Assembly (NCBI RefSeq): GCF_038024125.1
Contig: NZ_CP150662.1
Location: 1,319,501-1,383,500 of the forward strand
Origin: Polaribacter gangjinensis
Lineage (GTDB): Bacteria; Bacteroidota; Bacteroidia; Flavobacteriales; Flavobacteriaceae
DNA length: 64,000 nucleotides
Direction of reading: 5' to 3'
Below, in pieces: positions 1 through 64,000 of the stretch (position 1 is the first letter of the stretch; each line of letters begins with the position of its first letter). The translations under genes were made by a program, and so were the position numbers. The notes under the pieces are model-generated. The model searched no databases, was not told the DNA's origin, and saw only the letters and a program-made list of their open reading frames with translations.

Positions 1-2151
1 ATTTTTACTTCTTTAGGACATATTTACAAAAAAACATTGCCTGATGGAATTCCGACAAGAATCACAAATTTGACTGATTTTGAAGCAGAACCTAGTTTTT
101 CAGTAGATGGAAAATCAGTCGTTTTTGTTACTTGGAATGATGAAAATTCAGGTGCTATTTACACCGTAAATTTAGACGGTTCAGAATTGAAAAAAATTTC
201 CCAAGAAAAAGGGATTTACAGAATGCCAACTTACAACAATTCAGGAACAAAAATGGCTTTTGTAAAAGAAGAAGGAAACAGTGACCAAGGTTTTGATTAC
301 ACTAAAAATACCGGAATTTATATCGCAAATGCAGATGGCTCTGAAGCTAAATTAGTTTCAAAAACAGGAGAATTTCCTCAATTTTCTGCAGATGACAAAC
401 GCATTTTCTTTCAAACTGGAGGAGAGTTTTTTGGAGGTTTGACCAAAAAATTAATGAGTGTTGATTTGCAAGGAAAAGAAGAACGAAGTCATATTTCTTC
501 AAAATTGGCAAACAGATTAGTGCCTAGCAAAGACAACAATTGGATTGCGTTTATCCATTTGCACAAATTGTTTATGGCTCCTTTAGTGATGAATGGTTCA
601 GAAATTAATGTTGACCAAAATTCACAATTTGTAAAAGTAGAAAGCTTGTCAAAAAATGCAGGAATCAATTTGCATTGGAATCAAAAAAATGACAAAGTTT
701 TTTGGACTTTGGGTGACAAATATTATTCAAAATCTATTGTAAACAATACCACAAATCCGTTTGTAAAAACGAATTTAGTTGCTGAAGAAGCATCAGGAAT
801 TGACATCAATTTAAAAGTAACATCAGATATTCCTGAAGGACGAATTGCCTTTAAAAATGCACGAATCATCACTATGAATGACAATGAGGTAATTGAAAAT
901 GGCACTATTATCATCCATAAAAATAAAATCGAAAAAGTTGGAAATACCAATGATATCACGATTCCTTCAGATGCAAAAGTCTATAACATGAATGGCAAAA
1001 CTATTATGCCAGGAATGGTGGATGTTCATGCGCATGTGGGTGCTTTTAGAAATGGATTGAGCACTCAAAAACATTGGCAATTTTATGCAAATTTGGCATT
1101 TGGTGTAACTACTTCTCATGATCCTTCTGTACATACAGCTGCTGCATTTACTTTAGAAGAACTACAAAAAAATGGACAAACAGTTGGACCTAGAATGTTT
1201 TCAACAGGCTTTATTTTATATGGTGCTGAAGGCGATTTTAAAGCCGTAATCAATAATTTAGAAGATGCTCGTTTTGCGATTGCAAGAACCAAAGCTTTTG
1301 GCGCAAAATCAATCAAAAGTTACAATCAACCAAGAAGAGAACAACGTCAACAAATCATGCAAGCTGCTAAAGAATTTGGCGTAAATGTAGTGCCTGAAGG
1401 AGGTTCAAATTTCTATGCGAACATGAGTATGATTTTTGATGGCCACACAGGAATTGAACATAATATCCCTGTAAATCCGGTTTATAAGGATGTTTTATCA
1501 CTCTGGAAAAACAGTAAAACTGGCTATACACCTACGCTGATTGTAAATTATGGAGGTATGAATGGTGAGTTTGAATTTTATCAAAAAATGAATGTTTGGG
1601 AAAATGAAACTTTGTTAAAATACACACCAAGATTTGTAGTTGACACACGTGCAAGACATAGAACTATGGTTCCTGAAGAAGAATATGAAAATGGGCATAT
1701 TTTAACCTCAAAAACCGTAACAGATTTAGCAAAATTAGGCGTAAAAGTCAATTTAGGCGCACATGGACAATTGCAAGGATTGGGCGCTCATTGGGAATTG
1801 TGGATGTTGCAACAAGGTGGTTTATCCAATCATGAAGCGTTGAAAGCTGCAACAATAAATGGCGCACATTATATTGGAGTTGGAGATGAATTGGGTTCTT
1901 TAGAAAAAGGAAAATTAGCGGATTTAATCATCTTGGATAAAAACCCTTTAGAAGACATAAAAAACTCAAATTCAGTAATTTATACGATGATTAATGGTCG
2001 TTTATACGATGTAAAAACCATGAACGAAATTGGTAATTATGATGTGAAACGCAGCCAATTTTATTTTGAAATGAATGGTTATAATGAAGGAGTTCCTTTG
2101 AATTTAAAAACGAATAGTTTTACAATTCCGAATTGTAGTTGTCATGAGTAA
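1..2151 (+). CDS. Amidohydrolase with N-terminal TolB-like beta-propeller, 5'-truncated by window
   Basis: The reading frame is open from base 1, and the first possible initiator inside the window is only a TTG at 37, so the true start lies upstream. The first 270 or so visible residues carry WD40/TolB-type repeats (phrases such as PSFSVDGKSVVF and PQFSADDKRIFF). An amidohydrolase (imidazolonepropionase/dihydroorotase-like) domain follows, with the metal motif HAH at residues 343-345 counted from base 1, a GVTTSHDP strand, and the C-terminal ALKAATINGAHYIG / GSLEKGKLADLIILD signature. Such fusions are usually exported metal-dependent hydrolases or dipeptidases. The substrate is unknown and the signal peptide would be outside the window. 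It ends 9 bases from the convergent cyclo-ligase gene. Confidence 0.85.
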   Translation: MFTSLGHIYKKTLPDGIPTRITNLTDFEAEPSFSVDGKSVVFVTWNDENSGAIYTVNLDGSELKKISQEKGIYRMPTYNNSGTKMAFVKEEGNSDQGFDYTKNTGIYIANADGSEAKLVSKTGEFPQFSADDKRIFFQTGGEFFGGLTKKLMSVDLQGKEERSHISSKLANRLVPSKDNNWIAFIHLHKLFMAPLVMNGSEINVDQNSQFVKVESLSKNAGINLHWNQKNDKVFWTLGDKYYSKSIVNNTTNPFVKTNLVAEEASGIDINLKVTSDIPEGRIAFKNARIITMNDNEVIENGTIIIHKNKIEKVGNTNDITIPSDAKVYNMNGKTIMPGMVDVHAHVGAFRNGLSTQKHWQFYANLAFGVTTSHDPSVHTAAAFTLEELQKNGQTVGPRMFSTGFILYGAEGDFKAVINNLEDARFAIARTKAFGAKSIKSYNQPRREQRQQIMQAAKEFGVNVVPEGGSNFYANMSMIFDGHTGIEHNIPVNPVYKDVLSLWKNSKTGYTPTLIVNYGGMNGEFEFYQKMNVWENETLLKYTPRFVVDTRARHRTMVPEEEYENGHILTSKTVTDLAKLGVKVNLGAHGQLQGLGAHWELWMLQQGGLSNHEALKAATINGAHYIGVGDELGSLEKGKLADLIILDKNPLEDIKNSNSVIYTMINGRLYDVKTMNEIGNYDVKRSQFYFEMNGYNEGVPLNLKTNSFTIPNCSCHE

Positions 2152-2160
2152 TTGATTTTA

Positions 2161-2709
2161 TTACTTTGGATACAATACCAAATCCAAAGGAATATCAAAC
2201 TCATTAATATCCTTAATTTCAGAAATAGGTTTAAAGAAATTTAAACCTATTTTTTTACAGTTGGGTCTGCAATTACTTAAAAATCGGTCATAAAAGCCTT
2301 TGCCATAACCAATTCTGTGATGTTGTTTATCCGAAATTAAAAGAGGAACAAAAACCAAGTCAATGTCATTCTCTGATACTTCAATGGCATCTTTAGGTTC
2401 AGGAATTCCATAATGATTGATTGCTAATTCAGTATCTTCTTCTAGATAAAAATGAGTTAAGGAATTGTTTTTAAAATTAGTTTTAGGAACAACTATTTTT
2501 ATGTTTTTAGTTCTAAAATAGTTGATTATTGGGCTTGTGTTTATCTCATTAAACTTTTCTAAACTTAAAAAGATATGAATAATTTTAACATCAGAAATAT
2601 CCAAATTATAAATTTGCTGATAGATATTTTCTTGTAAAAAGTTCTTTTCAGCAGATGATAAATTCTCTCTTTTTTGTTTATATGTTGCTCTGAGTTGCTT
2701 TTTATTCAC
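2161..2709 (-). CDS. 5-formyltetrahydrofolate cyclo-ligase
   Basis: This ATP-dependent cytosolic enzyme converts 5-formyl-THF to 5,10-methenyl-THF, returning the storage or inhibitory folate to the one-carbon pool. The 182 residues match the family length. The N-terminus is basic (KKQLRATYKQKR) and the C-terminal half has the family signature GYGKGFYDRFL around residue 135, which binds the phosphate. It lies 13 bases downstream of the FAD dehydrogenase gene on the same strand, so it is probably the last cistron of the hydroxyproline operon. The functional link is not obvious, and read-through of a housekeeping gene is equally likely. Confidence 0.93.
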   Translation of the reverse strand: MNKKQLRATYKQKRENLSSAEKNFLQENIYQQIYNLDISDVKIIHIFLSLEKFNEINTSPIINYFRTKNIKIVVPKTNFKNNSLTHFYLEEDTELAINHYGIPEPKDAIEVSENDIDLVFVPLLISDKQHHRIGYGKGFYDRFLSNCRPNCKKIGLNFFKPISEIKDINEFDIPLDLVLYPK

Positions 2710-2722
2710 TGTAAAATCAATT

Positions 2723-3967
2723 TTAAAATTTTCTCTCCACAGAAAATGGTTGAATATCTAAAGATGTTTTTTTATTATCAATAATTTCCGAAACTAATTT
2801 TCCAGTTACAGGTCCCAAACTCCAACCCATCATGGCATGTCCTGAGGCAATTGTTGCATTTTTGACGGATGAAATTCTTCCAATAAATGGCAATCCATCA
2901 GGAGAACAAGGTCGCAAACCACATTGTGCTGTAGCTTTTTCTTCTTGATAAATTTTCAAATCATTATAATAATTTTCAGCGGCATTTGCAATTGCATTTA
3001 CACGAACTGGATTTATGGTATGATTGATGCCGCCAATTTCCATTGTTCCTGCAAAACGTGTAAATCCGTTCATAGGTGTTACTGCTACTTTTGCCTCCAT
3101 CAAAATTGCTGGAATGCTAATATTGGTTGTTCTTTCAACATTGATTCTATATCCTTTTCCTGCTTGAATTGGAATGGATATTCCTAATTTTTTAACCAAT
3201 TCTTGAGTCCAAGAACCAGCTGCAATAACGAATTCATCCGCTTTAAATTCTTGATTTTTTGTTTTGACAGCAGATATTTTATCACCTGAAATTTGCAGTT
3301 CTTCAATGGTTTGATTTTCTAAAATTGAAACTCCATTTTTTAATAAATATGATTTTAATTGAGGCATAAATTCATTAGGAGTCATGTGCGCATCTGAATG
3401 ATAATATACAGCACCTTTGATATTTAAATCGATATTTTTTTCAATTTTTTGAACTTCTTCTTTTGATAAATTTTCGACTTTCAAACCCAATTCAATGGCT
3501 TTTTTTCCAACATTCCACTCTTCTTCTCCAGCTTTGTCGGTTTTGTAAAACATCATCAAACCTTTGTGTTCGTAGAAAAAATCAAAATCCTTGGATGTTT
3601 GCATTTCTTCATATAATGTCCTGCTAATCAAATTCATATCTTTTAAAACAGGAATGGAACTAGCCACTTTTGTTGCAGTTGCCGATTTTTTAAAAGCAAT
3701 TGCCCATTTAAAAAAATCCAAATCAAAACGTGGTTTTACATAAAATGGACTTGCTGGATTAAACATCCATTTTATCCCTTTTGTAATGATTCCTGGAGCA
3801 GCCAATGAAATTATATGACTTGGTGTAATATATCCTGCGTTTACATAAGATGCACCACTTGAAAAATCAGATTGGTCAATAACAGTAACTTGATGACCTT
3901 CTTTTTGGAGATAATATGCCGAACATAAACCTATTATTCCACCACCTATAATGATACAATGTTTCAT
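2723..3967 (-). CDS. FAD-dependent D-amino acid dehydrogenase, probable D-hydroxyproline dehydrogenase
   Basis: A 414-residue DadA/DAO-fold flavoprotein. The Rossmann FAD motif GGGIIGLCSAYYL lies at residues 8-20, and the C-terminal FAD-binding segment (GLRPCSPDGLPFIG, then SGHAMMGWSLGPVTG) lies near 350-390. In hydroxyproline catabolism this enzyme oxidises cis-4-hydroxy-D-proline to 1-pyrroline-4-hydroxy-2-carboxylate and passes electrons to the respiratory chain. That role is inferred from the adjacent epimerase, deaminase and semialdehyde dehydrogenase. On its own the protein could act on other D-amino acids or sarcosine. The start codon directly abuts the arm of an inverted repeat (3968-3988), so this gene has no private leader and is read from the upstream operon. 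Confidence 0.85.
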   Translation of the reverse strand: MKHCIIIGGGIIGLCSAYYLQKEGHQVTVIDQSDFSSGASYVNAGYITPSHIISLAAPGIITKGIKWMFNPASPFYVKPRFDLDFFKWAIAFKKSATATKVASSIPVLKDMNLISRTLYEEMQTSKDFDFFYEHKGLMMFYKTDKAGEEEWNVGKKAIELGLKVENLSKEEVQKIEKNIDLNIKGAVYYHSDAHMTPNEFMPQLKSYLLKNGVSILENQTIEELQISGDKISAVKTKNQEFKADEFVIAAGSWTQELVKKLGISIPIQAGKGYRINVERTTNISIPAILMEAKVAVTPMNGFTRFAGTMEIGGINHTINPVRVNAIANAAENYYNDLKIYQEEKATAQCGLRPCSPDGLPFIGRISSVKNATIASGHAMMGWSLGPVTGKLVSEIIDNKKTSLDIQPFSVERKF

Positions 3968-3988
3968 TGATTTAATGATTTAATGAAT
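3968..3988 (+). repeat. Left inverted arm of cassette 1
   Basis: The arm consists of two copies of TGATTTAA followed by TGAAT. It is the exact reverse complement of 4404-4424 and starts at the base after the dehydrogenase ATG (read on the minus strand). Confidence 0.85.
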
Positions 3989-3999
3989 GATTGAATGAA

Positions 4000-4362
4000 T
4001 TAGTTATTGCCTGCATTTTTTCTGGCTTTAGACATTATTTTTAATATTTCTAATGTTTCGTTAATCAATGGATCAATAGTTTCTGATGAAGCAAAATTTG
4101 CCTCTTTTAATATTTCTAACCAAAATAAAGTTTCATCTGCTTCTTCAACAACAATGCTTATTTTTGAAAAAAATTCTTTTTGAGATCGAGCAATACAAGT
4201 CGCTCTATAATTTGCAGCAGTAGATGTAACAGACCTAATTAATTGTCTTCCAATTATTCTTGTTGCATCAGTTTTTTGAATTTTATCATACATATGAATT
4301 ACATCAATTGCTAACTGTTTAGTTCTCTGTTTTAAAACTTCAATAAAATCTGATTTATTCAT
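4000..4362 (-). CDS. Four-helix-bundle (S23/Avd-like) protein, copy 1
   Basis: A 120-residue, mostly helical protein with the family core IRSVTSTAANYRATCIARS at residues 42-60, then a helix rich in acidic residues (SKISIVVEEADETLFWLEIL). This resembles the four-helix-bundle family that includes proteins encoded by 23S rRNA intervening sequences and the Avd accessory protein of diversity-generating retroelements. Those relatives are basic, nucleic-acid-associated pentamers. No catalytic motif is present. It shares operon orientation with the hydroxyproline genes but has no evident metabolic role. It is enclosed by inverted repeats. It is only distantly similar to the two other copies in the window, so these are not recent duplicates. 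Confidence 0.85.
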   Translation of the reverse strand: MNKSDFIEVLKQRTKQLAIDVIHMYDKIQKTDATRIIGRQLIRSVTSTAANYRATCIARSQKEFFSKISIVVEEADETLFWLEILKEANFASSETIDPLINETLEILKIMSKARKNAGNN

Positions 4363-4403
4363 AAATTTTCATTTAATTTTTCCATTAAATCATTTTCAAA
4401 TTA

Positions 4404-4424
4404 ATTCATTAAATCATTAAATCA
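4404..4424 (-). repeat. Right inverted arm of cassette 1
   Basis: Exact 21-base reverse complement of 3968-3988, ending two bases before the epimerase stop codon. Extra partial units (TTAAATCA-like) lie at 4383-4396. Confidence 0.85.
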
Positions 4425-4426
4425 CA

Positions 4427-5437
4427 CTAAATAACACTAAATCCATAGGCATATGGATCATCTTCTGTATCTATTGTAATGGTATTTTGACCATAAATTT
4501 TTGCCCAACCTTGAATACTTGGAATGATTGCCAATTTTTCATTGACAGTAGTTTCCTCTTCAACACAACCAATAAAAGTACTTCCAATAAAGCTTTCATG
4601 GATGAATTTTTCACCCACTTTAAGTATTCCTTTAGCATACAATTGCGCCAATCTTGCTGATGTTCCTGTGCCACAAGGACTTCTATCAATCGCTTTTTCA
4701 CCATAAAAAACAGCATTTCTTCCATTAGAATTTAGATTGATTGGAGTTCCTGTCCATAATAAATGTGTTACATTTTTGATACTTTCATTTTCAGGATGCA
4801 CAAACCAATTTGGGTATTTTTGATTGATGCGCTCTCTAATTATTTGCGAATATTGAATGATTTTTGATGCTGTAAAATCTTGAACTCCAGAGAAGTTTTT
4901 TTGAGGATCTACAATCGCATAAAAATTTCCTCCATAAGCAACATCGAACGTAATTTCTCCTAATTCTGGACAATCAATCGTTAAATTTTCAGCAGCTAAA
5001 TAACTTTTCACATTAGTTAGTTTTACCCACTCAACTTTATTATTTTTTTGATGATATTCAATTTCAACCAAACCTGCAGGAGCTTCCATTTTGATTTTTC
5101 CAGGAATTTTTGGAGTGATTAATCCTTCTTCAATTGCAATGGTAATCGTGCCAATTGTTCCATGTCCACACATAGGCAAACAGCCTGAAGTTTCTATGAA
5201 TAATATCGAAAAATCATTTTCAGGATTGTGTGGAGGATACAAAATACTGCCACTCATCATGTCATGACCTCTTGGTTCAAACATTAAGCCTTTGCGAATC
5301 CAATCGAATTCTTTTAAAAAATGCAATCGCTTTTCGTTCATGGTTTTTCCCACCAAATCAGGACCTCCACTTTTTATTACTCTTACAGGATTTCCGCAAG
5401 TATGTGCATCAATACACACAAAAGTATGTTTACTCAT
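4427..5437 (-). CDS. 4-hydroxyproline 2-epimerase (proline racemase family)
   Basis: It interconverts trans-4-hydroxy-L-proline and cis-4-hydroxy-D-proline, the first step of hydroxyproline catabolism. Both catalytic cysteines expected in an epimerase are present: Cys90 in GCLPMCGHG and Cys255 in DRSPCGTGTSA. That excludes the related dehydratase subgroup, in which one is Thr. The conserved N-terminal DAHTCGNPVRVI motif is also seen. The length of 336 is standard. It overlaps the upstream peptidase gene by 8 bases and is followed by the four-helix-bundle cassette, then the dehydrogenase. A proline racemase is possible from family membership alone, but the full downstream pathway in the operon argues for hydroxyproline. 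Confidence 0.93.
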   Translation of the reverse strand: MSKHTFVCIDAHTCGNPVRVIKSGGPDLVGKTMNEKRLHFLKEFDWIRKGLMFEPRGHDMMSGSILYPPHNPENDFSILFIETSGCLPMCGHGTIGTITIAIEEGLITPKIPGKIKMEAPAGLVEIEYHQKNNKVEWVKLTNVKSYLAAENLTIDCPELGEITFDVAYGGNFYAIVDPQKNFSGVQDFTASKIIQYSQIIRERINQKYPNWFVHPENESIKNVTHLLWTGTPINLNSNGRNAVFYGEKAIDRSPCGTGTSARLAQLYAKGILKVGEKFIHESFIGSTFIGCVEEETTVNEKLAIIPSIQGWAKIYGQNTITIDTEDDPYAYGFSVI

Positions 5438-7166
5438 TTAAAACTCTTTGAATATAATTGAGAACTCGCTCTTCTAAAATGGCTAAAGAAACTGTTCCTT
5501 GTTCTAAAATAACTTCATGAAAATCTCTGATATTAAATTTATTTCCAAGGATTTTTTCGGCTTTTGTTCGTAATTCTCTGATTTTAATTTCTCCCATTTT
5601 ATAAGACAAGGCTTGTCCTGGCCAAGAAATATACCTGTCAGTTTCAGTATTGATTTCGTGTAATGAAAGCGCTGTATTTTCTGACATGTATTTGACAACT
5701 TGCTCTCTTGTCCAATTTTTTGCATGAATTCCTGTATCAACAACCAATCTGCAAGCACGCCACATTTCGTAAGTCAATTTTCCAAATTGTTCATAAGGTG
5801 TTGTGTATATTCCCATTTCATCTGCTAAAAATTCGGAATACAATCCCCAACCTTCACCATATGCAGAAAGATATAAATTTCGTCGAAATTGCGGAATAGA
5901 TTCTCCCAATTCATTGTTCAAACTGCCTTGTAAATGATGTCCTGGAACTGCTTCATGAACGGTTAATGCTGGTAATGTGTACAAAGTTCTACTTGGCAAA
6001 TCATAGGTATTTACCCAATAATAACCAGGTTCTGTGCTGTTTTTGGATGTTCCAATATAACGTCCACTTGTGTATTTTGGCGCAATTGCATCTGGTACAG
6101 GTGCAACTCCATAAGGTTTTCTTGGTAAGGTTTTGAAAAAACGTGGCAACTCAGCATCTACTCTTTTGGCAATATCTCTTGCAATCATCAAAATTTCTTT
6201 AGGAGTTTTTGCAAAAAACTGTGGATCAGTTCTTAAAAATTGAAAAAAATCAGCAAAACTTCCTTTAAAATTCAATTCCTGGATGATTTTTTCCATTTCA
6301 GCTTTGATTCTTGCTACTTCTTTCAATCCGATTTGATGAATATCTTCAGCTGTATATTGTTTACTTGTAGTGTAAAAATTAATTCTGTTTTGATAATACG
6401 CTGCTCCATTTGGGGTTTGTGAAACGCCTAGAGTGGTTCTGGTTTTTGGTAAATATTCCTTTTCAAAAAATGTCTTAATTCGTTGAAATTGTGGAACAAC
6501 TTTTTTCTCAATGGCATCTTTTGCTGCCAATAAAATAGAATCTTTTTGTTTTGCAGAGAGACTTTCAGGCAGTTTTAGAAATGGCTTATAAAAGGGACTT
6601 TTCCTAAAATCATCCACAATATGATCATTATAAGTAGATTCGTATCCAATAAAAATTACTTTTGGCTGTGAAACTCCTTTTTGCAAACCCTCTCTTAAAT
6701 TGACAAAATGTTGATCTACAAATATTGGCAACGCATTCAATTTATTCAAATACGCTTTTGCTTGCCATAAATTATTGATGGGTCTAATTTGATAATTTAA
6801 ACTGCTATGAAAACCAGCATCTGATAAAAGCGGATTTAAAAACCTTTCAAACTTGTAAAAATCAATGTCATCTTGCAAAACAAATTGCAATAATTTGCAA
6901 GAAATCTTTTCAGTTTCTGATAAGTCATCTAATTGAATGCACTCAAATTCTTTTAAAAGTGAGGTAGCAAAATCGGCTTCAGCTTTGTAATATTCTTTGG
7001 TGTAAAGCCCTAAAGGAAATTTTTGACGATCAAAACCTTCATGACTTTCATAAGTTTTGATAATTTTTTCAAGTTGTTTTTTTGATGATTCACATTTTTC
7101 ATTTGCATTTACAGTAGAATTGAAAACAACAAAAAAGAATAAAAAATAAGCTATCAGGTTTTTCAT
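5430..7166 (-). CDS. DUF885 family metallopeptidase, exported
   Basis: A 578-residue protein with a signal peptide (basic start, hydrophobic core at 5-18, NANE region). It has the DUF885 zinc motif HEAVPGHH at residues 404-411, followed by a helix with downstream acidic residues, and the family sequence GYYWVNTYDLPSRTLYTLPA just before it. Members are M1/M3-like peptidases of poorly known specificity. Its place inside the hydroxyproline operon, overlapping the dehydrogenase gene by 4 bases and the epimerase gene by 8, suggests it releases hydroxyproline from small peptides in the periplasm. That substrate is an inference from neighbourhood. Confidence 0.85.
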   Translation of the reverse strand: MKNLIAYFLFFFVVFNSTVNANEKCESSKKQLEKIIKTYESHEGFDRQKFPLGLYTKEYYKAEADFATSLLKEFECIQLDDLSETEKISCKLLQFVLQDDIDFYKFERFLNPLLSDAGFHSSLNYQIRPINNLWQAKAYLNKLNALPIFVDQHFVNLREGLQKGVSQPKVIFIGYESTYNDHIVDDFRKSPFYKPFLKLPESLSAKQKDSILLAAKDAIEKKVVPQFQRIKTFFEKEYLPKTRTTLGVSQTPNGAAYYQNRINFYTTSKQYTAEDIHQIGLKEVARIKAEMEKIIQELNFKGSFADFFQFLRTDPQFFAKTPKEILMIARDIAKRVDAELPRFFKTLPRKPYGVAPVPDAIAPKYTSGRYIGTSKNSTEPGYYWVNTYDLPSRTLYTLPALTVHEAVPGHHLQGSLNNELGESIPQFRRNLYLSAYGEGWGLYSEFLADEMGIYTTPYEQFGKLTYEMWRACRLVVDTGIHAKNWTREQVVKYMSENTALSLHEINTETDRYISWPGQALSYKMGEIKIRELRTKAEKILGNKFNIRDFHEVILEQGTVSLAILEERVLNYIQRVLNE

Positions 7167-8752
7167 AAGTATATTTTTTCAGTGGTGCTAATTCCGTCAA
7201 CTTTTCTAATAATTCCTAACGGATTTTCATTTTGCAATTCTTTTGGCAACAATTCATTAGGCCAATCTTGGTAAGAAAAAGGACGAACCCAACGTTTGAT
7301 GGAATTCACACCAACAGCAGTAAATCTGCTATCAGTAGAAGCTGGATATGGACCACCATGAACCATAGATTCACATACTTCAACACCAGTTGGCACACCA
7401 TTGAAAATGATGCGTCCAACTCTATTTTGCAACGCTGAAATGATGTTTTGATAATCCTCAATTTCTTGATCAGCTGCAATTATAGTTCCTGTCAATTGCC
7501 CTTCTAAATGAGCAATTACGTTTTCCAATTCAGCTTCATTTTCACATTGAACAACCATAGAAAAAGGACCAAAAACCTCCAAATGCAACGTTGGATTTTC
7601 TAAAAAAGTAGCTCCATCAACACTTACAATTGCTTGTTGAGCAAAATTATCTGAAACTTCTGAATCATAATTTGCAACTATTGAAACGTTTTTTTGAGAA
7701 ATGATTTTGGATTTATTTACTTCATATCCATTTTTAATATTCGGATGCAACATGCAAGTAGGTTGAATTTTTAGGATTTCTTCTGATAAATTTTCTATAA
7801 AACTAGTTAAAGCATCACTTTTAATTCCCAATAACAAACCTGGATTAGTGCAAAATTGTCCTGTTCCTAAAGTGATTGAATTAGCATAGGTTTTTGCAAT
7901 TTCTTGATGTCTATTCTTTAAAGCATTTGGTAAAATTACAACTGGATTGATACTGCCCATTTCAGCAAAAACGGGAATTGGTTCCTCTCTTTTAGCAGCT
8001 AAATCGTACAAAGCTCTTCCTCCTTTGATGCTTCCTGTAAATCCAACAGCTTTTACTTTTTGATGTGAAACTAATTGCTGGCCAACTTCAATTCCGCTTG
8101 AATTTAAATTGGAAAAAACTCCATTAGGCATGCCTGTTTTTTGCGCAGCTTTTACAATTGCTAAAGCCACTAAACTTCCTGTTCCAGCATGCATTGGGTG
8201 CGATTTTACAATTACAGGACAACCTGCAGCCAATGCAGCAGCTGAATCTCCTCCTGCAGTTGAATATGCCAATGGAAAATTACTAGCACCAAAAACAACG
8301 ACTGGTCCTAAAGGAATGAGCATTTTTCTGATGTCTGATTTTGGCAATGGCTCTCTTTTAGGTTGGGCCAAATCAATAGTTGCTTCTAACCAAGAACCTT
8401 CTGCTACTAAATTTGCAAAACTTCGCAATTGCCCAACAGTTCTACCTCTTTCTCCAAGCGCTCTTGCTTCTGGCAAACCAGTTTCTGAACAATACATGTT
8501 AATCAATTCTTGATCTAAAGCTAATATTTCATCTGCAATTGCATTTAAAAAAGCCGCTTTTTTAGCACCTGAAATTTTACTGTATTCTTTGAAAGCTATG
8601 TAAGCAAGCGAAACTGCTTCATCAATTTCATCAGGAGTTGCTTCTACAAAAACGGTATCGTTTTCTTGGTCTAATTCAGGATTAAACGTTTTAAATGTTT
8701 TATTCCCTTTGGCTGATACTTGATTTCCTATGTAGTTTTTTCCTGTAATCAT
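7163..8752 (-). CDS. 2,5-dioxovalerate (alpha-ketoglutaric semialdehyde) dehydrogenase
   Basis: An NAD(P)-dependent aldehyde dehydrogenase of 529 residues. The general-base Glu264 lies in FAEMGSINP and the catalytic Cys301 in GTGQFCTNPG. The coenzyme-binding GFTGSIKGG loop precedes them, and an N-terminal GASNFPLAYSTAGGD segment is typical of the ketoglutarate-semialdehyde branch. It oxidises 2,5-dioxopentanoate to 2-oxoglutarate, the last step of hydroxyproline (and pentose or glucarate) oxidation. A 120-base gap separates it from the upstream deaminase gene, and a weak -7-like box (TAAATTTA) lies in that gap. It overlaps the downstream peptidase gene by 4 bases (ATGA). Confidence 0.9.
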   Translation of the reverse strand: MITGKNYIGNQVSAKGNKTFKTFNPELDQENDTVFVEATPDEIDEAVSLAYIAFKEYSKISGAKKAAFLNAIADEILALDQELINMYCSETGLPEARALGERGRTVGQLRSFANLVAEGSWLEATIDLAQPKREPLPKSDIRKMLIPLGPVVVFGASNFPLAYSTAGGDSAAALAAGCPVIVKSHPMHAGTGSLVALAIVKAAQKTGMPNGVFSNLNSSGIEVGQQLVSHQKVKAVGFTGSIKGGRALYDLAAKREEPIPVFAEMGSINPVVILPNALKNRHQEIAKTYANSITLGTGQFCTNPGLLLGIKSDALTSFIENLSEEILKIQPTCMLHPNIKNGYEVNKSKIISQKNVSIVANYDSEVSDNFAQQAIVSVDGATFLENPTLHLEVFGPFSMVVQCENEAELENVIAHLEGQLTGTIIAADQEIEDYQNIISALQNRVGRIIFNGVPTGVEVCESMVHGGPYPASTDSRFTAVGVNSIKRWVRPFSYQDWPNELLPKELQNENPLGIIRKVDGISTTEKIYL

Positions 8753-8872
8753 CTTTACTTTTTTTCTAAATGAACTTTTGTAAATTTACTATTTTGTAAG
8801 TGTTTTTATGATGAGTGTATCTGTGATTATTGTTTAAAATGAAAATTTGTCATTTGCGATTTTTTTAAAAAA

Positions 8873-9829
8873 TCAACTTATTAAATCTAAAACTTCAAGT
8901 CTTTCTTTCGCCAGAATGTATCTTGCATGTACATCATCAATTTGCTGTTTTGTTAATTTCTTGCCAAAGGTTCGTAAACCTCCTGCAACATCATTGTGAT
9001 GAATTCCCATAGCTAACTTAAGATATTCCAAAAGCAGCGGTTGAGCATCTAAATACGACATCGAATTTAGAGCCTGTGAAATTTTGTTTGCCTCAGCCCA
9101 TTCTCCATTTAAAATATACTCCTGCATAGTAACACTAGCTTTTGGAAAGATACAACCAACACCTGTAATTCCACCACATGCTCCTGCTAGTCCTGCATGT
9201 ACAGTAACTGTATCTACTCCTACTAAAATTTTTAAATCTTTGTTCTCTAACATCAGCGTTTCAATAATTGAAACATCTATAGTCGATATTTTAAGCGCAG
9301 TTACTTTAGGAAGCACTGAAAGCCTTAAGAGAAGGTCTGTTGATAGCGCATGATAACCAGCTGCATCAGGATTGTTATAAGGCATAATGGTTACATGTAC
9401 ATCTTTTGCAGTGGCTTCAGAAAGTGCAAAATACTCATACATTTCTTTTTCAGAAGGAACCGCCTTCGTTTTTGGTGGCATAACCATGACTGTATCAACT
9501 CCGACTTTTGCAAGTCCTTCAATGATTCTAGTAAGCTCTTCCTTAGTTTCTGCAGAAGCTCCGCTAATCAATGGAACATTGTATTCTTTAGCAACCTCAG
9601 AAAGGGATGTAAGCAAAGAAAGTCGCTGTTTGGTACTCAAATAACTATTCTCACCCAGAGTACCAGAACCGACAAGTCCGCTCATTCTGCTTCCACCCTT
9701 TCCTTGAACTTTTAAAATACCTGCGGCCTGTTTTTGCGTTGTATCAAAGTCAATTTCAAGACCACCTGATTTTGACTCTTTTAACCATGTAAACACTGCA
9801 GGCATTACACCTTCCCAATTGAATGTCAT
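8873..9829 (-). CDS. Dihydrodipicolinate synthase family, probable 1-pyrroline-4-hydroxy-2-carboxylate deaminase
   Basis: A 318-residue class I aldolase-fold lyase. The active-site Tyr lies in IMPYNNP and the Schiff-base Lys in TALKIST, the two hallmarks of the DapA/N-acetylneuraminate lyase family. In the hydroxyproline pathway this family deaminates pyrroline-4-hydroxy-2-carboxylate to 2,5-dioxopentanoate, which the next gene product oxidises. An N-terminal insert of about 25 residues (around 16-45) is longer than in DapA. It is the first gene of the operon. Codon choice looks somewhat richer in G/C than the flanking genes by eye, so acquisition from another lineage is conceivable. Confidence 0.85.
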   Translation of the reverse strand: MTFNWEGVMPAVFTWLKESKSGGLEIDFDTTQKQAAGILKVQGKGGSRMSGLVGSGTLGENSYLSTKQRLSLLTSLSEVAKEYNVPLISGASAETKEELTRIIEGLAKVGVDTVMVMPPKTKAVPSEKEMYEYFALSEATAKDVHVTIMPYNNPDAAGYHALSTDLLLRLSVLPKVTALKISTIDVSIIETLMLENKDLKILVGVDTVTVHAGLAGACGGITGVGCIFPKASVTMQEYILNGEWAEANKISQALNSMSYLDAQPLLLEYLKLAMGIHHNDVAGGLRTFGKKLTKQQIDDVHARYILAKERLEVLDLIS

Positions 9830-9853
9830 ATTTGAAGTTTTTTTTTGATGCTT

Positions 9854-9861
9854 TAAAGTTA
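9854..9861 (-). promoter_or_regulatory. Candidate -7 box of the hydroxyproline operon
   Basis: TAACTTTA (minus strand) matches the Bacteroidota -7 consensus TAnnTTTG at all positions but the last, 24 bases upstream of the deaminase start. No convincing -33 TTG is seen, so the assignment is tentative. Confidence 0.4.
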
Positions 9862-9907
9862 TTGAAAATCTATGAAAAATGGGTAAAAGTGATTCATCAT
9901 TTTAATA

Positions 9908-9934
9908 CCTACAAGGTTTTGAAAACCTTGCAGG
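9908..9934. repeat. Palindromic dispersed-type repeat
   Basis: CCTACAAGGTTTT, then G, then AAAACCTTGCAGG: a 27-base near-perfect palindrome with a single mismatch (A9911/C9931). It lies between the convergently oriented leader of the hydroxyproline operon and the end of the YjbR gene. There is no T tract on the YjbR side, so it is not a classic terminator. The same 10-base half (ACAAGGTTTT on the minus strand) recurs at the very end of the window. Confidence 0.6.
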
Positions 9935-9944
9935 AAAATATGAT

Positions 9945-10313
9945 TTACATTTCAGCTAATTCTTTTTGTAATTTTTTGGTTAAACCTTTCACAACTTCAT
10001 CATAAGAATGATTGATGAGTTTTTTGGCCAATTCATCAGAAATATCTGAAGTATTCAATGTTACTGTATTCCATAATTTTTTGTTCATGTGCCAACCTGG
10101 ATTGATACCTTCATATTCACTTCTCAATTCTTCAGACCAATCTGGATTGCATTTTAGATTGATTTTTTGATCGCCTTTTTCCCAAGAATCCAAGCCTACC
10201 AATGCAAACATTTTGTTCATGACTTTAAAAACAAGTGTAACATCATCAAAAGGAAAATGTTCAGTAACACCTTTTTTGGAAAGGCAAAAATCCCGAATTT
10301 CATCAATATGCAT
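9945..10313 (-). CDS. MmcQ/YjbR family protein
   Basis: A 122-residue cytosolic protein of the CyaY-like-fold YjbR family (often annotated as DNA-binding, but without proven function). The N-terminal IDEIRDFCLSKKGVTEHFPF and the motifs FALVG, INLKCNPD, PGWHMNKKLWNTV and LINHSYDEVVKGL are the usual family blocks. It is divergently transcribed from corA with an 80-base shared control region. Confidence 0.88.
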   Translation of the reverse strand: MHIDEIRDFCLSKKGVTEHFPFDDVTLVFKVMNKMFALVGLDSWEKGDQKINLKCNPDWSEELRSEYEGINPGWHMNKKLWNTVTLNTSDISDELAKKLINHSYDEVVKGLTKKLQKELAEM

Positions 10314-10358
10314 AAAGAATGATTTAAAAAAAACAACTCAAATTCCAACTAAAAAAAG

Positions 10359-10366
10359 TATCTTTC
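10359..10366 (+). promoter_or_regulatory. Candidate -7 box for corA
   Basis: TATCTTTC, one mismatch from TAnnTTTG, 27 bases upstream of the chosen corA ATG. It supports the internal start, since the longer open frame (from 10213) would run through this promoter and into the divergent gene. Confidence 0.4.
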
Positions 10367-10392
10367 GTTTCAAAAATACAATTCTTTTGAAT

Positions 10393-11373
10393 ATGCAACC
10401 AGATTTTCTTAGCCAAACTTCATTAATTACATACGCACCAAAAAAACACGAAAGAACTACTTTTACTGATATTTCTGAAATATTATTGACAGATAATCCA
10501 GATGAAATAAAATGGTTAAATACGTATGGATTGTATTTTAAAAATGAATTTAAAACAGTCGTTCAAAATTCGAATTTAGATGATTTTTTATTAAAACTAT
10601 TGAGTGATGATGAACATCCTAACAAAGTAATTTTACTAGATAATTTGATTTTTTTAACAATTAGAGTTTTAAAAACGGATCAAAAGAATTTAAGTTCAGA
10701 ACAAATTCTTTTCATGATTTCAACTCATTCTTTATGGAGTATTCAAGAAAAAAAGGGCGATTATTTTGGTTGGATTCGCGAACGAATTGAGGGAAATAAA
10801 GGTGTTGTTAGAAAGAAAAAAAGTGATTATTTATTGTTTTTGTTATTAGAATCTATTGTGGATAATTACTTAGAAACGTATCAAAAAAATGCAGCCATTA
10901 GTTCTGATCAATTGGATATTTCTAGAGTAAAACCTACGCCTGAATTTACATCTTTAGTTGAAAAAAGAAAGCAAGAATTGTTCAATTTTAAAAAAGCAAC
11001 ATTGAGTTTAAGAGATGTTGTTATGAAATTGGAAACTATTGAAATTAAAGGATTTAACAACAAATACTTTAGTGAATTAAAAGAACAAATCAATAATTTA
11101 TTGACGAATATCGATTTTGAATTGCAAGAATTAGAGAGTAAAATCAATTTGATTTTTAGTATTCAAGGACATCGTTTGAACGAGGTCATGAAAACGTTAA
11201 CAATTTTATCTGTCATTTTTATTCCATTGACATTTTTAGCTGGAATTTATGGAATGAATTTTGAAAATATGCCCGAATTGAAATTCCAGTATGGCTATTT
11301 TTTATTACTTGGGTTTATGTTTGTAATTAGCCTTTTTATTGTTTGGTATTTTAAAAGAAAAAAGTGGTTTTGA
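10393..11373 (+). CDS. corA: CorA-type magnesium/divalent cation transporter
   Basis: An inner-membrane Mg2+ channel of 326 residues. A soluble, charged, coiled-coil-rich N-terminal region is followed by two C-terminal membrane helices. The invariant selectivity motif GMN lies at the end of the first (AGIYGMNFENMPEL), and the protein ends in the usual basic tail (KRKKWF). The frame is open upstream to 10213, but that part overlaps the divergent YjbR gene. The ATG at 10393 gives the normal length and follows a -7-like box, so I choose it. It converges on the alpha/beta hydrolase gene, which ends 20 bases away. Confidence 0.92.
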   Translation: MQPDFLSQTSLITYAPKKHERTTFTDISEILLTDNPDEIKWLNTYGLYFKNEFKTVVQNSNLDDFLLKLLSDDEHPNKVILLDNLIFLTIRVLKTDQKNLSSEQILFMISTHSLWSIQEKKGDYFGWIRERIEGNKGVVRKKKSDYLLFLLLESIVDNYLETYQKNAAISSDQLDISRVKPTPEFTSLVEKRKQELFNFKKATLSLRDVVMKLETIEIKGFNNKYFSELKEQINNLLTNIDFELQELESKINLIFSIQGHRLNEVMKTLTILSVIFIPLTFLAGIYGMNFENMPELKFQYGYFLLLGFMFVISLFIVWYFKRKKWF

Positions 11374-11393
11374 TTTGCTTTCAGCAAAAAACA

Positions 11394-12332
11394 TCAATTT
11401 AAAAATTCCTTTAAAATTAACAAACTTTCTTTAGGATTTTCTTCCATTGGAACATGACCTGAATTTTCCAAAACATACAAAGTTGCATTTGGCAGTAAAT
11501 TGTTCATTCGTTTTCCGTTATCTAACGGAATCCATTCGTCTTTTGCTCCCCAAATTAAAATTGTTGGTGTTTGAATACTTCTCAATTTTTCAGAATTTTT
11601 GAATTCATTTGGTGTAAAATCGGTTTTTGCTCTGTCAATAAAAGCCTGTCTATTTCCAGTTCGCAAAGCCATTTTGTGATAACGCGTTATCAATTCATCT
11701 GTAATTTTTGAATCATCTGCATATACTTCTTGGATATTTTTTTCAATAAAATATTTTGGAGTAAAGTATAAGAAAAGTGAATTTAAAATGGGAGTTTTTG
11801 CCATTTTAAAAACAAAAGGTTGTGATTTGTTAGTTGGCAATCCACTTGCATCAATCAAAATGAGTTTGGTAACTTTTTCAGGATGTTCAGCTGTGTAATT
11901 CCATGCAATATTTCCTCCTAGAGAATTTCCGGCTAAATAACATTTTTCGATGTGTAATTTTGATAAAAACTGATGTAAAAATTGGGTGTAATTTTTAATA
12001 GAATAAGCTGCATTTTTATTGGGACCTGTAATTCCGAATGCTGGCAAATCCATTCTGATGACTCTGTAATTTTTGATAAGCTCTTGATTCCAAGCATCCC
12101 AAGTATGCAAAGAAGCTGCAGTTCCATGAATTAAAACAATTGGAAATCCTTTTCCTTCATCTCTGTAATGCACTTGCATTCCATCAATTTCAATAAATTT
12201 AGAATGTTCGTTTGCATAATTTTTTTTGAGTTCTTCTGGTGAAATATCAGCGTAAAATCCTTGGTAAAGAAGCACAATAATCAATAATAAAACTCCCAAA
12301 AAAAACCGTTTTAAAAGCCATCCTTTTCTCAT
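11394..12332 (-). CDS. Alpha/beta hydrolase
   Basis: A 312-residue protein with an N-terminal membrane anchor or signal (hydrophobic stretch around residues 10-24). The fold then shows the oxyanion motif VLIHGTAAS, the nucleophile elbow GNSLGG, the acid-bearing strand ILIWGAKDEWIP and the terminal SGHVPMEENP histidine. This is a complete Ser-Asp-His triad. The substrate cannot be predicted. It is translated 3 bases after the cyclase-family gene, so the two form an operon and perhaps act on a common ester or amide. Confidence 0.88.
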   Translation of the reverse strand: MRKGWLLKRFFLGVLLLIIVLLYQGFYADISPEELKKNYANEHSKFIEIDGMQVHYRDEGKGFPIVLIHGTAASLHTWDAWNQELIKNYRVIRMDLPAFGITGPNKNAAYSIKNYTQFLHQFLSKLHIEKCYLAGNSLGGNIAWNYTAEHPEKVTKLILIDASGLPTNKSQPFVFKMAKTPILNSLFLYFTPKYFIEKNIQEVYADDSKITDELITRYHKMALRTGNRQAFIDRAKTDFTPNEFKNSEKLRSIQTPTILIWGAKDEWIPLDNGKRMNNLLPNATLYVLENSGHVPMEENPKESLLILKEFLN

Positions 12333-12335
12333 AAA

Positions 12336-13088
12336 TTATGATAAAATTTCATACAAAATTGGTTTGCTTGGAGTGGCATCATTTTCAAAAGGTGCAATCA
12401 TCAAATTCAATAAATATTCGCCATCATTTACTTTATTAGAAACGTAAATGAACTCTGTAATTGTTGCATCCATCCTGATTTCTCCAGCTGTATTCCAAAA
12501 AGCATTGTGTGCCAATAATTCGCCTCCATCTTTTTCTTTATCTACAGAAGGTAAATCAACCAACAAATGTTTGATACCTTTTTCTCTCAAATAAATGGCA
12601 GTTTCCTCTAATAAATAAGGCGGATTTGTATTGGAATATCTCATTCCTTTTTTATCACTTCTTAAATTTGGCAAAGTCCTAATGACAACTGCATCTCGTT
12701 TTTTATTTCTCAACGCAGTTTGCAATTGTTTTTGAGATATTACAAAATCACCATCTCTAAATTCTGGAGCAACAGTTATAACTTCTGCAACAAAAAAATA
12801 ATGCTTTAAATTTTGATTTACAGAATGAATTTTTTCAGTGATATGACCTACACATTCTGTATGCGTAATGTGCGAATGCGGATTGAAATGAATGTTATTA
12901 AAATTAACTACAGCCCCTTCAGAAACCAAGACCTTTTCATCATCAAATTCTTGTGGAAAAATTTTTGGATCATCAATATACCAAGCATTTACAGCTTGTT
13001 TATGAGGATCAATTGCAATAGAAATATCAATTGGTTTTGAAACATCTATTTGAATTTTTCTAGAATTGTATTCGATGGTTGCTTTCAT
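12336..13088 (-). CDS. Cyclase family protein (kynurenine formamidase-like)
   Basis: 250 residues of the putative-cyclase/KynB-like metal-dependent hydrolase family. The metal-binding motif is seen as HSHITHTECVGHI near residue 71-83, a variant of the family HxGTHxDxPxH pattern. Later blocks (VVIRTLPN, LLVDLPSVD) also fit. Members include arylformamidases and isatin hydrolases. The degenerate metal motif makes a specific call unsafe. It is first gene of a two-gene operon with the alpha/beta hydrolase, preceded by a perfect -7 box. Confidence 0.82.
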   Translation of the reverse strand: MKATIEYNSRKIQIDVSKPIDISIAIDPHKQAVNAWYIDDPKIFPQEFDDEKVLVSEGAVVNFNNIHFNPHSHITHTECVGHITEKIHSVNQNLKHYFFVAEVITVAPEFRDGDFVISQKQLQTALRNKKRDAVVIRTLPNLRSDKKGMRYSNTNPPYLLEETAIYLREKGIKHLLVDLPSVDKEKDGGELLAHNAFWNTAGEIRMDATITEFIYVSNKVNDGEYLLNLMIAPFENDATPSKPILYEILS

Positions 13089-13122
13089 AAAGGGAACTTA
13101 GTAATTGTTGATTGATGTTTCT

Positions 13123-13130
13123 CAAAGATA
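13123..13130 (-). promoter_or_regulatory. -7 box of the cyclase/hydrolase operon
   Basis: TATCTTTG on the minus strand is a perfect TAnnTTTG match, 34 bases upstream of the cyclase ATG. No good -33 element is seen. Confidence 0.55.
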
Positions 13131-13172
13131 GCATTTCAAAACTTTATTTTGAAATTTTCTTTTTGAAAGAAA

Positions 13173-14306
13173 TCAAACCAAATTCAACATAAATAAATCA
13201 GATGCAATTCCGTCAGATAAAAACTGACCTTTTGCAGTTGTTTTTAAGATTCCATTTTCAAAAATCAACAATTCGTCATCCAAGTATTTTTGAGATTGCA
13301 TTGCCAAATACGATGCATATTTTTCTCCAAAATCTTGGGTAATTTTATCTACAGAAACTCCCCAAATTGTTCGTAAACCTGTCATGATATATTCATTGTA
13401 TTTATCAGTTATTGACAGAATTTCACGTTCAATTGGCAGGCTATTTTCTTGAATTGCTTTGATATATTTGGTATTATTTCTCACATTCCAACTGCGCTGA
13501 TTTCCATCAAAAGAATGTGCTGAAGGACCAATTCCGAGGTAAGATTTTCCTTGCCAATACCCCGAATTATTTTTACTAAAAAACCCTTCTTTCCCAAAAT
13601 TGGAGGTTTCATAATGCACAAAATCATGCTTTTTTAAAATGTCTTTTAAGATGTAAAATTGCTCTTGCGCTTTTTCATCATCCACATTTTTGATGATGCC
13701 TTTTTGTATAAAACTTGCCAAAGCTGTTTTTGGCTCAACAGTTAAAGCATAACTAGAAATATGAGGAATTCCGAAACTGAGTGCAGTTTCAATATTTTCA
13801 ATCCATTGTTTATTGTTGCAATCTGGAATTCCGTAAATCAAATCAATGGAAATATTTTTAAAATAATGAGTGGCAATTTCCAAGCATTTTTTTGCTTCAT
13901 CTGAGTTATGAGCGCGATTCATCAATTGTAAATCCTGTTCAAAAAAAGACTGAATACCAATACTCAATCTGTTTATTTTTGATTCAGAAAGTTCAATTAT
14001 TTTTTCGTTAGATAAATCATCAGGATTTGCTTCTAACGTAATTTCGGGTGATGAAACTACTGAATGACGTTGATAAACAACATCAATAATTTTATTTATC
14101 TCATTGATTGACAATATACTAGGAGTTCCTCCTCCAAAATAAATGGTTTCAATAATGGTATTATTCAGTTCACTTTTTCTAAGTTCAATTTCTTGACAAA
14201 TGGCAGCAATCATTTCATCTTTTCGAGTCAAAGAAGTAGAAAAATGAAAATCACAATAATAACAAGCTTGTTTGCAAAATGGAATGTGAATATAAACGGC
14301 CCCCAT
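13173..14306 (-). CDS. hemW: HemW-like radical SAM coproporphyrinogen III oxidase family (heme chaperone)
   Basis: A 377-residue radical SAM protein with the CxxxCxxC cluster motif in PFCKQACYYCDF at about residues 9-20. The GGGTPS SAM-binding motif and the NPDDL and SIGIQSF blocks follow, with a HemN-type C-terminal domain. The HemW branch (Cys-rich motif followed by F-H-F, standard length) is a heme chaperone rather than a true HemN. It shares the strand with the four-helix-bundle cassette and ruvC. The cassette separates it from ruvC, and only 13 bases lie between its ATG and the repeat array. Confidence 0.92.
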   Translation of the reverse strand: MGAVYIHIPFCKQACYYCDFHFSTSLTRKDEMIAAICQEIELRKSELNNTIIETIYFGGGTPSILSINEINKIIDVVYQRHSVVSSPEITLEANPDDLSNEKIIELSESKINRLSIGIQSFFEQDLQLMNRAHNSDEAKKCLEIATHYFKNISIDLIYGIPDCNNKQWIENIETALSFGIPHISSYALTVEPKTALASFIQKGIIKNVDDEKAQEQFYILKDILKKHDFVHYETSNFGKEGFFSKNNSGYWQGKSYLGIGPSAHSFDGNQRSWNVRNNTKYIKAIQENSLPIEREILSITDKYNEYIMTGLRTIWGVSVDKITQDFGEKYASYLAMQSQKYLDDELLIFENGILKTTAKGQFLSDGIASDLFMLNLV

Positions 14307-14319
14307 TGAATTAGTTTTC

Positions 14320-14343
14320 AGTTTTCAGTCTCAGTTTTCAGTT
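14320..14343 (+). repeat. Left inverted arm of cassette 2
   Basis: Consists of AGTTTTC, AGTCTC, AGTTTTC and AGTT. It is the exact reverse complement of 14749-14772. Confidence 0.85.
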
Positions 14344-14349
14344 TGAGAT

Positions 14350-14721
14350 TCATTTTAATTTAACTCCGAATTTTGATGGATTGTTCATCATAAAATGTGT
14401 CAATTTTCCAACTTCTTCAATTTCATTTGAAAGTTCTTGGAATATTTCTGAATTTATGTAATTACATTTATTTGCAAACAAGAGCCAAGTAAAGGTCTCT
14501 GAATTTTCAGCATCACTATCACTAAGTTTACTTGTAAAATGTTTTGGGTATGCTCTTTTTCTATAGGCCTCAGCAATATTTGCAGGAACACTTCTTGATG
14601 ATCTTCTTATTTGATCTGTAAGTGAATACTTTTCCTCAATTGGAAATGACTTTGAAATTTCAAAAATTCTCATTGCCAATTGAAATGATTTTTTGAATGC
14701 TAAAAGACTTGTAAAATCCAT
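14350..14721 (-). CDS. Four-helix-bundle (S23-like) protein, copy 2
   Basis: 123 residues. It carries the family signature most clearly: LTDQIRRSSRSVPANIAEAY at residues 34-53, with a basic RKR cluster after it, and helical segments before and after. This is the S23 / 23S rRNA intervening-sequence protein family. Family members are small, basic and have no known enzymatic activity. The start is the ATG just inside the right repeat arm. It lies between ruvC and hemW, and neither gene suggests a partner function. It shares only the core motif with copies 1 and 3. Confidence 0.88.
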   Translation of the reverse strand: MDFTSLLAFKKSFQLAMRIFEISKSFPIEEKYSLTDQIRRSSRSVPANIAEAYRKRAYPKHFTSKLSDSDAENSETFTWLLFANKCNYINSEIFQELSNEIEEVGKLTHFMMNNPSKFGVKLK

Positions 14722-14748
14722 AATTAATAATTATATATTAAATAACCC

Positions 14749-14772
14749 AACTGAAAACTGAGACTGAAAACT
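14749..14772 (-). repeat. Right inverted arm of cassette 2
   Basis: Exact 24-base reverse complement of 14320-14343. Its outer two bases are part of the ruvC stop codon. Confidence 0.85.
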
Positions 14773-15325
14773 ATTTTTTTATTCTCTTTTCATTATTCTT
14801 CACAAAACTCTCCCATCCTGAATAACTAATTCCACCTTCTATTTTTCCGTAATTGTAAAAATGACAAACTGCAGCAGCCAAACCATCTGTAGCGTCTAAA
14901 TTTTTTGGTAAACTTTTGAGATTTAAAAGCGATTTTAACATCAAAGCAACTTGTTCTTTACTCGCATTTCCATTTCCTGTAATGGCCATTTTTATCTTTT
15001 TTGGCAGATATTCTGTAATTGGAATTTGGCGTGATAAACCAGCAGCCATGGCAACTCCTTGTGCTCTTCCCAACTTTAACATGGATTGTACATTTTTACC
15101 GTAAAATGGCGCTTCAATGGCAATTTCGTCAGGATTATGAGTGTCAATCAACTCAATAGTTCGTTCAAAAATGTGCTTTAATTTTAGATAATGATCATCG
15201 TATTTTGAGAGTTGCAATTCGTTCATTTGAATGAATTCCATTTTTTTTCCAACCACTTTGATGAGTCCAAAACCCATAATGGTTGTTCCTGGATCAATCC
15301 CTAAAATAATTTTTTCTGTTATCAA
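14771..15325 (-). CDS. ruvC: Holliday junction resolvase RuvC
   Basis: A homodimeric endonuclease that resolves Holliday junctions with RuvAB. 184 residues with an RNase H fold. The catalytic acids are visible: Asp in LGIDPGTT (residue 10), Glu in EIAIEAPFYG, and the C-terminal DATDGLAAAVCHFY block with the catalytic His/Asp pair. The start at 15325 gives the usual N-terminus. The last codons and the TAG stop run into the inverted arm of cassette 2, so that insertion would have left the protein nearly intact. Confidence 0.95.
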   Translation of the reverse strand: MITEKIILGIDPGTTIMGFGLIKVVGKKMEFIQMNELQLSKYDDHYLKLKHIFERTIELIDTHNPDEIAIEAPFYGKNVQSMLKLGRAQGVAMAAGLSRQIPITEYLPKKIKMAITGNGNASKEQVALMLKSLLNLKSLPKNLDATDGLAAAVCHFYNYGKIEGGISYSGWESFVKNNEKRIKK

Positions 15326-15335
15326 AAAGTAGGAT

Positions 15336-15467
15336 TTAAAAAAATGCTTTTATCAAAGCATCAGCATTGAACCACAAATATAAAACCACCACCAATAAAA
15401 CAACTAAAAACAATCCTTTTATTGATTTTTTTTCTTTTTTCCTTCCAAATTTCCTTCTAAATTCCAT
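15336..15467 (-). CDS. Small single-pass membrane protein, 43 residues
   Basis: This short frame encodes a very basic N-terminus (MEFRRKFGRKKEKKSIKG), then one hydrophobic helix (LFLVVLLVVVLYLWF, about residues 20-34), and a short polar tail ending in FF. The positive-inside rule predicts a cytoplasmic N-terminus. It starts with ATG, stops with TAA and lies 10 bases upstream of ruvC on the same strand, suggesting co-transcription. The length is below common annotation cut-offs. The clean basic-hydrophobic pattern argues that it is a real gene. Function is unknown. Confidence 0.6.
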   Translation of the reverse strand: MEFRRKFGRKKEKKSIKGLFLVVLLVVVLYLWFNADALIKAFF

Positions 15468-15551
15468 GATTCTATTTTTAAGACTCTAAAAATGTAAAGA
15501 TAAATTAAAATAAGCTTATACAATTTATTGACTTACTCCTCTATAAAACAA

Positions 15552-16211
15552 TTATTTTACTCCACGTAACATTTCTCTTTTTCCAGGAGGACCTTGTAAA
15601 CGCTCTACATTAAATCCAACTTTTTGCAAAGCTCTTCTAACACTTCCTTTGGCTGCATAAGTCACTAAAATGCCATTGATTTTTAACGCTTTATACATTT
15701 TTTCAAAAACTTCTTCTGTCCACAGTTCAGGCTGAACTCTTGCCCCAAATGCATCAAAATAAATCAAATCAAAGGTGTTTTCATCATCAATATTGTGAAA
15801 AAATTGTTTCCTTTTAGTCAATGAAAAATTGGTTGAAATTTGATTTTTTTCTTCCCAAGAGATATGATGCATTTCATCAAAAATTGACTGAAATTCATTC
15901 GCATTTAATTCAGAAACATAGTTGAGTTGTTTAATTTCCGAAATTTCAACTGGATATGCTTCCACTCCAACATAATCAATGATTTTTGAACTTTTTTGAG
16001 CTTCTAAAAAAGTGATAAATGCATTTAAACCTGTTCCAAAACCAATTTCTAAAATCGAAAATTCATCCAAAGAAACTTGTGCTAATCCATTTTTGATAAA
16101 TACATGATATGCTTCTTGAATCGCCCCATGTTTGGAATGATAATGTTCATCCCAATCAATCAAATAAATGGTTGTAGAACCATCTGAAGTATGGAGAATT
16201 TCTCTTTTCAA
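15552..16211 (-). CDS. mnmD: tRNA (5-methylaminomethyl-2-thiouridylate) methyltransferase MnmD-like
   Basis: 219 residues matching the methyltransferase half of MnmC, which occurs alone as MnmD in Bacteroidota and other groups. It transfers a methyl group in the last step of mnm5s2U34 synthesis in tRNA. Seen blocks are GAIQEAYHVFIKNGL, the SAM-binding ILEIGFGTGLNAF (about residues 55-67), DLIYFDAFGARVQPELW and the terminal PPGKREMLRG. The FAD oxidase half is absent. It overlaps the upstream lipoprotein gene by 4 bases (ATGA). Confidence 0.9.
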   Translation of the reverse strand: MKREILHTSDGSTTIYLIDWDEHYHSKHGAIQEAYHVFIKNGLAQVSLDEFSILEIGFGTGLNAFITFLEAQKSSKIIDYVGVEAYPVEISEIKQLNYVSELNANEFQSIFDEMHHISWEEKNQISTNFSLTKRKQFFHNIDDENTFDLIYFDAFGARVQPELWTEEVFEKMYKALKINGILVTYAAKGSVRRALQKVGFNVERLQGPPGKREMLRGVK

Positions 16212-16636
16212 TTTGTTGAAATTAGCAGCTTTTTTATTCTAGGAATTGGTCCAATACAAGTTGTTTTGTGACAAGCAATACAACTATTAACTGTTTTGTT
16301 GTGATTTGAAATTAATGAATCTTTTGAAGAATTCATTAGTTGTTGATAGGTATCTAAATAAAATTCCGAAAAAGCTTCAAATGAAGCATTTCTGTCAGTA
16401 GAATCAGTCAATTTTGCGGAATGAATTTTATAAAATTCTTTGGGTAGTTTTTGAGGGTTTTTACCAGCTAAAATGAGTGATTTATTCTCAAAATTCAACG
16501 AATACATTTCTAACATTAAAGCAGCCATTTCTGACTGCTTTACAATTTTTTCATTTTGATGATTTTGATTTTCTTGTTTTTTTTCAGAACAAGAAATCAT
16601 TAACATTAATGCACAAAAAATAAAGAAGTTTTTCAT
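16208..16636 (-). CDS. Small lipoprotein with c-type heme motif CxxCH
   Basis: 142 residues. The N-terminus is a lipoprotein signal (hydrophobic core then MISCSEKK, lipobox Cys at about 16). A Lys/Asn/Gln-rich linker follows, and one c-type heme site CIACH lies near residue 122, with a further Cys in TTCIGPIPRIKKL. The TCIGPIPRI ending resembles small cytochrome-like proteins in which heme is attached in the periplasm. It sits between the DUF4920 lipoprotein gene and mnmD with overlapping codons (TAATG and ATGA), so all three are co-transcribed. The electron-transfer role is an inference from the motif alone. Confidence 0.7.
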   Translation of the reverse strand: MKNFFIFCALMLMISCSEKKQENQNHQNEKIVKQSEMAALMLEMYSLNFENKSLILAGKNPQKLPKEFYKIHSAKLTDSTDRNASFEAFSEFYLDTYQQLMNSSKDSLISNHNKTVNSCIACHKTTCIGPIPRIKKLLISTN

Positions 16637-17145
16637 TATTTCTTCATCAAAACACCATTCGCTTCAAAAGCAAATTCCTTTTTTGGAGTGGTTATTTTAG
16701 CAATTTCTTCAGCTGATTTTCCAGCATCCTCAGCATAATGTTTTAAATCTTCAACAGAAACTTCCGTTACAAATGCTTTTCCTTCAACAATTACCTCACG
16801 ATCTTTTGAATCTAAAGGCATAAAAAATCCATAATCTTTAAAACGAACCATTGTTTCAGCTTCTTGATCTAATGGCAATTTCATCCAACAACCTTTTTTA
16901 GAACAAACTTCTTTTATAGATGAAGCAAATTTGATATTGATAGTATCACCAACTTGTAATGAATTGAATTTTGTCAACATTTCTTTGGATGACAACGCAT
17001 TATCTGCTGAAATAACTGCTCCAAATGTATCAAAATTTGTAGCAATTTCTGTTTGATCTTCGTTAGATTCTGTTGATTTTTTATCTGTTTTACAAGCAGT
17101 TACAAATAAAATAGCAACAGCCAAAAATTTAAAAAATACTCTCAT
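16636..17145 (-). CDS. DUF4920 domain lipoprotein
   Basis: 169 residues. The lipoprotein signal (VAILFVTAC, acylated Cys at about 18) is followed by an acidic linker and a single beta-rich domain with KFASSIKEVCSKKGCWMKLPL and VRFKDYGFFMPLDSKDREVIVEGKAF. The two cysteines in the CSKKGCW segment and the pattern around it fit DUF4920, a Bacteroidota family of outer-membrane or periplasmic proteins thought to bind metal. Function is unproven. It is first gene of a three-gene operon and divergent from the aminotransferase gene. Confidence 0.85.
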   Translation of the reverse strand: MRVFFKFLAVAILFVTACKTDKKSTESNEDQTEIATNFDTFGAVISADNALSSKEMLTKFNSLQVGDTINIKFASSIKEVCSKKGCWMKLPLDQEAETMVRFKDYGFFMPLDSKDREVIVEGKAFVTEVSVEDLKHYAEDAGKSAEEIAKITTPKKEFAFEANGVLMKK

Positions 17146-17170
17146 GTTTTTTGATTTTGATTTTGAAATA

Positions 17171-17178
17171 CAAAGGTA
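17171..17178 (-). promoter_or_regulatory. -7 box of the DUF4920 operon
   Basis: TACCTTTG on the minus strand is a perfect TAnnTTTG match, 25 bases from the start codon. Confidence 0.6.
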
Positions 17179-17233
17179 TGAATTTTAAAAAACAAAGCTC
17201 GCTTTTAGCACTTTTTCCAATAAATAATTTGTG

Positions 17234-17241
17234 TAACTTTG
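17234..17241 (+). promoter_or_regulatory. -7 box of the branched-chain aminotransferase gene
   Basis: TAACTTTG is a perfect match to the consensus, 26 bases upstream of the ATG at 17268. It shows that the longer open frame starting at 17151 is untranslated promoter DNA. Confidence 0.6.
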
Positions 17242-17267
17242 CATCGCATAAAATAAATCAAAAACTA

Positions 17268-18323
17268 ATGTCCTCTCAAATAGAAATTCAACGTATTGAA
17301 AAATCGAAAATTGCTTCAGTAGATTTCAACAACTTACCTTTTGGAAGTGTGTATTCTGATCATATGTTAGAGTGTAATTTTAAAAATGGCGCTTGGCAAA
17401 CTCCTGTAATTAAGCCATTTTCACCAATTTCATTAGATCCATCATCTAAGATTTTTCATTACGGACAATCTATTTTTGAAGGAATGAAAGCATACAAAGA
17501 TGCAGAAAATAATACCTTGCTTTTTAGACCTTTAGACAATTGGAAACGTTTAAATAAATCTGCAGAGCGTTTGATGATTCCTCAAATTCCTGAAGAAATT
17601 TTCATGGAAGGTTTAAAAGCTTTGTTGAAAGTTGACAACGATTGGATTCCTACAAATGAAGGAAGTTCTCTATACATAAGACCATTTATGTTTGCAACAG
17701 GATCAGGATTTCATGCATCGCCTGCAAATGAATATAAATTTATCATTGCAACTGCACCTTCAGGAGCTTATTTTGCTGGAAAAGTAAAAGTATTGATTGA
17801 AGAAAAATACGCACGTGCAGCAAATGGTGGTGTTGGTTATGCAAAAGCCGGTGGAAACTATGCAGCACAATTTTATCCAACTCAATTAGCTATGGATAAA
17901 GGCTATAATCAAGTTATTTGGACAGATGATAACACGCATCAATTTATTGAAGAAGCTGGTGCCATGAATATTTTTATTCGCATCAATGACACCTTAATTA
18001 CGAGTCCAACAAGCGATCGAATTTTAGATGGAATTACACGTAAAAGTATTTTACAAATTGCTGAGGATGCAGGAATTCAAACAGAAGTTCGTAAAATTTC
18101 TGTTGGTGAAGTAGTTGAAGCTGCTAAAAATGGCAATTTAAAAGAAATGTTTGGAGCAGGAACTGCTGCTGTAATTTCGCCAATTGCTGGTTTTGGATAT
18201 CAAGAAAATGATTATGAATTGCCCGTTTTAGAAAATTCATTTGCGGCTCAATTAAAGAAAAAAATTACTGATATTCAAACAAATAAAGTAGCAGATCCTT
18301 ATGGATGGAGAATATTTGTATAG
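17268..18323 (+). CDS. ilvE: Branched-chain amino acid aminotransferase
   Basis: A class IV PLP enzyme (351 residues from the chosen start) that exchanges amino groups between Val/Leu/Ile and 2-oxoglutarate. The family blocks seen are HYGQSIFEGMKAYK, RPLDNWKRLNKSAERLMIPQ, the PLP-lysine region GVGYAKAGGNYAAQ, EEAGAMNIF and MFGAGTAAVISPI. The length fits the eukaryote-like ilvE branch. The frame extends 39 codons further upstream, but those codons carry the promoter -7 box and no conserved sequence. A rho-independent terminator follows. Confidence 0.93.
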   Translation: MSSQIEIQRIEKSKIASVDFNNLPFGSVYSDHMLECNFKNGAWQTPVIKPFSPISLDPSSKIFHYGQSIFEGMKAYKDAENNTLLFRPLDNWKRLNKSAERLMIPQIPEEIFMEGLKALLKVDNDWIPTNEGSSLYIRPFMFATGSGFHASPANEYKFIIATAPSGAYFAGKVKVLIEEKYARAANGGVGYAKAGGNYAAQFYPTQLAMDKGYNQVIWTDDNTHQFIEEAGAMNIFIRINDTLITSPTSDRILDGITRKSILQIAEDAGIQTEVRKISVGEVVEAAKNGNLKEMFGAGTAAVISPIAGFGYQENDYELPVLENSFAAQLKKKITDIQTNKVADPYGWRIFV

Positions 18324-18358
18324 TTTGAAATAGTAACCAAATATTAAAAATACAGAAA

Positions 18359-18387
18359 ACATCAACCAAAAGTTGGTGTTTTTTTTG
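18359..18387 (+). terminator. Rho-independent terminator after the aminotransferase gene
   Basis: The stem ACATCAAC / GTTGGTGT (one G-U pair) with a 5-base loop is followed by eight T residues. Confidence 0.75.
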
Positions 18388-18411
18388 TTTGATAAATTTT
18401 AAGTATCTTTC
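18384..18411 (+). promoter_or_regulatory. Candidate promoter of the ferredoxin-GH2 genes
   Basis: TTTG at 18384-18387, a 16-base spacer, and TATCTTTC at 18404-18411, 20 bases before the ATG. It is one mismatch from the -7 consensus and partly overlaps the preceding terminator T tract. Confidence 0.4.
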
Positions 18412-18431
18412 AAATCACTAAAACTTATCTG

Positions 18432-18632
18432 ATGAAAACATATCCAAAAGAAGAAATTAAAATTGGTTGGCAACCAGAAAAATGTACGCATTCTGCTAAT
18501 TGTGTAAAAGGATTATCAGCCGTTTTTAAACCTAAAGATCAACCTTGGATTCATCCAGAAAATGCATCCAAACAAGCCATTATTGACCAAGTTGCAAAGT
18601 GTCCTTCTGGCGCTTTGACCATTGTTCAATAA
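18432..18632 (+). CDS. Small (4Fe-4S)-binding mono-cluster domain protein (Fer4_19-like)
   Basis: 66 residues. Pattern: an EIKIGWQPEKCTHSANCVKG segment with two Cys, then DQPWIHPENA, and a third Cys in the terminal KCPSGAL. This is the divergent mono-cluster ferredoxin family (PF06902 type), in which a His or another residue completes cluster binding. Members often occur next to acetyltransferases or CDGSH proteins, and the cellular role is not known. It lies 23 bases upstream of the GH2 gene, but a functional link is not evident. Confidence 0.85.
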   Translation: MKTYPKEEIKIGWQPEKCTHSANCVKGLSAVFKPKDQPWIHPENASKQAIIDQVAKCPSGALTIVQ

Positions 18633-18655
18633 TTGAAATTTCGATTTTTTAAAGC

Positions 18656-21103
18656 ATGAAACTATTTTATCAGAAACATTTTTTTGCACTCTTTATCGTG
18701 CTCTTTTTTTCACATACAATCAACTCTCAAAACCGAAAAATCATCACTTTTAATGATGGATGGAAATTTCAAAAAGGCAACCAAAAAAATGCTACATCCA
18801 TTTCTTTTGATGACTCAAAATGGCAAAATGTTTCAGTGCCTCATGATTGGGCAATTTATGGTCCTTTTGATAAAGAAATTGACAAACAGAATGTAGCGAT
18901 TATTCAAAATGGGGAGGAAATTCCAACTGAAAAAACTGGAAGAACAGGCTCATTACCTCATATTGGAGAAGCATGGTATCGCACAAAATTTGATATTTCT
19001 GAGAATGATTTATCCAAAAATTTCACCCTACTTTTTGAAGGAGCCATGAGCGAACCAGAGGTTTTTTTGAATGGAAAAAAAGTGGGCGAATGGAAATATG
19101 GTTACAGCTATTTTTACTTTGATATTTCAAAAGCTATTTTAAAGGGAAACAATACTTTAGCAGTAAAACTAACCAACAAAGAGTTTGCTTCACGTTGGTA
19201 TCCTGGAGCTGGTTTGTATAGAAATGTGCGTTTGATTATCAAAAATCAAGAACATATTTCGCAATGGGGCACTTTTATTATAACGCCTTTTGTGACAGAT
19301 TCTCTTGCCAAAATCAATATCAAAACTAGTATAAATTCGAATCGTGGTTTTGTAAAAACAACTATTTATGATGCAGCAGGAATTGAAATCACTTCACAAG
19401 AATCCAAAAATTTATTCGGTAATGAATTTGAACAAAATATTCCGCTAAAAAATCCGAAATTATGGAGTCCTGAGCAACCTTATTTATATACTGCAAAAAC
19501 TCAATATTTTATAAATAATCAACTTTCTGATGAAACTACAACTCGTTTTGGCATCCGAAAAATTGAATACAATCGTGAAAAAGGATTTGTATTGAATAAC
19601 AAGATCACCAAATTCAAAGGCGTTTGTTTGCATCACGATTTGGGTCCTTTAGGAACTGCTATCAACAAAGCTGCTTTGAAAAGACAAATGTTACTTTTGA
19701 AAGATATGGGCGTAAATGCCATCAGAAGTTCGCATAATATGCCTTCTTTTGAACAATTGGAATTGGCTGATGAACTCGGATTTTTATTTTTAGCTGAGTC
19801 TTTTGACGAATGGAAAAAACCAAAAGTCGAAAATGGATACAATCGTTTTTTTGATGATTATGCAGAAAAAGACATTGTAAATTTAGTTCGTGCTACAAGA
19901 AATCATCCTTCCATTGTCATGTGGAGTTCAGGAAATGAAGTGCCTGATCAATGGGGAACTGAAGGTGTAAAACGTGCCAAATGGTTGCAAGATATTTTTC
20001 ACAGAGAAGATCCAACTCGTCCTGTAACTGTTGGAATGGATCAAGTAAAAGCAGTAATGGAATCTGGTTTTGGAGCAATTATGGACATTCCTGGATTGAA
20101 TTATCGCGTTCATTTGTATGAAGAGGCTTTCGAAAAATTTCCTCAAGGATTTATTTTAGGTTCAGAAACAGCATCCACAGTAAGTTCACGAGGTGTTTAT
20201 AAATTCCCAGTTGAAAAAGGGTCTATGAAACAATATGATGATTTTCAATCTTCATCTTATGATTTGGAATATTGTAGTTGGTCTAATTTGCCTGAAGATG
20301 ATTTCATTTTGCAAGATGATAAACCTTGGGTTATTGGCGAATTCGTTTGGACAGGTTTTGATTATTTGGGCGAACCAACACCTTATGACGAAAAATGGCC
20401 ATCAAGAAGTTCGTATTTTGGGATGATTGATTTAGCAGGAATTCCTAAAGATCGTTATTATTTATACAGAAGCAGATGGAACACCAAAGATGAAACTTTA
20501 CATATTTTACCACATTGGAATTGGAAAGGACGTGAAGGCGAAAAAACGCCTGTTTTTGTCTATACAAATTATGAAAGTGCTGAATTATTTGTGAACGGAA
20601 AAAGTCAAGGAATTCAGAAAAAAATCAAAAATGGAAATCCACAAGTACGTTATCGCTTGATCTGGAATGATGTTGTTTATGAACCTGGAACGTTGAAAGT
20701 AATTGCATTTGACAAAAACGGAAAACCAACTGCTGAAAAAGAAATCAAAACTGCCGAAAAACCACATCAAATTATTTTAGAAGCTGACAGAACAAAACTC
20801 ACTGCTGATGGTGATGATATAAGTTTTGTTACAGTTTCTGTAGTTGATAGAAACGGAGTTTTTTGTCCAACAGCCACCAATCAATTACAGTTTGAAGTTT
20901 CAGGAAAAGGAACTTACAGAGCTGCTTGCAATGGAGATGCAACCTCTTTAGAACTTTTTCATTTACCAACTATGAAACTATTTAGTGGAAAATTGGTTGT
21001 ACTAGTAAAAACGACCAAAGAAGCAGGAAAAATAGCATTGAAAGTTTCTGGAAAAGGGTTGAAAACAGGGAAATTAGAATTGGAATCTTTTAAGGAAAAA
21101 TAA
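18656..21103 (+). CDS. Glycoside hydrolase family 2 (beta-galactosidase-type), secreted
   Basis: 815 residues with a cleavable signal (hydrophobic 9-19, then SHTINSQN). Domain order: a sugar-binding jelly roll (about 25-200), an Ig-like domain, and a TIM barrel from about 305. The family signatures GVCLHHDLG and VNAIRSSHNMPS are present, as are the acid/base Glu in WSSGNEVPDQ and a nucleophile Glu in VIGEFVWTGFDYLGEP. C-terminal DUF4982-like and Ig domains follow (VNGKSQGIQK). This layout is common in Bacteroidota beta-galactosidases and related exo-glycosidases. No SusCD pair or regulator is nearby, so the substrate stays open. Confidence 0.9.
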   Translation: MKLFYQKHFFALFIVLFFSHTINSQNRKIITFNDGWKFQKGNQKNATSISFDDSKWQNVSVPHDWAIYGPFDKEIDKQNVAIIQNGEEIPTEKTGRTGSLPHIGEAWYRTKFDISENDLSKNFTLLFEGAMSEPEVFLNGKKVGEWKYGYSYFYFDISKAILKGNNTLAVKLTNKEFASRWYPGAGLYRNVRLIIKNQEHISQWGTFIITPFVTDSLAKINIKTSINSNRGFVKTTIYDAAGIEITSQESKNLFGNEFEQNIPLKNPKLWSPEQPYLYTAKTQYFINNQLSDETTTRFGIRKIEYNREKGFVLNNKITKFKGVCLHHDLGPLGTAINKAALKRQMLLLKDMGVNAIRSSHNMPSFEQLELADELGFLFLAESFDEWKKPKVENGYNRFFDDYAEKDIVNLVRATRNHPSIVMWSSGNEVPDQWGTEGVKRAKWLQDIFHREDPTRPVTVGMDQVKAVMESGFGAIMDIPGLNYRVHLYEEAFEKFPQGFILGSETASTVSSRGVYKFPVEKGSMKQYDDFQSSSYDLEYCSWSNLPEDDFILQDDKPWVIGEFVWTGFDYLGEPTPYDEKWPSRSSYFGMIDLAGIPKDRYYLYRSRWNTKDETLHILPHWNWKGREGEKTPVFVYTNYESAELFVNGKSQGIQKKIKNGNPQVRYRLIWNDVVYEPGTLKVIAFDKNGKPTAEKEIKTAEKPHQIILEADRTKLTADGDDISFVTVSVVDRNGVFCPTATNQLQFEVSGKGTYRAACNGDATSLELFHLPTMKLFSGKLVVLVKTTKEAGKIALKVSGKGLKTGKLELESFKEK

Positions 21104-21108
21104 ATTTC

Positions 21109-21570
21109 ATGAAAATACTTTTAAGAAAAATCTTTATTTGTTGTTTTTTGTTTGCTTCGTTTTCTTTGATTTCACAAGAAAAAGATGATGATTTACAAAA
21201 CATCATTACCACTATTGAAAACTATTATAATGGTTATATACTAAGAGATTATTCTCTTTTAGAAAAAGCATTTGATACTGAAAATGGCACCATGAAAGTA
21301 CCCATTTTGAAGGATGAAAAAATCATAGGTTATCAAAATAACTTCTTCAAACATTTGATTCAAAAATGGAGCTCAAGAGAAAAATTGACTGAAGAAATAA
21401 TAAAAAAATGTAAGTTAACAATTCTAAATATTGACAATGTAAATACACAAATGGCAAGTGCAAAAATCAGTATGAAAGTAGAGAAAATCACTTATATTGA
21501 TATTTTATCAATTCAAAAAATTGAGGAAAAGTGGAAGATTACCAATAAGATTTTTGTAATTGATCAGTGA
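21109..21570 (+). CDS. NTF2-like / lumazine-binding-type secreted protein
   Basis: 153 residues. A signal peptide (CCFLFASFSLISQEK) precedes an NTF2-fold domain with IENYYNGYILRDYSLLEKAF at its start and the KIEEKWKITNKIFVI closing strand, as in the putative lumazine-binding (SnoaL-like) family. No catalytic residues stand out. The gene follows GH2 by 5 bases and ends 3 bases from the convergent MazG-like gene. Confidence 0.7.
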   Translation: MKILLRKIFICCFLFASFSLISQEKDDDLQNIITTIENYYNGYILRDYSLLEKAFDTENGTMKVPILKDEKIIGYQNNFFKHLIQKWSSREKLTEEIIKKCKLTILNIDNVNTQMASAKISMKVEKITYIDILSIQKIEEKWKITNKIFVIDQ

Positions 21571-21573
21571 TTT

Positions 21574-21960
21574 TTATTTTTTCAAAATCTCCTCAATATT
21601 AGGTTTAAAATAATTTGGTCCTTTTAAAACCTTCCCATCTTCTCTGTAAATGGGTTTGCCATCTTCGCCCAATTTACTCATGTTACTTCGTTGAATTTCA
21701 TTGAAAACTTCGTCAATCTTATCTTGCATTCCATGCTCGATAATAGTACCACAAAGAATGTACAACATATCACCCAAAGCATCTGCAACCTCAACCAAAT
21801 CATTATTATTGGCAGCTTCTAGATATTCTTCATTTTCTTCACGCATCAATTTATAGCGTAATAAATTTCGTTCTTCGCCAATATCTGCTGTGGGTTTATT
21901 TTTGATACCCAATTTAAAAGCTGTATGAAATTGATGAACTGCATTAATTTTATCTTTCAT
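21574..21960 (-). CDS. MazG-like nucleoside triphosphate pyrophosphohydrolase family protein
   Basis: A 128-residue all-alpha NTP pyrophosphohydrolase. The metal-binding acidic helix motif is visible as REENEEYLEA followed by LVEVADALGDMLYIL (ExxE then ExxxD). Hydrolysis of (d)NTPs to monophosphates and PPi for pool sanitation is known for the superfamily, but the specific nucleotide is unknown. It is monocistronic and convergent with the preceding gene. Confidence 0.85.
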   Translation of the reverse strand: MKDKINAVHQFHTAFKLGIKNKPTADIGEERNLLRYKLMREENEEYLEAANNNDLVEVADALGDMLYILCGTIIEHGMQDKIDEVFNEIQRSNMSKLGEDGKPIYREDGKVLKGPNYFKPNIEEILKK

Positions 21961-22021
21961 TTGTATTGTTTTTATTAGATTTTAACATTCACTTATTGTA
22001 TATTTTTTGTGAATAAATATG

Positions 22022-22029
22022 TAATTTTG
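22022..22029 (+). promoter_or_regulatory. -7 box of the 69-residue membrane protein gene
   Basis: TAATTTTG is a perfect TAnnTTTG match, 67 bases upstream of the start codon. No -33 element at proper spacing is evident. Confidence 0.5.
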
Positions 22030-22096
22030 CAACTGACAATATAGCAAAACTTTTGAAGTAAATTTTGAGAATATTGCATAAAAAATCAAAAACTAT

Positions 22097-22306
22097 ATGA
22101 TGTTTTTAAACGCTTTTTTTTCAACTGGAAGAATCATTTTTATCATTTTTTTTGTAATTGCTTTTTCAGCAGTATTAGTTTGGAGTTACAAAAAAGACAC
22201 CAAAAATCATGAACGATATTATAAAAATGCAGGAAAAAAAGTAGCTATTTATGGCGGAATTATCATTGCCATTTTTGTTGCGTTGAGAATACTATTAGGA
22301 AATTAA
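22097..22306 (+). CDS. Small two-helix membrane protein, hypothetical
   Basis: 69 residues. The hydrophobic segment IIFIIFFVIAFSAVLVW (about 13-29) is followed by a very basic loop (SYKKDTKNHERYYKNAGKK) and a second segment (VAIYGGIIIAIFVALRILLG). The hairpin places its charged loop in the cytoplasm. Either of the first two Met codons could be the start. No known family is recognised with certainty, although similar small proteins are common in flavobacteria. Confidence 0.65.
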   Translation: MMFLNAFFSTGRIIFIIFFVIAFSAVLVWSYKKDTKNHERYYKNAGKKVAIYGGIIIAIFVALRILLGN

Positions 22307-22404
22307 TTCCAAATTCTCATTTTTTTTTAATTTTTTAGTTCTTTTAAAACAGATAATTTCTAAGGCTGTATATAAAAATAAGCCAGTATTTTAAAAATTG
22401 ATGC

Positions 22405-22971
22405 TTACAAGCATGAATGATGAAATTTAAAACAGGATGATGTGTGATCATTGACCATGCCAACTGCTTGCATAAACGCATACATAACTGTAGAACCTAC
22501 AAATTTAAAGCCTCGCTTTTTTAAAGTTTTGGAAATTGCATCCGAAATTTCGGTAGTTGCAGGAACTTCATTTCGTTGATGAAAACAATTCACAATTGGT
22601 TTTCCATCTACAAAACGCCAAATAAAATTAGAAAACGACCCAAATTCTTTCTGAATTTCCATAAATAATTGCGCATTTGTTATGGCACTTTGTATTTTTA
22701 AACGGTTTCTGATAATACCTTCATTTTGTAATAATTCTTGCTGCTTTTTATCAGAATAATTAGCAATTTTTTGATAATCAAAATTGTCAAATGCCTTTCT
22801 AAAATTCTCTCTTTTGTTCAAAATTGTCAACCAATTCAACCCTGCTTGAAAAGTTTCTAGTAATAAAAATTCGAATAAAACTGCATCATCATACACAGGT
22901 TCTCCCCATTCTGAATCATGATATTCTTGATACAATTTGCTATCTGTTACCCAAAAACATCGATTTTTCAT
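22405..22971 (-). CDS. tag: DNA-3-methyladenine glycosylase I
   Basis: It removes 3-methyladenine from alkylated DNA in base-excision repair. 188 residues with the Tag pattern: RCFWVTD..YQEYHDSEWGEPVYDD, LLLETFQAGLNWLTILNKRENFRKAF, and a late FKFVGSTVMYAFMQAVGMVNDH. The terminal HHSC, together with the early Cys and His, supplies the zinc ligands. It begins 2 bases after the peptidase gene and shares its transcript. A small hairpin spans the stop codon (22401-22414). Confidence 0.94.
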   Translation of the reverse strand: MKNRCFWVTDSKLYQEYHDSEWGEPVYDDAVLFEFLLLETFQAGLNWLTILNKRENFRKAFDNFDYQKIANYSDKKQQELLQNEGIIRNRLKIQSAITNAQLFMEIQKEFGSFSNFIWRFVDGKPIVNCFHQRNEVPATTEISDAISKTLKKRGFKFVGSTVMYAFMQAVGMVNDHTSSCFKFHHSCL

Positions 22972-22973
22972 TG

Positions 22974-24320
22974 CTAATTTGTTTTAATTGGTTTGATTTT
23001 AGTTTGTCTTTCATTGACATATTCAAATGAGTTATTACCGAAAAAACCAGCTTCCTCCAGCATAATTCTAATATCTTTTTTCCATTCTTTAATAGCAACA
23101 GTGGTATTCAATTCAATGGCATAGACTGTATTTTTGTGCAAAGGATATTCTCCATTAAAAGGTACACCATTTTGAGAATCCCACATACCAATTGTGGTTC
23201 CTGCACTATGCCCAAAAGTTCCTAAAGGATGTGTGTAAATTGATGGTCTTAAACCTTCTTTTTTTCCTTGAGCTAAAGAAGTTGCTAAGATTTCATTCCC
23301 AGTTTTTCCAATTTTCATGTTTGATGTTAAGATATCTTGCACACGATTTCCATCCTCAAAAGCAGCTTTCAAAAACGCTGGAACTTCGTTTTCATCCTTT
23401 TTTAAAACATAAGCATGTTGCTGACAATCAGTATTTAAACCAATATAAGTGATGCCAAAATCACAATGCAGCAAATCACCTTCTTGAATGATTTCTTCGG
23501 CTTTTTGTTTTGAAAAAGATTCAATATGCGATTTTAAAGCTTCGTTATTTCTTTGTACATCAATTGTTGGATGAAACCAAGTTTCTAAACCTAAATCTGT
23601 AACTTTTTGACGCATAAACCAAACAACATCTTCTGTGGTTGTAATGCCTGGTTTTATAACCTTTTCAGAAAAAGCTTCATCAATAATATCATGTGTAATT
23701 TTTACCAAATTTTTGTATAAAGCCATTTCTTTTGCTGTTCTGGTTTCTAACCAAGCTATGGCTAAATTTTCTGCGGAAACAATTTTTGAGTGAAATTCTA
23801 CAGGTAAATTCTCCAAAAATTCTTCATAATCAGTTTTTACCAAACCATCTGCCAAGGCAAAATGTTTTGAAAAATTCAGTCCTATTTTATTTGGATTTTT
23901 CTCTTTGATAATGGCTGTTAAAGCTTCCCATTGATTGGGTTGTTGCTCTTTATTCCAAGCAGATTGTATGCTTTTCCCAATATCATATCTGGCAACAGCC
24001 AATCTTTCAAGGGTATTTTTTTCTTTATTTCGATAAAAAACAATAATGGTTCTTCTGCGTGCATTTAACCAAGTTGCAGGTAACAATGTTTTTAAAACGG
24101 GGTCTTCATTGTATTCTCTTGAAATTAACAACCACATGTCAATATCTGTATCATCCATTAAGATTGGTAATAAATTTGACAAGCGATCTTCTAAAAGTTC
24201 GTCTTTTAAAATGGCTCTTTCTTTTTCAGATAAAATATCATAATGTTTTTGATTTTCAGTGTTTTGTTGACAAGAAAAACACAGAAAAAAGAGGCAAATG
24301 AGCAAGAAATTTTTAAGCAT
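22974..24320 (-). CDS. M24 family metallopeptidase (Xaa-Pro aminopeptidase-like), lipoprotein
   Basis: 448 residues. A lipoprotein signal ends in FLCFSCQQN (Cys at about 17). An N-terminal creatinase-like domain is followed by the pita-bread metallopeptidase fold. Metal ligands are seen in HCDFGITYIGLNTDCQQHAYV (two Asp), in HPLGTFGHSAGT (His), and in YAIELNTTV and the following EEAGFF region (Glu). Xaa-Pro cleavage is the usual activity of the group. It would suit the hydroxyproline/oxoproline peptide metabolism elsewhere in the window, but the link is inferred. Confidence 0.85.
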   Translation of the reverse strand: MLKNFLLICLFFLCFSCQQNTENQKHYDILSEKERAILKDELLEDRLSNLLPILMDDTDIDMWLLISREYNEDPVLKTLLPATWLNARRRTIIVFYRNKEKNTLERLAVARYDIGKSIQSAWNKEQQPNQWEALTAIIKEKNPNKIGLNFSKHFALADGLVKTDYEEFLENLPVEFHSKIVSAENLAIAWLETRTAKEMALYKNLVKITHDIIDEAFSEKVIKPGITTTEDVVWFMRQKVTDLGLETWFHPTIDVQRNNEALKSHIESFSKQKAEEIIQEGDLLHCDFGITYIGLNTDCQQHAYVLKKDENEVPAFLKAAFEDGNRVQDILTSNMKIGKTGNEILATSLAQGKKEGLRPSIYTHPLGTFGHSAGTTIGMWDSQNGVPFNGEYPLHKNTVYAIELNTTVAIKEWKKDIRIMLEEAGFFGNNSFEYVNERQTKIKPIKTN

Positions 24321-24421
24321 TATCTATTTTTTTACGTTTTAAAAATACTGTTAAAAGAATTGAAAACCTATCAAATCTGAAATATTTTTTGCAAATTTAC
24401 CAATGTGAAATTCTTTGAATA

Positions 24422-24856
24422 ATGAAAATTCTAAAATCACTTATTTTTCTATCGCTAATTACACTTGTTTTATGGGCTTGTAGTTCTGTGCCAATATCAA
24501 AAAAAAACATTGAAAATGAGGAACCTGTTGTGATTGCCAATGATAGTTTAGAGTATGAAATTATCATTATAGATCCTGGATTTAACTATTTTTTAAATGC
24601 AGTTGCACAACCTGTTGGTTATTACACTCAAAATTATATGGAAGCTCGTAATATTGCTTGGGTAACAACTTGGAATTTGAGAGCACAAAATCCTTTGCAG
24701 TACAATCCTAATATTTACGAAAACACCATTGATTATCAACCAAATATAGATTATGGTTATGAGGTAAATTATAAATTATTCAATTATTTTTTATTTGCAC
24801 AACAAAAATATCGAATGAATTTAGGTGGAGGATTTAACAATATCCGAATTAATTAG
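24422..24856 (+). CDS. DUF6146-like lipoprotein
   Basis: 144 residues. A lipobox (LITLVLWACSS, Cys at about 20) is followed by the short domain EEPVVIANDSLEYEIIIIDPGFNYFLNAVAQPVGYYTQNY and a terminal DYGYEVNYKLFNYFLF block rich in Tyr and Asn. It resembles a small flavobacterial lipoprotein family (DUF6146, recalled and not verified). Function is unknown. Its last 8 bases overlap the convergent dihydrofolate reductase gene. Confidence 0.75.
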   Translation: MKILKSLIFLSLITLVLWACSSVPISKKNIENEEPVVIANDSLEYEIIIIDPGFNYFLNAVAQPVGYYTQNYMEARNIAWVTTWNLRAQNPLQYNPNIYENTIDYQPNIDYGYEVNYKLFNYFLFAQQKYRMNLGGGFNNIRIN

Positions 24857-25343
24857 CTCTTTTTTGGTATTTTATAAAACTGTAATCAAACTTGTTTTTT
24901 TCATCAGCTTTAAAATCTTCTCTTGAAATTTCTTCCCAAATTTTTGTGTCAATTTCAGGAAAAAAAGCATCCGCATCAAATTCATGATGCACTAAAGTAA
25001 TGTCTAAAGCATCAACTAAATCATTTTCTAACGCTTGTCTATAAATTTGCTCTCCACCAACAATACAAATAACCTCTTCATTTTTAGAGATTTGAATAGC
25101 ATCCTCTAAACTTGAAGCCATCAAACAACCTTCTTGAAAATATTCAGGATTTCTACTCACAATAATCGTGGTTCTATTGGGCAAAGGTTTTCCAATAGAT
25201 TCGTACGTTTTTCTTCCCATAATCATATGATGCCCTGTTGTAAGTTGTCTAAAACGCTTTAAATCAGCAGGTAAATGCCAAATCAAATCATTATTTTTAC
25301 CTAAAGCATTGTTTTTGGCAATGGCTGCAATGAGTGTAATCAT
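24849..25343 (-). CDS. folA: Dihydrofolate reductase
   Basis: NADPH-dependent reduction of dihydrofolate, replenishing THF after ThyA. 164 residues. Visible family blocks are IAAIAKNNALGKNNDLIWHLPADLKRFRQLT (the N-terminal strand and catalytic Asp loop), IMGRKTYESIG, and the ICIVGGEQIYRQAL nucleotide-binding motif. The C-terminal strand pair ends KFDYSFIKYQK. It follows the secreted hypothetical gene by 3 bases. thyA is 1.1 kb away on the same strand but in a different transcript. Confidence 0.96.
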   Translation of the reverse strand: MITLIAAIAKNNALGKNNDLIWHLPADLKRFRQLTTGHHMIMGRKTYESIGKPLPNRTTIIVSRNPEYFQEGCLMASSLEDAIQISKNEEVICIVGGEQIYRQALENDLVDALDITLVHHEFDADAFFPEIDTKIWEEISREDFKADEKNKFDYSFIKYQKRAN

Positions 25344-25346
25344 GGG

Positions 25347-25784
25347 TTATTTGATGGTTTTAATCTCAGTAAACTTAATTTGTAATGGTATTGAAAATTC
25401 AACTGAAACGACTTGTCCATTTTTTTGAGCCCCTTTTTTGATGTTCAATTTTTCAAGTACTTTTTCTAAAGCTTCTTTTTGAATATTTGTAAATTCTGAT
25501 AAATTATTGATTTTTATACTTCCATCAAAAGTAGTTTTTAGATGCAATGCATAAGAAGGTTGTTCATTAAAATAAATCAACGATTTTGAATCAATATTAG
25601 TGATAAAAAACTGTTGCAATTTTGCTTGAAATAATAGAATGTTATTTTTTTGACTCTTGGGAATTTCGAATTGATGAAAAATGGGTAACTCATCAAGTTC
25701 CGATAAATTAAATGATTTTATTTGTTCTTGTGAAAAAACAACATTGGTGAACACTAAAAAAAAAACAAAAAAAGTTCTATTCAT
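25347..25784 (-). CDS. Secreted hypothetical protein with faint TonB C-terminal resemblance
   Basis: 145 residues with a signal peptide (FFVFFLVFTNVVFSQEQ). The second half (YALHLKTTFDGSIKI ... KKGAQKNGQVVSVEFSIPL) is reminiscent of the beta-strand pattern in TonB C-terminal domains. The match is weak and there is no transmembrane anchor or proline linker. It is first gene of a two-gene unit with folA. I cannot assign a function. Confidence 0.7.
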   Translation of the reverse strand: MNRTFFVFFLVFTNVVFSQEQIKSFNLSELDELPIFHQFEIPKSQKNNILLFQAKLQQFFITNIDSKSLIYFNEQPSYALHLKTTFDGSIKINNLSEFTNIQKEALEKVLEKLNIKKGAQKNGQVVSVEFSIPLQIKFTEIKTIK

Positions 25785-26017
25785 ATTTCAAAAATAATGT
25801 AAAAGTGATGAAATTTGACGTTTTTCTTCATTTTTGACAAAAAAATACCCCTTTACGAAACCGATTTAGGAGCAAAAGTACTGAAAATCAGGATAAAAAT
25901 AATCTTCAAAAAATTAAAAATCCCATAATTTACTTATTGATATTTTTTGAATACTTGTATTTTTTAGCAAAGATTTTGTTGAACTCGCAAATCGAATCAA
26001 TTAGAAAGCATTAAAGT

Positions 26018-26047
26018 TTGTCATCAAAAAGTTGTTATCTACTTTTA
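26018..26047 (+). promoter_or_regulatory. Candidate promoter of the glycogen-binding-domain gene
   Basis: TTG at 26018-26020, a 19-base spacer, and TACTTTTA at 26040-26047 (one mismatch), 23 bases before the ATG. The rest of the 286-base gap (25785-26017) shows no gene. Confidence 0.5.
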
Positions 26048-26070
26048 CCACATAATTTAAATACAAAATT

Positions 26071-26367
26071 ATGGCAATTAAAAAACAATTTTTAAAAAGT
26101 AAACCAGTTTGTAAAGTAACTTTTTCTATACAACCTGAAGAAGCTGAAAATGTTGCAGTTGTAGGAAGTTTTAATGGTTGGGATGAAAGTGCAACTCCTT
26201 TGAGTAAATTGAAAAATGGTACATTTAAAGGCACAATTGATTTAGAATCAGGAACTTCATATGAATTTAGATACTTAGTTGATGGAAACTATGTAAATGA
26301 TGAAGAAGCTGATGGATATGCTTGGAGCGATTTTGCTGGAGCAGAAAACAGCGTATTGAGTTTGTAA
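26071..26367 (+). CDS. Stand-alone isoamylase-N/CBM48-like domain protein
   Basis: 98 residues forming a single early-set (E-set) glycogen-binding domain. KVTFSIQPEEAENVAVVGSF and NGWDESATPLSKLKNGTF are followed by SYEFRYLVDGNYVNDEEADGY, the typical starch/glycogen-binding pattern with conserved Trp and Tyr residues. There is no signal peptide, so it is cytosolic. In Bacteroidota such small proteins are annotated as isoamylase early-set domain proteins, perhaps acting as carbohydrate sensors. No glycogen enzymes are nearby. A strong terminator follows. Confidence 0.88.
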   Translation: MAIKKQFLKSKPVCKVTFSIQPEEAENVAVVGSFNGWDESATPLSKLKNGTFKGTIDLESGTSYEFRYLVDGNYVNDEEADGYAWSDFAGAENSVLSL

Positions 26368-26374
26368 AAATTAC

Positions 26375-26415
26375 AAAGAGCTTTCAAATAGTTTGAAAGC
26401 TCTTTTTGTTTTTAT
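26375..26415 (+). terminator. Rho-independent terminator, glycogen-binding-domain gene (shared with thyA end)
   Basis: A 14-bp perfect stem (AAAGAGCTTTCAAA, 26375-26388, with 26392-26405), a 3-base loop TAG, then a T-rich run to 26415. It sits directly between the convergent ends of this gene and thyA and may serve both. Confidence 0.85.
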
Positions 26416-26416
26416 T

Positions 26417-27241
26417 CTAAACAGCAACGATTCCTTTGATGTGAGGATGTGGATTGTAGTTAATCAATTCAAAATCTTTGAAAGTAAAATCTTCAATATT
26501 TTTTATTGCTGGATTTATTTTCATGGTTGGCAAAGGTCTAATGTCTCTAGACAATTGCAATTCTAATTGTTCAATGTGATTGTTATAAATATGGGCATCT
26601 CCAAAAGTATGGATGAATTCACCTGCTTGATAACCACAAACTTGTGCAATCATCATAGTAAAAAGTGCATATGATGCAATATTGAAAGGAACTCCTAGAA
26701 AAATATCAGCACTTCTTTGGTATAGTTGACAAGACAATTTACCATCTGCTACATAAAACTGAAAAAATGCATGACAAGGAGGCAAAGCTGCTTTTCCATT
26801 GGCAACATTTTCTGAAAAAGATTTGGATGTATCAGGCAAAACTGATGGATTCCAAGCAGAAACCAACATTCTTCTTGAATTCGGATTTTTTTTCAATGTT
26901 TCAATTACTTCTTTTAGCTGATCAATTTCATCACTATTCCAGTTGCGCCATTGATGTCCATATACTGGCCCTAAATCACCATTTTCATCTGCCCATTCAT
27001 TCCAAATTCTGACGCCATTTTCTTGTAAATATTTGATATTGGTATCTCCTTTTATAAACCACAATAATTCATATACAATTGATTTTAAGTGTAGTTTTTT
27101 TGTGGTTACCATAGGAAAACCTTCACTCAAATCAAAACGCATTTGATAACCAAAAACACTTTTTGTTCCAGTTCCTGTTCTATCTCCTTTTTCATTTCCG
27201 TTTTCTAAAACGTGTTTTACTAAGTCATGGTATTGTTTCAT
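26417..27241 (-). CDS. thyA: Thymidylate synthase
   Basis: It methylates dUMP to dTMP using methylene-THF. 274 residues, somewhat longer than E. coli ThyA. The active-site Cys lies in [43 protein letters not shown] and the terminal [10 protein letters not shown] are all present. It begins just below the four-helix-bundle cassette and is read with nupC, coupling nucleoside uptake and thymidylate supply. Confidence 0.96.
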
Positions 27242-27262
27242 TTTCTAGGTGAAAGATTTTAG

Positions 27263-27631
27263 TTATAAGGTTAAAGTTGAATTTTGATTATATTTTATTA
27301 ATGCTGAGATTCGTTTTTGCAAAACTTGAACTTTATCAATTGTTAAATTTAAATCATTCTCATTAAAAAAATTTAATTCAATACATAAAATTAAATGAGA
27401 TTCTAGTTCAAATGCAGAACCCAAACTAATTTGCAAAAACCTAATAAAGTCCTTTTGAGAATCCTTTGCTGAACCTTCAGCTATATTTGCAGGAATAGAA
27501 ATTACACACCTATTTATTTGAGAGATCAATCCAAATTGCTCAGAAGATGGTAATTTTGATGAAACTAAATAAACTTCTTTAGCTAAAAACCTAGCTTCAT
27601 TCCATATATCTAGTTTTCTAAAATTCCTCAT
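27263..27631 (-). CDS. Four-helix-bundle (S23-like) protein, copy 3
   Basis: 122 residues with the family core LISQINRCVISIPANIAEGS at residues 34-53, followed by KDFIRFLQISLGSAFELESHL. This is the most canonical S23-type helix pair of the three copies. Its last codons (about NSTLTL) are encoded inside the left repeat array, which suggests that the C-terminus was shaped by the repeat. It lies in the bifunctional nuclease-nupC-thyA transcript with no functional connection to nucleosides. Confidence 0.88.
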   Translation of the reverse strand: MRNFRKLDIWNEARFLAKEVYLVSSKLPSSEQFGLISQINRCVISIPANIAEGSAKDSQKDFIRFLQISLGSAFELESHLILCIELNFFNENDLNLTIDKVQVLQKRISALIKYNQNSTLTL

Positions 27632-27637
27632 TTCCTA

Positions 27638-27665
27638 AACTTTCAACTTTTGACTTTAGACTTTT
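27638..27665 (+). repeat. Tandem heptamer array, right end of cassette 3
   Basis: Four consecutive 7-mers: AACTTTC, AACTTTT, GACTTTA, GACTTTT. They lie between the start of the four-helix-bundle gene and the stop of nupC. Confidence 0.75.
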
Positions 27666-27677
27666 ATCATTATTAAA

Positions 27678-29402
27678 TTAACCAATAATCATACCTGCAA
27701 TGGCAGCAGACATTAAGGATGCAATGGTACCTCCAATCAATGCTTTCATTCCAAATTCTGACAAGGTTTTTCGTTGTTTTGGTGCTAATGAACCAATGCC
27801 ACCAATTTGAATTCCGATAGATGCAAAATTGGCAAAACCACATAACATGTAAGTTGCCATAATGATTGATTTGTCGTAATTTAAGTGAATAACGCTTGTA
27901 ATATTCTTTAAATCAGCTAATTGAATATATGCAATAAACTCACTTGCTGCTAATTTTATTCCTAATAATTGACCCATTAAAGCCATATCTTCTTTGGCAA
28001 CACCAATCAACCACATTAAAGGCGCAAATAAATAACCTAAAATTGCTTCAATTGAAAAGGATGTATAAGCAGTGTTTTTTGCCATCCAATCATTTAAAGA
28101 AGTGATGTCTCCTATCCAACCCAAAATACCATTTAACATTGCAATGATTGCTACAAAAACCAACAACATTGCTCCTACATTTACCGCCAAACGCAAGCCT
28201 TCAGTAGTTCCGTTTGCAATCGCATCTAAAATATTAGAGCCAATTTTTTCTTGTGAAACACTTACATCTGTATTTACTTTTTCAGTTTGAGGATATAGAA
28301 TTTTAGAAATTACAATTGCGCCAGGTGCTGCCATTACTGATGCTGCTAATAAATGTTTGGCAAAAACCAATTCCAACGCTTTGTCACCTCCACCTAAAAA
28401 ACCAATGTATGCTGCTAAAACAGCCCCTGCAACAGTTGCCATTCCTCCAATCATTACCAACAACATTTCGGATTTGTTCATTTTCTCCAAATATGCTTTG
28501 ATTAATAAAGGTGCTTCTGTTTGTCCTAAAAAAATGTTTCCTGCAACTGATAAACTTTCCATTCCTGATATTCCAAGAAATTTGGACAAAGCAATTGCCA
28601 ACCATTTTACTACTTTTTGGATAATTCCAAGGTAAAATAGCAAGGATGTTAATGCCGAGAAAAAGATAATTGTTGGTAATACTTGAAATGCAAAAATGTA
28701 TCCGAAAGTAGTCATATCACCCACCATTCCTGCAAATAAAAATTCACTTCCAGCTTTGGTATACTCTAAAATAGAAATGAAAATTCCACCAACAAATTCA
28801 AAAATATGTTGGATAAAAGGTACTTTCAACACTCCAATTGCAATGATTAATTGCAAGGAAATTCCAATTCCTACTTTTTTCCAGTCAATCGCTTTTTTGT
28901 TGCTGCTAAATAAAAAGGAAATTATAATCAATACTACCATTCCTAAAACACCTCGCCAAAAACTTTCAATAGAAAAACCTTGACTTGGTTTTATAGAATT
29001 GGAAGCATCAATTTGGGTATTTTTAGCTTCATCAACACTGTTTTTTTGTAAAATTTCAGAAGAAACTAATTTATAAACAATATCATTTTCATTTAAAACT
29101 AAGGATGATTCATCTAAAGAAACGATGTTAAAATAACGAACTGTGTCTTTTGGATTTTTGAAATGAAAAATCAATAAATTATTTTGACGGATGAAATTTC
29201 CTGTATTTGCAGAGCTCGTTTTTTCTTTTAGTTGAAAAGTAAATTTCCCATCAATTAGCGATAAAATATCAGAAGAATCAATAGCAATTGAAACTGATTC
29301 TGATTGATTTTTAACAGATGAAAATTTCCAATTTTTTTCTAATTGTTGAGCAAAAGTAATTGAAGTAAAAAAGCAAAAAAGCGCTATAATGCTATTTTTC
29401 AT
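27678..29402 (-). CDS. Concentrative nucleoside transporter NupC with extra N-terminal extracytoplasmic domain
   Basis: 574 residues, about 170 longer than E. coli NupC. Residues 1-18 are a signal peptide (ALFCFFTSITFAQQ). Residues 19-145 form a soluble beta-rich domain, placed outside by that signal. From about 150 comes the CNT fold, with GQTEAPLLIKAYLEKMNKSE (substrate/Na+ site), GGMATVAGAVLAAYIGF and the terminal MLCGFANFASIGIQIGG block. Na+- or H+-coupled nucleoside uptake is known for the family. The fused domain may be a periplasmic binding or regulatory part. It is co-transcribed with thyA. Confidence 0.88.
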   Translation of the reverse strand: MKNSIIALFCFFTSITFAQQLEKNWKFSSVKNQSESVSIAIDSSDILSLIDGKFTFQLKEKTSSANTGNFIRQNNLLIFHFKNPKDTVRYFNIVSLDESSLVLNENDIVYKLVSSEILQKNSVDEAKNTQIDASNSIKPSQGFSIESFWRGVLGMVVLIIISFLFSSNKKAIDWKKVGIGISLQLIIAIGVLKVPFIQHIFEFVGGIFISILEYTKAGSEFLFAGMVGDMTTFGYIFAFQVLPTIIFFSALTSLLFYLGIIQKVVKWLAIALSKFLGISGMESLSVAGNIFLGQTEAPLLIKAYLEKMNKSEMLLVMIGGMATVAGAVLAAYIGFLGGGDKALELVFAKHLLAASVMAAPGAIVISKILYPQTEKVNTDVSVSQEKIGSNILDAIANGTTEGLRLAVNVGAMLLVFVAIIAMLNGILGWIGDITSLNDWMAKNTAYTSFSIEAILGYLFAPLMWLIGVAKEDMALMGQLLGIKLAASEFIAYIQLADLKNITSVIHLNYDKSIIMATYMLCGFANFASIGIQIGGIGSLAPKQRKTLSEFGMKALIGGTIASLMSAAIAGMIIG

Positions 29403-29413
29403 ATTTTAAAATT

Positions 29414-30019
29414 TTAGGTGCGTTTGCTTATTTCGTCTCTTATTTTTGCAGCTAATTCATAATTTTCATTAACAACAGCTTGGTTTAGTTGGTCTTGCAA
29501 TTGTGATAAAGTAAATTTTGAAAAACTCGATTTATCTTTTGTTTCGCTCAAATCAGCAGGAATTTTTTCAACTTCCTTTTTTCCTTCAAGCGCCATTTCT
29601 TCTTCAATTTTTAGATACACTCCTGCTTTGTCTAAAATATTTTCATAGGTATAAATTGGCGCATCAAAACGAACAGCGATCGCAATTGCATCCGAAGTTC
29701 TAGCATCAATTTGTTCTTCTTTTCCATCTTTTTCACAAATCATGCTAGAAAAGAAAACACCATCAACCAATTTATGAATGATTACTTCTTTGATTTTGAT
29801 GCCAAAAGTATCAGAAAATGTTTTAAATAAATCATGAGTTAATGGTCTTGGAGGTCTTATTTCAGTTTCTAAAGCAATTGCAATAGATTGCGCCTCAAAA
29901 GCACCTATTATTATTGGCAAAGTTCTAGTACCCTCTATTTCACTCAAAACCAATGCATAAGCACCAGTTTGTGTTTGACTGTATGAAATTCCTTTGATTG
30001 TTAGTTGTATTAAACTCAT
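29414..30019 (-). CDS. Bifunctional nuclease family (DUF151) protein with UVR motif
   Basis: 201 residues. The DUF151/BFN domain occupies residues 1-145 (ALVLSEIEGTRTLPIIIGAFEAQSIA, then ARTSDAIAIAVRFDAPIY). A C-terminal UvrB/UvrC-type helical hairpin (LQDQLNQAVVNENYELAAKIRDEI) follows after a charged linker. Some members have RNase and DNase activity, but the physiological role is unsettled. It is first gene of the nupC-thyA transcript, 11 bases before nupC, with a 15-base palindrome upstream of its promoter. Confidence 0.88.
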   Translation of the reverse strand: MSLIQLTIKGISYSQTQTGAYALVLSEIEGTRTLPIIIGAFEAQSIAIALETEIRPPRPLTHDLFKTFSDTFGIKIKEVIIHKLVDGVFFSSMICEKDGKEEQIDARTSDAIAIAVRFDAPIYTYENILDKAGVYLKIEEEMALEGKKEVEKIPADLSETKDKSSFSKFTLSQLQDQLNQAVVNENYELAAKIRDEISKRT

Positions 30020-30054
30020 AAATATCTCAACAAAAAACTAAAAAACACCTTATT

Positions 30055-30062
30055 TAAAACTA
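30055..30062 (-). promoter_or_regulatory. Candidate -7 box of the bifunctional nuclease-nupC-thyA operon
   Basis: TAGTTTTA on the minus strand, one mismatch from TAnnTTTG, 36 bases upstream of the start codon. Confidence 0.4.
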
Positions 30063-30078
30063 GAAAATTGTTTTGTAG

Positions 30079-30093
30079 AATTGTGGCACAATT
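30079..30093. promoter_or_regulatory. 15-base perfect palindrome, operator-like
   Basis: AATTGTG, central G, CACAATT. It is centred about 25 bases upstream of the candidate -7 box, where a -33 element would lie, and fits a dimeric regulator site. No regulator gene is adjacent. Confidence 0.4.
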
Positions 30094-30143
30094 TACTAAA
30101 AATATGTAGTCTATAAATTAATTTTAGTTGTTTTTATAAATAG

Positions 30144-30177
30144 AAAAACCCAAAAGCATTTAAACTAATGGGTTTTT
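30144..30177 (-). terminator. Rho-independent terminator of the etfBA operon
   Basis: A 9-bp stem AAAAACCCA / TGGGTTTTT with a 16-base loop and U-rich ends on both strands, 28 bases beyond the etfA stop. Confidence 0.65.
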
Positions 30178-30204
30178 AAAGGTAAAACACTCAAAAAGAA
30201 ATGA

Positions 30205-31167
30205 CTAGGCTTCTTTGAATGCTTTTAATTTTGTAATTAATTCAGGTACAACTTGAAAAGCGTCACCAACAATTCCGTAATCAGCAGCTTTAAAAAACGG
30301 GGCTTCTGGATCAGTATTGATAACAACTTTTACTTTTGATGCATTGACTCCTGCTAAATGCTGAATAGCTCCCGAAATTCCAATAGCAATATACAAATTA
30401 GATGCAACAGGTTTTCCTGTTTGCCCAACATGTTCGCCATGAGGACGCCAACCTAAATCTGAAACTGGTTTAGAGCAAGCAGTTGCTGCTCCTAAAACAT
30501 TGGCCAATTCTTCAATCATTCCCCAATTTTCTGGACCTTTCAAACCTCTTCCTGCAGAAACCACCACATCAGCATCAGCAATGGTCACTTTTCCTGAAAC
30601 TTTTTCTACTTTTTCTGATTTTACTGTGAAATCTCCATCTGATAGAGAAACTTCCATATTTTGAACAGTTCCTGAAACAGGATTTTCATGAATCCCAAAT
30701 GAATTTTTTGCAACTCCAATAATTTTTTTATCTGTTGAAATCACAGTATTTGCAAATCCTTTATTTGAAAAAACCTTTCTTTTGATGGTAAAAGGCGCTG
30801 TTGAACTTGGTAATGCAACCACATTTGAAGCGTAACCAGCATCCAAAGAAACTGAAACTAAAGGCGCAAGATATAACGTATCTATACTTGAATCCAACAC
30901 AATTACTGTTGCATTTTCAGCGTCTGCAACTTGTTTTATGATAGATGCATATGCCTTTGCATTGAAAGTAGCTAGCTTATTTTCTGAAACCGAAACTACT
31001 TTTTCTGCACCATATTTATACAATTCTTCGTTTGAAGAAACGTTGATAGTAAGTGCAACTAAATTTGTACCCAATTGTTCTGCTACTTTTTTTCCGTAAG
31101 AAACTACTTCAAAAGCACTTTTTTTAAATTTGCCATTTGCGGCATCTGCAAAAACTAAAACTGACAT
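30205..31167 (-). CDS. etfA: Electron transfer flavoprotein, alpha subunit
   Basis: 320 residues. The N-terminal ETF domain (VLVFADAANGKFKKSAFEVVSYG) is followed by the C-terminal FAD-binding domain with VVSAGRGLKGPENWGMIEELANVLGA, GQTGKPVASNLYIAIGISGAIQHLAG and VVINTDPEAPFFKAADYGIVGD. It carries electrons from acyl-CoA and amino-acid dehydrogenases to ETF:quinone oxidoreductase. It lies 103 bases downstream of etfB. That gap contains two palindromic hairpins, an unusual distance for a tight heterodimer pair. Confidence 0.96.
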   Translation of the reverse strand: MSVLVFADAANGKFKKSAFEVVSYGKKVAEQLGTNLVALTINVSSNEELYKYGAEKVVSVSENKLATFNAKAYASIIKQVADAENATVIVLDSSIDTLYLAPLVSVSLDAGYASNVVALPSSTAPFTIKRKVFSNKGFANTVISTDKKIIGVAKNSFGIHENPVSGTVQNMEVSLSDGDFTVKSEKVEKVSGKVTIADADVVVSAGRGLKGPENWGMIEELANVLGAATACSKPVSDLGWRPHGEHVGQTGKPVASNLYIAIGISGAIQHLAGVNASKVKVVINTDPEAPFFKAADYGIVGDAFQVVPELITKLKAFKEA

Positions 31168-31182
31168 ATTTTTTATTTTTTC

Positions 31183-31203
31183 ACCCTGTACTTGTTTCAG
31201 GGT
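31183..31203. repeat. Palindromic hairpin A between etfB and etfA
   Basis: ACCCTG, 9-base loop TACTTGTTT, CAGGGT. It resembles short palindromes that I recall as dispersed in flavobacterial genomes. It could slow etfA translation or stabilise the 3' end of etfB mRNA. Confidence 0.55.
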
Positions 31204-31229
31204 ATTATTATTATTATTTTTCTTTTGAT

Positions 31230-31246
31230 TCCGAAATAAATTCGGA
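31230..31246. repeat. Palindromic hairpin B between etfB and etfA
   Basis: TCCGAA, loop ATAAA, TTCGGA: a 6-bp perfect stem, 24 bases upstream (plus coordinates) of the etfB stop. It is of the same general kind as hairpin A. Confidence 0.55.
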
Positions 31247-31270
31247 GTGATTTTATTTTTTTACAAAAAA

Positions 31271-32017
31271 TTAAATCACTTTTGCTTCGTTATGCAATAA
31301 ATTGATCAATTCATCAATATTGTCTGCACTTACCAATTTTACAGCACCTTTTGGAGCTGGCTTTTGATATGATTGAACTTCAGTTGCATTTGCAGTAGAC
31401 ACAGGTTCAACAACTTGCAATGGTTTTTGACGTGCCATCATGATTCCTCTCATATTTGGAATGCGTAAATCTTTTTCTTCAACAATTCCTTTTTGACCTG
31501 CAATGACCATTGGCAAAGACGAACTCAATGTTTCATTTCCTCCATCAATTTCTCTTACAAGAGTTGCTGAATTTCCATCAATTTCAACTCCCACACAACC
31601 ATTTACGAAATTATAGTTTACGAGAGAAGCAATCATTCCAGGAACCATTCCTCCATTATAATCAATAGATTCTCTTCCTGCTAAAACCAAATCATAATTT
31701 CCATTTTTTACAACAGCAGCTATTTCTTTGGCTACAGACAAACCATCAATTGGTTCAGCATTCACACGAATTGCATCATCAGCTCCAATCGCCAATGCTT
31801 TTCGCAAAGTTGGCTCAGTAGTTGCGTTTCCAACATTTAAAACAGTTACAGTAGCTCCTTGTTTTTCTTTAAACCACATGGCTCTTGTCAAACAAAATTC
31901 ATCATAAGGATTGATTACAAACTGCACTCCATTTGTATCAAATTTTGTATCATTATCTGTAAAATTAATCTTAGAAGTGGTGTCTGGCACATGACTTATA
32001 CAAACCAAAATTTTCAT
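31271..32017 (-). CDS. etfB: Electron transfer flavoprotein, beta subunit
   Basis: A 248-residue AMP-binding partner of EtfA. It has the typical start MKILVCISHVPDTTSKINF, and NPYDEFCLTRAMWFKEKQGATVTVLNVG, the LVLAGRESIDYNGGMVPGMIA block and LPMVIAGQKG follow. It is first gene of the operon, divergent from pdhB with a 219-base shared control region, and has a near-consensus box (TAATTTCG, minus, at 32049-32056). Confidence 0.96.
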   Translation of the reverse strand: MKILVCISHVPDTTSKINFTDNDTKFDTNGVQFVINPYDEFCLTRAMWFKEKQGATVTVLNVGNATTEPTLRKALAIGADDAIRVNAEPIDGLSVAKEIAAVVKNGNYDLVLAGRESIDYNGGMVPGMIASLVNYNFVNGCVGVEIDGNSATLVREIDGGNETLSSSLPMVIAGQKGIVEEKDLRIPNMRGIMMARQKPLQVVEPVSTANATEVQSYQKPAPKGAVKLVSADNIDELINLLHNEAKVI

Positions 32018-32195
32018 AATCTCTCTAATTTATCATTTTTATTCGCAACGAAATTACATCTTTTTTTTAAAAAATACTATGCATGCATAATAAATTTTCA
32101 AGATTTTAACATTTTTCGAAAACGATTGCGCTTTTGAAATGAATTTTTAAGAGTAGATTCTGATTTTGATTCAAAAAAAATGATAATTAATTGCT

Positions 32196-32203
32196 TACTT
32201 TTG
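32196..32203 (+). promoter_or_regulatory. -7 box of pdhB
   Basis: TACTTTTG is a perfect match to TAnnTTTG, 33 bases before the ATG. The nearest upstream TTG (32166-32168) is at 27 bases, slightly too far. Confidence 0.55.
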
Positions 32204-32236
32204 CAAAATTGAAAACAATACTAGATTTAATTTTAC

Positions 32237-33220
32237 ATGAAAACAGTTCAATTTAGAGAAGCTATTTGTGAAGCAATGAGTGAAGAAATGCGCAGAGATG
32301 AGAGCGTATATTTAATGGGTGAAGAAGTTGCTGAATACAATGGTGCTTACAAAGCGAGTAAAGGAATGTTGGATGAATTTGGTCCAAAAAGAGTAATTGA
32401 TACACCTATCGCAGAACTTGGTTTTGCTGGAGTTGCTATTGGATCAGCCATGAATGGAAATAGACCAATTGTAGAATACATGACGTTTAATTTTTCGTTG
32501 GTTGGAATTGATCAAATTATAAATAATGCAGCAAAAATTAGACAAATGTCTGGAGGCCAATTCAATTGTCCTATTGTTTTTAGAGGCCCAACAGCTTCTG
32601 CAGGTCAATTAGGCGCTACACACTCACAAGCGTTTGAAAATTGGTTTGCAAATACGCCAGGTTTAAAAGTAATTGTTCCATCAAATCCATATGATGCAAA
32701 AGGATTATTGAAAGCTGCAATTCGTGATGATGATCCAGTAATTTTCATGGAATCTGAACAAATGTATGGTGATAAAATGGAAATTCCTGAAGGTGAATAT
32801 TTAATTCCGATTGGAGTTGCAGATATCAAAAGAGAAGGAACAGATGTAACTGTAGTTTCTTTTGGAAAAATTATCAAAGAAGCATACAAAGCTGCAGATG
32901 AATTGGCGAAAGAAAACATTTCTATAGAAATTATTGACTTAAGAACAGTGCGTCCTATGGATCATGCTGCCATTATAAAGTCAGTAAAAAAGACAAATAG
33001 ATTGGTAATTTTAGAAGAAGCTTGGCCATTTGCCAGTGTTTCATCAGAAATTACATACAGAATACAAAGTGAAGCATTCGATTTTTTAGATGCGCCAATC
33101 AAAAGAATCACCACTGCTGATACTCCTGCTCCTTACTCATCAGCATTATTTGAAAAATGGATTCCAAATTCAAATGATGTTATCAAAGCTGTAAAAGAAG
33201 TATTGTATTTGAAAAAATAA
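32237..33220 (+). CDS. pdhB: Pyruvate dehydrogenase E1 component, beta subunit
   Basis: 327 residues of the C-terminal transketolase-like half of the alpha2beta2 E1 of pyruvate dehydrogenase. Motifs: REAICEAMSEEMRRDESVYLMGEEVAEYNGAYKA split over the first 35 residues, DTPIAELGFAGVAIGSAMNG (the TPP-activating Glu), FNCPIVFRGPTASAGQLGATHSQ and the terminal TTADTPAPYS. The alpha subunit gene is not in the window, as is common in Flavobacteriia, where pdhA is at another locus with the E2 gene. A branched-chain 2-oxoacid E1 beta is less likely but not excluded. Confidence 0.92.
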   Translation: MKTVQFREAICEAMSEEMRRDESVYLMGEEVAEYNGAYKASKGMLDEFGPKRVIDTPIAELGFAGVAIGSAMNGNRPIVEYMTFNFSLVGIDQIINNAAKIRQMSGGQFNCPIVFRGPTASAGQLGATHSQAFENWFANTPGLKVIVPSNPYDAKGLLKAAIRDDDPVIFMESEQMYGDKMEIPEGEYLIPIGVADIKREGTDVTVVSFGKIIKEAYKAADELAKENISIEIIDLRTVRPMDHAAIIKSVKKTNRLVILEEAWPFASVSSEITYRIQSEAFDFLDAPIKRITTADTPAPYSSALFEKWIPNSNDVIKAVKEVLYLKK

Positions 33221-33230
33221 CTAAAAACTA

Positions 33231-33262
33231 AAAAAGCCTTTCAAAAAATGAAAGGCTTTTTT
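33231..33262 (+). terminator. Rho-independent terminator after pdhB
   Basis: The stem AAAAAGCCTTTCA / TGAAAGGCTTTTT (13 bp) has an A5 loop and ends in a T run. Confidence 0.85.
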
Positions 33263-33310
33263 CTTGCTATAATTCGAAAACCTTTGCGTAATTCTGTTTA
33301 AAATTTCCTA

Positions 33311-33338
33311 TTTGTAGTCATACAATTCCCTATTTTTG
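33311..33338 (+). promoter_or_regulatory. Promoter of the soluble pyrophosphatase gene
   Basis: TTTG at 33311-33314, a 16-base spacer, and the perfect -7 box TATTTTTG at 33331-33338, 18 bases before the chosen ATG. An upstream TTG start in the same frame lies inside this box, so it cannot be the real start. Confidence 0.6.
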
Positions 33339-33356
33339 TTGACAAAAAATAAAAAA

Positions 33357-33872
33357 ATGAATATAACTTTTGATGTGCTAATTGAAATTCCTAAAGGAAG
33401 TAGAAACAAATACGAATATGATTTTAAATTGAATAAAATCCGATTTGATAGAATGCTATTTTCATCCATGATGTATCCTGCAGATTATGGCTTTGTCCCT
33501 GAGACTTTAGCGTTAGATGGTGATCCATTAGATGTTTTAGTATTAGGTCATGAACCTAGTTTTCCAATGTGTGTTATGGAAGTAAAACCAATTGGAGTTT
33601 TTCACATGACAGATGAAAAAGGTCCAGACGAAAAAATAATTTGTGTACCTGTTTCCGATCCAATTTGGAGTAAGAGAAAAGATATTTTCGACTTAAATCC
33701 TCATAGATTAAAAGAAATCGAACACTTTTTTCAAGTATATAAAGATTTAGAAAAGAAAAAAGTAGCTGTTGGAGGTTGGGGAGATGCATCAGAAGCTGAG
33801 AGAATCTATAAAGATTGTGTTGAGAGATATAACAATAGTGAATATAAAAAGACCAATTATTTTTCGATTTAA
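33357..33872 (+). CDS. ppa: Inorganic pyrophosphatase, soluble family I
   Basis: 171 residues from the chosen ATG. A cytosolic Mg-dependent enzyme that hydrolyses PPi to phosphate. Hallmarks: EIPKGSRNKYEYDFKLNKIRFDR split over residues 9-31, YPADYGFVPETLALDGDPLDVLVL with the signature DGDPLDVL acids, and the closing KKVAVGGWGDASEA. The terminator and separate promoter after it show that it is transcribed apart from the membrane pyrophosphatase next door. Confidence 0.95.
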   Translation: MNITFDVLIEIPKGSRNKYEYDFKLNKIRFDRMLFSSMMYPADYGFVPETLALDGDPLDVLVLGHEPSFPMCVMEVKPIGVFHMTDEKGPDEKIICVPVSDPIWSKRKDIFDLNPHRLKEIEHFFQVYKDLEKKKVAVGGWGDASEAERIYKDCVERYNNSEYKKTNYFSI

Positions 33873-33896
33873 TAAAATATCACTCTAAAAAATAAG

Positions 33897-33930
33897 AACC
33901 TCAAAAAATTAAACCTTTTTGAGGTTTTTT
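33897..33930 (+). terminator. Rho-independent terminator after ppa
   Basis: The 11-bp stem AACCTCAAAAA / TTTTTGAGGTT has an 8-base loop, followed by T residues. Confidence 0.8.
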
Positions 33931-33948
33931 ATTTCATTATGATTTTAT

Positions 33949-33956
33949 TACTTTTA
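33949..33956 (+). promoter_or_regulatory. Candidate -7 box of hppA
   Basis: TACTTTTA, one mismatch from consensus, 35 bases before the ATG. Confidence 0.4.
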
Positions 33957-33991
33957 CCGCCATTTTTAACTAATCAATTTAACTATATCTT

Positions 33992-36361
33992 ATGGAATTA
34001 ATGATTTATGTGCCAGTTGTAATGGCAGTGATTGGCTTACTTTTTATGTATGTCAAGAGAGCTTGGGTTTTGAAACAAGATGCTGGAGATGGTAAAATGA
34101 AAGAAATTTCAGATTATATCTATGAAGGAGCCTTGGCATTCTTAAAAGCAGAATACCGATTATTAACTTTCTTTGTAATTGGTGCAAGTATCCTTTTAGC
34201 AGGAATTTCATTTATCGTTCCAACTACACATATTTTAATTGTAGTAGCTTTTATTTTTGGGGCTATTTTCTCAGCATTAGCTGGAAATATGGGGATGAAA
34301 ATCGCAACCAAAACAAACGTAAGAACAACACAAGCAGCTCGTACAAGTTTACCTCAAGCTTTAAAAGTTTCTTTTGGTGGTGGAACAGTAATGGGTTTAG
34401 GTGTTGCTGGATTAGCAGTTTTAGGTTTAACAGCATTCTTTATTTTCTTCTATCATTATTTTATGGGTGGAGCTTGGACAACAACTGAACAAATGACCAT
34501 CGTTTTAGAAACTTTAGCAGGATTTTCATTAGGAGCTGAATCCATTGCACTATTTGCAAGAGTTGGTGGTGGAATTTATACAAAAGCTGCTGATGTTGGA
34601 GCAGATTTAGTTGGAAAAGTTGAAGCAGGAATTCCTGAGGATGATCCAAGAAACCCTGCAACAATTGCAGATAACGTGGGTGATAATGTGGGAGATGTTG
34701 CTGGTATGGGAGCAGATTTATTTGGTTCGTATGTGGCTACAGTTTTAGCAGCAATGGTTTTAGGAAATTACGTAATTAAAGATATGGGAGGAAGTATCAA
34801 TGACGCTTTTGGTGGTATTGGTCCTATTTTATTACCAATGGCAATTGCAGGTTTTGGAATTTTATTTTCGATTATTGGAACTATGTTGGTAAAAATTTCA
34901 TCTGATGACGCAAAAGAAAAGCAAGTGCAAGGTGCATTAAATATTGGTAACTGGGTTTCAATTATTTTAACATTAGTATCATGTTATTTCTTGGTAGATT
35001 TTATGTTACCAGAAGTAATGACTATGGAATTTTATGGAGAAGGTGCAAAAGAAATTTCTTCAATGCGTGTTTTTTATGCAACTATTGTTGGATTGGTTGT
35101 TGGTGGAGTTATTTCATCAGTAACAGAATATTACACTGGATTAGGAACAAAACCAGTTTTGGCAATTGTTCAAAAATCATCAACTGGAGCTGGAACAAAC
35201 GTAATTGCAGGTTTAGCAACTGGTATGATTTCTACTTTCCCAACAGTATTACTATTCGCAGCTGCAATTTGGGCTTCTTATGCTTTTGCAGGTTTTTATG
35301 GTGTGGCTTTAGCAGCTTCTGCAATGATGGCTACAACAGCAATGCAATTAGCCATTGACGCTTTTGGACCAATTTCTGATAACGCTGGTGGAATCGCAGA
35401 AATGAGCGAATTACCAAAAGAAGTTCGTACAAGAACTGATATTTTAGATTCAGTTGGAAATACAACAGCAGCAACAGGAAAAGGTTTTGCAATTGCTTCT
35501 GCTGCATTAACTTCGTTAGCTTTATTTGCTGCTTATGTTACTTTTACAGGTATTGACGGTATCAATATTTTTAAAGCTCCTGTATTGGCAATGTTATTTG
35601 TAGGTGGAATGATTCCTGTAGTTTTCTCAGCTTTAGCTATGAATTCTGTTGGAAAAGCTGCAATGGATATGGTATATGAAGTTCGTCGTCAGTTTAAAGA
35701 AATTCCTGGAATTATGGAAGGAACTGGAAAACCTGAATACGGAAAATGTGTGGAAATTTCTACAAAAGCAGCTTTACGTGAAATGATGTTGCCTGGTATT
35801 TTAACCATTGGTTTTCCAATTGCAATTGTAATTTTAGGCAAACTTGTTTATGGTGATAACAACCAATTAATTGCTGAAATGTTAGGTGGTTATATGGCTG
35901 GAGTTACTGTTTCTGGTGTACTTTGGGCTGTGTTCCAAAACAATGCTGGTGGTGCTTGGGATAATGCAAAAAAATCTTTTGAAGCGGGAGTTGAAATTAA
36001 TGGAGTAATGACTTTTAAAGGTTCTGATGCACATAAAGCTGCTGTAACTGGAGATACTGTTGGCGATCCTTTTAAAGATACTTCTGGGCCTTCAATGAAC
36101 ATTTTAATCAAATTAACTTGTTTGATTGGTTTGGTAATTGCGCCAATTTTAGGGGGTCATACTGAACCAGTTTCCACTATTAAAGAAGAAGTGAAAAAAG
36201 AAATTCAAGTAACTGTAAACAGTCAAAATGATCAATTAGCTTCTGCAATTATTATTACAACGAAAACTGTAAACGGAAAAACATTTACAGAAACACAAAC
36301 TATTTCAGGCACACTTCAAGAAATTGAAAAGAAAGCCAATGAAATCAATGGAAATAAGTAA
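33992..36361 (+). CDS. hppA: Membrane-bound ion-translocating pyrophosphatase
   Basis: A 789-residue polytopic membrane protein that couples PPi hydrolysis to H+ (or Na+) pumping. The active-site region [20 protein letters not shown] / [17 protein letters not shown] is intact, as are [18 protein letters not shown] and the late [18 protein letters not shown]. The [12 protein letters not shown] segment carries Ala where K+-independent enzymes have Lys, which predicts a K+-dependent type. H+ versus Na+ specificity cannot be settled by eye. After the last membrane helix there is a hydrophilic tail of about 65 residues (from GGHTEPVST, rich in Lys/Glu/Thr), longer than usual. A terminator follows. 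Confidence 0.94.
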
Positions 36362-36385
36362 TTATTCTATAAAATAAAATTGAAA

Positions 36386-36420
36386 AAATCGCTTAGAAAT
36401 AAATCTAAGCGATTTTTTTT
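36386..36420. terminator. Bidirectional terminator between hppA and pxpC
   Basis: The 12-bp perfect stem AAATCGCTTAGA / TCTAAGCGATTT has a 6-base loop, with T runs on the plus side and A runs (T on the minus side) on the other. Confidence 0.85.
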
Positions 36421-36424
36421 GATG

Positions 36425-37276
36425 TTAACTTTCCAAAAGTGAAAATCGAAAAGTATCATTGGTTGTTTTTTGAGCAAACTGATTGATGCTTTTTTCACTC
36501 AATTGTAATATTCTTGGATATCCTCCTGTAACTTGACAATCTCTCATCAAAACAATCAATTTTCCTGAAGGTGTTAATTGCACAGTTCCAGGAAAAACTG
36601 CGGATGTTAAAATTTGAGGCAATTCATTTTCCATCAATTCTTCTAATTTAAATCCAATTCTATTAATGTCTTTCGAAATTGTAAATGAATTTTTGAAAAG
36701 AATTTTTTTCTGATACTCATTCAACAACTCAAATTCTGGCCCTTTGTAACAAAAAATTTCTTTTGAATCAAAGTGATAATTTGGAAATTTTATACTAGCA
36801 TTGGATGTTGAAAGTTCTTCATGAATAGACAAAATAGGAAGTAAATCACCTTTTTTTAAAAGATAATTTTTAGTAATATTCTGATAAAAACTGCGACTTT
36901 TTAATTTAATTTCTGTCTGAAAACCTCCTTTAACTGCCAAATAAGCATACGCTCCAAAATTTCTTTTTCCAAAAGTCAGCACATCATTTTTTTGAACTTC
37001 AATTTTGGTATTCAAATTGATTTTTGTTTGGTTTAAAGTAGGAGAAAAATCTGCTCCAGAAATACAAATGATCGTTTTTTCAAGAAATTGCAAAGAACAT
37101 CCACCAAAAGTGATTTCTAGAAAGGCATCTTCAAGTGAATTATTCAAAATTATATTGGCAAAATCGGCTGAAAACGAATCCATAACTCCAGAAATTGGCA
37201 CACCAAATGTAGCAAAACCAACTCTTCCTTTGTCTTGAATTGTAGTATAAAAACCTGGATTTAAAACTTTAATCAT
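36425..37276 (-). CDS. pxpC: 5-oxoprolinase subunit PxpC (biotin-dependent carboxyltransferase-like)
   Basis: 283 residues of the KipA/PxpC family. The start IKVLNPGFYTTIQDKGRVGFATFGVPISG and the late ILTSAVFPGTVQLTPSGKLIVLMRDCQVTGGYPRI are hallmarks (each given in parts: TTIQDKGRVG, SGVMDSFSAD, LTSAVFPGTVQL, DCQVTGGYPRI). With PxpA and PxpB it forms the ATP-dependent prokaryotic 5-oxoprolinase that opens 5-oxo-L-proline to glutamate. It overlaps pxpB by 8 bases. It is the last gene of the operon. Confidence 0.93.
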   Translation of the reverse strand: MIKVLNPGFYTTIQDKGRVGFATFGVPISGVMDSFSADFANIILNNSLEDAFLEITFGGCSLQFLEKTIICISGADFSPTLNQTKINLNTKIEVQKNDVLTFGKRNFGAYAYLAVKGGFQTEIKLKSRSFYQNITKNYLLKKGDLLPILSIHEELSTSNASIKFPNYHFDSKEIFCYKGPEFELLNEYQKKILFKNSFTISKDINRIGFKLEELMENELPQILTSAVFPGTVQLTPSGKLIVLMRDCQVTGGYPRILQLSEKSINQFAQKTTNDTFRFSLLES

Positions 37277-38000
37277 GGATGACTTTTTGTTGAAGTTGAT
37301 AGGTTTTATTGTTCACTTTTTCTTGAATTTCAAAAAATTCTTCTTTGCTAACAGAAACGAAATGAATTCGATCTTTTAGTGAAGCAAAACAGGGTTTTAC
37401 ATTTTCAACATCAAAAAAAGTAATGGGCGTTTTGCCAATGATATTCCAACCTCCAGGAGAATTAGATGGATAAATTCCTGTTTGTTTTCCACCAATTGCA
37501 ACAGATCCTTTTTCGATTTGTAAACGTGGATTTGATTTTCTATCTATAAATAATCTTGAATTCAAGCCTCCTAAATATAAAAATCCGGGTAAAAATCCGA
37601 TGAAAAAAACAGTATAAATTGCCTCTGAATGAATTTGAATAATTTGACTTTTAGAGAGTTTTGTTTTCTTGGAAATTTCTTCCAAATCCAACCCAAATTC
37701 ATCCTCGTAACATACTGGAATTTCCCACAGAAAATGTGGATTTTTTTCAATTGTAACCTCCAAAATATAGATTGACTGCAATATCTTTACTTCTTCTACA
37801 TGATTGGAAATAAACGTTTTATATACAATTGTTAATGAGTGATATCCTATAATAATATCTGCAATCGATGCTGCTTTTTTAAACAAAATTTTTGATTTAA
37901 ACTGCAATATGTCGTCTAAAATTTCAATTGAAATTGTTGGTTGCCATTCAATCAGAATTGCTTTTTCTCCAAAAGATTTGTATTGAAGTTTGTGCATCAA
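37269..38000 (-). CDS. pxpB: 5-oxoprolinase subunit PxpB (KipI family)
   Basis: 243 residues of the allophanate hydrolase subunit 1/KipI fold. FLPGFLYLGGLNSRLFIDRK is followed by SVAIGGKQTGIYPSNSPGGW and NIIGKTPITFFD, all family signatures. It partners PxpC. It overlaps pxpA by 4 bases. The KipI sporulation-inhibitor role known in Bacillus is not relevant here, and the 5-oxoprolinase complex is the better reading given the three-gene set. Confidence 0.93.
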   Translation of the reverse strand: MMHKLQYKSFGEKAILIEWQPTISIEILDDILQFKSKILFKKAASIADIIIGYHSLTIVYKTFISNHVEEVKILQSIYILEVTIEKNPHFLWEIPVCYEDEFGLDLEEISKKTKLSKSQIIQIHSEAIYTVFFIGFLPGFLYLGGLNSRLFIDRKSNPRLQIEKGSVAIGGKQTGIYPSNSPGGWNIIGKTPITFFDVENVKPCFASLKDRIHFVSVSKEEFFEIQEKVNNKTYQLQQKVIHD

Positions 38001-38716
38001 ATAGTGATTTTATTGAATCTATTTGATAAATATTGAACAATTTCCAACGCATTTTCAGTATCAGAATGCACACAGAAAGTATCAGCTTTAATCGATTTTT
38101 CAAATCCTAATAAGGTTTTCACTTTTCCGTCAAAAACCATTTTTGAAACGTGTTGAAAAACATGTTCTTTATCTGTAATTAGTGCATTTTTGTGATTTCT
38201 ATTGACCAAAGTTAAATCGTCATTATAATTCCTGTCAGCAAAAGCTTCATAAATAATTTTGATGTTATTATTTAATGCAACTTTCTCAATTTCTGATTTA
38301 TATGGTACAAATAAATATACATTTTCAGTATATTTTTTTATAGAATTCACAAAAACAGTTGCCAAATGTTCGTCTACAGCAATCGCATTATACAACGCTC
38401 CATGTGGTTTTATGTGATGCAATTTTGCTTTATGAATTTTCATTCTTTCCTGAAAAATATCCAATTGAATTTCGATACTTTTTTGTAGTTCCTCATCAGA
38501 AATTGTTATCCATTTTCGTCCAAAATTTTCTGTATCAGGAAAAGAAGGATGCGCACCAATCAAAACATTATTTTTCAGGGCTAAAAGTATGGTTGTATCC
38601 ATTGAATTTTTATCACCAAAATGACCTCCACAAGCAATATTACAAGACGTAATGTAGGGCATTAATAAATGCTCATTTGCAATTCCTTCGCCAACATCAC
38701 AATTGATAACAATCAT
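37997..38716 (-). CDS. pxpA: 5-oxoprolinase subunit PxpA (LamB/YcsF family)
   Basis: 239 residues. The start INCDVGEGIANEHLLMPYIT, then SCNIACGGHFGD, VLIGAHPSFPDTENFGR and HIKPHGALYNAI, are the conserved blocks of the YcsF family (polysaccharide-deacetylase-like barrel). It is the subunit of 5-oxoprolinase proposed to act in ring opening with ATP. The start lies 2 bases after the Nramp-type transporter gene. Confidence 0.94.
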   Translation of the reverse strand: MIVINCDVGEGIANEHLLMPYITSCNIACGGHFGDKNSMDTTILLALKNNVLIGAHPSFPDTENFGRKWITISDEELQKSIEIQLDIFQERMKIHKAKLHHIKPHGALYNAIAVDEHLATVFVNSIKKYTENVYLFVPYKSEIEKVALNNNIKIIYEAFADRNYNDDLTLVNRNHKNALITDKEHVFQHVSKMVFDGKVKTLLGFEKSIKADTFCVHSDTENALEIVQYLSNRFNKITI

Positions 38717-38718
38717 TT

Positions 38719-39942
38719 TTAAAATAAATTAAATACTTTCAAAATCATTTTTATTCCTAAAAATAAGGTAATCAGAAAGATGAAAAATCCGATACTATTT
38801 TGCATTTTAGAATTTGTAAAATCTCCCAAAACCGATTTTTGATTCATCATCCACAGTAAAATTACTGTGATTATAGGTAGTAATAATCCATTTACAATTT
38901 GTGGAAATTTGATAATTTCAATAGGTTTGATTCCTACAGATGAAAAAATTACACCCAAAATTAATATTGTCATCCAAACTGCTCTGAATGAATTCGATTT
39001 TAAATTGGATTTCCATCCAAAACATTCTTTAGCAACATAAGCTGCTGCTAAAGGCGCTGTAATAGCAGAGGTAATTCCTGCTGCAAACAATCCTATTGAC
39101 AAAAAATATTTTGCAAAATCACCATACAAAGGTGCTAATCCTAAAGCCAAATCAGCCGCATTTGAAATTTCTTTTACAGAGATTGCAGCTGCTGAAATAA
39201 TTATAGCAATTGAAATAAAACCACCCAATAAAACCGCAATGATAGTGTCTCTTTTGGCAAATTTTAAATCTTGTTTAGTACTCCACTTTTCTTTTACTAG
39301 AGAAGCATGAAGAAATAAATTATACGGAACAACTGTGGTGCCAATTAATCCAATAACCGTTAATAAACTGTGTTCTGGAAGTTTTGGAACCAACAAACCT
39401 TTCATAATTTCAAGCAAATTAGGCTTGGTAATAATAGCAGTAATAAAAAACGACAAACTCATTAAAATCACAAAAGAAATAAGCGCTTTTTCTAAAAATT
39501 TATAACTGCCTACATACAACATTGCAAACGCAATAACACCCACCAAAATACTCATAAGATTGAATGAAAAAAAAGATTTTTTTACAATCCATTGTCCAAA
39601 AATAGTTTCCAAGCCTAAAATTCCGCCACTAATATTTCCTGCTTCATAAGAAGCATTTCCAATGACAATTGCTACTAAAATAAGTCCAATAATTATTTTT
39701 TTAAAAATCGGATTTTTGATTTCTTGCTTGATGATTTCAGACAATCCTTTTTGAGAAATAATCCCCAATCTTGCTGCCATTTCTTGTAAAAAAATAGTTG
39801 CAACAATTGACAATAACATTGCCCACAATAAATTAAATCCGAAATTAACACCTGCAAGCGTGCATAAAGTAACTGTTCCTGGACCTATAAATGCAGCAGC
39901 AATTAATGGACCTGGACCAATATTTTTAAACCAATTTTTCAT
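38719..39942 (-). CDS. Nramp-fold transporter lacking the metal-binding motif, linked to 5-oxoprolinase
   Basis: 407 residues, about 11 membrane helices, with the Nramp/APC-superfamily fold. In metal-transporting Nramps, helix 1 carries DPGN and helix 6 carries MPHN. Here helix 1 reads IGPGT (Gly20 and Thr23 replace the Asp and Asn ligands) and helix 6 reads VVPYN (Val205 and Tyr207 replace Met and His). All main metal ligands except the backbone positions are therefore lost. A similar Nramp-like gene (ycsG) accompanies ycsF-kipIA in Bacillus. I infer that it imports 5-oxoproline or a related organic solute, not Mn2+. It is first gene of the pxp operon. Confidence 0.82.
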   Translation of the reverse strand: MKNWFKNIGPGPLIAAAFIGPGTVTLCTLAGVNFGFNLLWAMLLSIVATIFLQEMAARLGIISQKGLSEIIKQEIKNPIFKKIIIGLILVAIVIGNASYEAGNISGGILGLETIFGQWIVKKSFFSFNLMSILVGVIAFAMLYVGSYKFLEKALISFVILMSLSFFITAIITKPNLLEIMKGLLVPKLPEHSLLTVIGLIGTTVVPYNLFLHASLVKEKWSTKQDLKFAKRDTIIAVLLGGFISIAIIISAAAISVKEISNAADLALGLAPLYGDFAKYFLSIGLFAAGITSAITAPLAAAYVAKECFGWKSNLKSNSFRAVWMTILILGVIFSSVGIKPIEIIKFPQIVNGLLLPIITVILLWMMNQKSVLGDFTNSKMQNSIGFFIFLITLFLGIKMILKVFNLF

Positions 39943-39964
39943 TTAAAAAATGCTATTGAAACAC

Positions 39965-39972
39965 TAAAGATA
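39965..39972 (-). promoter_or_regulatory. Candidate -7 box of the Nramp-pxpABC operon
   Basis: TATCTTTA on the minus strand, one mismatch from consensus, 22 bases upstream of the start codon. Confidence 0.4.
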
Positions 39973-39982
39973 GTTTTTTTAA

Positions 39983-40011
39983 ACAAAAAAACACCTCAAA
40001 AAGAGGTGTTT
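39983..40011 (-). terminator. Rho-independent terminator of pckA
   Basis: The stem AAACACCTC / GAGGTGTTT (9 bp) has a 5-base loop and, on the minus strand, a following run of seven T residues. Confidence 0.8.
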
Positions 40012-40038
40012 CTAAAAACTAAAAATTTTAATTACATA

Positions 40039-41649
40039 CTAAAATGCATACCTTTGAGGTCCTCCTCTACGAATTTCTTCACTAGCAAATTCCTCGTACT
40101 TTTTAAAATTAACTCTAAAAGCATTTGACAATGCAAATGCAGTTTCATAGTAAGCTTCATCATTATCCCAAGTGCTTCTTGGGCTCAACAATTCTGTTGG
40201 CACTCCAGGACAACTTCTTGGTTGCGCTACTCCAAAAACGGAATGAATATGATAATTTTCATAAGTATAATCACCCAAACTTCCGTTTAAAACTGCTGTA
40301 ATCATGGCACGTGTATATTTTAATGGCATTCGTTTTCCAACACCATATTTTCCACCAGACCAACCTGTATTTACCAACCAAACATTTACACCAGATTCTT
40401 TCATTTTATTACTCAACATCTCAGCATATCTTGTTGGATGTAAAGGCATGAATGGCGCACCAAAACAAGCAGAAAAGCTTGGCACTGGTTCTGTAATGCC
40501 TGCTTCAGTTCCTGCAACTTTTGCAGTATAACCTGAAATAAAATGATATGCTGCTTGTGCCGGCGTTAATTTAGAAATGGGAGGCAATACTCCAAAAGCA
40601 TCTGCAGTTAAAAAGAAAATATTTTTTGGATTTTTTCCAATGGATGGATTTTGAATATTATCAATATGATACAAAGGATAACTCACTCTGGTATTTTCGG
40701 TAATAGAAGTATCCGAAAAATCTACATCACCATTATCTTTCAATACCACATTTTCTAAAATGGCACCTTTTTTTATAGCTGCATAAATTTCAGGCTCATT
40801 TTCCTGCGATAAATTAATGACTTTCGCATAACAACCACCTTCAAAATTGAAAATTGTATTTTCTGCAGTCCAGCCATGTTCATCATCTCCAATCAAACTT
40901 CTGTTTGGATCTGTTGATAAGGTTGTTTTTCCAGTTCCTGACAATCCAAAAAAGATAGCAGTATCACCATCTTTTCCAACATTGGCTGAGCAATGCATTG
41001 GCAACGTATTTTTATAAACTGGTAAAATAAAATTCAGCGCTGAAAAAATTCCTTTTTTAATTTCGCCAGTATAACCAGTTCCACCAATCAAAGCAATTTT
41101 TCTAGAAAAATTTAAAATCGCAAAATTGTGTTGTCTTGTACCATCTTCTTTTGCATTTGCTAAAAATCCTGGTGCATTTATTACTGTCCATTCTGCTGAA
41201 AAATGATCTAATTCGCTTTCAGTTGGACGTAAAAACATATTGTAAGCGAACATATTACTCCAAGGAAATTCATTCACAACACGAATGGATAATTTGTAAT
41301 TTTCATCAGCACAGGCAAAACAATCTCTTACAAAGAGTTCTTTTTCAGAGAGATAATCAACAACTTTATCATAAAGTTTGTCAAAATTTTCTGAAGAAAA
41401 AGGAATATTGATGTTACTCCACCAAACTTCGTTTTCAGTAATTTCATCTTTTACGATGAAACGATCTAAAGGAGATCTTCCTGTAAACTCACCAGTATTT
41501 ACTGTAATGGCACCTAAAGAAGTTTCGACTCCCTGACCTTTTTGAATTGTTTCGTCATGTAACTCATTGGATGTTAACTGATAACGAATAATTGGATTTT
41601 TGATTCCTAGATATTGTAACGAAATCGATTTCGTATTTGAATCTACCAT
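40039..41649 (-). CDS. pckA: Phosphoenolpyruvate carboxykinase (ATP)
   Basis: 536 residues from the chosen start. It decarboxylates and phosphorylates oxaloacetate to PEP, the gateway to gluconeogenesis from amino acids. The kinase-1 P-loop GLSGTGKTTLS, the preceding CSANVGKDGDTAIFFG, the GDDEHGW metal site and RGGPQRYAF at the C-terminus are present. The frame runs 16 codons further upstream (to 41697), but those codons contain the perfect promoter box. The ATG at 41649 begins a normal PckA N-terminus (VDSNTKSISLQYLGI). Confidence 0.95.
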   Translation of the reverse strand: MVDSNTKSISLQYLGIKNPIIRYQLTSNELHDETIQKGQGVETSLGAITVNTGEFTGRSPLDRFIVKDEITENEVWWSNINIPFSSENFDKLYDKVVDYLSEKELFVRDCFACADENYKLSIRVVNEFPWSNMFAYNMFLRPTESELDHFSAEWTVINAPGFLANAKEDGTRQHNFAILNFSRKIALIGGTGYTGEIKKGIFSALNFILPVYKNTLPMHCSANVGKDGDTAIFFGLSGTGKTTLSTDPNRSLIGDDEHGWTAENTIFNFEGGCYAKVINLSQENEPEIYAAIKKGAILENVVLKDNGDVDFSDTSITENTRVSYPLYHIDNIQNPSIGKNPKNIFFLTADAFGVLPPISKLTPAQAAYHFISGYTAKVAGTEAGITEPVPSFSACFGAPFMPLHPTRYAEMLSNKMKESGVNVWLVNTGWSGGKYGVGKRMPLKYTRAMITAVLNGSLGDYTYENYHIHSVFGVAQPRSCPGVPTELLSPRSTWDNDEAYYETAFALSNAFRVNFKKYEEFASEEIRRGGPQRYAF

Positions 41650-41675
41650 ATCAATATTTTTAAATTTCTTGCATG

Positions 41676-41683
41676 CAAAATTA
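41676..41683 (-). promoter_or_regulatory. -7 box of pckA
   Basis: TAATTTTG on the minus strand is a perfect match, 26 bases upstream of the ATG at 41649. Confidence 0.6.
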
Positions 41684-41728
41684 TGAAAAAAATACAAAAA
41701 CTTAACTTTCTTGATTAAAATTATTGAA

Positions 41729-42112
41729 TTATAATTTCATATTCACTTTTTTTATGAATAGTATAATCATACTTATCCAACCAACAATTAAAAATAGGCC
41801 ACCCAAAGGCGTAATAAACCAAATTGATTTGGCTTGGATAGAGGTTAATTGAATGAGATAAATTGAGCCTGAAAAAAATAAAATTCCGAAGTAAAAAAAA
41901 GCATTTATTAGTTGTTTTTGTTTTGCTGAAATTCCATCAAAAATGGCAATAAATAACAACACAATTGCATGATACATTTGATAACGAACTGCAGTTTCAA
42001 AACTTTGTAATTGATCAAATGTGAGAATTTCTTTTAAAGCATGCGATCCAAAAGCACCTAATACAATCGCTGTAACTCCAAAAAAACAAGCGATAACTAA
42101 ATTTTTAAACAT
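41729..42112 (-). CDS. DUF423 small membrane protein
   Basis: 127 residues with four hydrophobic helices. ACFFGVTAIVLGAFGSHALKE at the start and YQMYHAIVLLFIA near residue 48 are the signature of DUF423 (YgdD-like) inner-membrane proteins. The function is unknown. It is divergent from the saccharopine dehydrogenase gene, with overlapping promoter elements. Confidence 0.9.
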   Translation of the reverse strand: MFKNLVIACFFGVTAIVLGAFGSHALKEILTFDQLQSFETAVRYQMYHAIVLLFIAIFDGISAKQKQLINAFFYFGILFFSGSIYLIQLTSIQAKSIWFITPLGGLFLIVGWISMIILFIKKVNMKL

Positions 42113-42148
42113 TTTAAAAGCTTTTTGTTAAATTTTAAACAATAATAG

Positions 42149-42156
42149 TATCTTCG
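42149..42156 (+). promoter_or_regulatory. Candidate promoter of the saccharopine dehydrogenase gene
   Basis: TATCTTCG (one mismatch) with TTG at 42125-42127 and a 21-base spacer, 27 bases before the ATG. Confidence 0.45.
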
Positions 42157-42164
42157 TAGGATTA

Positions 42165-42172
42165 CAAAAATA
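42165..42172 (-). promoter_or_regulatory. -7 box of the DUF423 gene
   Basis: TATTTTTG on the minus strand is a perfect match, 52 bases from the start codon. It lies within 10 bases of the divergent -7 box at 42149, so the two promoters compete for space. Confidence 0.5.
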
Positions 42173-42183
42173 CAGCTTTCTTT

Positions 42184-43554
42184 ATGAAAAATATTCTAAT
42201 TATTGGGGCAGGAAAATCGAGTTCATCGTTAATAATATATCTTTTAGAAAATTCTATCAAAGAAGATTTATTTATAACAATTGGTGATATTTCCATTGAA
42301 AATTCCTCAAAAATCATCAATAATCATTCAAGAGGAAAAGCGATTATTATGGATATTTTCAATGAAAATAACCGTAAAAAAGAAATTGAAAAAGCTGATT
42401 TGGTTATTTCTATGCTTCCTGCTTCATTGCATATTCAAGCTGCTAAAGACTGTTTAGAATTTAAAAAACATTTGGTTACTGCATCCTACATTTCAGATGA
42501 AATGAAATCTTTGGATGAGGTTGTGAAAAAAAATGGACTTATTTTTATGAATGAAATTGGTTTAGATCCAGGAATTGATCATATGAGTGCCATGAAAGTA
42601 ATTGATAACATCAAAAATAAAGGCGGAAAAATGTTGCTTTTTGAGTCGTTTTGTGGTGGTTTGGTAGCACCTGAAAGTGATACAAATTTATGGAATTATA
42701 AATTTACTTGGAATCCAAGAAACGTTGTTTTAGCTGGTCAAGGTGGAGCAGCCATGTTTATTCAAGAGGGAACTTATAAATACATTCCATATCACAAATT
42801 ATTTCGAAGAACGGAATTTTTATCCATCAATGAATATGGAAAATTTGAAGCGTATGCCAACAGAGATTCCTTAAAATATAGAAGTGTTTATGGTTTGGAT
42901 GATATTCCTACCATGTATAGAGGTACCATTAGAAGGGTTGGTTTTTCGAGAGCTTGGAATATTTTTGTACAATTAGGCATGACAGATGATTCTTACACAA
43001 TCGAAAATTCTGAACATATGAGTTACAGAGATTTTGTGAATTTATTTTTAGCCTATTCACCTTCAGATTCTGTAGAATTAAAATTGCGTTCATATTTAAA
43101 AATTGATCAAGATGATTTGATTTGGGAAAAATTAGTTGAGTTAGATATTTTCAATCCAAACAAAAAAATTGGTTTGAAAAATGCTACACCTGCTCAAATG
43201 TTGCAAAAAATCTTAGAAAATTCTTGGACTTTACAAGAAAATGACAAAGATATGATTGTAATGCAGCATCTTTTTGGATTTGAATTAAATGGAAAAAAAC
43301 AACAAATAGAAAGTAGTTTGGTAGTTTTAGGTGAAAATCAATCATTTACAGCAATGGCAAAAACAGTAGGATTGCCTGTTGCTATTGCAGCAATCAAAAT
43401 TCTAAAAAAGGAAATAACAACTCCTGGAGTTCAAATTCCCATTTCAAGAGAAGTATATGAACCAATTTTAAAAGAATTGGAGAAATGCGATATTAAATTT
43501 ATTGAAAAAGAAGTGCCTTATTTAGGATATAATCCAAACAATGTCATTGGATAA
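42184..43554 (+). CDS. Saccharopine dehydrogenase-like protein (lysine/saccharopine metabolism)
   Basis: 456 residues of the saccharopine reductase (LYS9-like) family. The Rossmann motif ILIIGAGKSSSSLI lies at residues 3-16, followed by DLVISMLPASLHIQAAKDCLE, MNEIGLDPGIDHMSAMKVID, and the catalytic domain with SFCGGLVAPESDTNLWNYKFTW in part. It oxidises saccharopine to glutamate and 2-aminoadipate semialdehyde in lysine breakdown, or runs the reverse. Lysine degradation suits the peptide-oriented setting. Its stop codon is immediately adjacent, with no base between, to the stop of the convergent methyltransferase gene. Confidence 0.88.
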   Translation: MKNILIIGAGKSSSSLIIYLLENSIKEDLFITIGDISIENSSKIINNHSRGKAIIMDIFNENNRKKEIEKADLVISMLPASLHIQAAKDCLEFKKHLVTASYISDEMKSLDEVVKKNGLIFMNEIGLDPGIDHMSAMKVIDNIKNKGGKMLLFESFCGGLVAPESDTNLWNYKFTWNPRNVVLAGQGGAAMFIQEGTYKYIPYHKLFRRTEFLSINEYGKFEAYANRDSLKYRSVYGLDDIPTMYRGTIRRVGFSRAWNIFVQLGMTDDSYTIENSEHMSYRDFVNLFLAYSPSDSVELKLRSYLKIDQDDLIWEKLVELDIFNPNKKIGLKNATPAQMLQKILENSWTLQENDKDMIVMQHLFGFELNGKKQQIESSLVVLGENQSFTAMAKTVGLPVAIAAIKILKKEITTPGVQIPISREVYEPILKELEKCDIKFIEKEVPYLGYNPNNVIG

Positions 43555-44280
43555 TTACATTTTTAGATAAAAATCTTTCGTCAAATTGATATAATCTGCT
43601 GTGTATTGATGACGTTCCATTTCAATAATCAAATAAGATTCTGTAACATCCTTTTTTTGAAAAGAAAAAGACAATAAACTTCTTTTCAATTCGGATGTTG
43701 GATTGCCTTGAACTCTGCAAACTTCATTCAAAAAGAATCCTTGATTGTTTGCGATTTTTACAAAATTTTCCTCTTCTTTAAATGGAATAATTACTGAAAA
43801 AACTCCTTCTTCTGCTAAAATTTTAGAAACACCCAATAATAAATTTTCAAAAGACAATGCACTTGTAAAACGTGCTTTAGTTCTGCTTTTAGAAGAAGTT
43901 TCAGCATTTTCAGTATAAAAAGGCGGATTTGAAACTATCAAATCATAAGTTTCTTCTTCGGATGAAATTTCATCAACAAATTCCTCAAATGAACAATGAT
44001 AACAATACAAACGATCTGCCCAATCTGATTTTTCAAAATTTTCAACAGATTGTTCATACGCATTTTCATCAATCTCAACAGCATCAATAGTTCCGGCATC
44101 AGAACGTTGTGCTAACATCAACGAAATTATTCCAGTTCCTGAGCCAATATCTAAAATTTTATCTGGTAAATTATCCAAAGAAGTCCAAGCACCCAATAAT
44201 ACAGCATCAGTGCCAACTTTCATTGAAGTTTTGTCTTGATGAATTGTAAATTCTTTGAATTGAAATGGCTTTTTAGACAT
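43555..44280 (-). CDS. trmN6: tRNA1(Val) (adenine(37)-N6)-methyltransferase-like
   Basis: 241 residues of the YfiC/TrmN6 class I methyltransferase family. FQFKEFTIHQDKTSMKVGTD at the N-terminus, SAM motif ILDIGSGTGIISLMLAQR at about 40-57, the amino-group methylation motif NPPFY near 120, and a KARF segment after it. It methylates A37 of a tRNA. It is monocistronic and tail-to-tail with the saccharopine dehydrogenase gene. Confidence 0.9.
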   Translation of the reverse strand: MSKKPFQFKEFTIHQDKTSMKVGTDAVLLGAWTSLDNLPDKILDIGSGTGIISLMLAQRSDAGTIDAVEIDENAYEQSVENFEKSDWADRLYCYHCSFEEFVDEISSEEETYDLIVSNPPFYTENAETSSKSRTKARFTSALSFENLLLGVSKILAEEGVFSVIIPFKEEENFVKIANNQGFFLNEVCRVQGNPTSELKRSLLSFSFQKKDVTESYLIIEMERHQYTADYINLTKDFYLKM

Positions 44281-44321
44281 AAAATTTGAAAATTAAAAAT
44301 AAAAAAATCCTTGATATTAAT

Positions 44322-44329
44322 TACTTTTG
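44322..44329 (+). promoter_or_regulatory. -7 box of the small lipoprotein gene
   Basis: TACTTTTG is a perfect match, 19 bases upstream of the ATG at 44349. Confidence 0.55.
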
Positions 44330-44348
44330 CTTATCAATATCAGTTAAA

Positions 44349-44762
44349 ATGAAAAAATTCTTTTTGTTTTTGTTACTTCTTGGTACAATTTCTTGTACAA
44401 CAACTTCCGATAATCCAGATTTACCTCAAAACAAGATTAATAATGTAGAAATTGTTTTTACAACTACCGAGCCAAATACTGATGAAATAATGATCACTTA
44501 TTATGACATTGCTAAAGCAGATAATGTTTCTGGACCACACAATTTCGTTTACGATAATGACGGAAAACCATTGCCATTAGTTCTAAAATTTGATGATTAC
44601 AAATATAAGTTTTTAGATGGTGAAGCTTTTCGAAATAATTTTAGCACATCTGAGTTAAGAGTTCAAATTTATGTCAATGGTGAACTTATTGTAGAGAGAT
44701 TTGATAGAGGAACAAGTACCACTTTTGCAACAGTAGATATCAGTTTTAGAATACTTAACTAA
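44349..44762 (+). CDS. Hypothetical lipoprotein
   Basis: 137 residues from the ATG at 44349. The open frame begins at 44286, but that part spans the promoter box. The start chosen gives a perfect lipoprotein signal: KKFFLFLLLLGTISC with the lipobox Cys at about 16. The mature part is a small Thr/Asp-rich beta domain (NVEIVFTTTEPNTDEIMITY; DRGTSTTFATVDISFRI) of a kind seen in many flavobacterial lipoproteins. No family is recognised. The next 140 bases (44763-44902) hold no gene that I can support. Confidence 0.75.
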   Translation: MKKFFLFLLLLGTISCTTTSDNPDLPQNKINNVEIVFTTTEPNTDEIMITYYDIAKADNVSGPHNFVYDNDGKPLPLVLKFDDYKYKFLDGEAFRNNFSTSELRVQIYVNGELIVERFDRGTSTTFATVDISFRILN

Positions 44763-44902
44763 AGTAAAATCAATTATCTTTTTTGTAAAATCATAAATGA
44801 ATACCTATAAATAACCGCTTTTAATCTTTTGAAATTGATAGTTTTTTTAGTAAAAAATCTAAAATCAACTAATTAAAATTTCAACATAATTTCATTAAAA
44901 AA

Positions 44903-45532
44903 TTATCCTTTAAACTTCAACCCCAAATGCACGACTTTTTTGGTTTCAAAAAATGGTTCGTCAAAATAATTGGTTAGATCGTAAATTGTTGCTGAGGTAT
45001 ATTTTTGCAATTCTTCTGTTAAATCACCTCCCTTTAAATATAAAATCCCATTTTTGAGTTCGTGATTTTGTTTTTTAGCTATTTTACCTTTTGTCCAATG
45101 CACAAAAGTTTCCATTTGCGCTACTGCTCTACTCACGATAAAATCATAGGTATCTTTTACTTCTTCTACTCTACAGTTGGAAGTTTTTACATTTTTCAAT
45201 CCCAAACCTGCAACAACTTCATCCACCACTTTTATTTTTTTTCCAATAGCGTCTACCAAATGAAAATGGGTTTCAGGAAAAAAAATTGCTAAAGGAATTC
45301 CAGGAAAACCACCTCCAGTTCCAACATCAATTATTTTTGCATTTGGTTGAAATTGCGTCACTTTTGCAATTCCTAACGAGTGAAGTACGTGTCTTAAATA
45401 CAACTCATCAATATCTTTTCTTGACACAACATTAATTTTCAAATTCCAATCTTGATATAAGTCCTGCAACTTTGTGTATTGTTCAATTTGCTGAGGAGTT
45501 AAATTTGTAAAATACTTTTGAATAATTTCCAT
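44903..45532 (-). CDS. rsmG: 16S rRNA (guanine(527)-N7)-methyltransferase RsmG
   Basis: 209 residues from the chosen start. It methylates G527 of 16S rRNA. The conserved LYQDWNLKINVVSRKD, ELYLRHVLHSLGIA, SAM motif IIDVGTGGGFPGIPLAI and the later FIVSRAVAQM are present. The frame runs 7 codons further upstream to a TTG at 45553, but that codon lies in a perfect -7 box. The ATG at 45532 therefore begins the protein (EIIQKYFTNLTPQQ). Confidence 0.95.
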   Translation of the reverse strand: MEIIQKYFTNLTPQQIEQYTKLQDLYQDWNLKINVVSRKDIDELYLRHVLHSLGIAKVTQFQPNAKIIDVGTGGGFPGIPLAIFFPETHFHLVDAIGKKIKVVDEVVAGLGLKNVKTSNCRVEEVKDTYDFIVSRAVAQMETFVHWTKGKIAKKQNHELKNGILYLKGGDLTEELQKYTSATIYDLTNYFDEPFFETKKVVHLGLKFKG

Positions 45533-45550
45533 AAAAATCGAATAGAAGCA

Positions 45551-45558
45551 CAAAAATA
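45551..45558 (-). promoter_or_regulatory. -7 box of rsmG
   Basis: TATTTTTG on the minus strand is a perfect match, 18 bases upstream of the ATG. Confidence 0.6.
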
Positions 45559-45597
45559 GTTACTATTTTCATACAATTAGTAAGAATTTTATTCGTT

Positions 45598-45631
45598 TTG
45601 TATTTAGTGTATACCAAAATGCATATTTTTG
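45598..45631 (+). promoter_or_regulatory. Promoter of the desaturase-aminotransferase genes
   Basis: TTG at 45598-45600, a 23-base spacer, and TATTTTTG (perfect) at 45624-45631, 17 bases before the ATG. This is one of the best promoter matches in the window. Confidence 0.65.
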
Positions 45632-45648
45632 CAATCTAATATTTATTA

Positions 45649-46740
45649 ATGAGTACTATAAACTTTTCTAGAGTTGACAACGCAAAATTCTTTAAAACTC
45701 TAAACAAACGTGTAAACGATTATTTCAAAGAAAACAATCTTAAAAAAACAGGAAATTGGAAATTATACAGTAAAGCAATCATTATGTTTTTACTTTTTTT
45801 AGTTCCTTTCATTCTTATTTTAACAGTTTCAATGTCACAATGGTTAATGATTCTCATGGTAGTTATTACTGGAATTGGTATGGCTGGAGTGGGTATGAAT
45901 GTGATGCATGATAGCAATCATGAATCTTTTTCGAGCAAAAAATGGGTAAATAAATTGATGGGAAGTAGTATTTACATTCTTGCTGGTAATGTGTACAATT
46001 GGAAAGTTCAGCACAATGTATTACATCATACATTTACCAATATCAAAGACCATGATGAAGATATTGATGCTGGAAGAATTATTCGTTTTTCTCAGCATTC
46101 TAAATGGTTTAAAATTCATCAAATTCAAAAATACTATTCAATTTTTTTATACGGATTATTAACCATCAACTGGGCAATAACAACCGATATCAAACAAATG
46201 CACAGGTATTTGAAAAGAAAACTTTCTTATGGAGAGTTTCCAAATCCTGCTACTGAATGGACGAAATTGGTTATCTCAAAATTGGTCTATTATTCACTTT
46301 GGATTGTATTACCGATTGCTGTTTTAGATATCGCTTGGTGGAAAGTATTGGTAGGATTTTTTGTGATGCATTACACAGCAGGGATGATTTTGAGTTTGGT
46401 TTTTCAATTGGCTCATATCGTTCCAAAAACTATCATGCCAATTCCTGATGAAAATGGAAATTTAGAGCATACTTGGGCAGTCCATCAATTATACACAACT
46501 GCAAACTTTGCGCCCAGTAATTGGTTGGTAAACTTCTATACAGGAGGTTTAAATCATCAAGTTGAACATCATATTTTTCCACATATTTCTCATGTTCATT
46601 ATGACAAATTAGCTAAAATTGTCAAAGAAACTGCCAAAGAATTTAATTTGCCTTATAATGAGTACGAAACTACACGCAAAGCCATTTTTGAGCATTTTAG
46701 ACACCTAGGAGTTTTAGGAAAAAAACCAGAATTAGCATAA
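45649..46740 (+). CDS. Membrane fatty acid desaturase
   Basis: A 363-residue di-iron integral membrane desaturase. The three histidine boxes are HDSNH (about residue 86), HNVLHH (about 121) and QVEHH (about 304), between four hydrophobic segments. The third box starting with Gln is typical of the front-end/linoleoyl-CoA type desaturases. It introduces double bases of unsaturation into membrane lipids, useful for cold adaptation. No ferredoxin or cytochrome b5 domain is fused. It is followed after 22 bases by the aspartate aminotransferase gene, perhaps co-transcribed. Confidence 0.92.
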   Translation: MSTINFSRVDNAKFFKTLNKRVNDYFKENNLKKTGNWKLYSKAIIMFLLFLVPFILILTVSMSQWLMILMVVITGIGMAGVGMNVMHDSNHESFSSKKWVNKLMGSSIYILAGNVYNWKVQHNVLHHTFTNIKDHDEDIDAGRIIRFSQHSKWFKIHQIQKYYSIFLYGLLTINWAITTDIKQMHRYLKRKLSYGEFPNPATEWTKLVISKLVYYSLWIVLPIAVLDIAWWKVLVGFFVMHYTAGMILSLVFQLAHIVPKTIMPIPDENGNLEHTWAVHQLYTTANFAPSNWLVNFYTGGLNHQVEHHIFPHISHVHYDKLAKIVKETAKEFNLPYNEYETTRKAIFEHFRHLGVLGKKPELA

Positions 46741-46762
46741 CTTAAATAATTTTTTTATAAAA

Positions 46763-47950
46763 ATGTCACATCCATTATCGGACAGAATTAACAGTTTACC
46801 TGTTTCTGAAACATTAGCCATGGCTGCTAAAGCAAGAGAATTAAGAGCAGCAGGAAAAGATATTATCGGATTAAGTTTAGGAGAACCAGATTTTAACACT
46901 CCTGATTTTATCAAAGATGCAGCTATTGAAGCCATCAATCAAAATTACAATTCATATTCACCAGTTGATGGATATGTAGAATTGAAAGAAGCCATTTGCA
47001 CGAAATTTAAACGTGATAATGATTTGACTTATAAACCAAGTCAAATTGTTGTTTCTACAGGCGCAAAACAATCTATTGCAAATGTTGCTCAAGTATTATT
47101 AAATCCTGGTGATGAAGTAATTTTACCTGCACCTTATTGGGTTAGTTATTCAGCAATTGCAACTTTATGTGAGGCTATTTCTATTGAAATTCCCTCAACA
47201 ATTGAAACGAATTTCAAAATTACACCAGCGCAATTAGAAGCTGCCATTACACCAAAAACAAAAATGGTATTTTTTAATTCACCAAATAATCCAAGTGGTA
47301 CTATTTATACAGAAGCTGAGTATAGAGCATTTGCTGAAGTTTTAGAAAAACATCCAAATATCTATATTCTGTCTGATGAAATTTACGAACACATCAATTA
47401 TGATGTAAAACCTTTCAGTTTTGCAGCCATTGAAAGTATGTACGATAGAACAATCACTGTAAATGGTTTGGCAAAAGCATTCGCTATGACAGGCTGGAGA
47501 ATTGGATATCTTGGAGCCCCTGAGTGGATTGCAAAAGCATGTACAAAAATGCAAGGGCAAATTACATCCGGAACAAACTGTATCGCACAAAGAGCGGCAA
47601 TTACAGCAGTTTTAGCTCCTGTTGAAAAAATTCAATTTATGGTGGAAGAGTTTAAAACTCGAAGAAACATCATCGTTGATTTATTGAATGAAATTCCTGG
47701 TTTTAAAATTAATATTCCTGATGGGGCATTTTATGTTTTCCCAGATGTTTCTGCATTTATAGGCAAAACAATTGATGGATACACAATCAACAATGCAGGA
47801 GATTTCTCCATGTTTTTATTAGAAAAAGCTAATGTAGCAACAGTTAGTGGTGAAGCGTTTGGCGCTGCAAATTGTATAAGAATCTCTTATGCAGCTTCAG
47901 AAAGCCAAATTAGAGAAGCCATGAAAAGAATTAAAGTAGCAGTTAGCTAA
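46763..47950 (+). CDS. Aspartate aminotransferase (class I PLP-dependent)
   Basis: 395 residues. Family blocks: IIGLSLGEPDFNTPDFI, YSPVDGYVELKEAI, FFNSPNNPSGTIYT, YILSDEIYEHINYD, and the PLP-lysine segment NGLAKAFAMTGWRIGYLGAP, with Lys at about 236. The closing CIRISYAAS contains the substrate-binding Arg. It exchanges amino groups between aspartate and 2-oxoglutarate and so supplies oxaloacetate for PckA. A strong terminator follows. Confidence 0.94.
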   Translation: MSHPLSDRINSLPVSETLAMAAKARELRAAGKDIIGLSLGEPDFNTPDFIKDAAIEAINQNYNSYSPVDGYVELKEAICTKFKRDNDLTYKPSQIVVSTGAKQSIANVAQVLLNPGDEVILPAPYWVSYSAIATLCEAISIEIPSTIETNFKITPAQLEAAITPKTKMVFFNSPNNPSGTIYTEAEYRAFAEVLEKHPNIYILSDEIYEHINYDVKPFSFAAIESMYDRTITVNGLAKAFAMTGWRIGYLGAPEWIAKACTKMQGQITSGTNCIAQRAAITAVLAPVEKIQFMVEEFKTRRNIIVDLLNEIPGFKINIPDGAFYVFPDVSAFIGKTIDGYTINNAGDFSMFLLEKANVATVSGEAFGAANCIRISYAASESQIREAMKRIKVAVS

Positions 47951-47970
47951 AACATACAGACTTCCTTTAA

Positions 47971-47998
47971 AAAATCTCATAGTTTCCTATGAGATTTT
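47971..47998. terminator. Bidirectional terminator
   Basis: The 12-bp perfect stem AAAATCTCATAG / CTATGAGATTTT has a 4-base loop, then T residues. It ends at the stop codon of the convergent 70-residue gene. Confidence 0.85.
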
Positions 47999-47999
47999 T

Positions 48000-48212
48000 T
48001 TATGCCACTATTATAAAAATGGCAACTAAAATGAAGGAAACTCTTAAAATCTCAACAGTACTGTTTAATGAATTTGCATACTGATATAAGATAGATTCTT
48101 TGATTCTCGATAAAGAGTCAGCTTTCATATTTCTGATATTATTTCTAATTTCTCTTTTATAAGATGATGTTAAAATACCTCTTTCTATCGGGGATAAATG
48201 TGTTGATTTCAT
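48000..48212 (-). CDS. Small hypothetical protein with C-terminal membrane helix
   Basis: 70 residues. A basic, helical N-terminal part (SPIERGILTSSYKREIRNNI) is followed by a single C-terminal hydrophobic segment (ILRVSFILVAIFIIVA). This is a tail-anchored layout with the charged part in the cytoplasm. No family is recognised. It has its own perfect -7 box and terminator and is separated from ftsZ by the dcw terminator, so it is not part of that operon. Confidence 0.6.
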   Translation of the reverse strand: MKSTHLSPIERGILTSSYKREIRNNIRNMKADSLSRIKESILYQYANSLNSTVEILRVSFILVAIFIIVA

Positions 48213-48250
48213 GATTTTGTATATTGATTGATTGTAAATTTAGACGACAT

Positions 48251-48258
48251 CAAAAATA
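48251..48258 (-). promoter_or_regulatory. -7 box of the 70-residue protein gene
   Basis: TATTTTTG on the minus strand is a perfect match, 38 bases upstream of the start codon. Confidence 0.5.
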
Positions 48259-48301
48259 AATTGTTACAAAATGAAGTTTTGAGAATCAACAAATTAGAAA
48301 T

Positions 48302-48332
48302 AAAAAAAATCACATCCTTTTGAGATGTGATT
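48302..48332 (-). terminator. Terminator of the dcw operon
   Basis: The 9-bp perfect stem AATCACATC / GATGTGATT has a 7-base loop and, on the minus strand, is followed by about eight T residues, 28 bases beyond the ftsZ stop. Confidence 0.88.
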
Positions 48333-48359
48333 TTAATAATTGAAATTTGATTGGGAAAA

Positions 48360-50225
48360 TTAATCTACATTATCGTGTAAAAAAGAATTATTCGATTTAA
48401 AATTCAAATCTTCAGATTCTTTTTTTAACGTAGGTTCTGTTTTACTTATAGGTGAATTTCTTCCCACATCAATACCATTTCTTAAAAAAGCAGGTTCGCG
48501 TTCAATTTCATCAACGTTTTTGTTATATTTTTCGTTGAATTTATGATTGAAACTTTTCATTTTACTACGTCTGTCATCAGCTCTTTTAGCTAATTCAGCA
48601 ATCGTTAAACTCAATGGAGAAATTTCTTCACTGTCAGTTTCAATTTGATTGATTTCTGATTGTTTAGCTGTTTTTAAAGTAAATCCGAAAGCATCTTCTT
48701 CCAATTCTTTTTTAGCGGTAATATTCGAACTTTTAGAAATTGTTGGTTTCACATCAAAATCTTCTAAAACATGTCTTTTAAAAGTAATTTCTTGAGCACC
48801 AAAAACCTCAATTTCGTTGATATTTCTTTGATTATCAATTTTCGGACTTTCTTTTTCTGCTTTAATTTCTGTAAAAGAATTCAGAGGAAATTCAAAAATT
48901 AATTCTTGTGAAATTTCATCTTCTTTAAATTCAGATTTCACTTCTTTTTTTGGAGCTTCTGTAATGAAAAAATCATCATCAGAAATAAATTCTAAGGCAA
49001 TTTCTTCGTAAACAACAGGAATTTCAGCTATGATATTAGAAGTTGGAATCAAATCCATTTTTGGCAATTCATCTTCAGTATCCTCTAACACATAAGTCAC
49101 TTTTTGCTCATTTACTACAGGCTCGGGTTCGTTTAAAGAAGGTGCTTTTGTAAGTGTTTTCTCACCAAAATTATAGGTTGCTTTTTGCTCATCCTCTAAA
49201 GTGTGAATGATTTTTTTTGCCTCAGTATTTGTGATCGCACTTTGTTGATCGAGTGCAAAACCTGTTGCAACAACTGTTAAAGAAATAGCTTCTCCTAGTT
49301 CATCATCTTCTCCAATACCCATGATAATATTAGCATCATAGCCAGCTTCTGTCTGAATATATTCGTTAATTTCTCCTATTTCATCCAAAGTAACTTCGGA
49401 TGTTCCAGAAACAATTAATAGCAATACATTTTTAGCTCCTGTGATTTTATTATCGTTCAATAACGGAGAGTCAAGTGCTTTTACAATGGCGTTTTTTGCC
49501 CTGTTCTTACCTTCTTCTTTTGCAGAACCCATGATCGCTGTTCCACTATTTGAAAGCACGGTTTTTGCATCGTGCAAATCGATATTTTGCTTGTAGTGAT
49601 GTGTAATTACTTCAGCAATTCCTCTTGAAGCAGTTGACAAAACTTCGTCTGCTTTAGAAAATCCTGCTTTAAAACCCAAATTTCCATAAACTTCACGCAA
49701 TTTATTGTTGTTGATAACAATCAATGAATCAACATTTTTTCGCAATTGATCGATACCAATTTGAGCTTGATTTGAGCGCATTCTTCCCTCAAACTGAAAT
49801 GGCATTGTAACAATTCCTACTGTTAAAATATCCATATCTTTCGCAATTTTTGCGATGATTGGTGCAGCACCTGTTCCTGTGCCACCTCCCATTCCTGCAG
49901 TGATAAATACCATTTTTGTTTGGGTATTTAACATTTGCTGAATTTCTTGAATACTTTCTTTAGCTGCTTGTTCTCCAATTTCTGGATTTGCACCTGCACC
50001 TAACCCAGAGGTTAAATTGGCACCTAATTGAATTTTGTTAGGAACTGGACTGTTTTCAAGGGCTTGTGCATCTGTATTACAGATTACAAAATCAACACCT
50101 TTGATGTTTTGGGTGAACATGTGATTTACTGCATTGCTTCCACCACCACCAACACCAATTACTTTAATAGTGTTAGACTGTGTTTTTGGCATGTCAAATA
50201 AAATGTTATCAAATTCTGCGCTCAT
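48360..50225 (-). CDS. ftsZ: Cell division protein FtsZ
   Basis: 621 residues. The tubulin-like GTPase of the Z ring. Residues 20-330 hold the GTPase and T7-loop domains, with the nucleotide motif GGGTGTG at 113-119, [13 protein letters not shown] near 25, and NADEV-loop region [10 protein letters not shown] very long, acidic, low-complexity linker of about 250 residues follows, as usual in Bacteroidota. The extreme C-terminus ([10 protein letters not shown], preceded by [12 protein letters not shown]) carries the short conserved peptide that would bind Fts[14 protein letters not shown]. It is last gene of the dcw operon, 67 bases after ftsA. Confidence 0.96.
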
Positions 50226-50292
50226 AATAACGTATCTATTTTTGGGTTTTTATTATTGTTTGTTTTCTTTACTGTATTGTTTTTTGAGTGAA

Positions 50293-51633
50293 TTACTCAG
50301 CATTGTCTAAAAAATCTTTGAAACGATCTGTAAATTTTTCTAAGAAAGTTTTCATTTTAGGCTTTGGATTTTCTTCTACTTTTGGTGATTCTTCTATTCT
50401 CTCACTAATCATTGTTTTAGTTTCTGGAACAACTTGTGGTGTTGGCTCCTGAACTAATTGATCTCCTTTTTCTTCATGTTTCAATCCTTCAATCAACAAA
50501 CCAACTGCGGTTGCATAAGCTGGACTCGACAATGCATCTTCAGAATCACCAGCTAAATGCTCATTTGGATATCCAATTCTTACATCCATTCCTGTGATAT
50601 ACTCAACCAATTGTCTTAAATGTTTTAATTGAGCACCTCCACCTGTCAACACAATTCCTGCAATCAATTTTCCTTTCTGGGTTTCATGACCATAATCTTT
50701 GATTTCTGTGTACACATATTCAATGATTTCTTGAACTCTAGCATGGATGATTTTTGACAAGTTTTTAAGCGTAATTTCTTTAGCTTCTCTTCCTCTCAAT
50801 CCAGGAATTGACACAATTTCTGTTTCTTTATTTTCACCTGGCCAAGCTGAACCAAACTTGATTTTTAGCAATTCTGCTTGTTTTTCGATGATGGAACATC
50901 CTTCTTTAATATCATCTGTGATCACATTTCCTCCGAAAGGAATCACAGCTGTGTGACGTATAATTCCGTCTTTAAAAATCGCTAAATCTGTAGTTCCTCC
51001 TCCAATATCAATCAATGCAACTCCTGCTTCTTTTTCTTCTTGACTTAACACTGCTGATGCTGATGCTAAAGGTTCTAACGTAATTTGATTCAAATCTAAA
51101 CCAGCACTTTTTACACATCTTCCAATGTTTCTGATGGATGAAACTTGCCCAACAACCACATGGAAATTTGCTTCTAAACGTCCACCATACATACCTCTTG
51201 GCTCTTTGATATCGGGTTGAGAATCTACTTTAAATTCTTGTGGTAAAACGTGAATAATTTCCTCTCCAGGCAACATCACTAATTTGTGAACTTGGTTTAC
51301 TAAATTTTCAATATCATTATCATCAATTACCTCATCAGCATTGTTTCTTGTGATATAATCACTGTGTTGCAAACTACGAATGTGTTGACCTGCAATACCT
51401 ACAACAACATTATCTATGGTAATTCCTGAAACACTTTCTGCTTCTTCTACAGCTTGCTGAATAGATTGAATGGTTTGTGTAATATTACTAACAACACCTC
51501 TTTTAACACCTAAACTTTTCGCTTTTCCAGTGCCAACAACTTCAATTTTGCCGTATTCATTTTTACGACCAATCATGGCAACAATTTTGGTAGTACCAAT
51601 GTCTAAACCAACAGCTATTTTATTGTTTCCCAT
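50293..51633 (-). CDS. ftsA: Cell division protein FtsA
   Basis: 446 residues of the actin-like ATPase that tethers FtsZ to the membrane. AVGLDIGTTKIVAMIGR (phosphate 1) lies at the N-terminus, then SHS2 subdomain 1C, VALIDIGGGTTDLAIFKDG (phosphate 2) and GIVLTGGGAQLKHL (adenosine motif). A Pro/Glu-rich linker ends in an amphipathic helix (KMKTFLEKFTDRFKDFLDN), the membrane-targeting sequence. It lies between ftsQ and ftsZ. Confidence 0.96.
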   Translation of the reverse strand: MGNNKIAVGLDIGTTKIVAMIGRKNEYGKIEVVGTGKAKSLGVKRGVVSNITQTIQSIQQAVEEAESVSGITIDNVVVGIAGQHIRSLQHSDYITRNNADEVIDDNDIENLVNQVHKLVMLPGEEIIHVLPQEFKVDSQPDIKEPRGMYGGRLEANFHVVVGQVSSIRNIGRCVKSAGLDLNQITLEPLASASAVLSQEEKEAGVALIDIGGGTTDLAIFKDGIIRHTAVIPFGGNVITDDIKEGCSIIEKQAELLKIKFGSAWPGENKETEIVSIPGLRGREAKEITLKNLSKIIHARVQEIIEYVYTEIKDYGHETQKGKLIAGIVLTGGGAQLKHLRQLVEYITGMDVRIGYPNEHLAGDSEDALSSPAYATAVGLLIEGLKHEEKGDQLVQEPTPQVVPETKTMISERIEESPKVEENPKPKMKTFLEKFTDRFKDFLDNAE

Positions 51634-51639
51634 CTTGAT

Positions 51640-52365
51640 TTATTTTGTGCACACAACTTGATTGTGATATTTTACATTTATTAATTTATAATTCTGAATC
51701 GTTTTATCACTAAATGTTTTGTTATAAAACGCTTTTAACTTTCTAAATTTTGATTCGATTTCAGAGACAGTTCCAAAATCGATTTTATAATCACCACTTC
51801 TTACCGCCAATTGCACCTCTCCATTCTTTAATTTTTCAACGCCAACAATCTCTTTTTCTAGAAAATTATCCTCTAAAATTGTTGAAATTAAAGGCATTAT
51901 TTCTTTCATTTCAACATCGTTTTTAACCCCAGAAACCAGCAAAACTCTCGCTGAATAATTCTCTGATAAAGGAACCTTTACACCTTGTTTATCAACATAG
52001 TAAACCTCATCATCTTGAATAATTCTAACAATAGGTGTGCGTTGTTTTACTGCTGTTTTTAACTCTCCCCGGATTGTTAAAAAAACAACAGCCTTTTCTA
52101 CATAAGGGTTTTTTGAAATGTTACTTTCTAAACCGTATAAATTTATCACGGATTTTGGTAGGTTTTTTACAGTTTCATTTTTTTGTATTAACAATTTATT
52201 AACCATTGAATGATTTAAAAACTTACTAATTCCTGACTCTATTTTGATGTCAATTTTTGATACTTTCTTTCGGTGATTTCTAGCAGCTGAAAAACTGTAC
52301 AAAAACCCTACACTTATCAACAAGCAAAAGAACAAGATGTATTTTAAAATTTTTTTAAACTTCAT
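51640..52365 (-). CDS. ftsQ: Cell division protein FtsQ/DivIB
   Basis: 241 residues. A single N-terminal membrane helix (ILFFCLLISVGFLYSFSAA at about 8-26) precedes a periplasmic POTRA/FtsQ domain with NPYVEKAVVFLTIRGELKTAV and VDKQGVKVPLSENYSARVLLVSG split over 80-150. Sequence conservation is low, as usual, so the call rests on the hallmark DKQG segment, topology and the murC-ftsQ-ftsA order. It overlaps murC by 11 bases. Confidence 0.9.
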   Translation of the reverse strand: MKFKKILKYILFFCLLISVGFLYSFSAARNHRKKVSKIDIKIESGISKFLNHSMVNKLLIQKNETVKNLPKSVINLYGLESNISKNPYVEKAVVFLTIRGELKTAVKQRTPIVRIIQDDEVYYVDKQGVKVPLSENYSARVLLVSGVKNDVEMKEIMPLISTILEDNFLEKEIVGVEKLKNGEVQLAVRSGDYKIDFGTVSEIESKFRKLKAFYNKTFSDKTIQNYKLINVKYHNQVVCTK

Positions 52366-53707
52366 GTTGATTCTTTTTTAAAAGTTGACTTGTAATTTCA
52401 GAAATCATTACGCCAATATCTCCAGCACCTAACATCGCTACAACTTTTGCTGACGATTGTTGAATATCTTTTAAAAGTGTCTCTTTTTGAGTCATTTTTT
52501 TATGTGAATTGTTAATTTTACCTAACAACCACTCTCCTGTTACACCCGGAATTGGCAATTCTCTTGCTGGATAAATATTCAACAACAACACTTCATCAAA
52601 TTTTGAAAGTGCACTCGCAAAATCATCCACAAAATCTTGTGTTCTTGAAAATAAATGCGGTTGAAAAACGACCAACACTTTTTCAGTTGGATACATTTCT
52701 CTGATGGCATTTTGCACTGCTGAAATTTCTGTTGGATGATGTGCATAATCATCAATCAATACAAAATCGTTGGTTTTAATTTTGTAAGTAAATCTTCTTT
52801 TAACTCCTTTAAAATTTGCCAAACTTTGTTTGATTTCTTCCAAAGAAATTCCATAAGAATCCGCCATTGCCAAAGCTGCTAAAGCATTCATGACATTGTG
52901 TTTTCCTGGCAAATGAAATTCAATATTTTTGATTTCTGAAACAGGTGTTTTTACATCAAAAATATATTTGCCACTTGCTATTTTTAAATTATATGCCTGA
53001 TAATCTGCGGTTTCATTAATAGCATATGTCAATCCTTTTAAAGGCAATCCTTTTGCAACAATCAAGGTTTCAGAAACTTGTTGAGAAAATGCTACAAACG
53101 ATTCTTCTAAAGCAGAAGCTTCTTTGTAAATATCCAAATGATCAGCATCCATAGAAGTTACACAAGCAATATTTGGATACAATTGCAAAAAAGATCTGTC
53201 AAATTCGTCTGCTTCAACTACACAAATTTTGTCTTCACCCAAAAATAAATTCGAATTGTAATTTTCTGAAATTCCACCTAAAAATGAAGTTGCATTTACC
53301 CTTGTCATGATATGCCCTAAAATTGCAGAAGTGGTTGTTTTTCCATGAGTTCCTGCAACAGCCAAGCAAAATGTATTTTTTGAAATCATTCCTAAAACCT
53401 GAGCTCTTTTCAAAATGTTGAAATTATTTTCTTTAAAATATATCAACTCTGAATGATTTTTCGGAATTGCTGGCGTAAAAATCACCAAGGTTTTCTCTGT
53501 ATTTAAAAAAGAAATCGGAATGTTTTTGATATCATCGTCAAAATGAATTTGAACACCTAAATCACTTAAATCGTCCGTAATTTGAGAAGGCGTTTTGTCA
53601 TAACCAGCAACATTTTTTCCTAACGATACAAAATATCTAGCAATGGCACTCATTCCAATGCCTCCAATTCCGACAAAATAAACGTTATGTATGCTATTTA
53701 AATTCAC
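52355..53707 (-). CDS. murC: UDP-N-acetylmuramate-L-alanine ligase
   Basis: 450 residues. It adds L-Ala to UDP-MurNAc. The N-terminal Rossmann [20 protein letters not shown], the Mur ATP motif [16 protein letters not shown] (about 113-128), [29 protein letters not shown] and [10 protein letters not shown] are all visible. It overlaps murG by 4 bases (ATGA) and ftsQ by 11. Confidence 0.97.
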
Positions 53708-54795
53708 TTTTCTAATAATTTTTCTATTTCGTTTACGATATCAGTTGTTGCTTTTGGCAATGCCAATTCTTTGATATTTTCAGACAAATGTTCTTGTTTT
53801 CCTTTATCTTTTATAAGCGTTTCAAAAACAATCGGAAACGTATCTAATTCTTCTTCTTTCAACAAAATTGCACCATGTTTATCCACAATTGCTTTCGCAT
53901 TTTTGGTTTGATGATCTTCAGCAACATTGGGTGAAGGAATAAAAATGACAGGTTTGCCTACAATACACAATTCAGAAACTGAACTTGCACCTGCTCTAGA
54001 AATAATGATATTTGCAGCTGCATATGCTAAATCCATTCTGTTGATGAATTGATGAACTTGCACATTTTCTTGAGAATTGTACTTTTTGTATTCTTCAAAA
54101 TACAATTTGCCACATTGCCAAATCAATTGAACTTCTTGATTTTTAAAGAAAGTTAAATTGTTTTCAATTAGTTGATTTATTTTTTTGGCTCCCAAACTTC
54201 CTCCTAAAATCAGAATTGTTTTTTTTGATTTGTCTAGTTGGAAAAAATCTTGAGATTCCTTAACTTTTGTATGAATATTCAACAAATCTTGACGCACTGG
54301 ATTTCCTGTTTTTATCATTTTTGATGCAGGAAAAAAACGTTCTAAATTGTCATAAGCCACACAAATTTTAGTGGCTTTTTTTGCTAAATATTTATTGGTA
54401 ATTCCAGGAAATGAATTCTGTTCTTGAATCAACGTTGGAATTCCTTTTCTGTTTGCCATAATTAATGTTGGCCCACTTGCAAAACCTCCAGTTCCAATTG
54501 CAATATCTGGTTTAAACGTATCAATAATTCGTTTTGCACGCCACAAACTACTCATCATTTTAAACGGAAAAGAAAGGTTGGTTGCCAATTGTTTACGTTG
54601 AATTCCAGAAATCCACAAACCTTTAATTTCATATCCTGCTTGTGGAATTTTTTCCATTTCCATTTTGTCTTTTGCGCCAACAAACAGAAATTTAGCATCA
54701 GGAAAACGCACTTTTATTTCGTTTGCAATCGCAATTGCAGGATAAATGTGACCTCCTGTTCCGCCTCCAGAAATTAAAATATTATACGGTTTCAT
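53704..54795 (-). CDS. murG: UDP-GlcNAc:undecaprenyl-PP-MurNAc-pentapeptide transferase MurG
   Basis: 363 residues of the GT-B transferase that makes lipid II on the inner leaflet. [20 protein letters not shown] is the first G-loop. [20 protein letters not shown] follows, [13 protein letters not shown] is the third G-loop, and [25 protein letters not shown] is the donor site. It overlaps ftsW by 14 bases. Confidence 0.97.
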
Positions 54796-55972
54796 GCAAA
54801 ATATCTAAAGGGTTATCTTCTAAAATATCTTCTTCTGTTTCTTCTTTTGATGCACTTACACTTAAAATCATTCCAAGTGCAAAACAAGTCATCCAAATTG
54901 ATGTTCCTCCACTACTAATTAACGGCAAAGTTTGTCCTGTAACTGGAAATAAATTGGTGGCAACTGCCATGTTGATACAAGCTTGAAAAATTATAGGAAT
55001 TCCAACTCCAACAACCAATAAGGAACCAAAAATGGTTTTGGTTTTTTTGACCACAATAAAAATTCGGAATAGTAACAAAAAGTAAATAAACAGGATAAAA
55101 ACACTGCCTATTAATCCATATTCTTCAGCAATAATAGCAAAGATAAAATCGGAAGTTGATTGCGGTAAAAAGTTTTTTTGCACACTTTTTCCAGGTCCAA
55201 CTCCAACTAAACCTCCTGTTGCAATGGCAATTTTCGCTTTTTCTACTTGATAAGCATCTTTACCATCTTCATCTGAAAAATTTTCAATTCTACTTTGCCA
55301 AGTTTGAACTCTATTAGGCATTGCATCAGGAAAAGCTTTGGCTATCAAAATAAAAAATACCAATGCTATCACTCCAATTCCTAGAATTAATCCAAGATGT
55401 TTTGTTGGATAACCCCCTACAAAACAAAGCATTAAAATCATCACAAAAATGATGGCTGTAGTAGAAAAATTTGCAGGTAAAATGAGCATTAAAACAACTG
55501 CAATTGGCAACCAAAGTGTTAATAAACTCTCTTTTAAACTGATTACTTTTTCTTTATTTTTCGCTAAATACCTTGCAACATACACCATCAAAACCAAACC
55601 TGCTAAAGTAGATGTTTGAAAACCAATACCAACAAATGGAATTCGAATCCATCTACTTGCATTGGCACCACCAATCGTAGTTCCTTGTGATAACGTAAAA
55701 ATTAACAATACAATTACAATTGGCAACATCAGCAAAGATCCTCCTGAAAAATATCGATAAGGAATTTTATGCACCCCATAAATGATGGCAAAACCCATAA
55801 GCAATAACATCATGTGTTTGAGTAAATATCCAAAAGTAGAGCCACCAGTACCAACAACATACACCAAGTTTGTACTTGCGCTGTATACAGGCATAAATGA
55901 ACAAATTGCTAAAACTGCAACAATAGCCCAAATAGCTCTATCTCCTTGTATGTGTTTTAAAATAGTCTTCAA
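54782..55972 (-). CDS. ftsW: SEDS peptidoglycan glycosyltransferase FtsW
   Basis: 396 residues, about ten membrane helices. SEDS features: [21 protein letters not shown] near the start, [37 protein letters not shown] (in parts: [24 protein letters not shown]) and the terminal [16 protein letters not shown]. It polymerises septal peptidoglycan with the FtsI product. The C-terminal acidic tail ([16 protein letters not shown]) is cytoplasmic. The gene is read from its own ATG 43 bases after murD. Confidence 0.95.
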
Positions 55973-56015
55973 TTTTTACTGTTTAGTGAAAATTATTTAT
56001 TTTTAATTAATTTAT

Positions 56016-57398
56016 TTATAGGTTTTTCACTGCATTTTTAAACTGACGCCCTCTGTCTTCGTAGTTTTCAAACAAATCAAAACTTGCACAAGCAGGAGAC
56101 AACAAAACAACATCACCTTTTTCTGATAATTTTTGAGCAACTTTCACTGCTTCTTCAGCACCAAGAGTTTCTACAATGATGTCTACCACACTTCCAAAAG
56201 TGTCTTTAATTTTTTCATTATCAATCCCCAAACAAACTATTGCTTTTACTTTTTCACGAACTAAAGGCAACAAATCTGTGTAATCATTTCCTTTATCAAC
56301 ACCACCAACAATCCAAACTGTAGTATTGTCCATACATTCTAAGGCATAAAAAGTAGCATTGACATTTGTAGCTTTAGAGTCATTGATAAACTCAACTCCA
56401 TTGATTTTTGCCACAAATTCTAAACGATGTTCAGCACCCTCAAAATTTTCTAAACTTTCTTTAATAAAATCTTTTCTAACTTTCAGTAATTGTGCTGCTA
56501 AAGTTGCAGCCATCGCATTTTTAGTATTGTGTTTTCCTTTTAATGTTAACCCTGATAATGGCATAGTAAATATTTCTTTTTGTATGTTGATTGTTAGTGT
56601 ATTATCTTTTAAAAACGCTCCAAATTCGAGTTCTTTTTCTATAGAAAATGGAACTAAGGTTGCTTTTGTTGTATTCGTTTGAAGCCAATTATTAATGGCT
56701 TCGTTATCTGCATCATAAATCAAATAATCATTTTCTGTTTGATTTTTTGTAATCCTAAATTTTGAAGCGATATACTTATTAAAATCATAGTCATATCTGT
56801 CTAAATGATCAGGCGTAATATTGGTTATAATAGCAATATGACTGTTAAATTTTTCAATGCCATCCAACTGAAAACTACTCAATTCTAAAACAAAATTTTC
56901 ATAACTTTCTTCAGCAACTAATTGCGCAAAACTTTTTCCAATATTGCCTCCCATTCCAACATTCAATCCTGCACTTTTCAAAATATGATGCGTTAATAAG
57001 GTTGTTGTTGTTTTTCCGTTTGAACCTGTTATTCCTACAATAGTGGCATTTGTAAATTGACCTGCAAATTCAATTTCAGAAATCACAGGGATTTTCAATT
57101 CCAATAGTTTTTTTACAATAGGTGCTTTTTCAGGAATTCCAGGACTCTTCATAACCACATTAGCCCTAAAAATCAGATTTTCTGTATGTTGATTTTCCTC
57201 AAAATTTATTTCATGATGTAAAAGAACTTGTTTGTATTTTTCGACAATTTGTTTGCTGTCAGATACAAAGACATCAAAGCCTTTTTGCTTTCCTAAAATG
57301 GCAGTTCCTACGCCACTTTCTCCTCCACCTAAAACAACCAAAAGCCCCCTTTCCCCCAAAGGGGAGAATTCGTTCTTATTGTTTGTATCTTGATTCAT
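56016..57398 (-). CDS. murD: UDP-N-acetylmuramoylalanine-D-glutamate ligase with repeat-derived N-terminal extension
   Basis: 460 residues. It adds D-Glu to UDP-MurNAc-L-Ala. The true domain begins at LLVVLGGGESGVGTAILG. GITGSNGKTTTTLLTHHIL (ATP site), LELSSFQLDGIE, HNTKNAMAATLAA and NDSKATNVNATFYAL follow. The first 18 residues (MNQDTNNKNEFSPLGERG) have no counterpart that I know in MurD. Residues 10-19 are encoded by a GC-rich palindromic repeat (57341-57366). There is no Met between this extension and the core, so it is translated if the ATG at 57398 is used. A non-AUG internal start is the alternative. Confidence 0.95.
   Translation of the reverse strand: MNQDTNNKNEFSPLGERGLLVVLGGGESGVGTAILGKQKGFDVFVSDSKQIVEKYKQVLLHHEINFEENQHTENLIFRANVVMKSPGIPEKAPIVKKLLELKIPVISEIEFAGQFTNATIVGITGSNGKTTTTLLTHHILKSAGLNVGMGGNIGKSFAQLVAEESYENFVLELSSFQLDGIEKFNSHIAIITNITPDHLDRYDYDFNKYIASKFRITKNQTENDYLIYDADNEAINNWLQTNTTKATLVPFSIEKELEFGAFLKDNTLTINIQKEIFTMPLSGLTLKGKHNTKNAMAATLAAQLLKVRKDFIKESLENFEGAEHRLEFVAKINGVEFINDSKATNVNATFYALECMDNTTVWIVGGVDKGNDYTDLLPLVREKVKAIVCLGIDNEKIKDTFGSVVDIIVETLGAEEAVKVAQKLSEKGDVVLLSPACASFDLFENYEDRGRQFKNAVKNL
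57341..57366. repeat. GC-rich palindromic repeat inside the murD 5' coding region
   Basis: AAAGC, then CCCCTTT, loop CCCCC, AAAGGGG, AG: a 7-bp stem with a 5-base loop in otherwise AT-rich DNA. It reads in the murD frame as EFSPLGERGL. It shares AAAGCCC ends and C/G-run design with the copy at 57441-57472, in opposite orientation. Confidence 0.7.
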
Positions 57399-57440
57399 TA
57401 TTTAACTTCTTTATAAAAACTTATATTTTTTTCAATTTAT

Positions 57441-57472
57441 CCCTTCCCTCTGAGAGGGTTAGGGTGGGCTTT
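57441..57472. repeat. GC-rich repeat between mraY and murD
   Basis: CCCTT, then CCCTC-TGA-GAGGG hairpin, TTAGGGTGGGCTTT. It abuts the mraY TAA stop. The outer GGGCTTT (57466-57472) is the exact inverse of AAAGCCC at 57341-57347, so both copies can pair across the murD start. Confidence 0.7.
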
Positions 57473-58697
57473 ATCTCAATTTTAATGTTACAATTGAAAA
57501 AACGGCTAATAAAATCCCTACAATCCAAAAGCGAACTACAATCTTACTTTCGTGATATTGCAACTTTTGATAATGATGATGTAAAGGCGACATTTTAAAA
57601 ATGCGTCTTCCTTCGCCAAACTTTTTCTTGGTGTATTTAAACCAAGAAACTTGTAAAATCACAGAGAGATTTTCAATCACAAAAATGCCTGCTAAAACCG
57701 GAAGTAATAATTCTTTACGAACAGCAATCGCAATTACAGCAATGATCCCTCCAATTGTTAAACTTCCTGTATCGCCCATAAAAACCTGAGCTGGGTAGGT
57801 ATTATACCAAAGAAAACCAATCAAAGCTCCTGCAAAAGCAAGGATGAAAACTGTCATTTCTCCTGAATTTGGAATGTACATCACATCTAAATAATCAGCG
57901 AAAATGATATTACCAGAAACCCATGCAAAAACTGCCAAAGTGACCACAATAATGGCTGATGAACCTGCAGCCAAACCATCAATTCCGTCTGTTAAATTTG
58001 CTCCGTTTGAAATTCCTGTTACAATAAAAACAGTTACGAAAATGAAAATTATCCAACCATATTTTTCAAAACCATCTCCCAAAAAACTTAATGCTTTCGC
58101 ATAATCTAATTCATTATTTTTAAGAAATGGCAACGTTGTTTTTATTGATTTATGTGCGTCACCAAAAACAATTCTTTTTCCATTTTCATCTTCAATTTGC
58201 TGTGAAATGGGTAATTTTTCTTTGATGGTAATATTGTCATTAAAATATAACATAGAACCCACAAAAAGCCCCAAACCTATTTGTCCTAAAACTTTGAATT
58301 TTCCTTTTAATCCTTCTTTATTCTTCTTAAATACCTTGATATAATCATCTAAAAATCCTATAAAACCCATCCAAAGTGTGGTTACTAGCAATAGAATCAC
58401 ATAAATATTATCCAATTTTGCCAATAAAATTGCAGGAATTAATGTTGCCAAAATGATGATGATTCCTCCCATTGTTGGCGTTCCTGATTTTTGTTGCTGA
58501 CCTTCTAAACCTAAATCTCTAATGGTTTCACCAACTTGTTGTTTTCTTAAAAAATTGATGATTCTTTTTCCATAAATGGCAGATATCAATAATGATAAAA
58601 TGAAAGCTGCTGCAGCTCTAAAAGTTATGAATTGAAACACTCCTGCTCCAGGAATATTGAATTGACTATCTAAATATTGGAAAAAATAATACAGCAT
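57471..58697 (-). CDS. mraY: Phospho-N-acetylmuramoyl-pentapeptide transferase MraY
   Basis: 408 residues, about ten membrane helices. It makes lipid I from UDP-MurNAc-pentapeptide and undecaprenyl phosphate. [33 protein letters not shown] (catalytic Asp pair), [27 protein letters not shown] and [10 protein letters not shown] are the family motifs. A periplasmic insert of about 50 residues (near 150-200) is typical for Bacteroidota. Its stop codon runs directly into a GC-rich repeat. Confidence 0.97.
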
Positions 58698-58698
58698 A

Positions 58699-60165
58699 TT
58701 AGTTCATTTTTAGTTGATTAAAACAATTGGTTACTTCTTCCAAATCATCAAAATGCATTCGAATTCCGTTAATTTCTTGATAATTTTCATGTCCTTTTCC
58801 AGCAATCAAAATTATATCTCCTTGTGATGATAATTTACAAGCGGTTTTGATAGCTTGTTTTCTGTCTAAAATTGACAGTGTTTTTTTATAGTTTTCAGGA
58901 GCAACTCCTGTTTCCATTTCATCAATAATTGTTTGAGGATTCTCGCTACGAGGATTGTCTGCAGTGAAAATCGCTTGGCTACTTAATTGTGATGCAATGT
59001 GCGCCATTTTTGGTCTTTTTGTTGCATCTCTATCTCCTCCACATCCTACAACAGTAATTACTTTTTCGTTTCCAGTTCTAATATCATTAATAGTTTCTAA
59101 CACATTTTTTAGCGCATCTGGAGTATGAGCATAATCAACAATTGCAATCACTCCATTTGAGGAAACTACATACTGAAAACGGCCACTTACACTTTCTAAT
59201 TGACTTAAAATCGTAAGAGTTTTTATTTTTTCTAGCCCTAATAATTCAGCTGTTGCAGCAATTGCTAACAAATTATAGACATTGAATTCGCCAATTAATT
59301 TTGTCCAAACTTCAGTTCCATTGATGGTAATAAGTGTTCCAGAAAATTGCTTTTCTAAAATTTTTGCTTTAAAATCGGCCATGGTTTTTAAAGCATATGT
59401 TTTTTTGGTTGCTTTGGTATTTTGCAGCATTACCAACCCATTTTTATCATCAAGATTTGTCAAAGCAAAAGCGGTTGATGGTAAATTATCGAAAAATGAT
59501 TTTTTTACATTTCTGTACGCTGCAAAAGTTTTGTGATAATCTAAATGATCGTGAGAAAGATTTGAAAATATACCACCAGCAAATACTAAACCTTCAGTTC
59601 TTTTTTGATGAATCCCATGCGAACTCACTTCCATAAAACAATATTCAACAGCATTTTCAATCATCATATCTAAATAATAATTGATGGTCAACGAATCTGG
59701 AGTGGTGTGTGTAGCTTTGAATTCAGTATCATCAACCAAAATTTTTACTGTTGAAATCAATCCAACTTTATAGCCAGCTTTTTTAAATAATTGATATAAA
59801 AGTGATGCAATTGTGGTTTTTCCATTGGTACCAGTTACCCCAACCAATGATAATTTTGAAGAAGGATTTTCATAAAAATTCGCTGCCATAATCGCTAATG
59901 CAACTTGAGAATCAGCCACTTTTATATAGCTAATATTTTCTCTTTTATCAGCGGGAATTTCCTCACAAATAATGGCAATTGCACCCAATGAAATTGCTTT
60001 ATCAATGTATAAATGTCCATCTACAGAGACACCTTTGACTGCAATAAAAACATCATTTTTTGATACATTTCTCGAATCAAAAACTAGCTGATTTATAGAC
60101 AAATCAGTAACTCCAAAAACTTCTTGGATAGCAACTTTGTATAATATGTCTTTTAAATTTTTCAA
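58699..60165 (-). CDS. murE: UDP-N-acetylmuramoyl-tripeptide synthetase MurE
   Basis: 488 residues. It adds the third residue (meso-diaminopimelate in Gram-negatives) to UDP-MurNAc-dipeptide. [18 protein letters not shown] is the ATP site, [17 protein letters not shown] and [16 protein letters not shown] follow. [14 protein letters not shown] and [14 protein letters not shown] lie in the C-terminal domain. The DNPR motif specifies diaminopimelate, so that is the predicted amino acid. It abuts mraY by 1 base and ftsI directly. Confidence 0.97.
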
Positions 60166-62184
60166 CTATAATAATTTTAAAATGATAGTACCCTCTTTTG
60201 CTGATTTATTATCTTTTGAAAAAGATTGATTTTTCACTTTCCCAATGCCAGAAACTTTTACTTTATATCCTTTATTTTCCAATAATGAAACTGCGTCCAT
60301 TCCAGGCATACCAATTACATTAGGGATAGAATCTTGCCCATTTTGAAGTAATTTTTCGTAATTTTTAAAATCGTTTTCAATGGATGCAAATTGTACTGAA
60401 TCATCAACAGATTGAAAATCGATGGGTGTTGATGTGTAAATTTTTTGAGCGATTTCTTTAAAAATTGGTCCAGCAACTGTAGAGCCATAATATCCCTTTC
60501 TTTTTTCAGGGTCATGAACAATTACAATACAGGTATATTTTGGATTATCAGCCGGAAAAAAGCCAACAAATGATGCTGCATATCGTTCACTAGAATATTG
60601 ACCTGGAATTCTTTCTCCTAGTTCATTGATATGTGCAGCCACATATTTTTTTGCAGTTCCTGTCTTACCTGCCATAGAAAAATTGGGTGAGTAAATGTTT
60701 GTAGCAGTACCTTTAATCACTACATTTTCCATTACTTTTCTAACTTTTCTTAACGTTTCATCTGAAGCAATTTTTGGGTTTACAACCTCCGTTTTAAAAG
60801 TTTTTACTGTTTTGTCTTGTTTTCGCAACTCTTTTACAAAACGAGGTTTTACCATCACTCCATCATTGGCAACTGCATTATAAAACATTAAGGTTTGCAT
60901 AGGAGTAACCGAAATTCCATATCCCCAAGACATCCATTCTAATGAAATTTTATTCCAACGATTTTTATCTTTTGGATTTGGAATGTAAGGTATTCCCTCA
61001 CCTTTAATTTGAAATCCAATAGGTTTTGTAAAACCGAATTTTTTTATTTTTTCGTAAAATTTTTGAGGATTATCATCATAATGCTGTCTAATCAATTTTA
61101 CAATTCCAACATTGGATGAAACTTCAAAAACTCTTGCAGCAGAAATTTTTCCATATCCGCCTTTTCTAGAATCTTCTACCTTTGAACCGTGAATAAACAT
61201 AATTCCGCCATCAGTATCAACAACTGTTGAAGTGTCAATTGCTTTATCCTCTAAAGCAACCATCAAACTCGCCAATTTAAACGTAGAACCAGGTTCGTGA
61301 CTTTCCCAAATGGCATAATTCCTTTTTTCAAAATAAGTACCTACATCAGATCTTCCTAAATTTGAAATAGCTTTGATTTCGCCAGTTTTGGTTTCCATAA
61401 CGACTGCACAACCATGCTCTGCATTGAAATATTCTAGTTGACGCAACAATGCATGATGTGTAATATCTTGAATATTTACATCAATTGTTGTGATGATATC
61501 ATGACCATCAATTGGTTCTTTTTCATTGACATCAGAAATTGGTTTCCATTGATTTTTGGCAATTTTTTGTTTCCAACGCAAACCATTTTCACCCTGCATA
61601 TAATCTGCAAAAGCACCTTCAATACCTGATTCTCCTCTAAAATCATCATAACCAATGGTTCTTTCTGCAATTTTTCCAATTGGATGTGCACGCACTGTTT
61701 TGTGTTCAGCTATAAAACCACCTTTATAAACTCCCAATTTAAAGATTGGAAATTCTTTCATTTTTAGATAATCTGTATATCCAACATTTCTGGCAAGTAA
61801 TAAATATCGGTTGTTGGTTTTTTTAGCGTATTTTAATTTTGATAAATAAAACGAGGCAGGCTTACCCAACATTTTCGATAATTCTTTTGCCAAATCATCA
61901 ACATTTTCACTGAAATCTTTATCATCAACTGCAACAACATCCATTCTAATAGTAAATTTTGACATGGAGGTTGCCAATAAATTTCCGTCAGCAGCATACA
62001 CATTTCCTTTATTAGCAAAAACAGTATCTTGTCTAATCGTAAGTTCGGTTGCTAAAGCTTTGTATTTTTTCGCCTGAAAATATTGAATATCAATAAGTTG
62101 AATCACTATTGCAATAAAAAAAATAGTCATAAAGGCTCCTATCCAAAGAACTTTTTGTATAATATTTTTTTTATGAGTTGCCAA
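60166..62184 (-). CDS. ftsI: Septal peptidoglycan transpeptidase FtsI (PBP3) with PASTA domain
   Basis: 672 residues. An N-terminal membrane helix (VLWIGAFMTIFFIAIVIQL at 12-30) is followed by the PBP dimerisation domain, then the transpeptidase domain. The active-site motifs are SxxK at 300-303 (STFK), SxN at 356-358 (SSN) and KTG at 507-509. A C-terminal PASTA domain occupies about 612-672 (SIPNVIGMPGMDAVSLLENKG), usual in this phylum. It lies between ftsL and murE. Confidence 0.96.
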   Translation of the reverse strand: MATHKKNIIQKVLWIGAFMTIFFIAIVIQLIDIQYFQAKKYKALATELTIRQDTVFANKGNVYAADGNLLATSMSKFTIRMDVVAVDDKDFSENVDDLAKELSKMLGKPASFYLSKLKYAKKTNNRYLLLARNVGYTDYLKMKEFPIFKLGVYKGGFIAEHKTVRAHPIGKIAERTIGYDDFRGESGIEGAFADYMQGENGLRWKQKIAKNQWKPISDVNEKEPIDGHDIITTIDVNIQDITHHALLRQLEYFNAEHGCAVVMETKTGEIKAISNLGRSDVGTYFEKRNYAIWESHEPGSTFKLASLMVALEDKAIDTSTVVDTDGGIMFIHGSKVEDSRKGGYGKISAARVFEVSSNVGIVKLIRQHYDDNPQKFYEKIKKFGFTKPIGFQIKGEGIPYIPNPKDKNRWNKISLEWMSWGYGISVTPMQTLMFYNAVANDGVMVKPRFVKELRKQDKTVKTFKTEVVNPKIASDETLRKVRKVMENVVIKGTATNIYSPNFSMAGKTGTAKKYVAAHINELGERIPGQYSSERYAASFVGFFPADNPKYTCIVIVHDPEKRKGYYGSTVAGPIFKEIAQKIYTSTPIDFQSVDDSVQFASIENDFKNYEKLLQNGQDSIPNVIGMPGMDAVSLLENKGYKVKVSGIGKVKNQSFSKDNKSAKEGTIILKLL

Positions 62185-62190
62185 GGTGTA

Positions 62191-62517
62191 TTATTTTTTT
62201 TGAGTTACTTTAATTATTTTAGGTGGTGTTTCTGATGGTTTTAACCCAATTTTTAAGGCTTTTTCTCTGATGGTTGATTCCATTTTGGTTCGCATTAAAA
62301 TGGTCCCAATATCAATATGTTCAGCTCTTAATTCTCGTTTCTTTTTATTTAATTCAGAAATTTTAACACCTTTTCTATCAATATTATGCGCACTTGAAAT
62401 CATGATTAACAACAACACAACCACAAAAATGATGATGCGCCAGTTATTAAATGAGGATTCATCCGTTAAAAAACTTCCACGAAGAAAATCGTAAATATTT
62501 TTTCTTTTTGTTTCCAT
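62191..62517 (-). CDS. FtsL-like division protein
   Basis: 108 residues. A cytoplasmic basic N-terminus is followed by one membrane helix (IIIFVVVLLLIMISSAH at about 28-44), then a short coiled-coil periplasmic region (KISELNKKKRELRAEHIDIG). Sequence similarity to FtsL of E. coli is slight. The assignment rests on size, topology and position between rsmH and ftsI, where this FtsL-like family is fixed in Bacteroidota. Confidence 0.88.
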   Translation of the reverse strand: METKRKNIYDFLRGSFLTDESSFNNWRIIIFVVVLLLIMISSAHNIDRKGVKISELNKKKRELRAEHIDIGTILMRTKMESTIREKALKIGLKPSETPPKIIKVTQKK

Positions 62518-62520
62518 ATC

Positions 62521-63426
62521 TTACTTTTTCAAAGTTGCAATTCTCAATTTTGCACTTCTAGCTCTATTATTTTGTTTAATTTCCGCGTTTGATGGCACAA
62601 TTAATTTTCCAACTTTTTTTAAAGGCTCATTTGTATTGCCAAATATGTCTTTTTCCAATTCTCCAGAAAACATTCCTGAATTGATAAATCTCTTTACCAA
62701 TCTATCTTCTAAAGAATGGTATGAAATGATACTTAATCGTCCATTTTCATTTAATAAATTGGGAGTTTGACTTAAAAATTCTTTCAAAGCTTCCAATTCT
62801 TCATTCACTTCAATTCGAAAAGCTTGATAGATTTGCGCCAATATTTTGTGTTCTTTTGCTTTTGGCAAATACTTTTCCAACACTTTTTTTAGTTGAAAAC
62901 TCGTATCAATTTTTTCTTTTTCTCGCTCTTCAACAATGGTTTTTGCAATGCTTTTTGCATTTCTTAATTCGCCATACAAAAACAATATTTCAGAAAGTTT
63001 TTCTTCAGAATATTTATTGATGATATGTTTGGCAGAAATTTTCGATTTTTGATTCATTCTCATATCTAAATCTCCATCAAAACGTGTTGAAAAACCTCTT
63101 GAAGCTTCATCAAATTGATGAGAAGAGACGCCCAAATCAGCTAAAATTCCATCTACTTTTTTGATTCCGTAAAAACGTAAATAGCGCGAAATGAATCTGA
63201 AATTTTCTGGAATCAACACAAATCGTTCATCATCAATCTTATTTTGCAATGCATCTGCATCCTGATCAAAAGCAACTAATTTTCCTTTTTCGCCCAAATG
63301 ATTTAAAATCTCTCTTGAATGTCCACCTCCACCAAAAGTAACATCCACATAAATGCCATCTTTTTTGATTGACAGCGCTTGAACGCTTTCGTGTAATAAA
63401 ACTGGATTATGATAACTCATCTGCAT
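62521..63426 (-). CDS. rsmH: 16S rRNA (cytosine(1402)-N4)-methyltransferase RsmH
   Basis: 301 residues (MraW). It methylates C1402 of 16S rRNA. YHNPVLLHESVQAL, the SAM motif YVDVTFGGGGHSREIL, GILADLGVSSHQFDEASRGFS, DLDMRMNQ, FQAFRIEVNEELEAL and ISYHSLEDRLVKRF are all conserved. The ATG overlaps mraZ by 20 bases. Confidence 0.97.
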   Translation of the reverse strand: MQMSYHNPVLLHESVQALSIKKDGIYVDVTFGGGGHSREILNHLGEKGKLVAFDQDADALQNKIDDERFVLIPENFRFISRYLRFYGIKKVDGILADLGVSSHQFDEASRGFSTRFDGDLDMRMNQKSKISAKHIINKYSEEKLSEILFLYGELRNAKSIAKTIVEEREKEKIDTSFQLKKVLEKYLPKAKEHKILAQIYQAFRIEVNEELEALKEFLSQTPNLLNENGRLSIISYHSLEDRLVKRFINSGMFSGELEKDIFGNTNEPLKKVGKLIVPSNAEIKQNNRARSAKLRIATLKK

Positions 63427-63874
63427 TGGTATTTCCCATTACTTCTTCAGCTAAATCAGCAAAATCATTAGCTGCTTCGTCAATGGCTTTTTCATAATTC
63501 GTTTTATCCCAAATCTCAATAATATTTACAGATGAAGCCATTACAACTTCCTTGTCTATCTTAGCGAAATCGCATAATTCTTTTGGAATTAGTATTCTTC
63601 CTAAAGCATCTGCTTCTACGATTTTTACACCTGCTGTAAATCTTCTTATAAAGTCATTATTTTTCTTGTTGAATCGATTCAATTTGTTGATTTTTTCCAT
63701 CATCAAATTCCACTCTTTCATTGGATAGAGTTCCAAACAAGGTTGAAAAACGGCTCTTTTTACTACAAAACCTTCCTCAAAAACAGGCGATAACTGCTTT
63801 TTAAAAGCAGCCGAAAACATCACCCTTCCTTTGGTGTCTGCTTTGCATTCGTATGTTCCAATGAGATGTATCAC
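63407..63874 (-). CDS. mraZ: Transcriptional regulator MraZ
   Basis: 155 residues with two SpoVT/AbrB-like half domains. GTYECKADTKGRVMFSAAFKK (motif DxKGR) lies near residue 10 and VEADALGRILIPKELCDFA (motif DxxGR) near 90. It forms octameric or dodecameric rings and represses its own operon in other bacteria. The start codon is GTG (63872-63874). It is first gene of the dcw operon, just downstream of three repeat boxes and a -7 element. Confidence 0.95.
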   Translation of the reverse strand: MIHLIGTYECKADTKGRVMFSAAFKKQLSPVFEEGFVVKRAVFQPCLELYPMKEWNLMMEKINKLNRFNKKNNDFIRRFTAGVKIVEADALGRILIPKELCDFAKIDKEVVMASSVNIIEIWDKTNYEKAIDEAANDFADLAEEVMGNTNADELS

Positions 63875-63893
63875 GTAAAAAATAATTTAACAT

Positions 63894-63901
63894 CAAAAAT
63901 A
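63894..63901 (-). promoter_or_regulatory. -7 box of the dcw operon
   Basis: TATTTTTG on the minus strand is a perfect match, 20 bases upstream of the mraZ GTG. No TTG lies at the -33 spacing, where the MraZ boxes are found instead. Confidence 0.6.
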
Positions 63902-63910
63902 TATAAATTT

Positions 63911-63939
63911 TACCACTTTTTACCACTTTTTACCACATT
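63911..63939 (-). promoter_or_regulatory. Three MraZ-box-like direct repeats
   Basis: On the minus strand the decamer AAAGTGGTAA is repeated at an exact 10-base step: perfect cores at 63923-63929 and 63913-63919, and a third, AATGTGG, at 63933-63939. AAAGTG-type boxes with 10-base period are the known MraZ targets in Mollicutes, and TGGG-type boxes in E. coli. They cover the -33 zone, 10 bases upstream of the -7 box. Confidence 0.75.
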
Positions 63940-64000
63940 GTTAATAAATAATTAAAATTCCCTTTATTTTGGGGTATTTTTACCCTGTTAAAAACCTTGT

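Follow-up and report, generated by a model that had tools for sequence, protein, structure and literature searches.

The three S23-family genes in the window, by which we mean the whole 64,000-nucleotide stretch of Polaribacter gangjinensis DNA analysed here, each probably (at a rough probability of 0.7) constitute the only gene of a very small mobile DNA element, of ∼450–500 bp, that has no transposase of its own. This reading is built on the observed anatomy of these loci, on the period and polarity of their repeats, on the joint travel of gene and arrays (observed mainly in one lineage), on empty and filled sites and on decay, as well as on target duplication at up to three sites. The repeat-bounded S23 pattern is real and much wider than the window.

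All three genes lie on the minus strand, and their products score above the curated cut-off of both PF05635 and TIGR02436, which places them in the S23/23S_rRNA_IVP family of four-helix-bundle proteins. The first gene (4000..4362) encodes 120 residues and matches PF05635 with an E-value of 7e-14 and TIGR02436 with one of 1.8e-22; the second (14350..14721; 123 residues; PF05635, E-value 2.2e-32) encodes a protein that also matches the PDB entries 2gsc and 2rld, and the third (27263..27631) encodes 122 residues (PF05635, E-value 7.6e-35). As the earlier note had observed, each sits between two co-directional genes, and the neighbours on its own strand are Pro_racemase and DAO genes at element 1, RuvC and HemW-type genes at element 2, and a NupC-type nucleoside transporter and ThyA at element 3. 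These neighbours are protein genes, not rRNA genes, and the window contains no Rfam match at gathering score.

The same note had described inverted arrays at every one of these loci, which holds for two of them when tested against 1000 dinucleotide shuffles. At element 1, an upstream arm of TGATTTAA-type repeats (4386..4424, minus strand) pairs in inverted orientation with a downstream arm (3968..4002, minus strand) that overlaps the stop codon of the S23 gene, with a score of 46 that none of the 1000 shuffles reached. At element 2, an upstream arm of AGTTTTC-type repeats (14749..14772, minus strand) matches positions 14320-14343 of a downstream array (14313..14344, minus strand; TRF period 7, 4.7 copies) with a score of 48, again with 0/1000 shuffles. 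The claim fails at element 3, where the upstream flank contains the repeat-like AGTCAAAAGTTGAAAGT and a weak TRF array of 2.9 copies of ACTTTTG (27646..27665, minus strand) without a significant inverted partner; the best inverted match there scores 20, a value reached by 429/1000 shuffles, so this locus has no significant arrays. In a stepwise scan of the 64-kb window, loci 1 and 2 gave the top two inverted pairs (50 and 46), followed by one at 35, and among the short-range repeat hairpins without a gene, eight pairs scored at least 28, none of them with a significant tandem period. Between the arms, only the S23 gene is encoded, with no transposase.

The complete genome of this organism holds 11 family members, most of them with flanks that look array-like by eye and with differing units; 7/11 beat all 100 shuffles when the flanks take in the last codons of the gene, and 5/11 when these codons are left out. 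Across the genus, the expected recurrence of locus-specific inverted arrays, and their enrichment over shuffled controls, were both confirmed: 60/120 S23 (PF05635) loci score above all 100 shuffles, compared with 4/90 control genes, of which 10/90 reach the 95th percentile, exceeding the expected 5%. Inversion of the two arrays is not universal, since a direct match is stronger than the inverted one in 32/120 loci and beats all shuffles in 23/120. Within operons, 117/119 genus loci are in sense orientation, a strong bias that needs selection or an orientation-specific process.

Outside the genus, the pattern is found in 52/76 cross-phylum loci and in 10/14 loci of plasmid relatives, 12/14 of which are cyanobacterial. 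The S23 repeat unit is here 7 bp long in 78/85 arrays (46/51, 11/12 and 21/22, where the plasmid figure of 11/12 counts the arrays passing the score limit from the 14 plasmid loci). The upstream arm is G-rich in 114/124 loci, including 18/18 antisense copies (12 of these 18 lie on viral contigs, some of them alike), which indicates that polarity belongs to the element. Antisense copies make up 6/70, 4/14 and 21/33 loci of three sets, with the polarity of the arms relative to the gene unchanged, and sense orientation prevails in the cross-phylum set (n=70; 42 ++ vs 6 --). The GxxExxY nuclease family, which is unrelated to S23, shares this layout and has longer units, of 9-10 bp in 13/15 arrays; a scan of viral contigs for this family yielded 3 loci only. 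A Uma2 nuclease gene at a cas10-cmr3 junction (L382) was rejected as a further case, with 13 bp to the gene on each side being too tight for arrays.

Given junctions occur in empty, filled, decayed and scarred versions, and the search for empty orthologous junctions by operon comparison, suggested in the earlier note, was answered within the genus, where empty junctions are present alongside decayed ones. The junction of element 1 is occupied by related elements at two other loci (L330 and L342). A 5-bp duplication accompanies the insertion at three of the eight cyanobacterial sites compared, no window locus being among them: one is exact and clean (GTAAT; L047/L318 vs L309/L310), and two are near-exact (TTCTA with a 1-bp difference adjoining, L049 vs L050; TAATG/TTATG, L050 vs L505). 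By chance, an apparent exact duplication of at least 5 bp is expected at 0.6% per site. No duplication was seen at L041, whose nearest empty relatives are ∼90% identical. At L043, L048, L051 and L052, duplication was not seen or not judgeable. The glmS junction was discarded as an empty-site control, the organism's own copy being a diverged paralogue with 63-68% identity to those of other genomes. Signs of mobility are found, in line with the mobile class considered in the earlier note.

Clean empty sites are free of array repeats and close relatives elsewhere share the unit, which speaks against the proposal that elements copy local repeats on insertion and indicates instead that gene and arrays move together, with the arrays diverging afterwards. 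Unit sharing between relatives at different sites is seen in 20 pairs with more than 70% identity (medians of 0.15 and 0.25 vs ∼0.045), 16 of which come from one lineage, and none of the seven different-site pairs above 80% identity falls within one genome, so no recent intragenome jumps were seen. At the same site, array words are still common between proteins that are only 40-50% identical (28 pairs, median 0.18), so an array may perhaps persist beyond the gene it flanks or swap it for another. When all sites are taken together, array similarity shows no correlation with protein similarity (median Mantel p of 0.70), and a general protein-array code was rejected on this basis. Related plasmids (96.9% and 89.7% identical) differ in array length by whole units, and the median dN/dS of same-site pairs is 0.18 (n=235).

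The kinship with the S23 proteins of 23S rRNA intervening sequences put forward in the earlier note is upheld by a relative (L053) inside an LSU rRNA gene, and it lends some weight to a different account, in which the arrays would pair in the operon transcript and loop out the S23 gene, with RNase III cutting or with stop and start codons joined, as in 23S rRNA. Gene family and layout match the rRNA intervening sequences, the sense bias in the genus and across phyla fits, and in the Coxiella rRNA element, too, tandem heptamers precede the S23 gene according to the available text (PMC4990558). However, selected pairing in the sense RNA should leave more G-U than A-C mismatches, and G-U is not in excess (190 vs 242 over 137 loci; 187 vs 243 over 148 loci), which gives no support to selection for an mRNA stem, and so none to the mRNA-level intervening elements considered in the earlier note; antisense copies exist and keep the arm polarity relative to the gene. 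The idea that the unit variants of one arm recur in exactly mirrored order in the other was also discarded, since this was seen at p≤0.05 in only 14/117 loci, albeit in a weak test. We therefore regard this account as unlikely. We give hardly any credence to a third one, in which S23 would serve a diversity-generating retroelement, or some other reverse-transcriptase system, as an Avd-like accessory protein: the second window protein weakly matches the bAvd and Avd models (39.5 bits vs a cut-off of 40, and 29 vs 80), but no RVT_1 (PF00078) match occurs in the complete own genome with its 11 S23 copies, which speaks against reverse-transcriptase dependence and leaves a retroelement link unsupported here, nor in G028, G017, G020 and G013 (13, 11, 9 and 7 copies). 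RVT_1 is present in 25/58 genus genomes.

Short tandem arrays might also be independent features of operon junctions, such as microsatellites or regulator sites, at which S23 or GxxExxY genes settle. Inverted arrays without a gene do occur, at L313 and, as judged by eye, within his operons from several genomes, heptamer arrays have been published without a gene link in the available text (PMC4679880, PMC4692102, PMC2700814), and the arrays at one site remain alike as the proteins diverge. Yet the absence of arrays from clean empty sites means that gene and arrays arrived there together, the period follows the gene family (7 vs 9-10), and inverted arrays are rare at control genes (4/90), making an origin of the arrays ahead of the genes quite improbable.

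As mobile elements, the S23 loci would each consist of one S23-family gene with a 6-8-bp repeat array at each end, mostly mutually inverted, and would insert as a unit, arrays included, through a staggered cut that duplicates ∼5 bp, as seen in the cyanobacterial relatives and at no window locus. At a TAATG stop/start overlap, such a duplication would spare both the stop of the upstream gene and the start of the downstream one, which would explain the survival of copies at operon junctions. Once settled, the gene would be read with the operon and held by purifying selection, while slippage would add or remove array units and so make the ends of old copies unlike, and final decay would leave a scar or a gene-less array. 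The ends may be recognised through repeat period and fold rather than sequence, with the S23 protein binding the array, perhaps by one subunit per unit (the entries of two solved relatives contain five chains each). Cutting and joining would be done by an enzyme from elsewhere, because only the S23 gene lies between the arms.

Among known systems, MITEs and other non-autonomous transposons have inverted ends, a short target duplication and no transposase. Their terminal sequence, however, is common within a family, whereas the ends of the S23 elements share period and polarity, with units that differ by site and are common only to close relatives; autonomous transposons differ in encoding their own transposase. 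The cyanobacterial STRR repeats, reportedly the subject of a 1990 paper by Mazel, resemble the S23 arrays as hairpin-capable 7-bp tandem units between genes, and in our data this description fits the plasmid relatives only (11/12 arrays); as far as the available text goes, STRRs are of unclear function and have no gene of their own, whereas the cyanobacterial plasmid arrays bound S23 genes. Similar, too, are the arrays of heptamers or octamers known from scattered lineages, namely TAACTGA heptamers in Beggiatoaceae (PMC4679880), GGGAATC heptamers in Xanthomonas, of which two genomes contain 70 and 75 convergent pairs (PMC4692102), and paired hepta/octamers on opposite strands in Geobacter (PMC2700814), but the available portions of these papers propose no associated gene or mobility mechanism. 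The Coxiella 23S rRNA intervening sequence comes close, with one S23 gene, terminal inverted repeats, a length of ∼430 nt, a sporadic distribution and upstream heptamers whose number varies among strains, and the available text cites transposition as one hypothesis on its origin (PMC4990558). It differs in sitting in rRNA, whereas those in the window are found between protein genes, in many copies per genome and with a site-specific unit, and RNA excision finds no support here in the wobble-pair test. In the available parts of the open-licence literature, heptamer arrays have until now been described separately from the S23 proteins of fragmented 23S rRNA, both without a clear function, and inverted heptamer arrays outside rRNA are linked there to neither S23 nor GxxExxY genes. 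Our findings raise the question of how a mobile element is recognised whose ends keep period and polarity and no sequence. It is conceivable, if at somewhat less than even odds, that they define a pan-bacterial class of mobile elements by terminal-repeat period, in which the cargo protein acts as a ruler that sets the unit (7 bp for S23, 9-10 bp for the GxxExxY nuclease) and slippage renews the ends while the element stays mobile, with rRNA intervening sequences, cyanobacterial STRRs and orphan heptamer arrays as relatives or remains; one element anatomy for heptamer arrays, S23 and GxxExxY would offer these orphans a possible and testable common origin.

The three S23 genes of the window, all on the minus strand (element 1 at 4000–4362, element 2 at 14350–14721 and element 3 at 27263–27631), encode proteins that match the PF05635/TIGR02436 profiles, the second of which also matches the solved proteins 2gsc and 2rld (five chains listed for each). 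As the earlier note had described, each lies in an operon gap, in operon order between its two neighbours: element 1 between Pro_racemase and DAO, element 2 between RuvC and a HemW-type radical SAM gene, and element 3 between a NupC-type transporter and ThyA. That inverted arrays of short tandem repeats enclose all three genes held for elements 1 and 2, where none of 1000 dinucleotide shuffles reaches the inverted-match score and which rank as the top two inverted pairs when the 64-kb window is scanned stepwise, and did not hold for element 3, where 429 of 1000 shuffles reach it. Close to the window end, at 63908–63936, lies a perfect decamer array, TTTTACCACT, in 2.9 copies; none of the genome's S23 genes is found there.

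We read these S23 loci as small mobile DNA elements, with a probability of roughly 0.7. The genome carries 11 S23 family members. With the final codons counted as part of the flank, 7 of these 11 beat 100 of 100 shuffles, and their array units are all unlike one another, as had been noticed for the window. Within the genus, the family is present in 49 of 58 genomes (0 to 16 copies per genome), and the expected enrichment was borne out: 60 of 120 loci beat all 100 shuffles and 91 were matched by at most 5, versus 3/30, 0/30 and 1/30 (4/30, 0/30 and 6/30 at the looser threshold) for thyA, ruvC and racemase control genes from the same genomes. A cross-phylum scan collected 80 loci from Proteobacteria, Firmicutes, Planctomycetes, Acidobacteria, Chloroflexi, candidate phyla and others. 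Usable flanks were available for 76, and 52 of these beat all shuffles, as did 10 of 14 plasmid loci (12 of the 14 cyanobacterial) and 25 of 34 loci on viral contigs (near-duplicates among them); all three counts are low estimates, as the downstream array can overlap the gene's last codons. One planctomycete locus (L108) has GGTGGAC-type repeat arms of more than 200 bp on either side (score 311).

Both arms are built of one unit, with a significantly mirrored order of variants in only 14 of 117 loci. The unit is 7 bp long in 46/51, 11/12 and 21/22 arrays outside the genus, and 6–8 bp in 43 of 45 arrays within it, most commonly 8 bp (22) and then 7 bp (16). Inversion of the array pair is not universal: the inverted match exceeds the direct one in 85 of the 120 genus loci, the direct exceeds the inverted in 32, as in 8 of 76 cross-phylum loci, and direct matches beat all shuffles in 23 of the 120; at some direct-match loci, e.g., L013, units of both orientations occur within one array. 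Along the S23 strand, the upstream arm is G-rich in 114 of 124 loci. In the genus, the gene has the orientation of its two neighbours in 117 of 119 loci; elsewhere, antisense copies occur (6/70 cross-phylum, 4/14 plasmid and 21/33 viral loci), and the upstream arm is G-rich in all 18 loci with S23 antisense to both neighbours (12 on viral contigs, some alike). Because antisense copies keep it, arm polarity seems to belong to the element rather than to host transcription.

The same layout is found around genes of a second family, GxxExxY (PF13366, PDDEXK_3; loci L352–L381 and L477–L504), with 17 of 30 genus and 20 of 31 wider loci beating all shuffles. Their units measure 9–10 bp in 13 of 15 genus arrays and 9–12 bp in 12 wider ones, where CACAGAG-like cores are frequent and the G polarity of the arms is absent (6/12). 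With S23 units mostly of 7 bp and GxxExxY units of 9–10 bp, unit length thus follows the gene family.

Comparison of orthologous operons, which the earlier note had proposed, revealed filled, remnant and empty versions of the window junctions. At ruvC–hemW, across 30 genus loci, a window S23 protein was matched in 8 and a right-size gap with a related gene was recognised by eye in 2 more. Of the others, 2 contain what by eye are remnants and 7 have gaps of 31–97 bp, several of which carry array-like scars; in 10 the stop and start codons abut or overlap, and one carries a different insert. The racemase–DAO junction of element 1 holds S23 in 3 of 30 loci and, by eye, a GxxExxY gene instead in five (L324, L332, L334, L338 and L341). 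Among 30 loci compared at nupC–thyA, S23 is present in the own genome only; L265, from another genome, has one there as well. Decay and empty sites are also present at the hisH–hisA and acrB junctions. Six his operon junctions (L415, L416, L420, L421, L423 and L432) show, by eye, gene-less inverted short-repeat arrays, which may be non-coding relatives of the elements or what is left of them.

By insertion site, the 120 genus loci form 37 groups. Different-site pairs with proteins more than 70% identical (n = 20, 16 of them from one lineage: L002, L013, L019, L022, L031, L229 and L236) have array words in common at medians of 0.15 and 0.25, versus ∼0.045 for unrelated pairs, and this likeness is almost absent below 60% identity. 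Gene and arrays thus move as one, in this lineage at least, and the arrays diverge later. Counting against simple co-travel, arrays are still alike in same-site pairs whose proteins are only 40–50% identical (28 pairs, median 0.18); over all sites, protein and array similarity do not correlate.

Footprints of insertion were found on cyanobacterial plasmids. Against the empty sites of L309 and L310, which read AAAAAGTAATTAAC, the filled sites of L047 and L318 read AAAAAGTAAT-element-GTAATTAAC, an exact 5-bp duplication. L049, compared with L050, has TTCTA flanks on both sides with a 1-bp difference adjoining, and L505, which shares this insertion, has TTCTG as its right copy; compared with L505, L050 carries an element inserted where stop and start overlap as TAATG, its left flank reading TAATG and its right flank TTATG plus extra sequence. 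A clear duplication was not found at L048, L041, L043, L051 and L052, so that duplications mark 3 of 8 compared insertion sites, one of them exactly; at any one site, an exact apparent duplication of at least 5 bp would arise by chance with a probability of 0.6%. Between related plasmids, arrays differ by two units (L047 and L318, 96.9% identical) or one (L048 and L317, 89.7%), as expected from slippage; at the same left boundary, L313 carries a gene-less inverted array. Plasmid CRISPR operons also hold S23 elements, at cas6-cas4 and cas10-cmr3 (L046, L051 and L052); at cas6-cas4, where L051 has its element, the close relative L349 has another palindromic insert near 920–1165 (GTAGGTTGGGTTGACGC...), and at cas10-cmr3, L382 has a Uma2-family endonuclease gene in the position of S23 in L052, with no space for arrays.

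The earlier note had also considered that these are intervening elements acting at the mRNA level. Pairing of the arms in the sense transcript, if under selection, should leave more G-U than A-C mismatches; we counted 190 G-U versus 242 A-C over 137 loci and 187 versus 243 over 148 (mismatched arm pairs, 730 versus 584), a slight excess of A-C that lends RNA pairing no support. Purifying selection acts on the S23 reading frame itself (median dN/dS of 0.18 across 235 same-site pairs), and the complete genome has no RVT_1 family reverse transcriptase. As mobile DNA, the element would insert with a stagger of ∼5 bp, and would survive at stop/start junctions because the duplicated TAATG leaves both neighbouring genes intact. 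Once inserted, it would be transcribed together with the operon, its arrays drifting by slippage until it finally decays; an S23 oligomer may read the array, and a host or foreign recombinase may do the cutting.

In the 23S rRNA element of Coxiella, three tandem heptamers, variable in number between strains, precede the S23 gene, and a transposition origin is among the hypotheses raised in the part of that account available to us (PMC4990558). An S23 relative in Azospirillum (L053) likewise lies inside a 23S rRNA gene and has an array, TCTGTCTTCTGTCATCCGTCTTCTG, whose inverted score is not significant (reached by 16 of 100 shuffles). Heptamer arrays of Beggiatoaceae (PMC4679880), Geobacter (PMC2700814), Xanthomonas (PMC4692102) and cyanobacteria are described, in the available portions of these papers, without an S23 gene. 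As far as these portions go, the present loci join the Coxiella-type rRNA elements with the heptamer arrays previously described without that gene.
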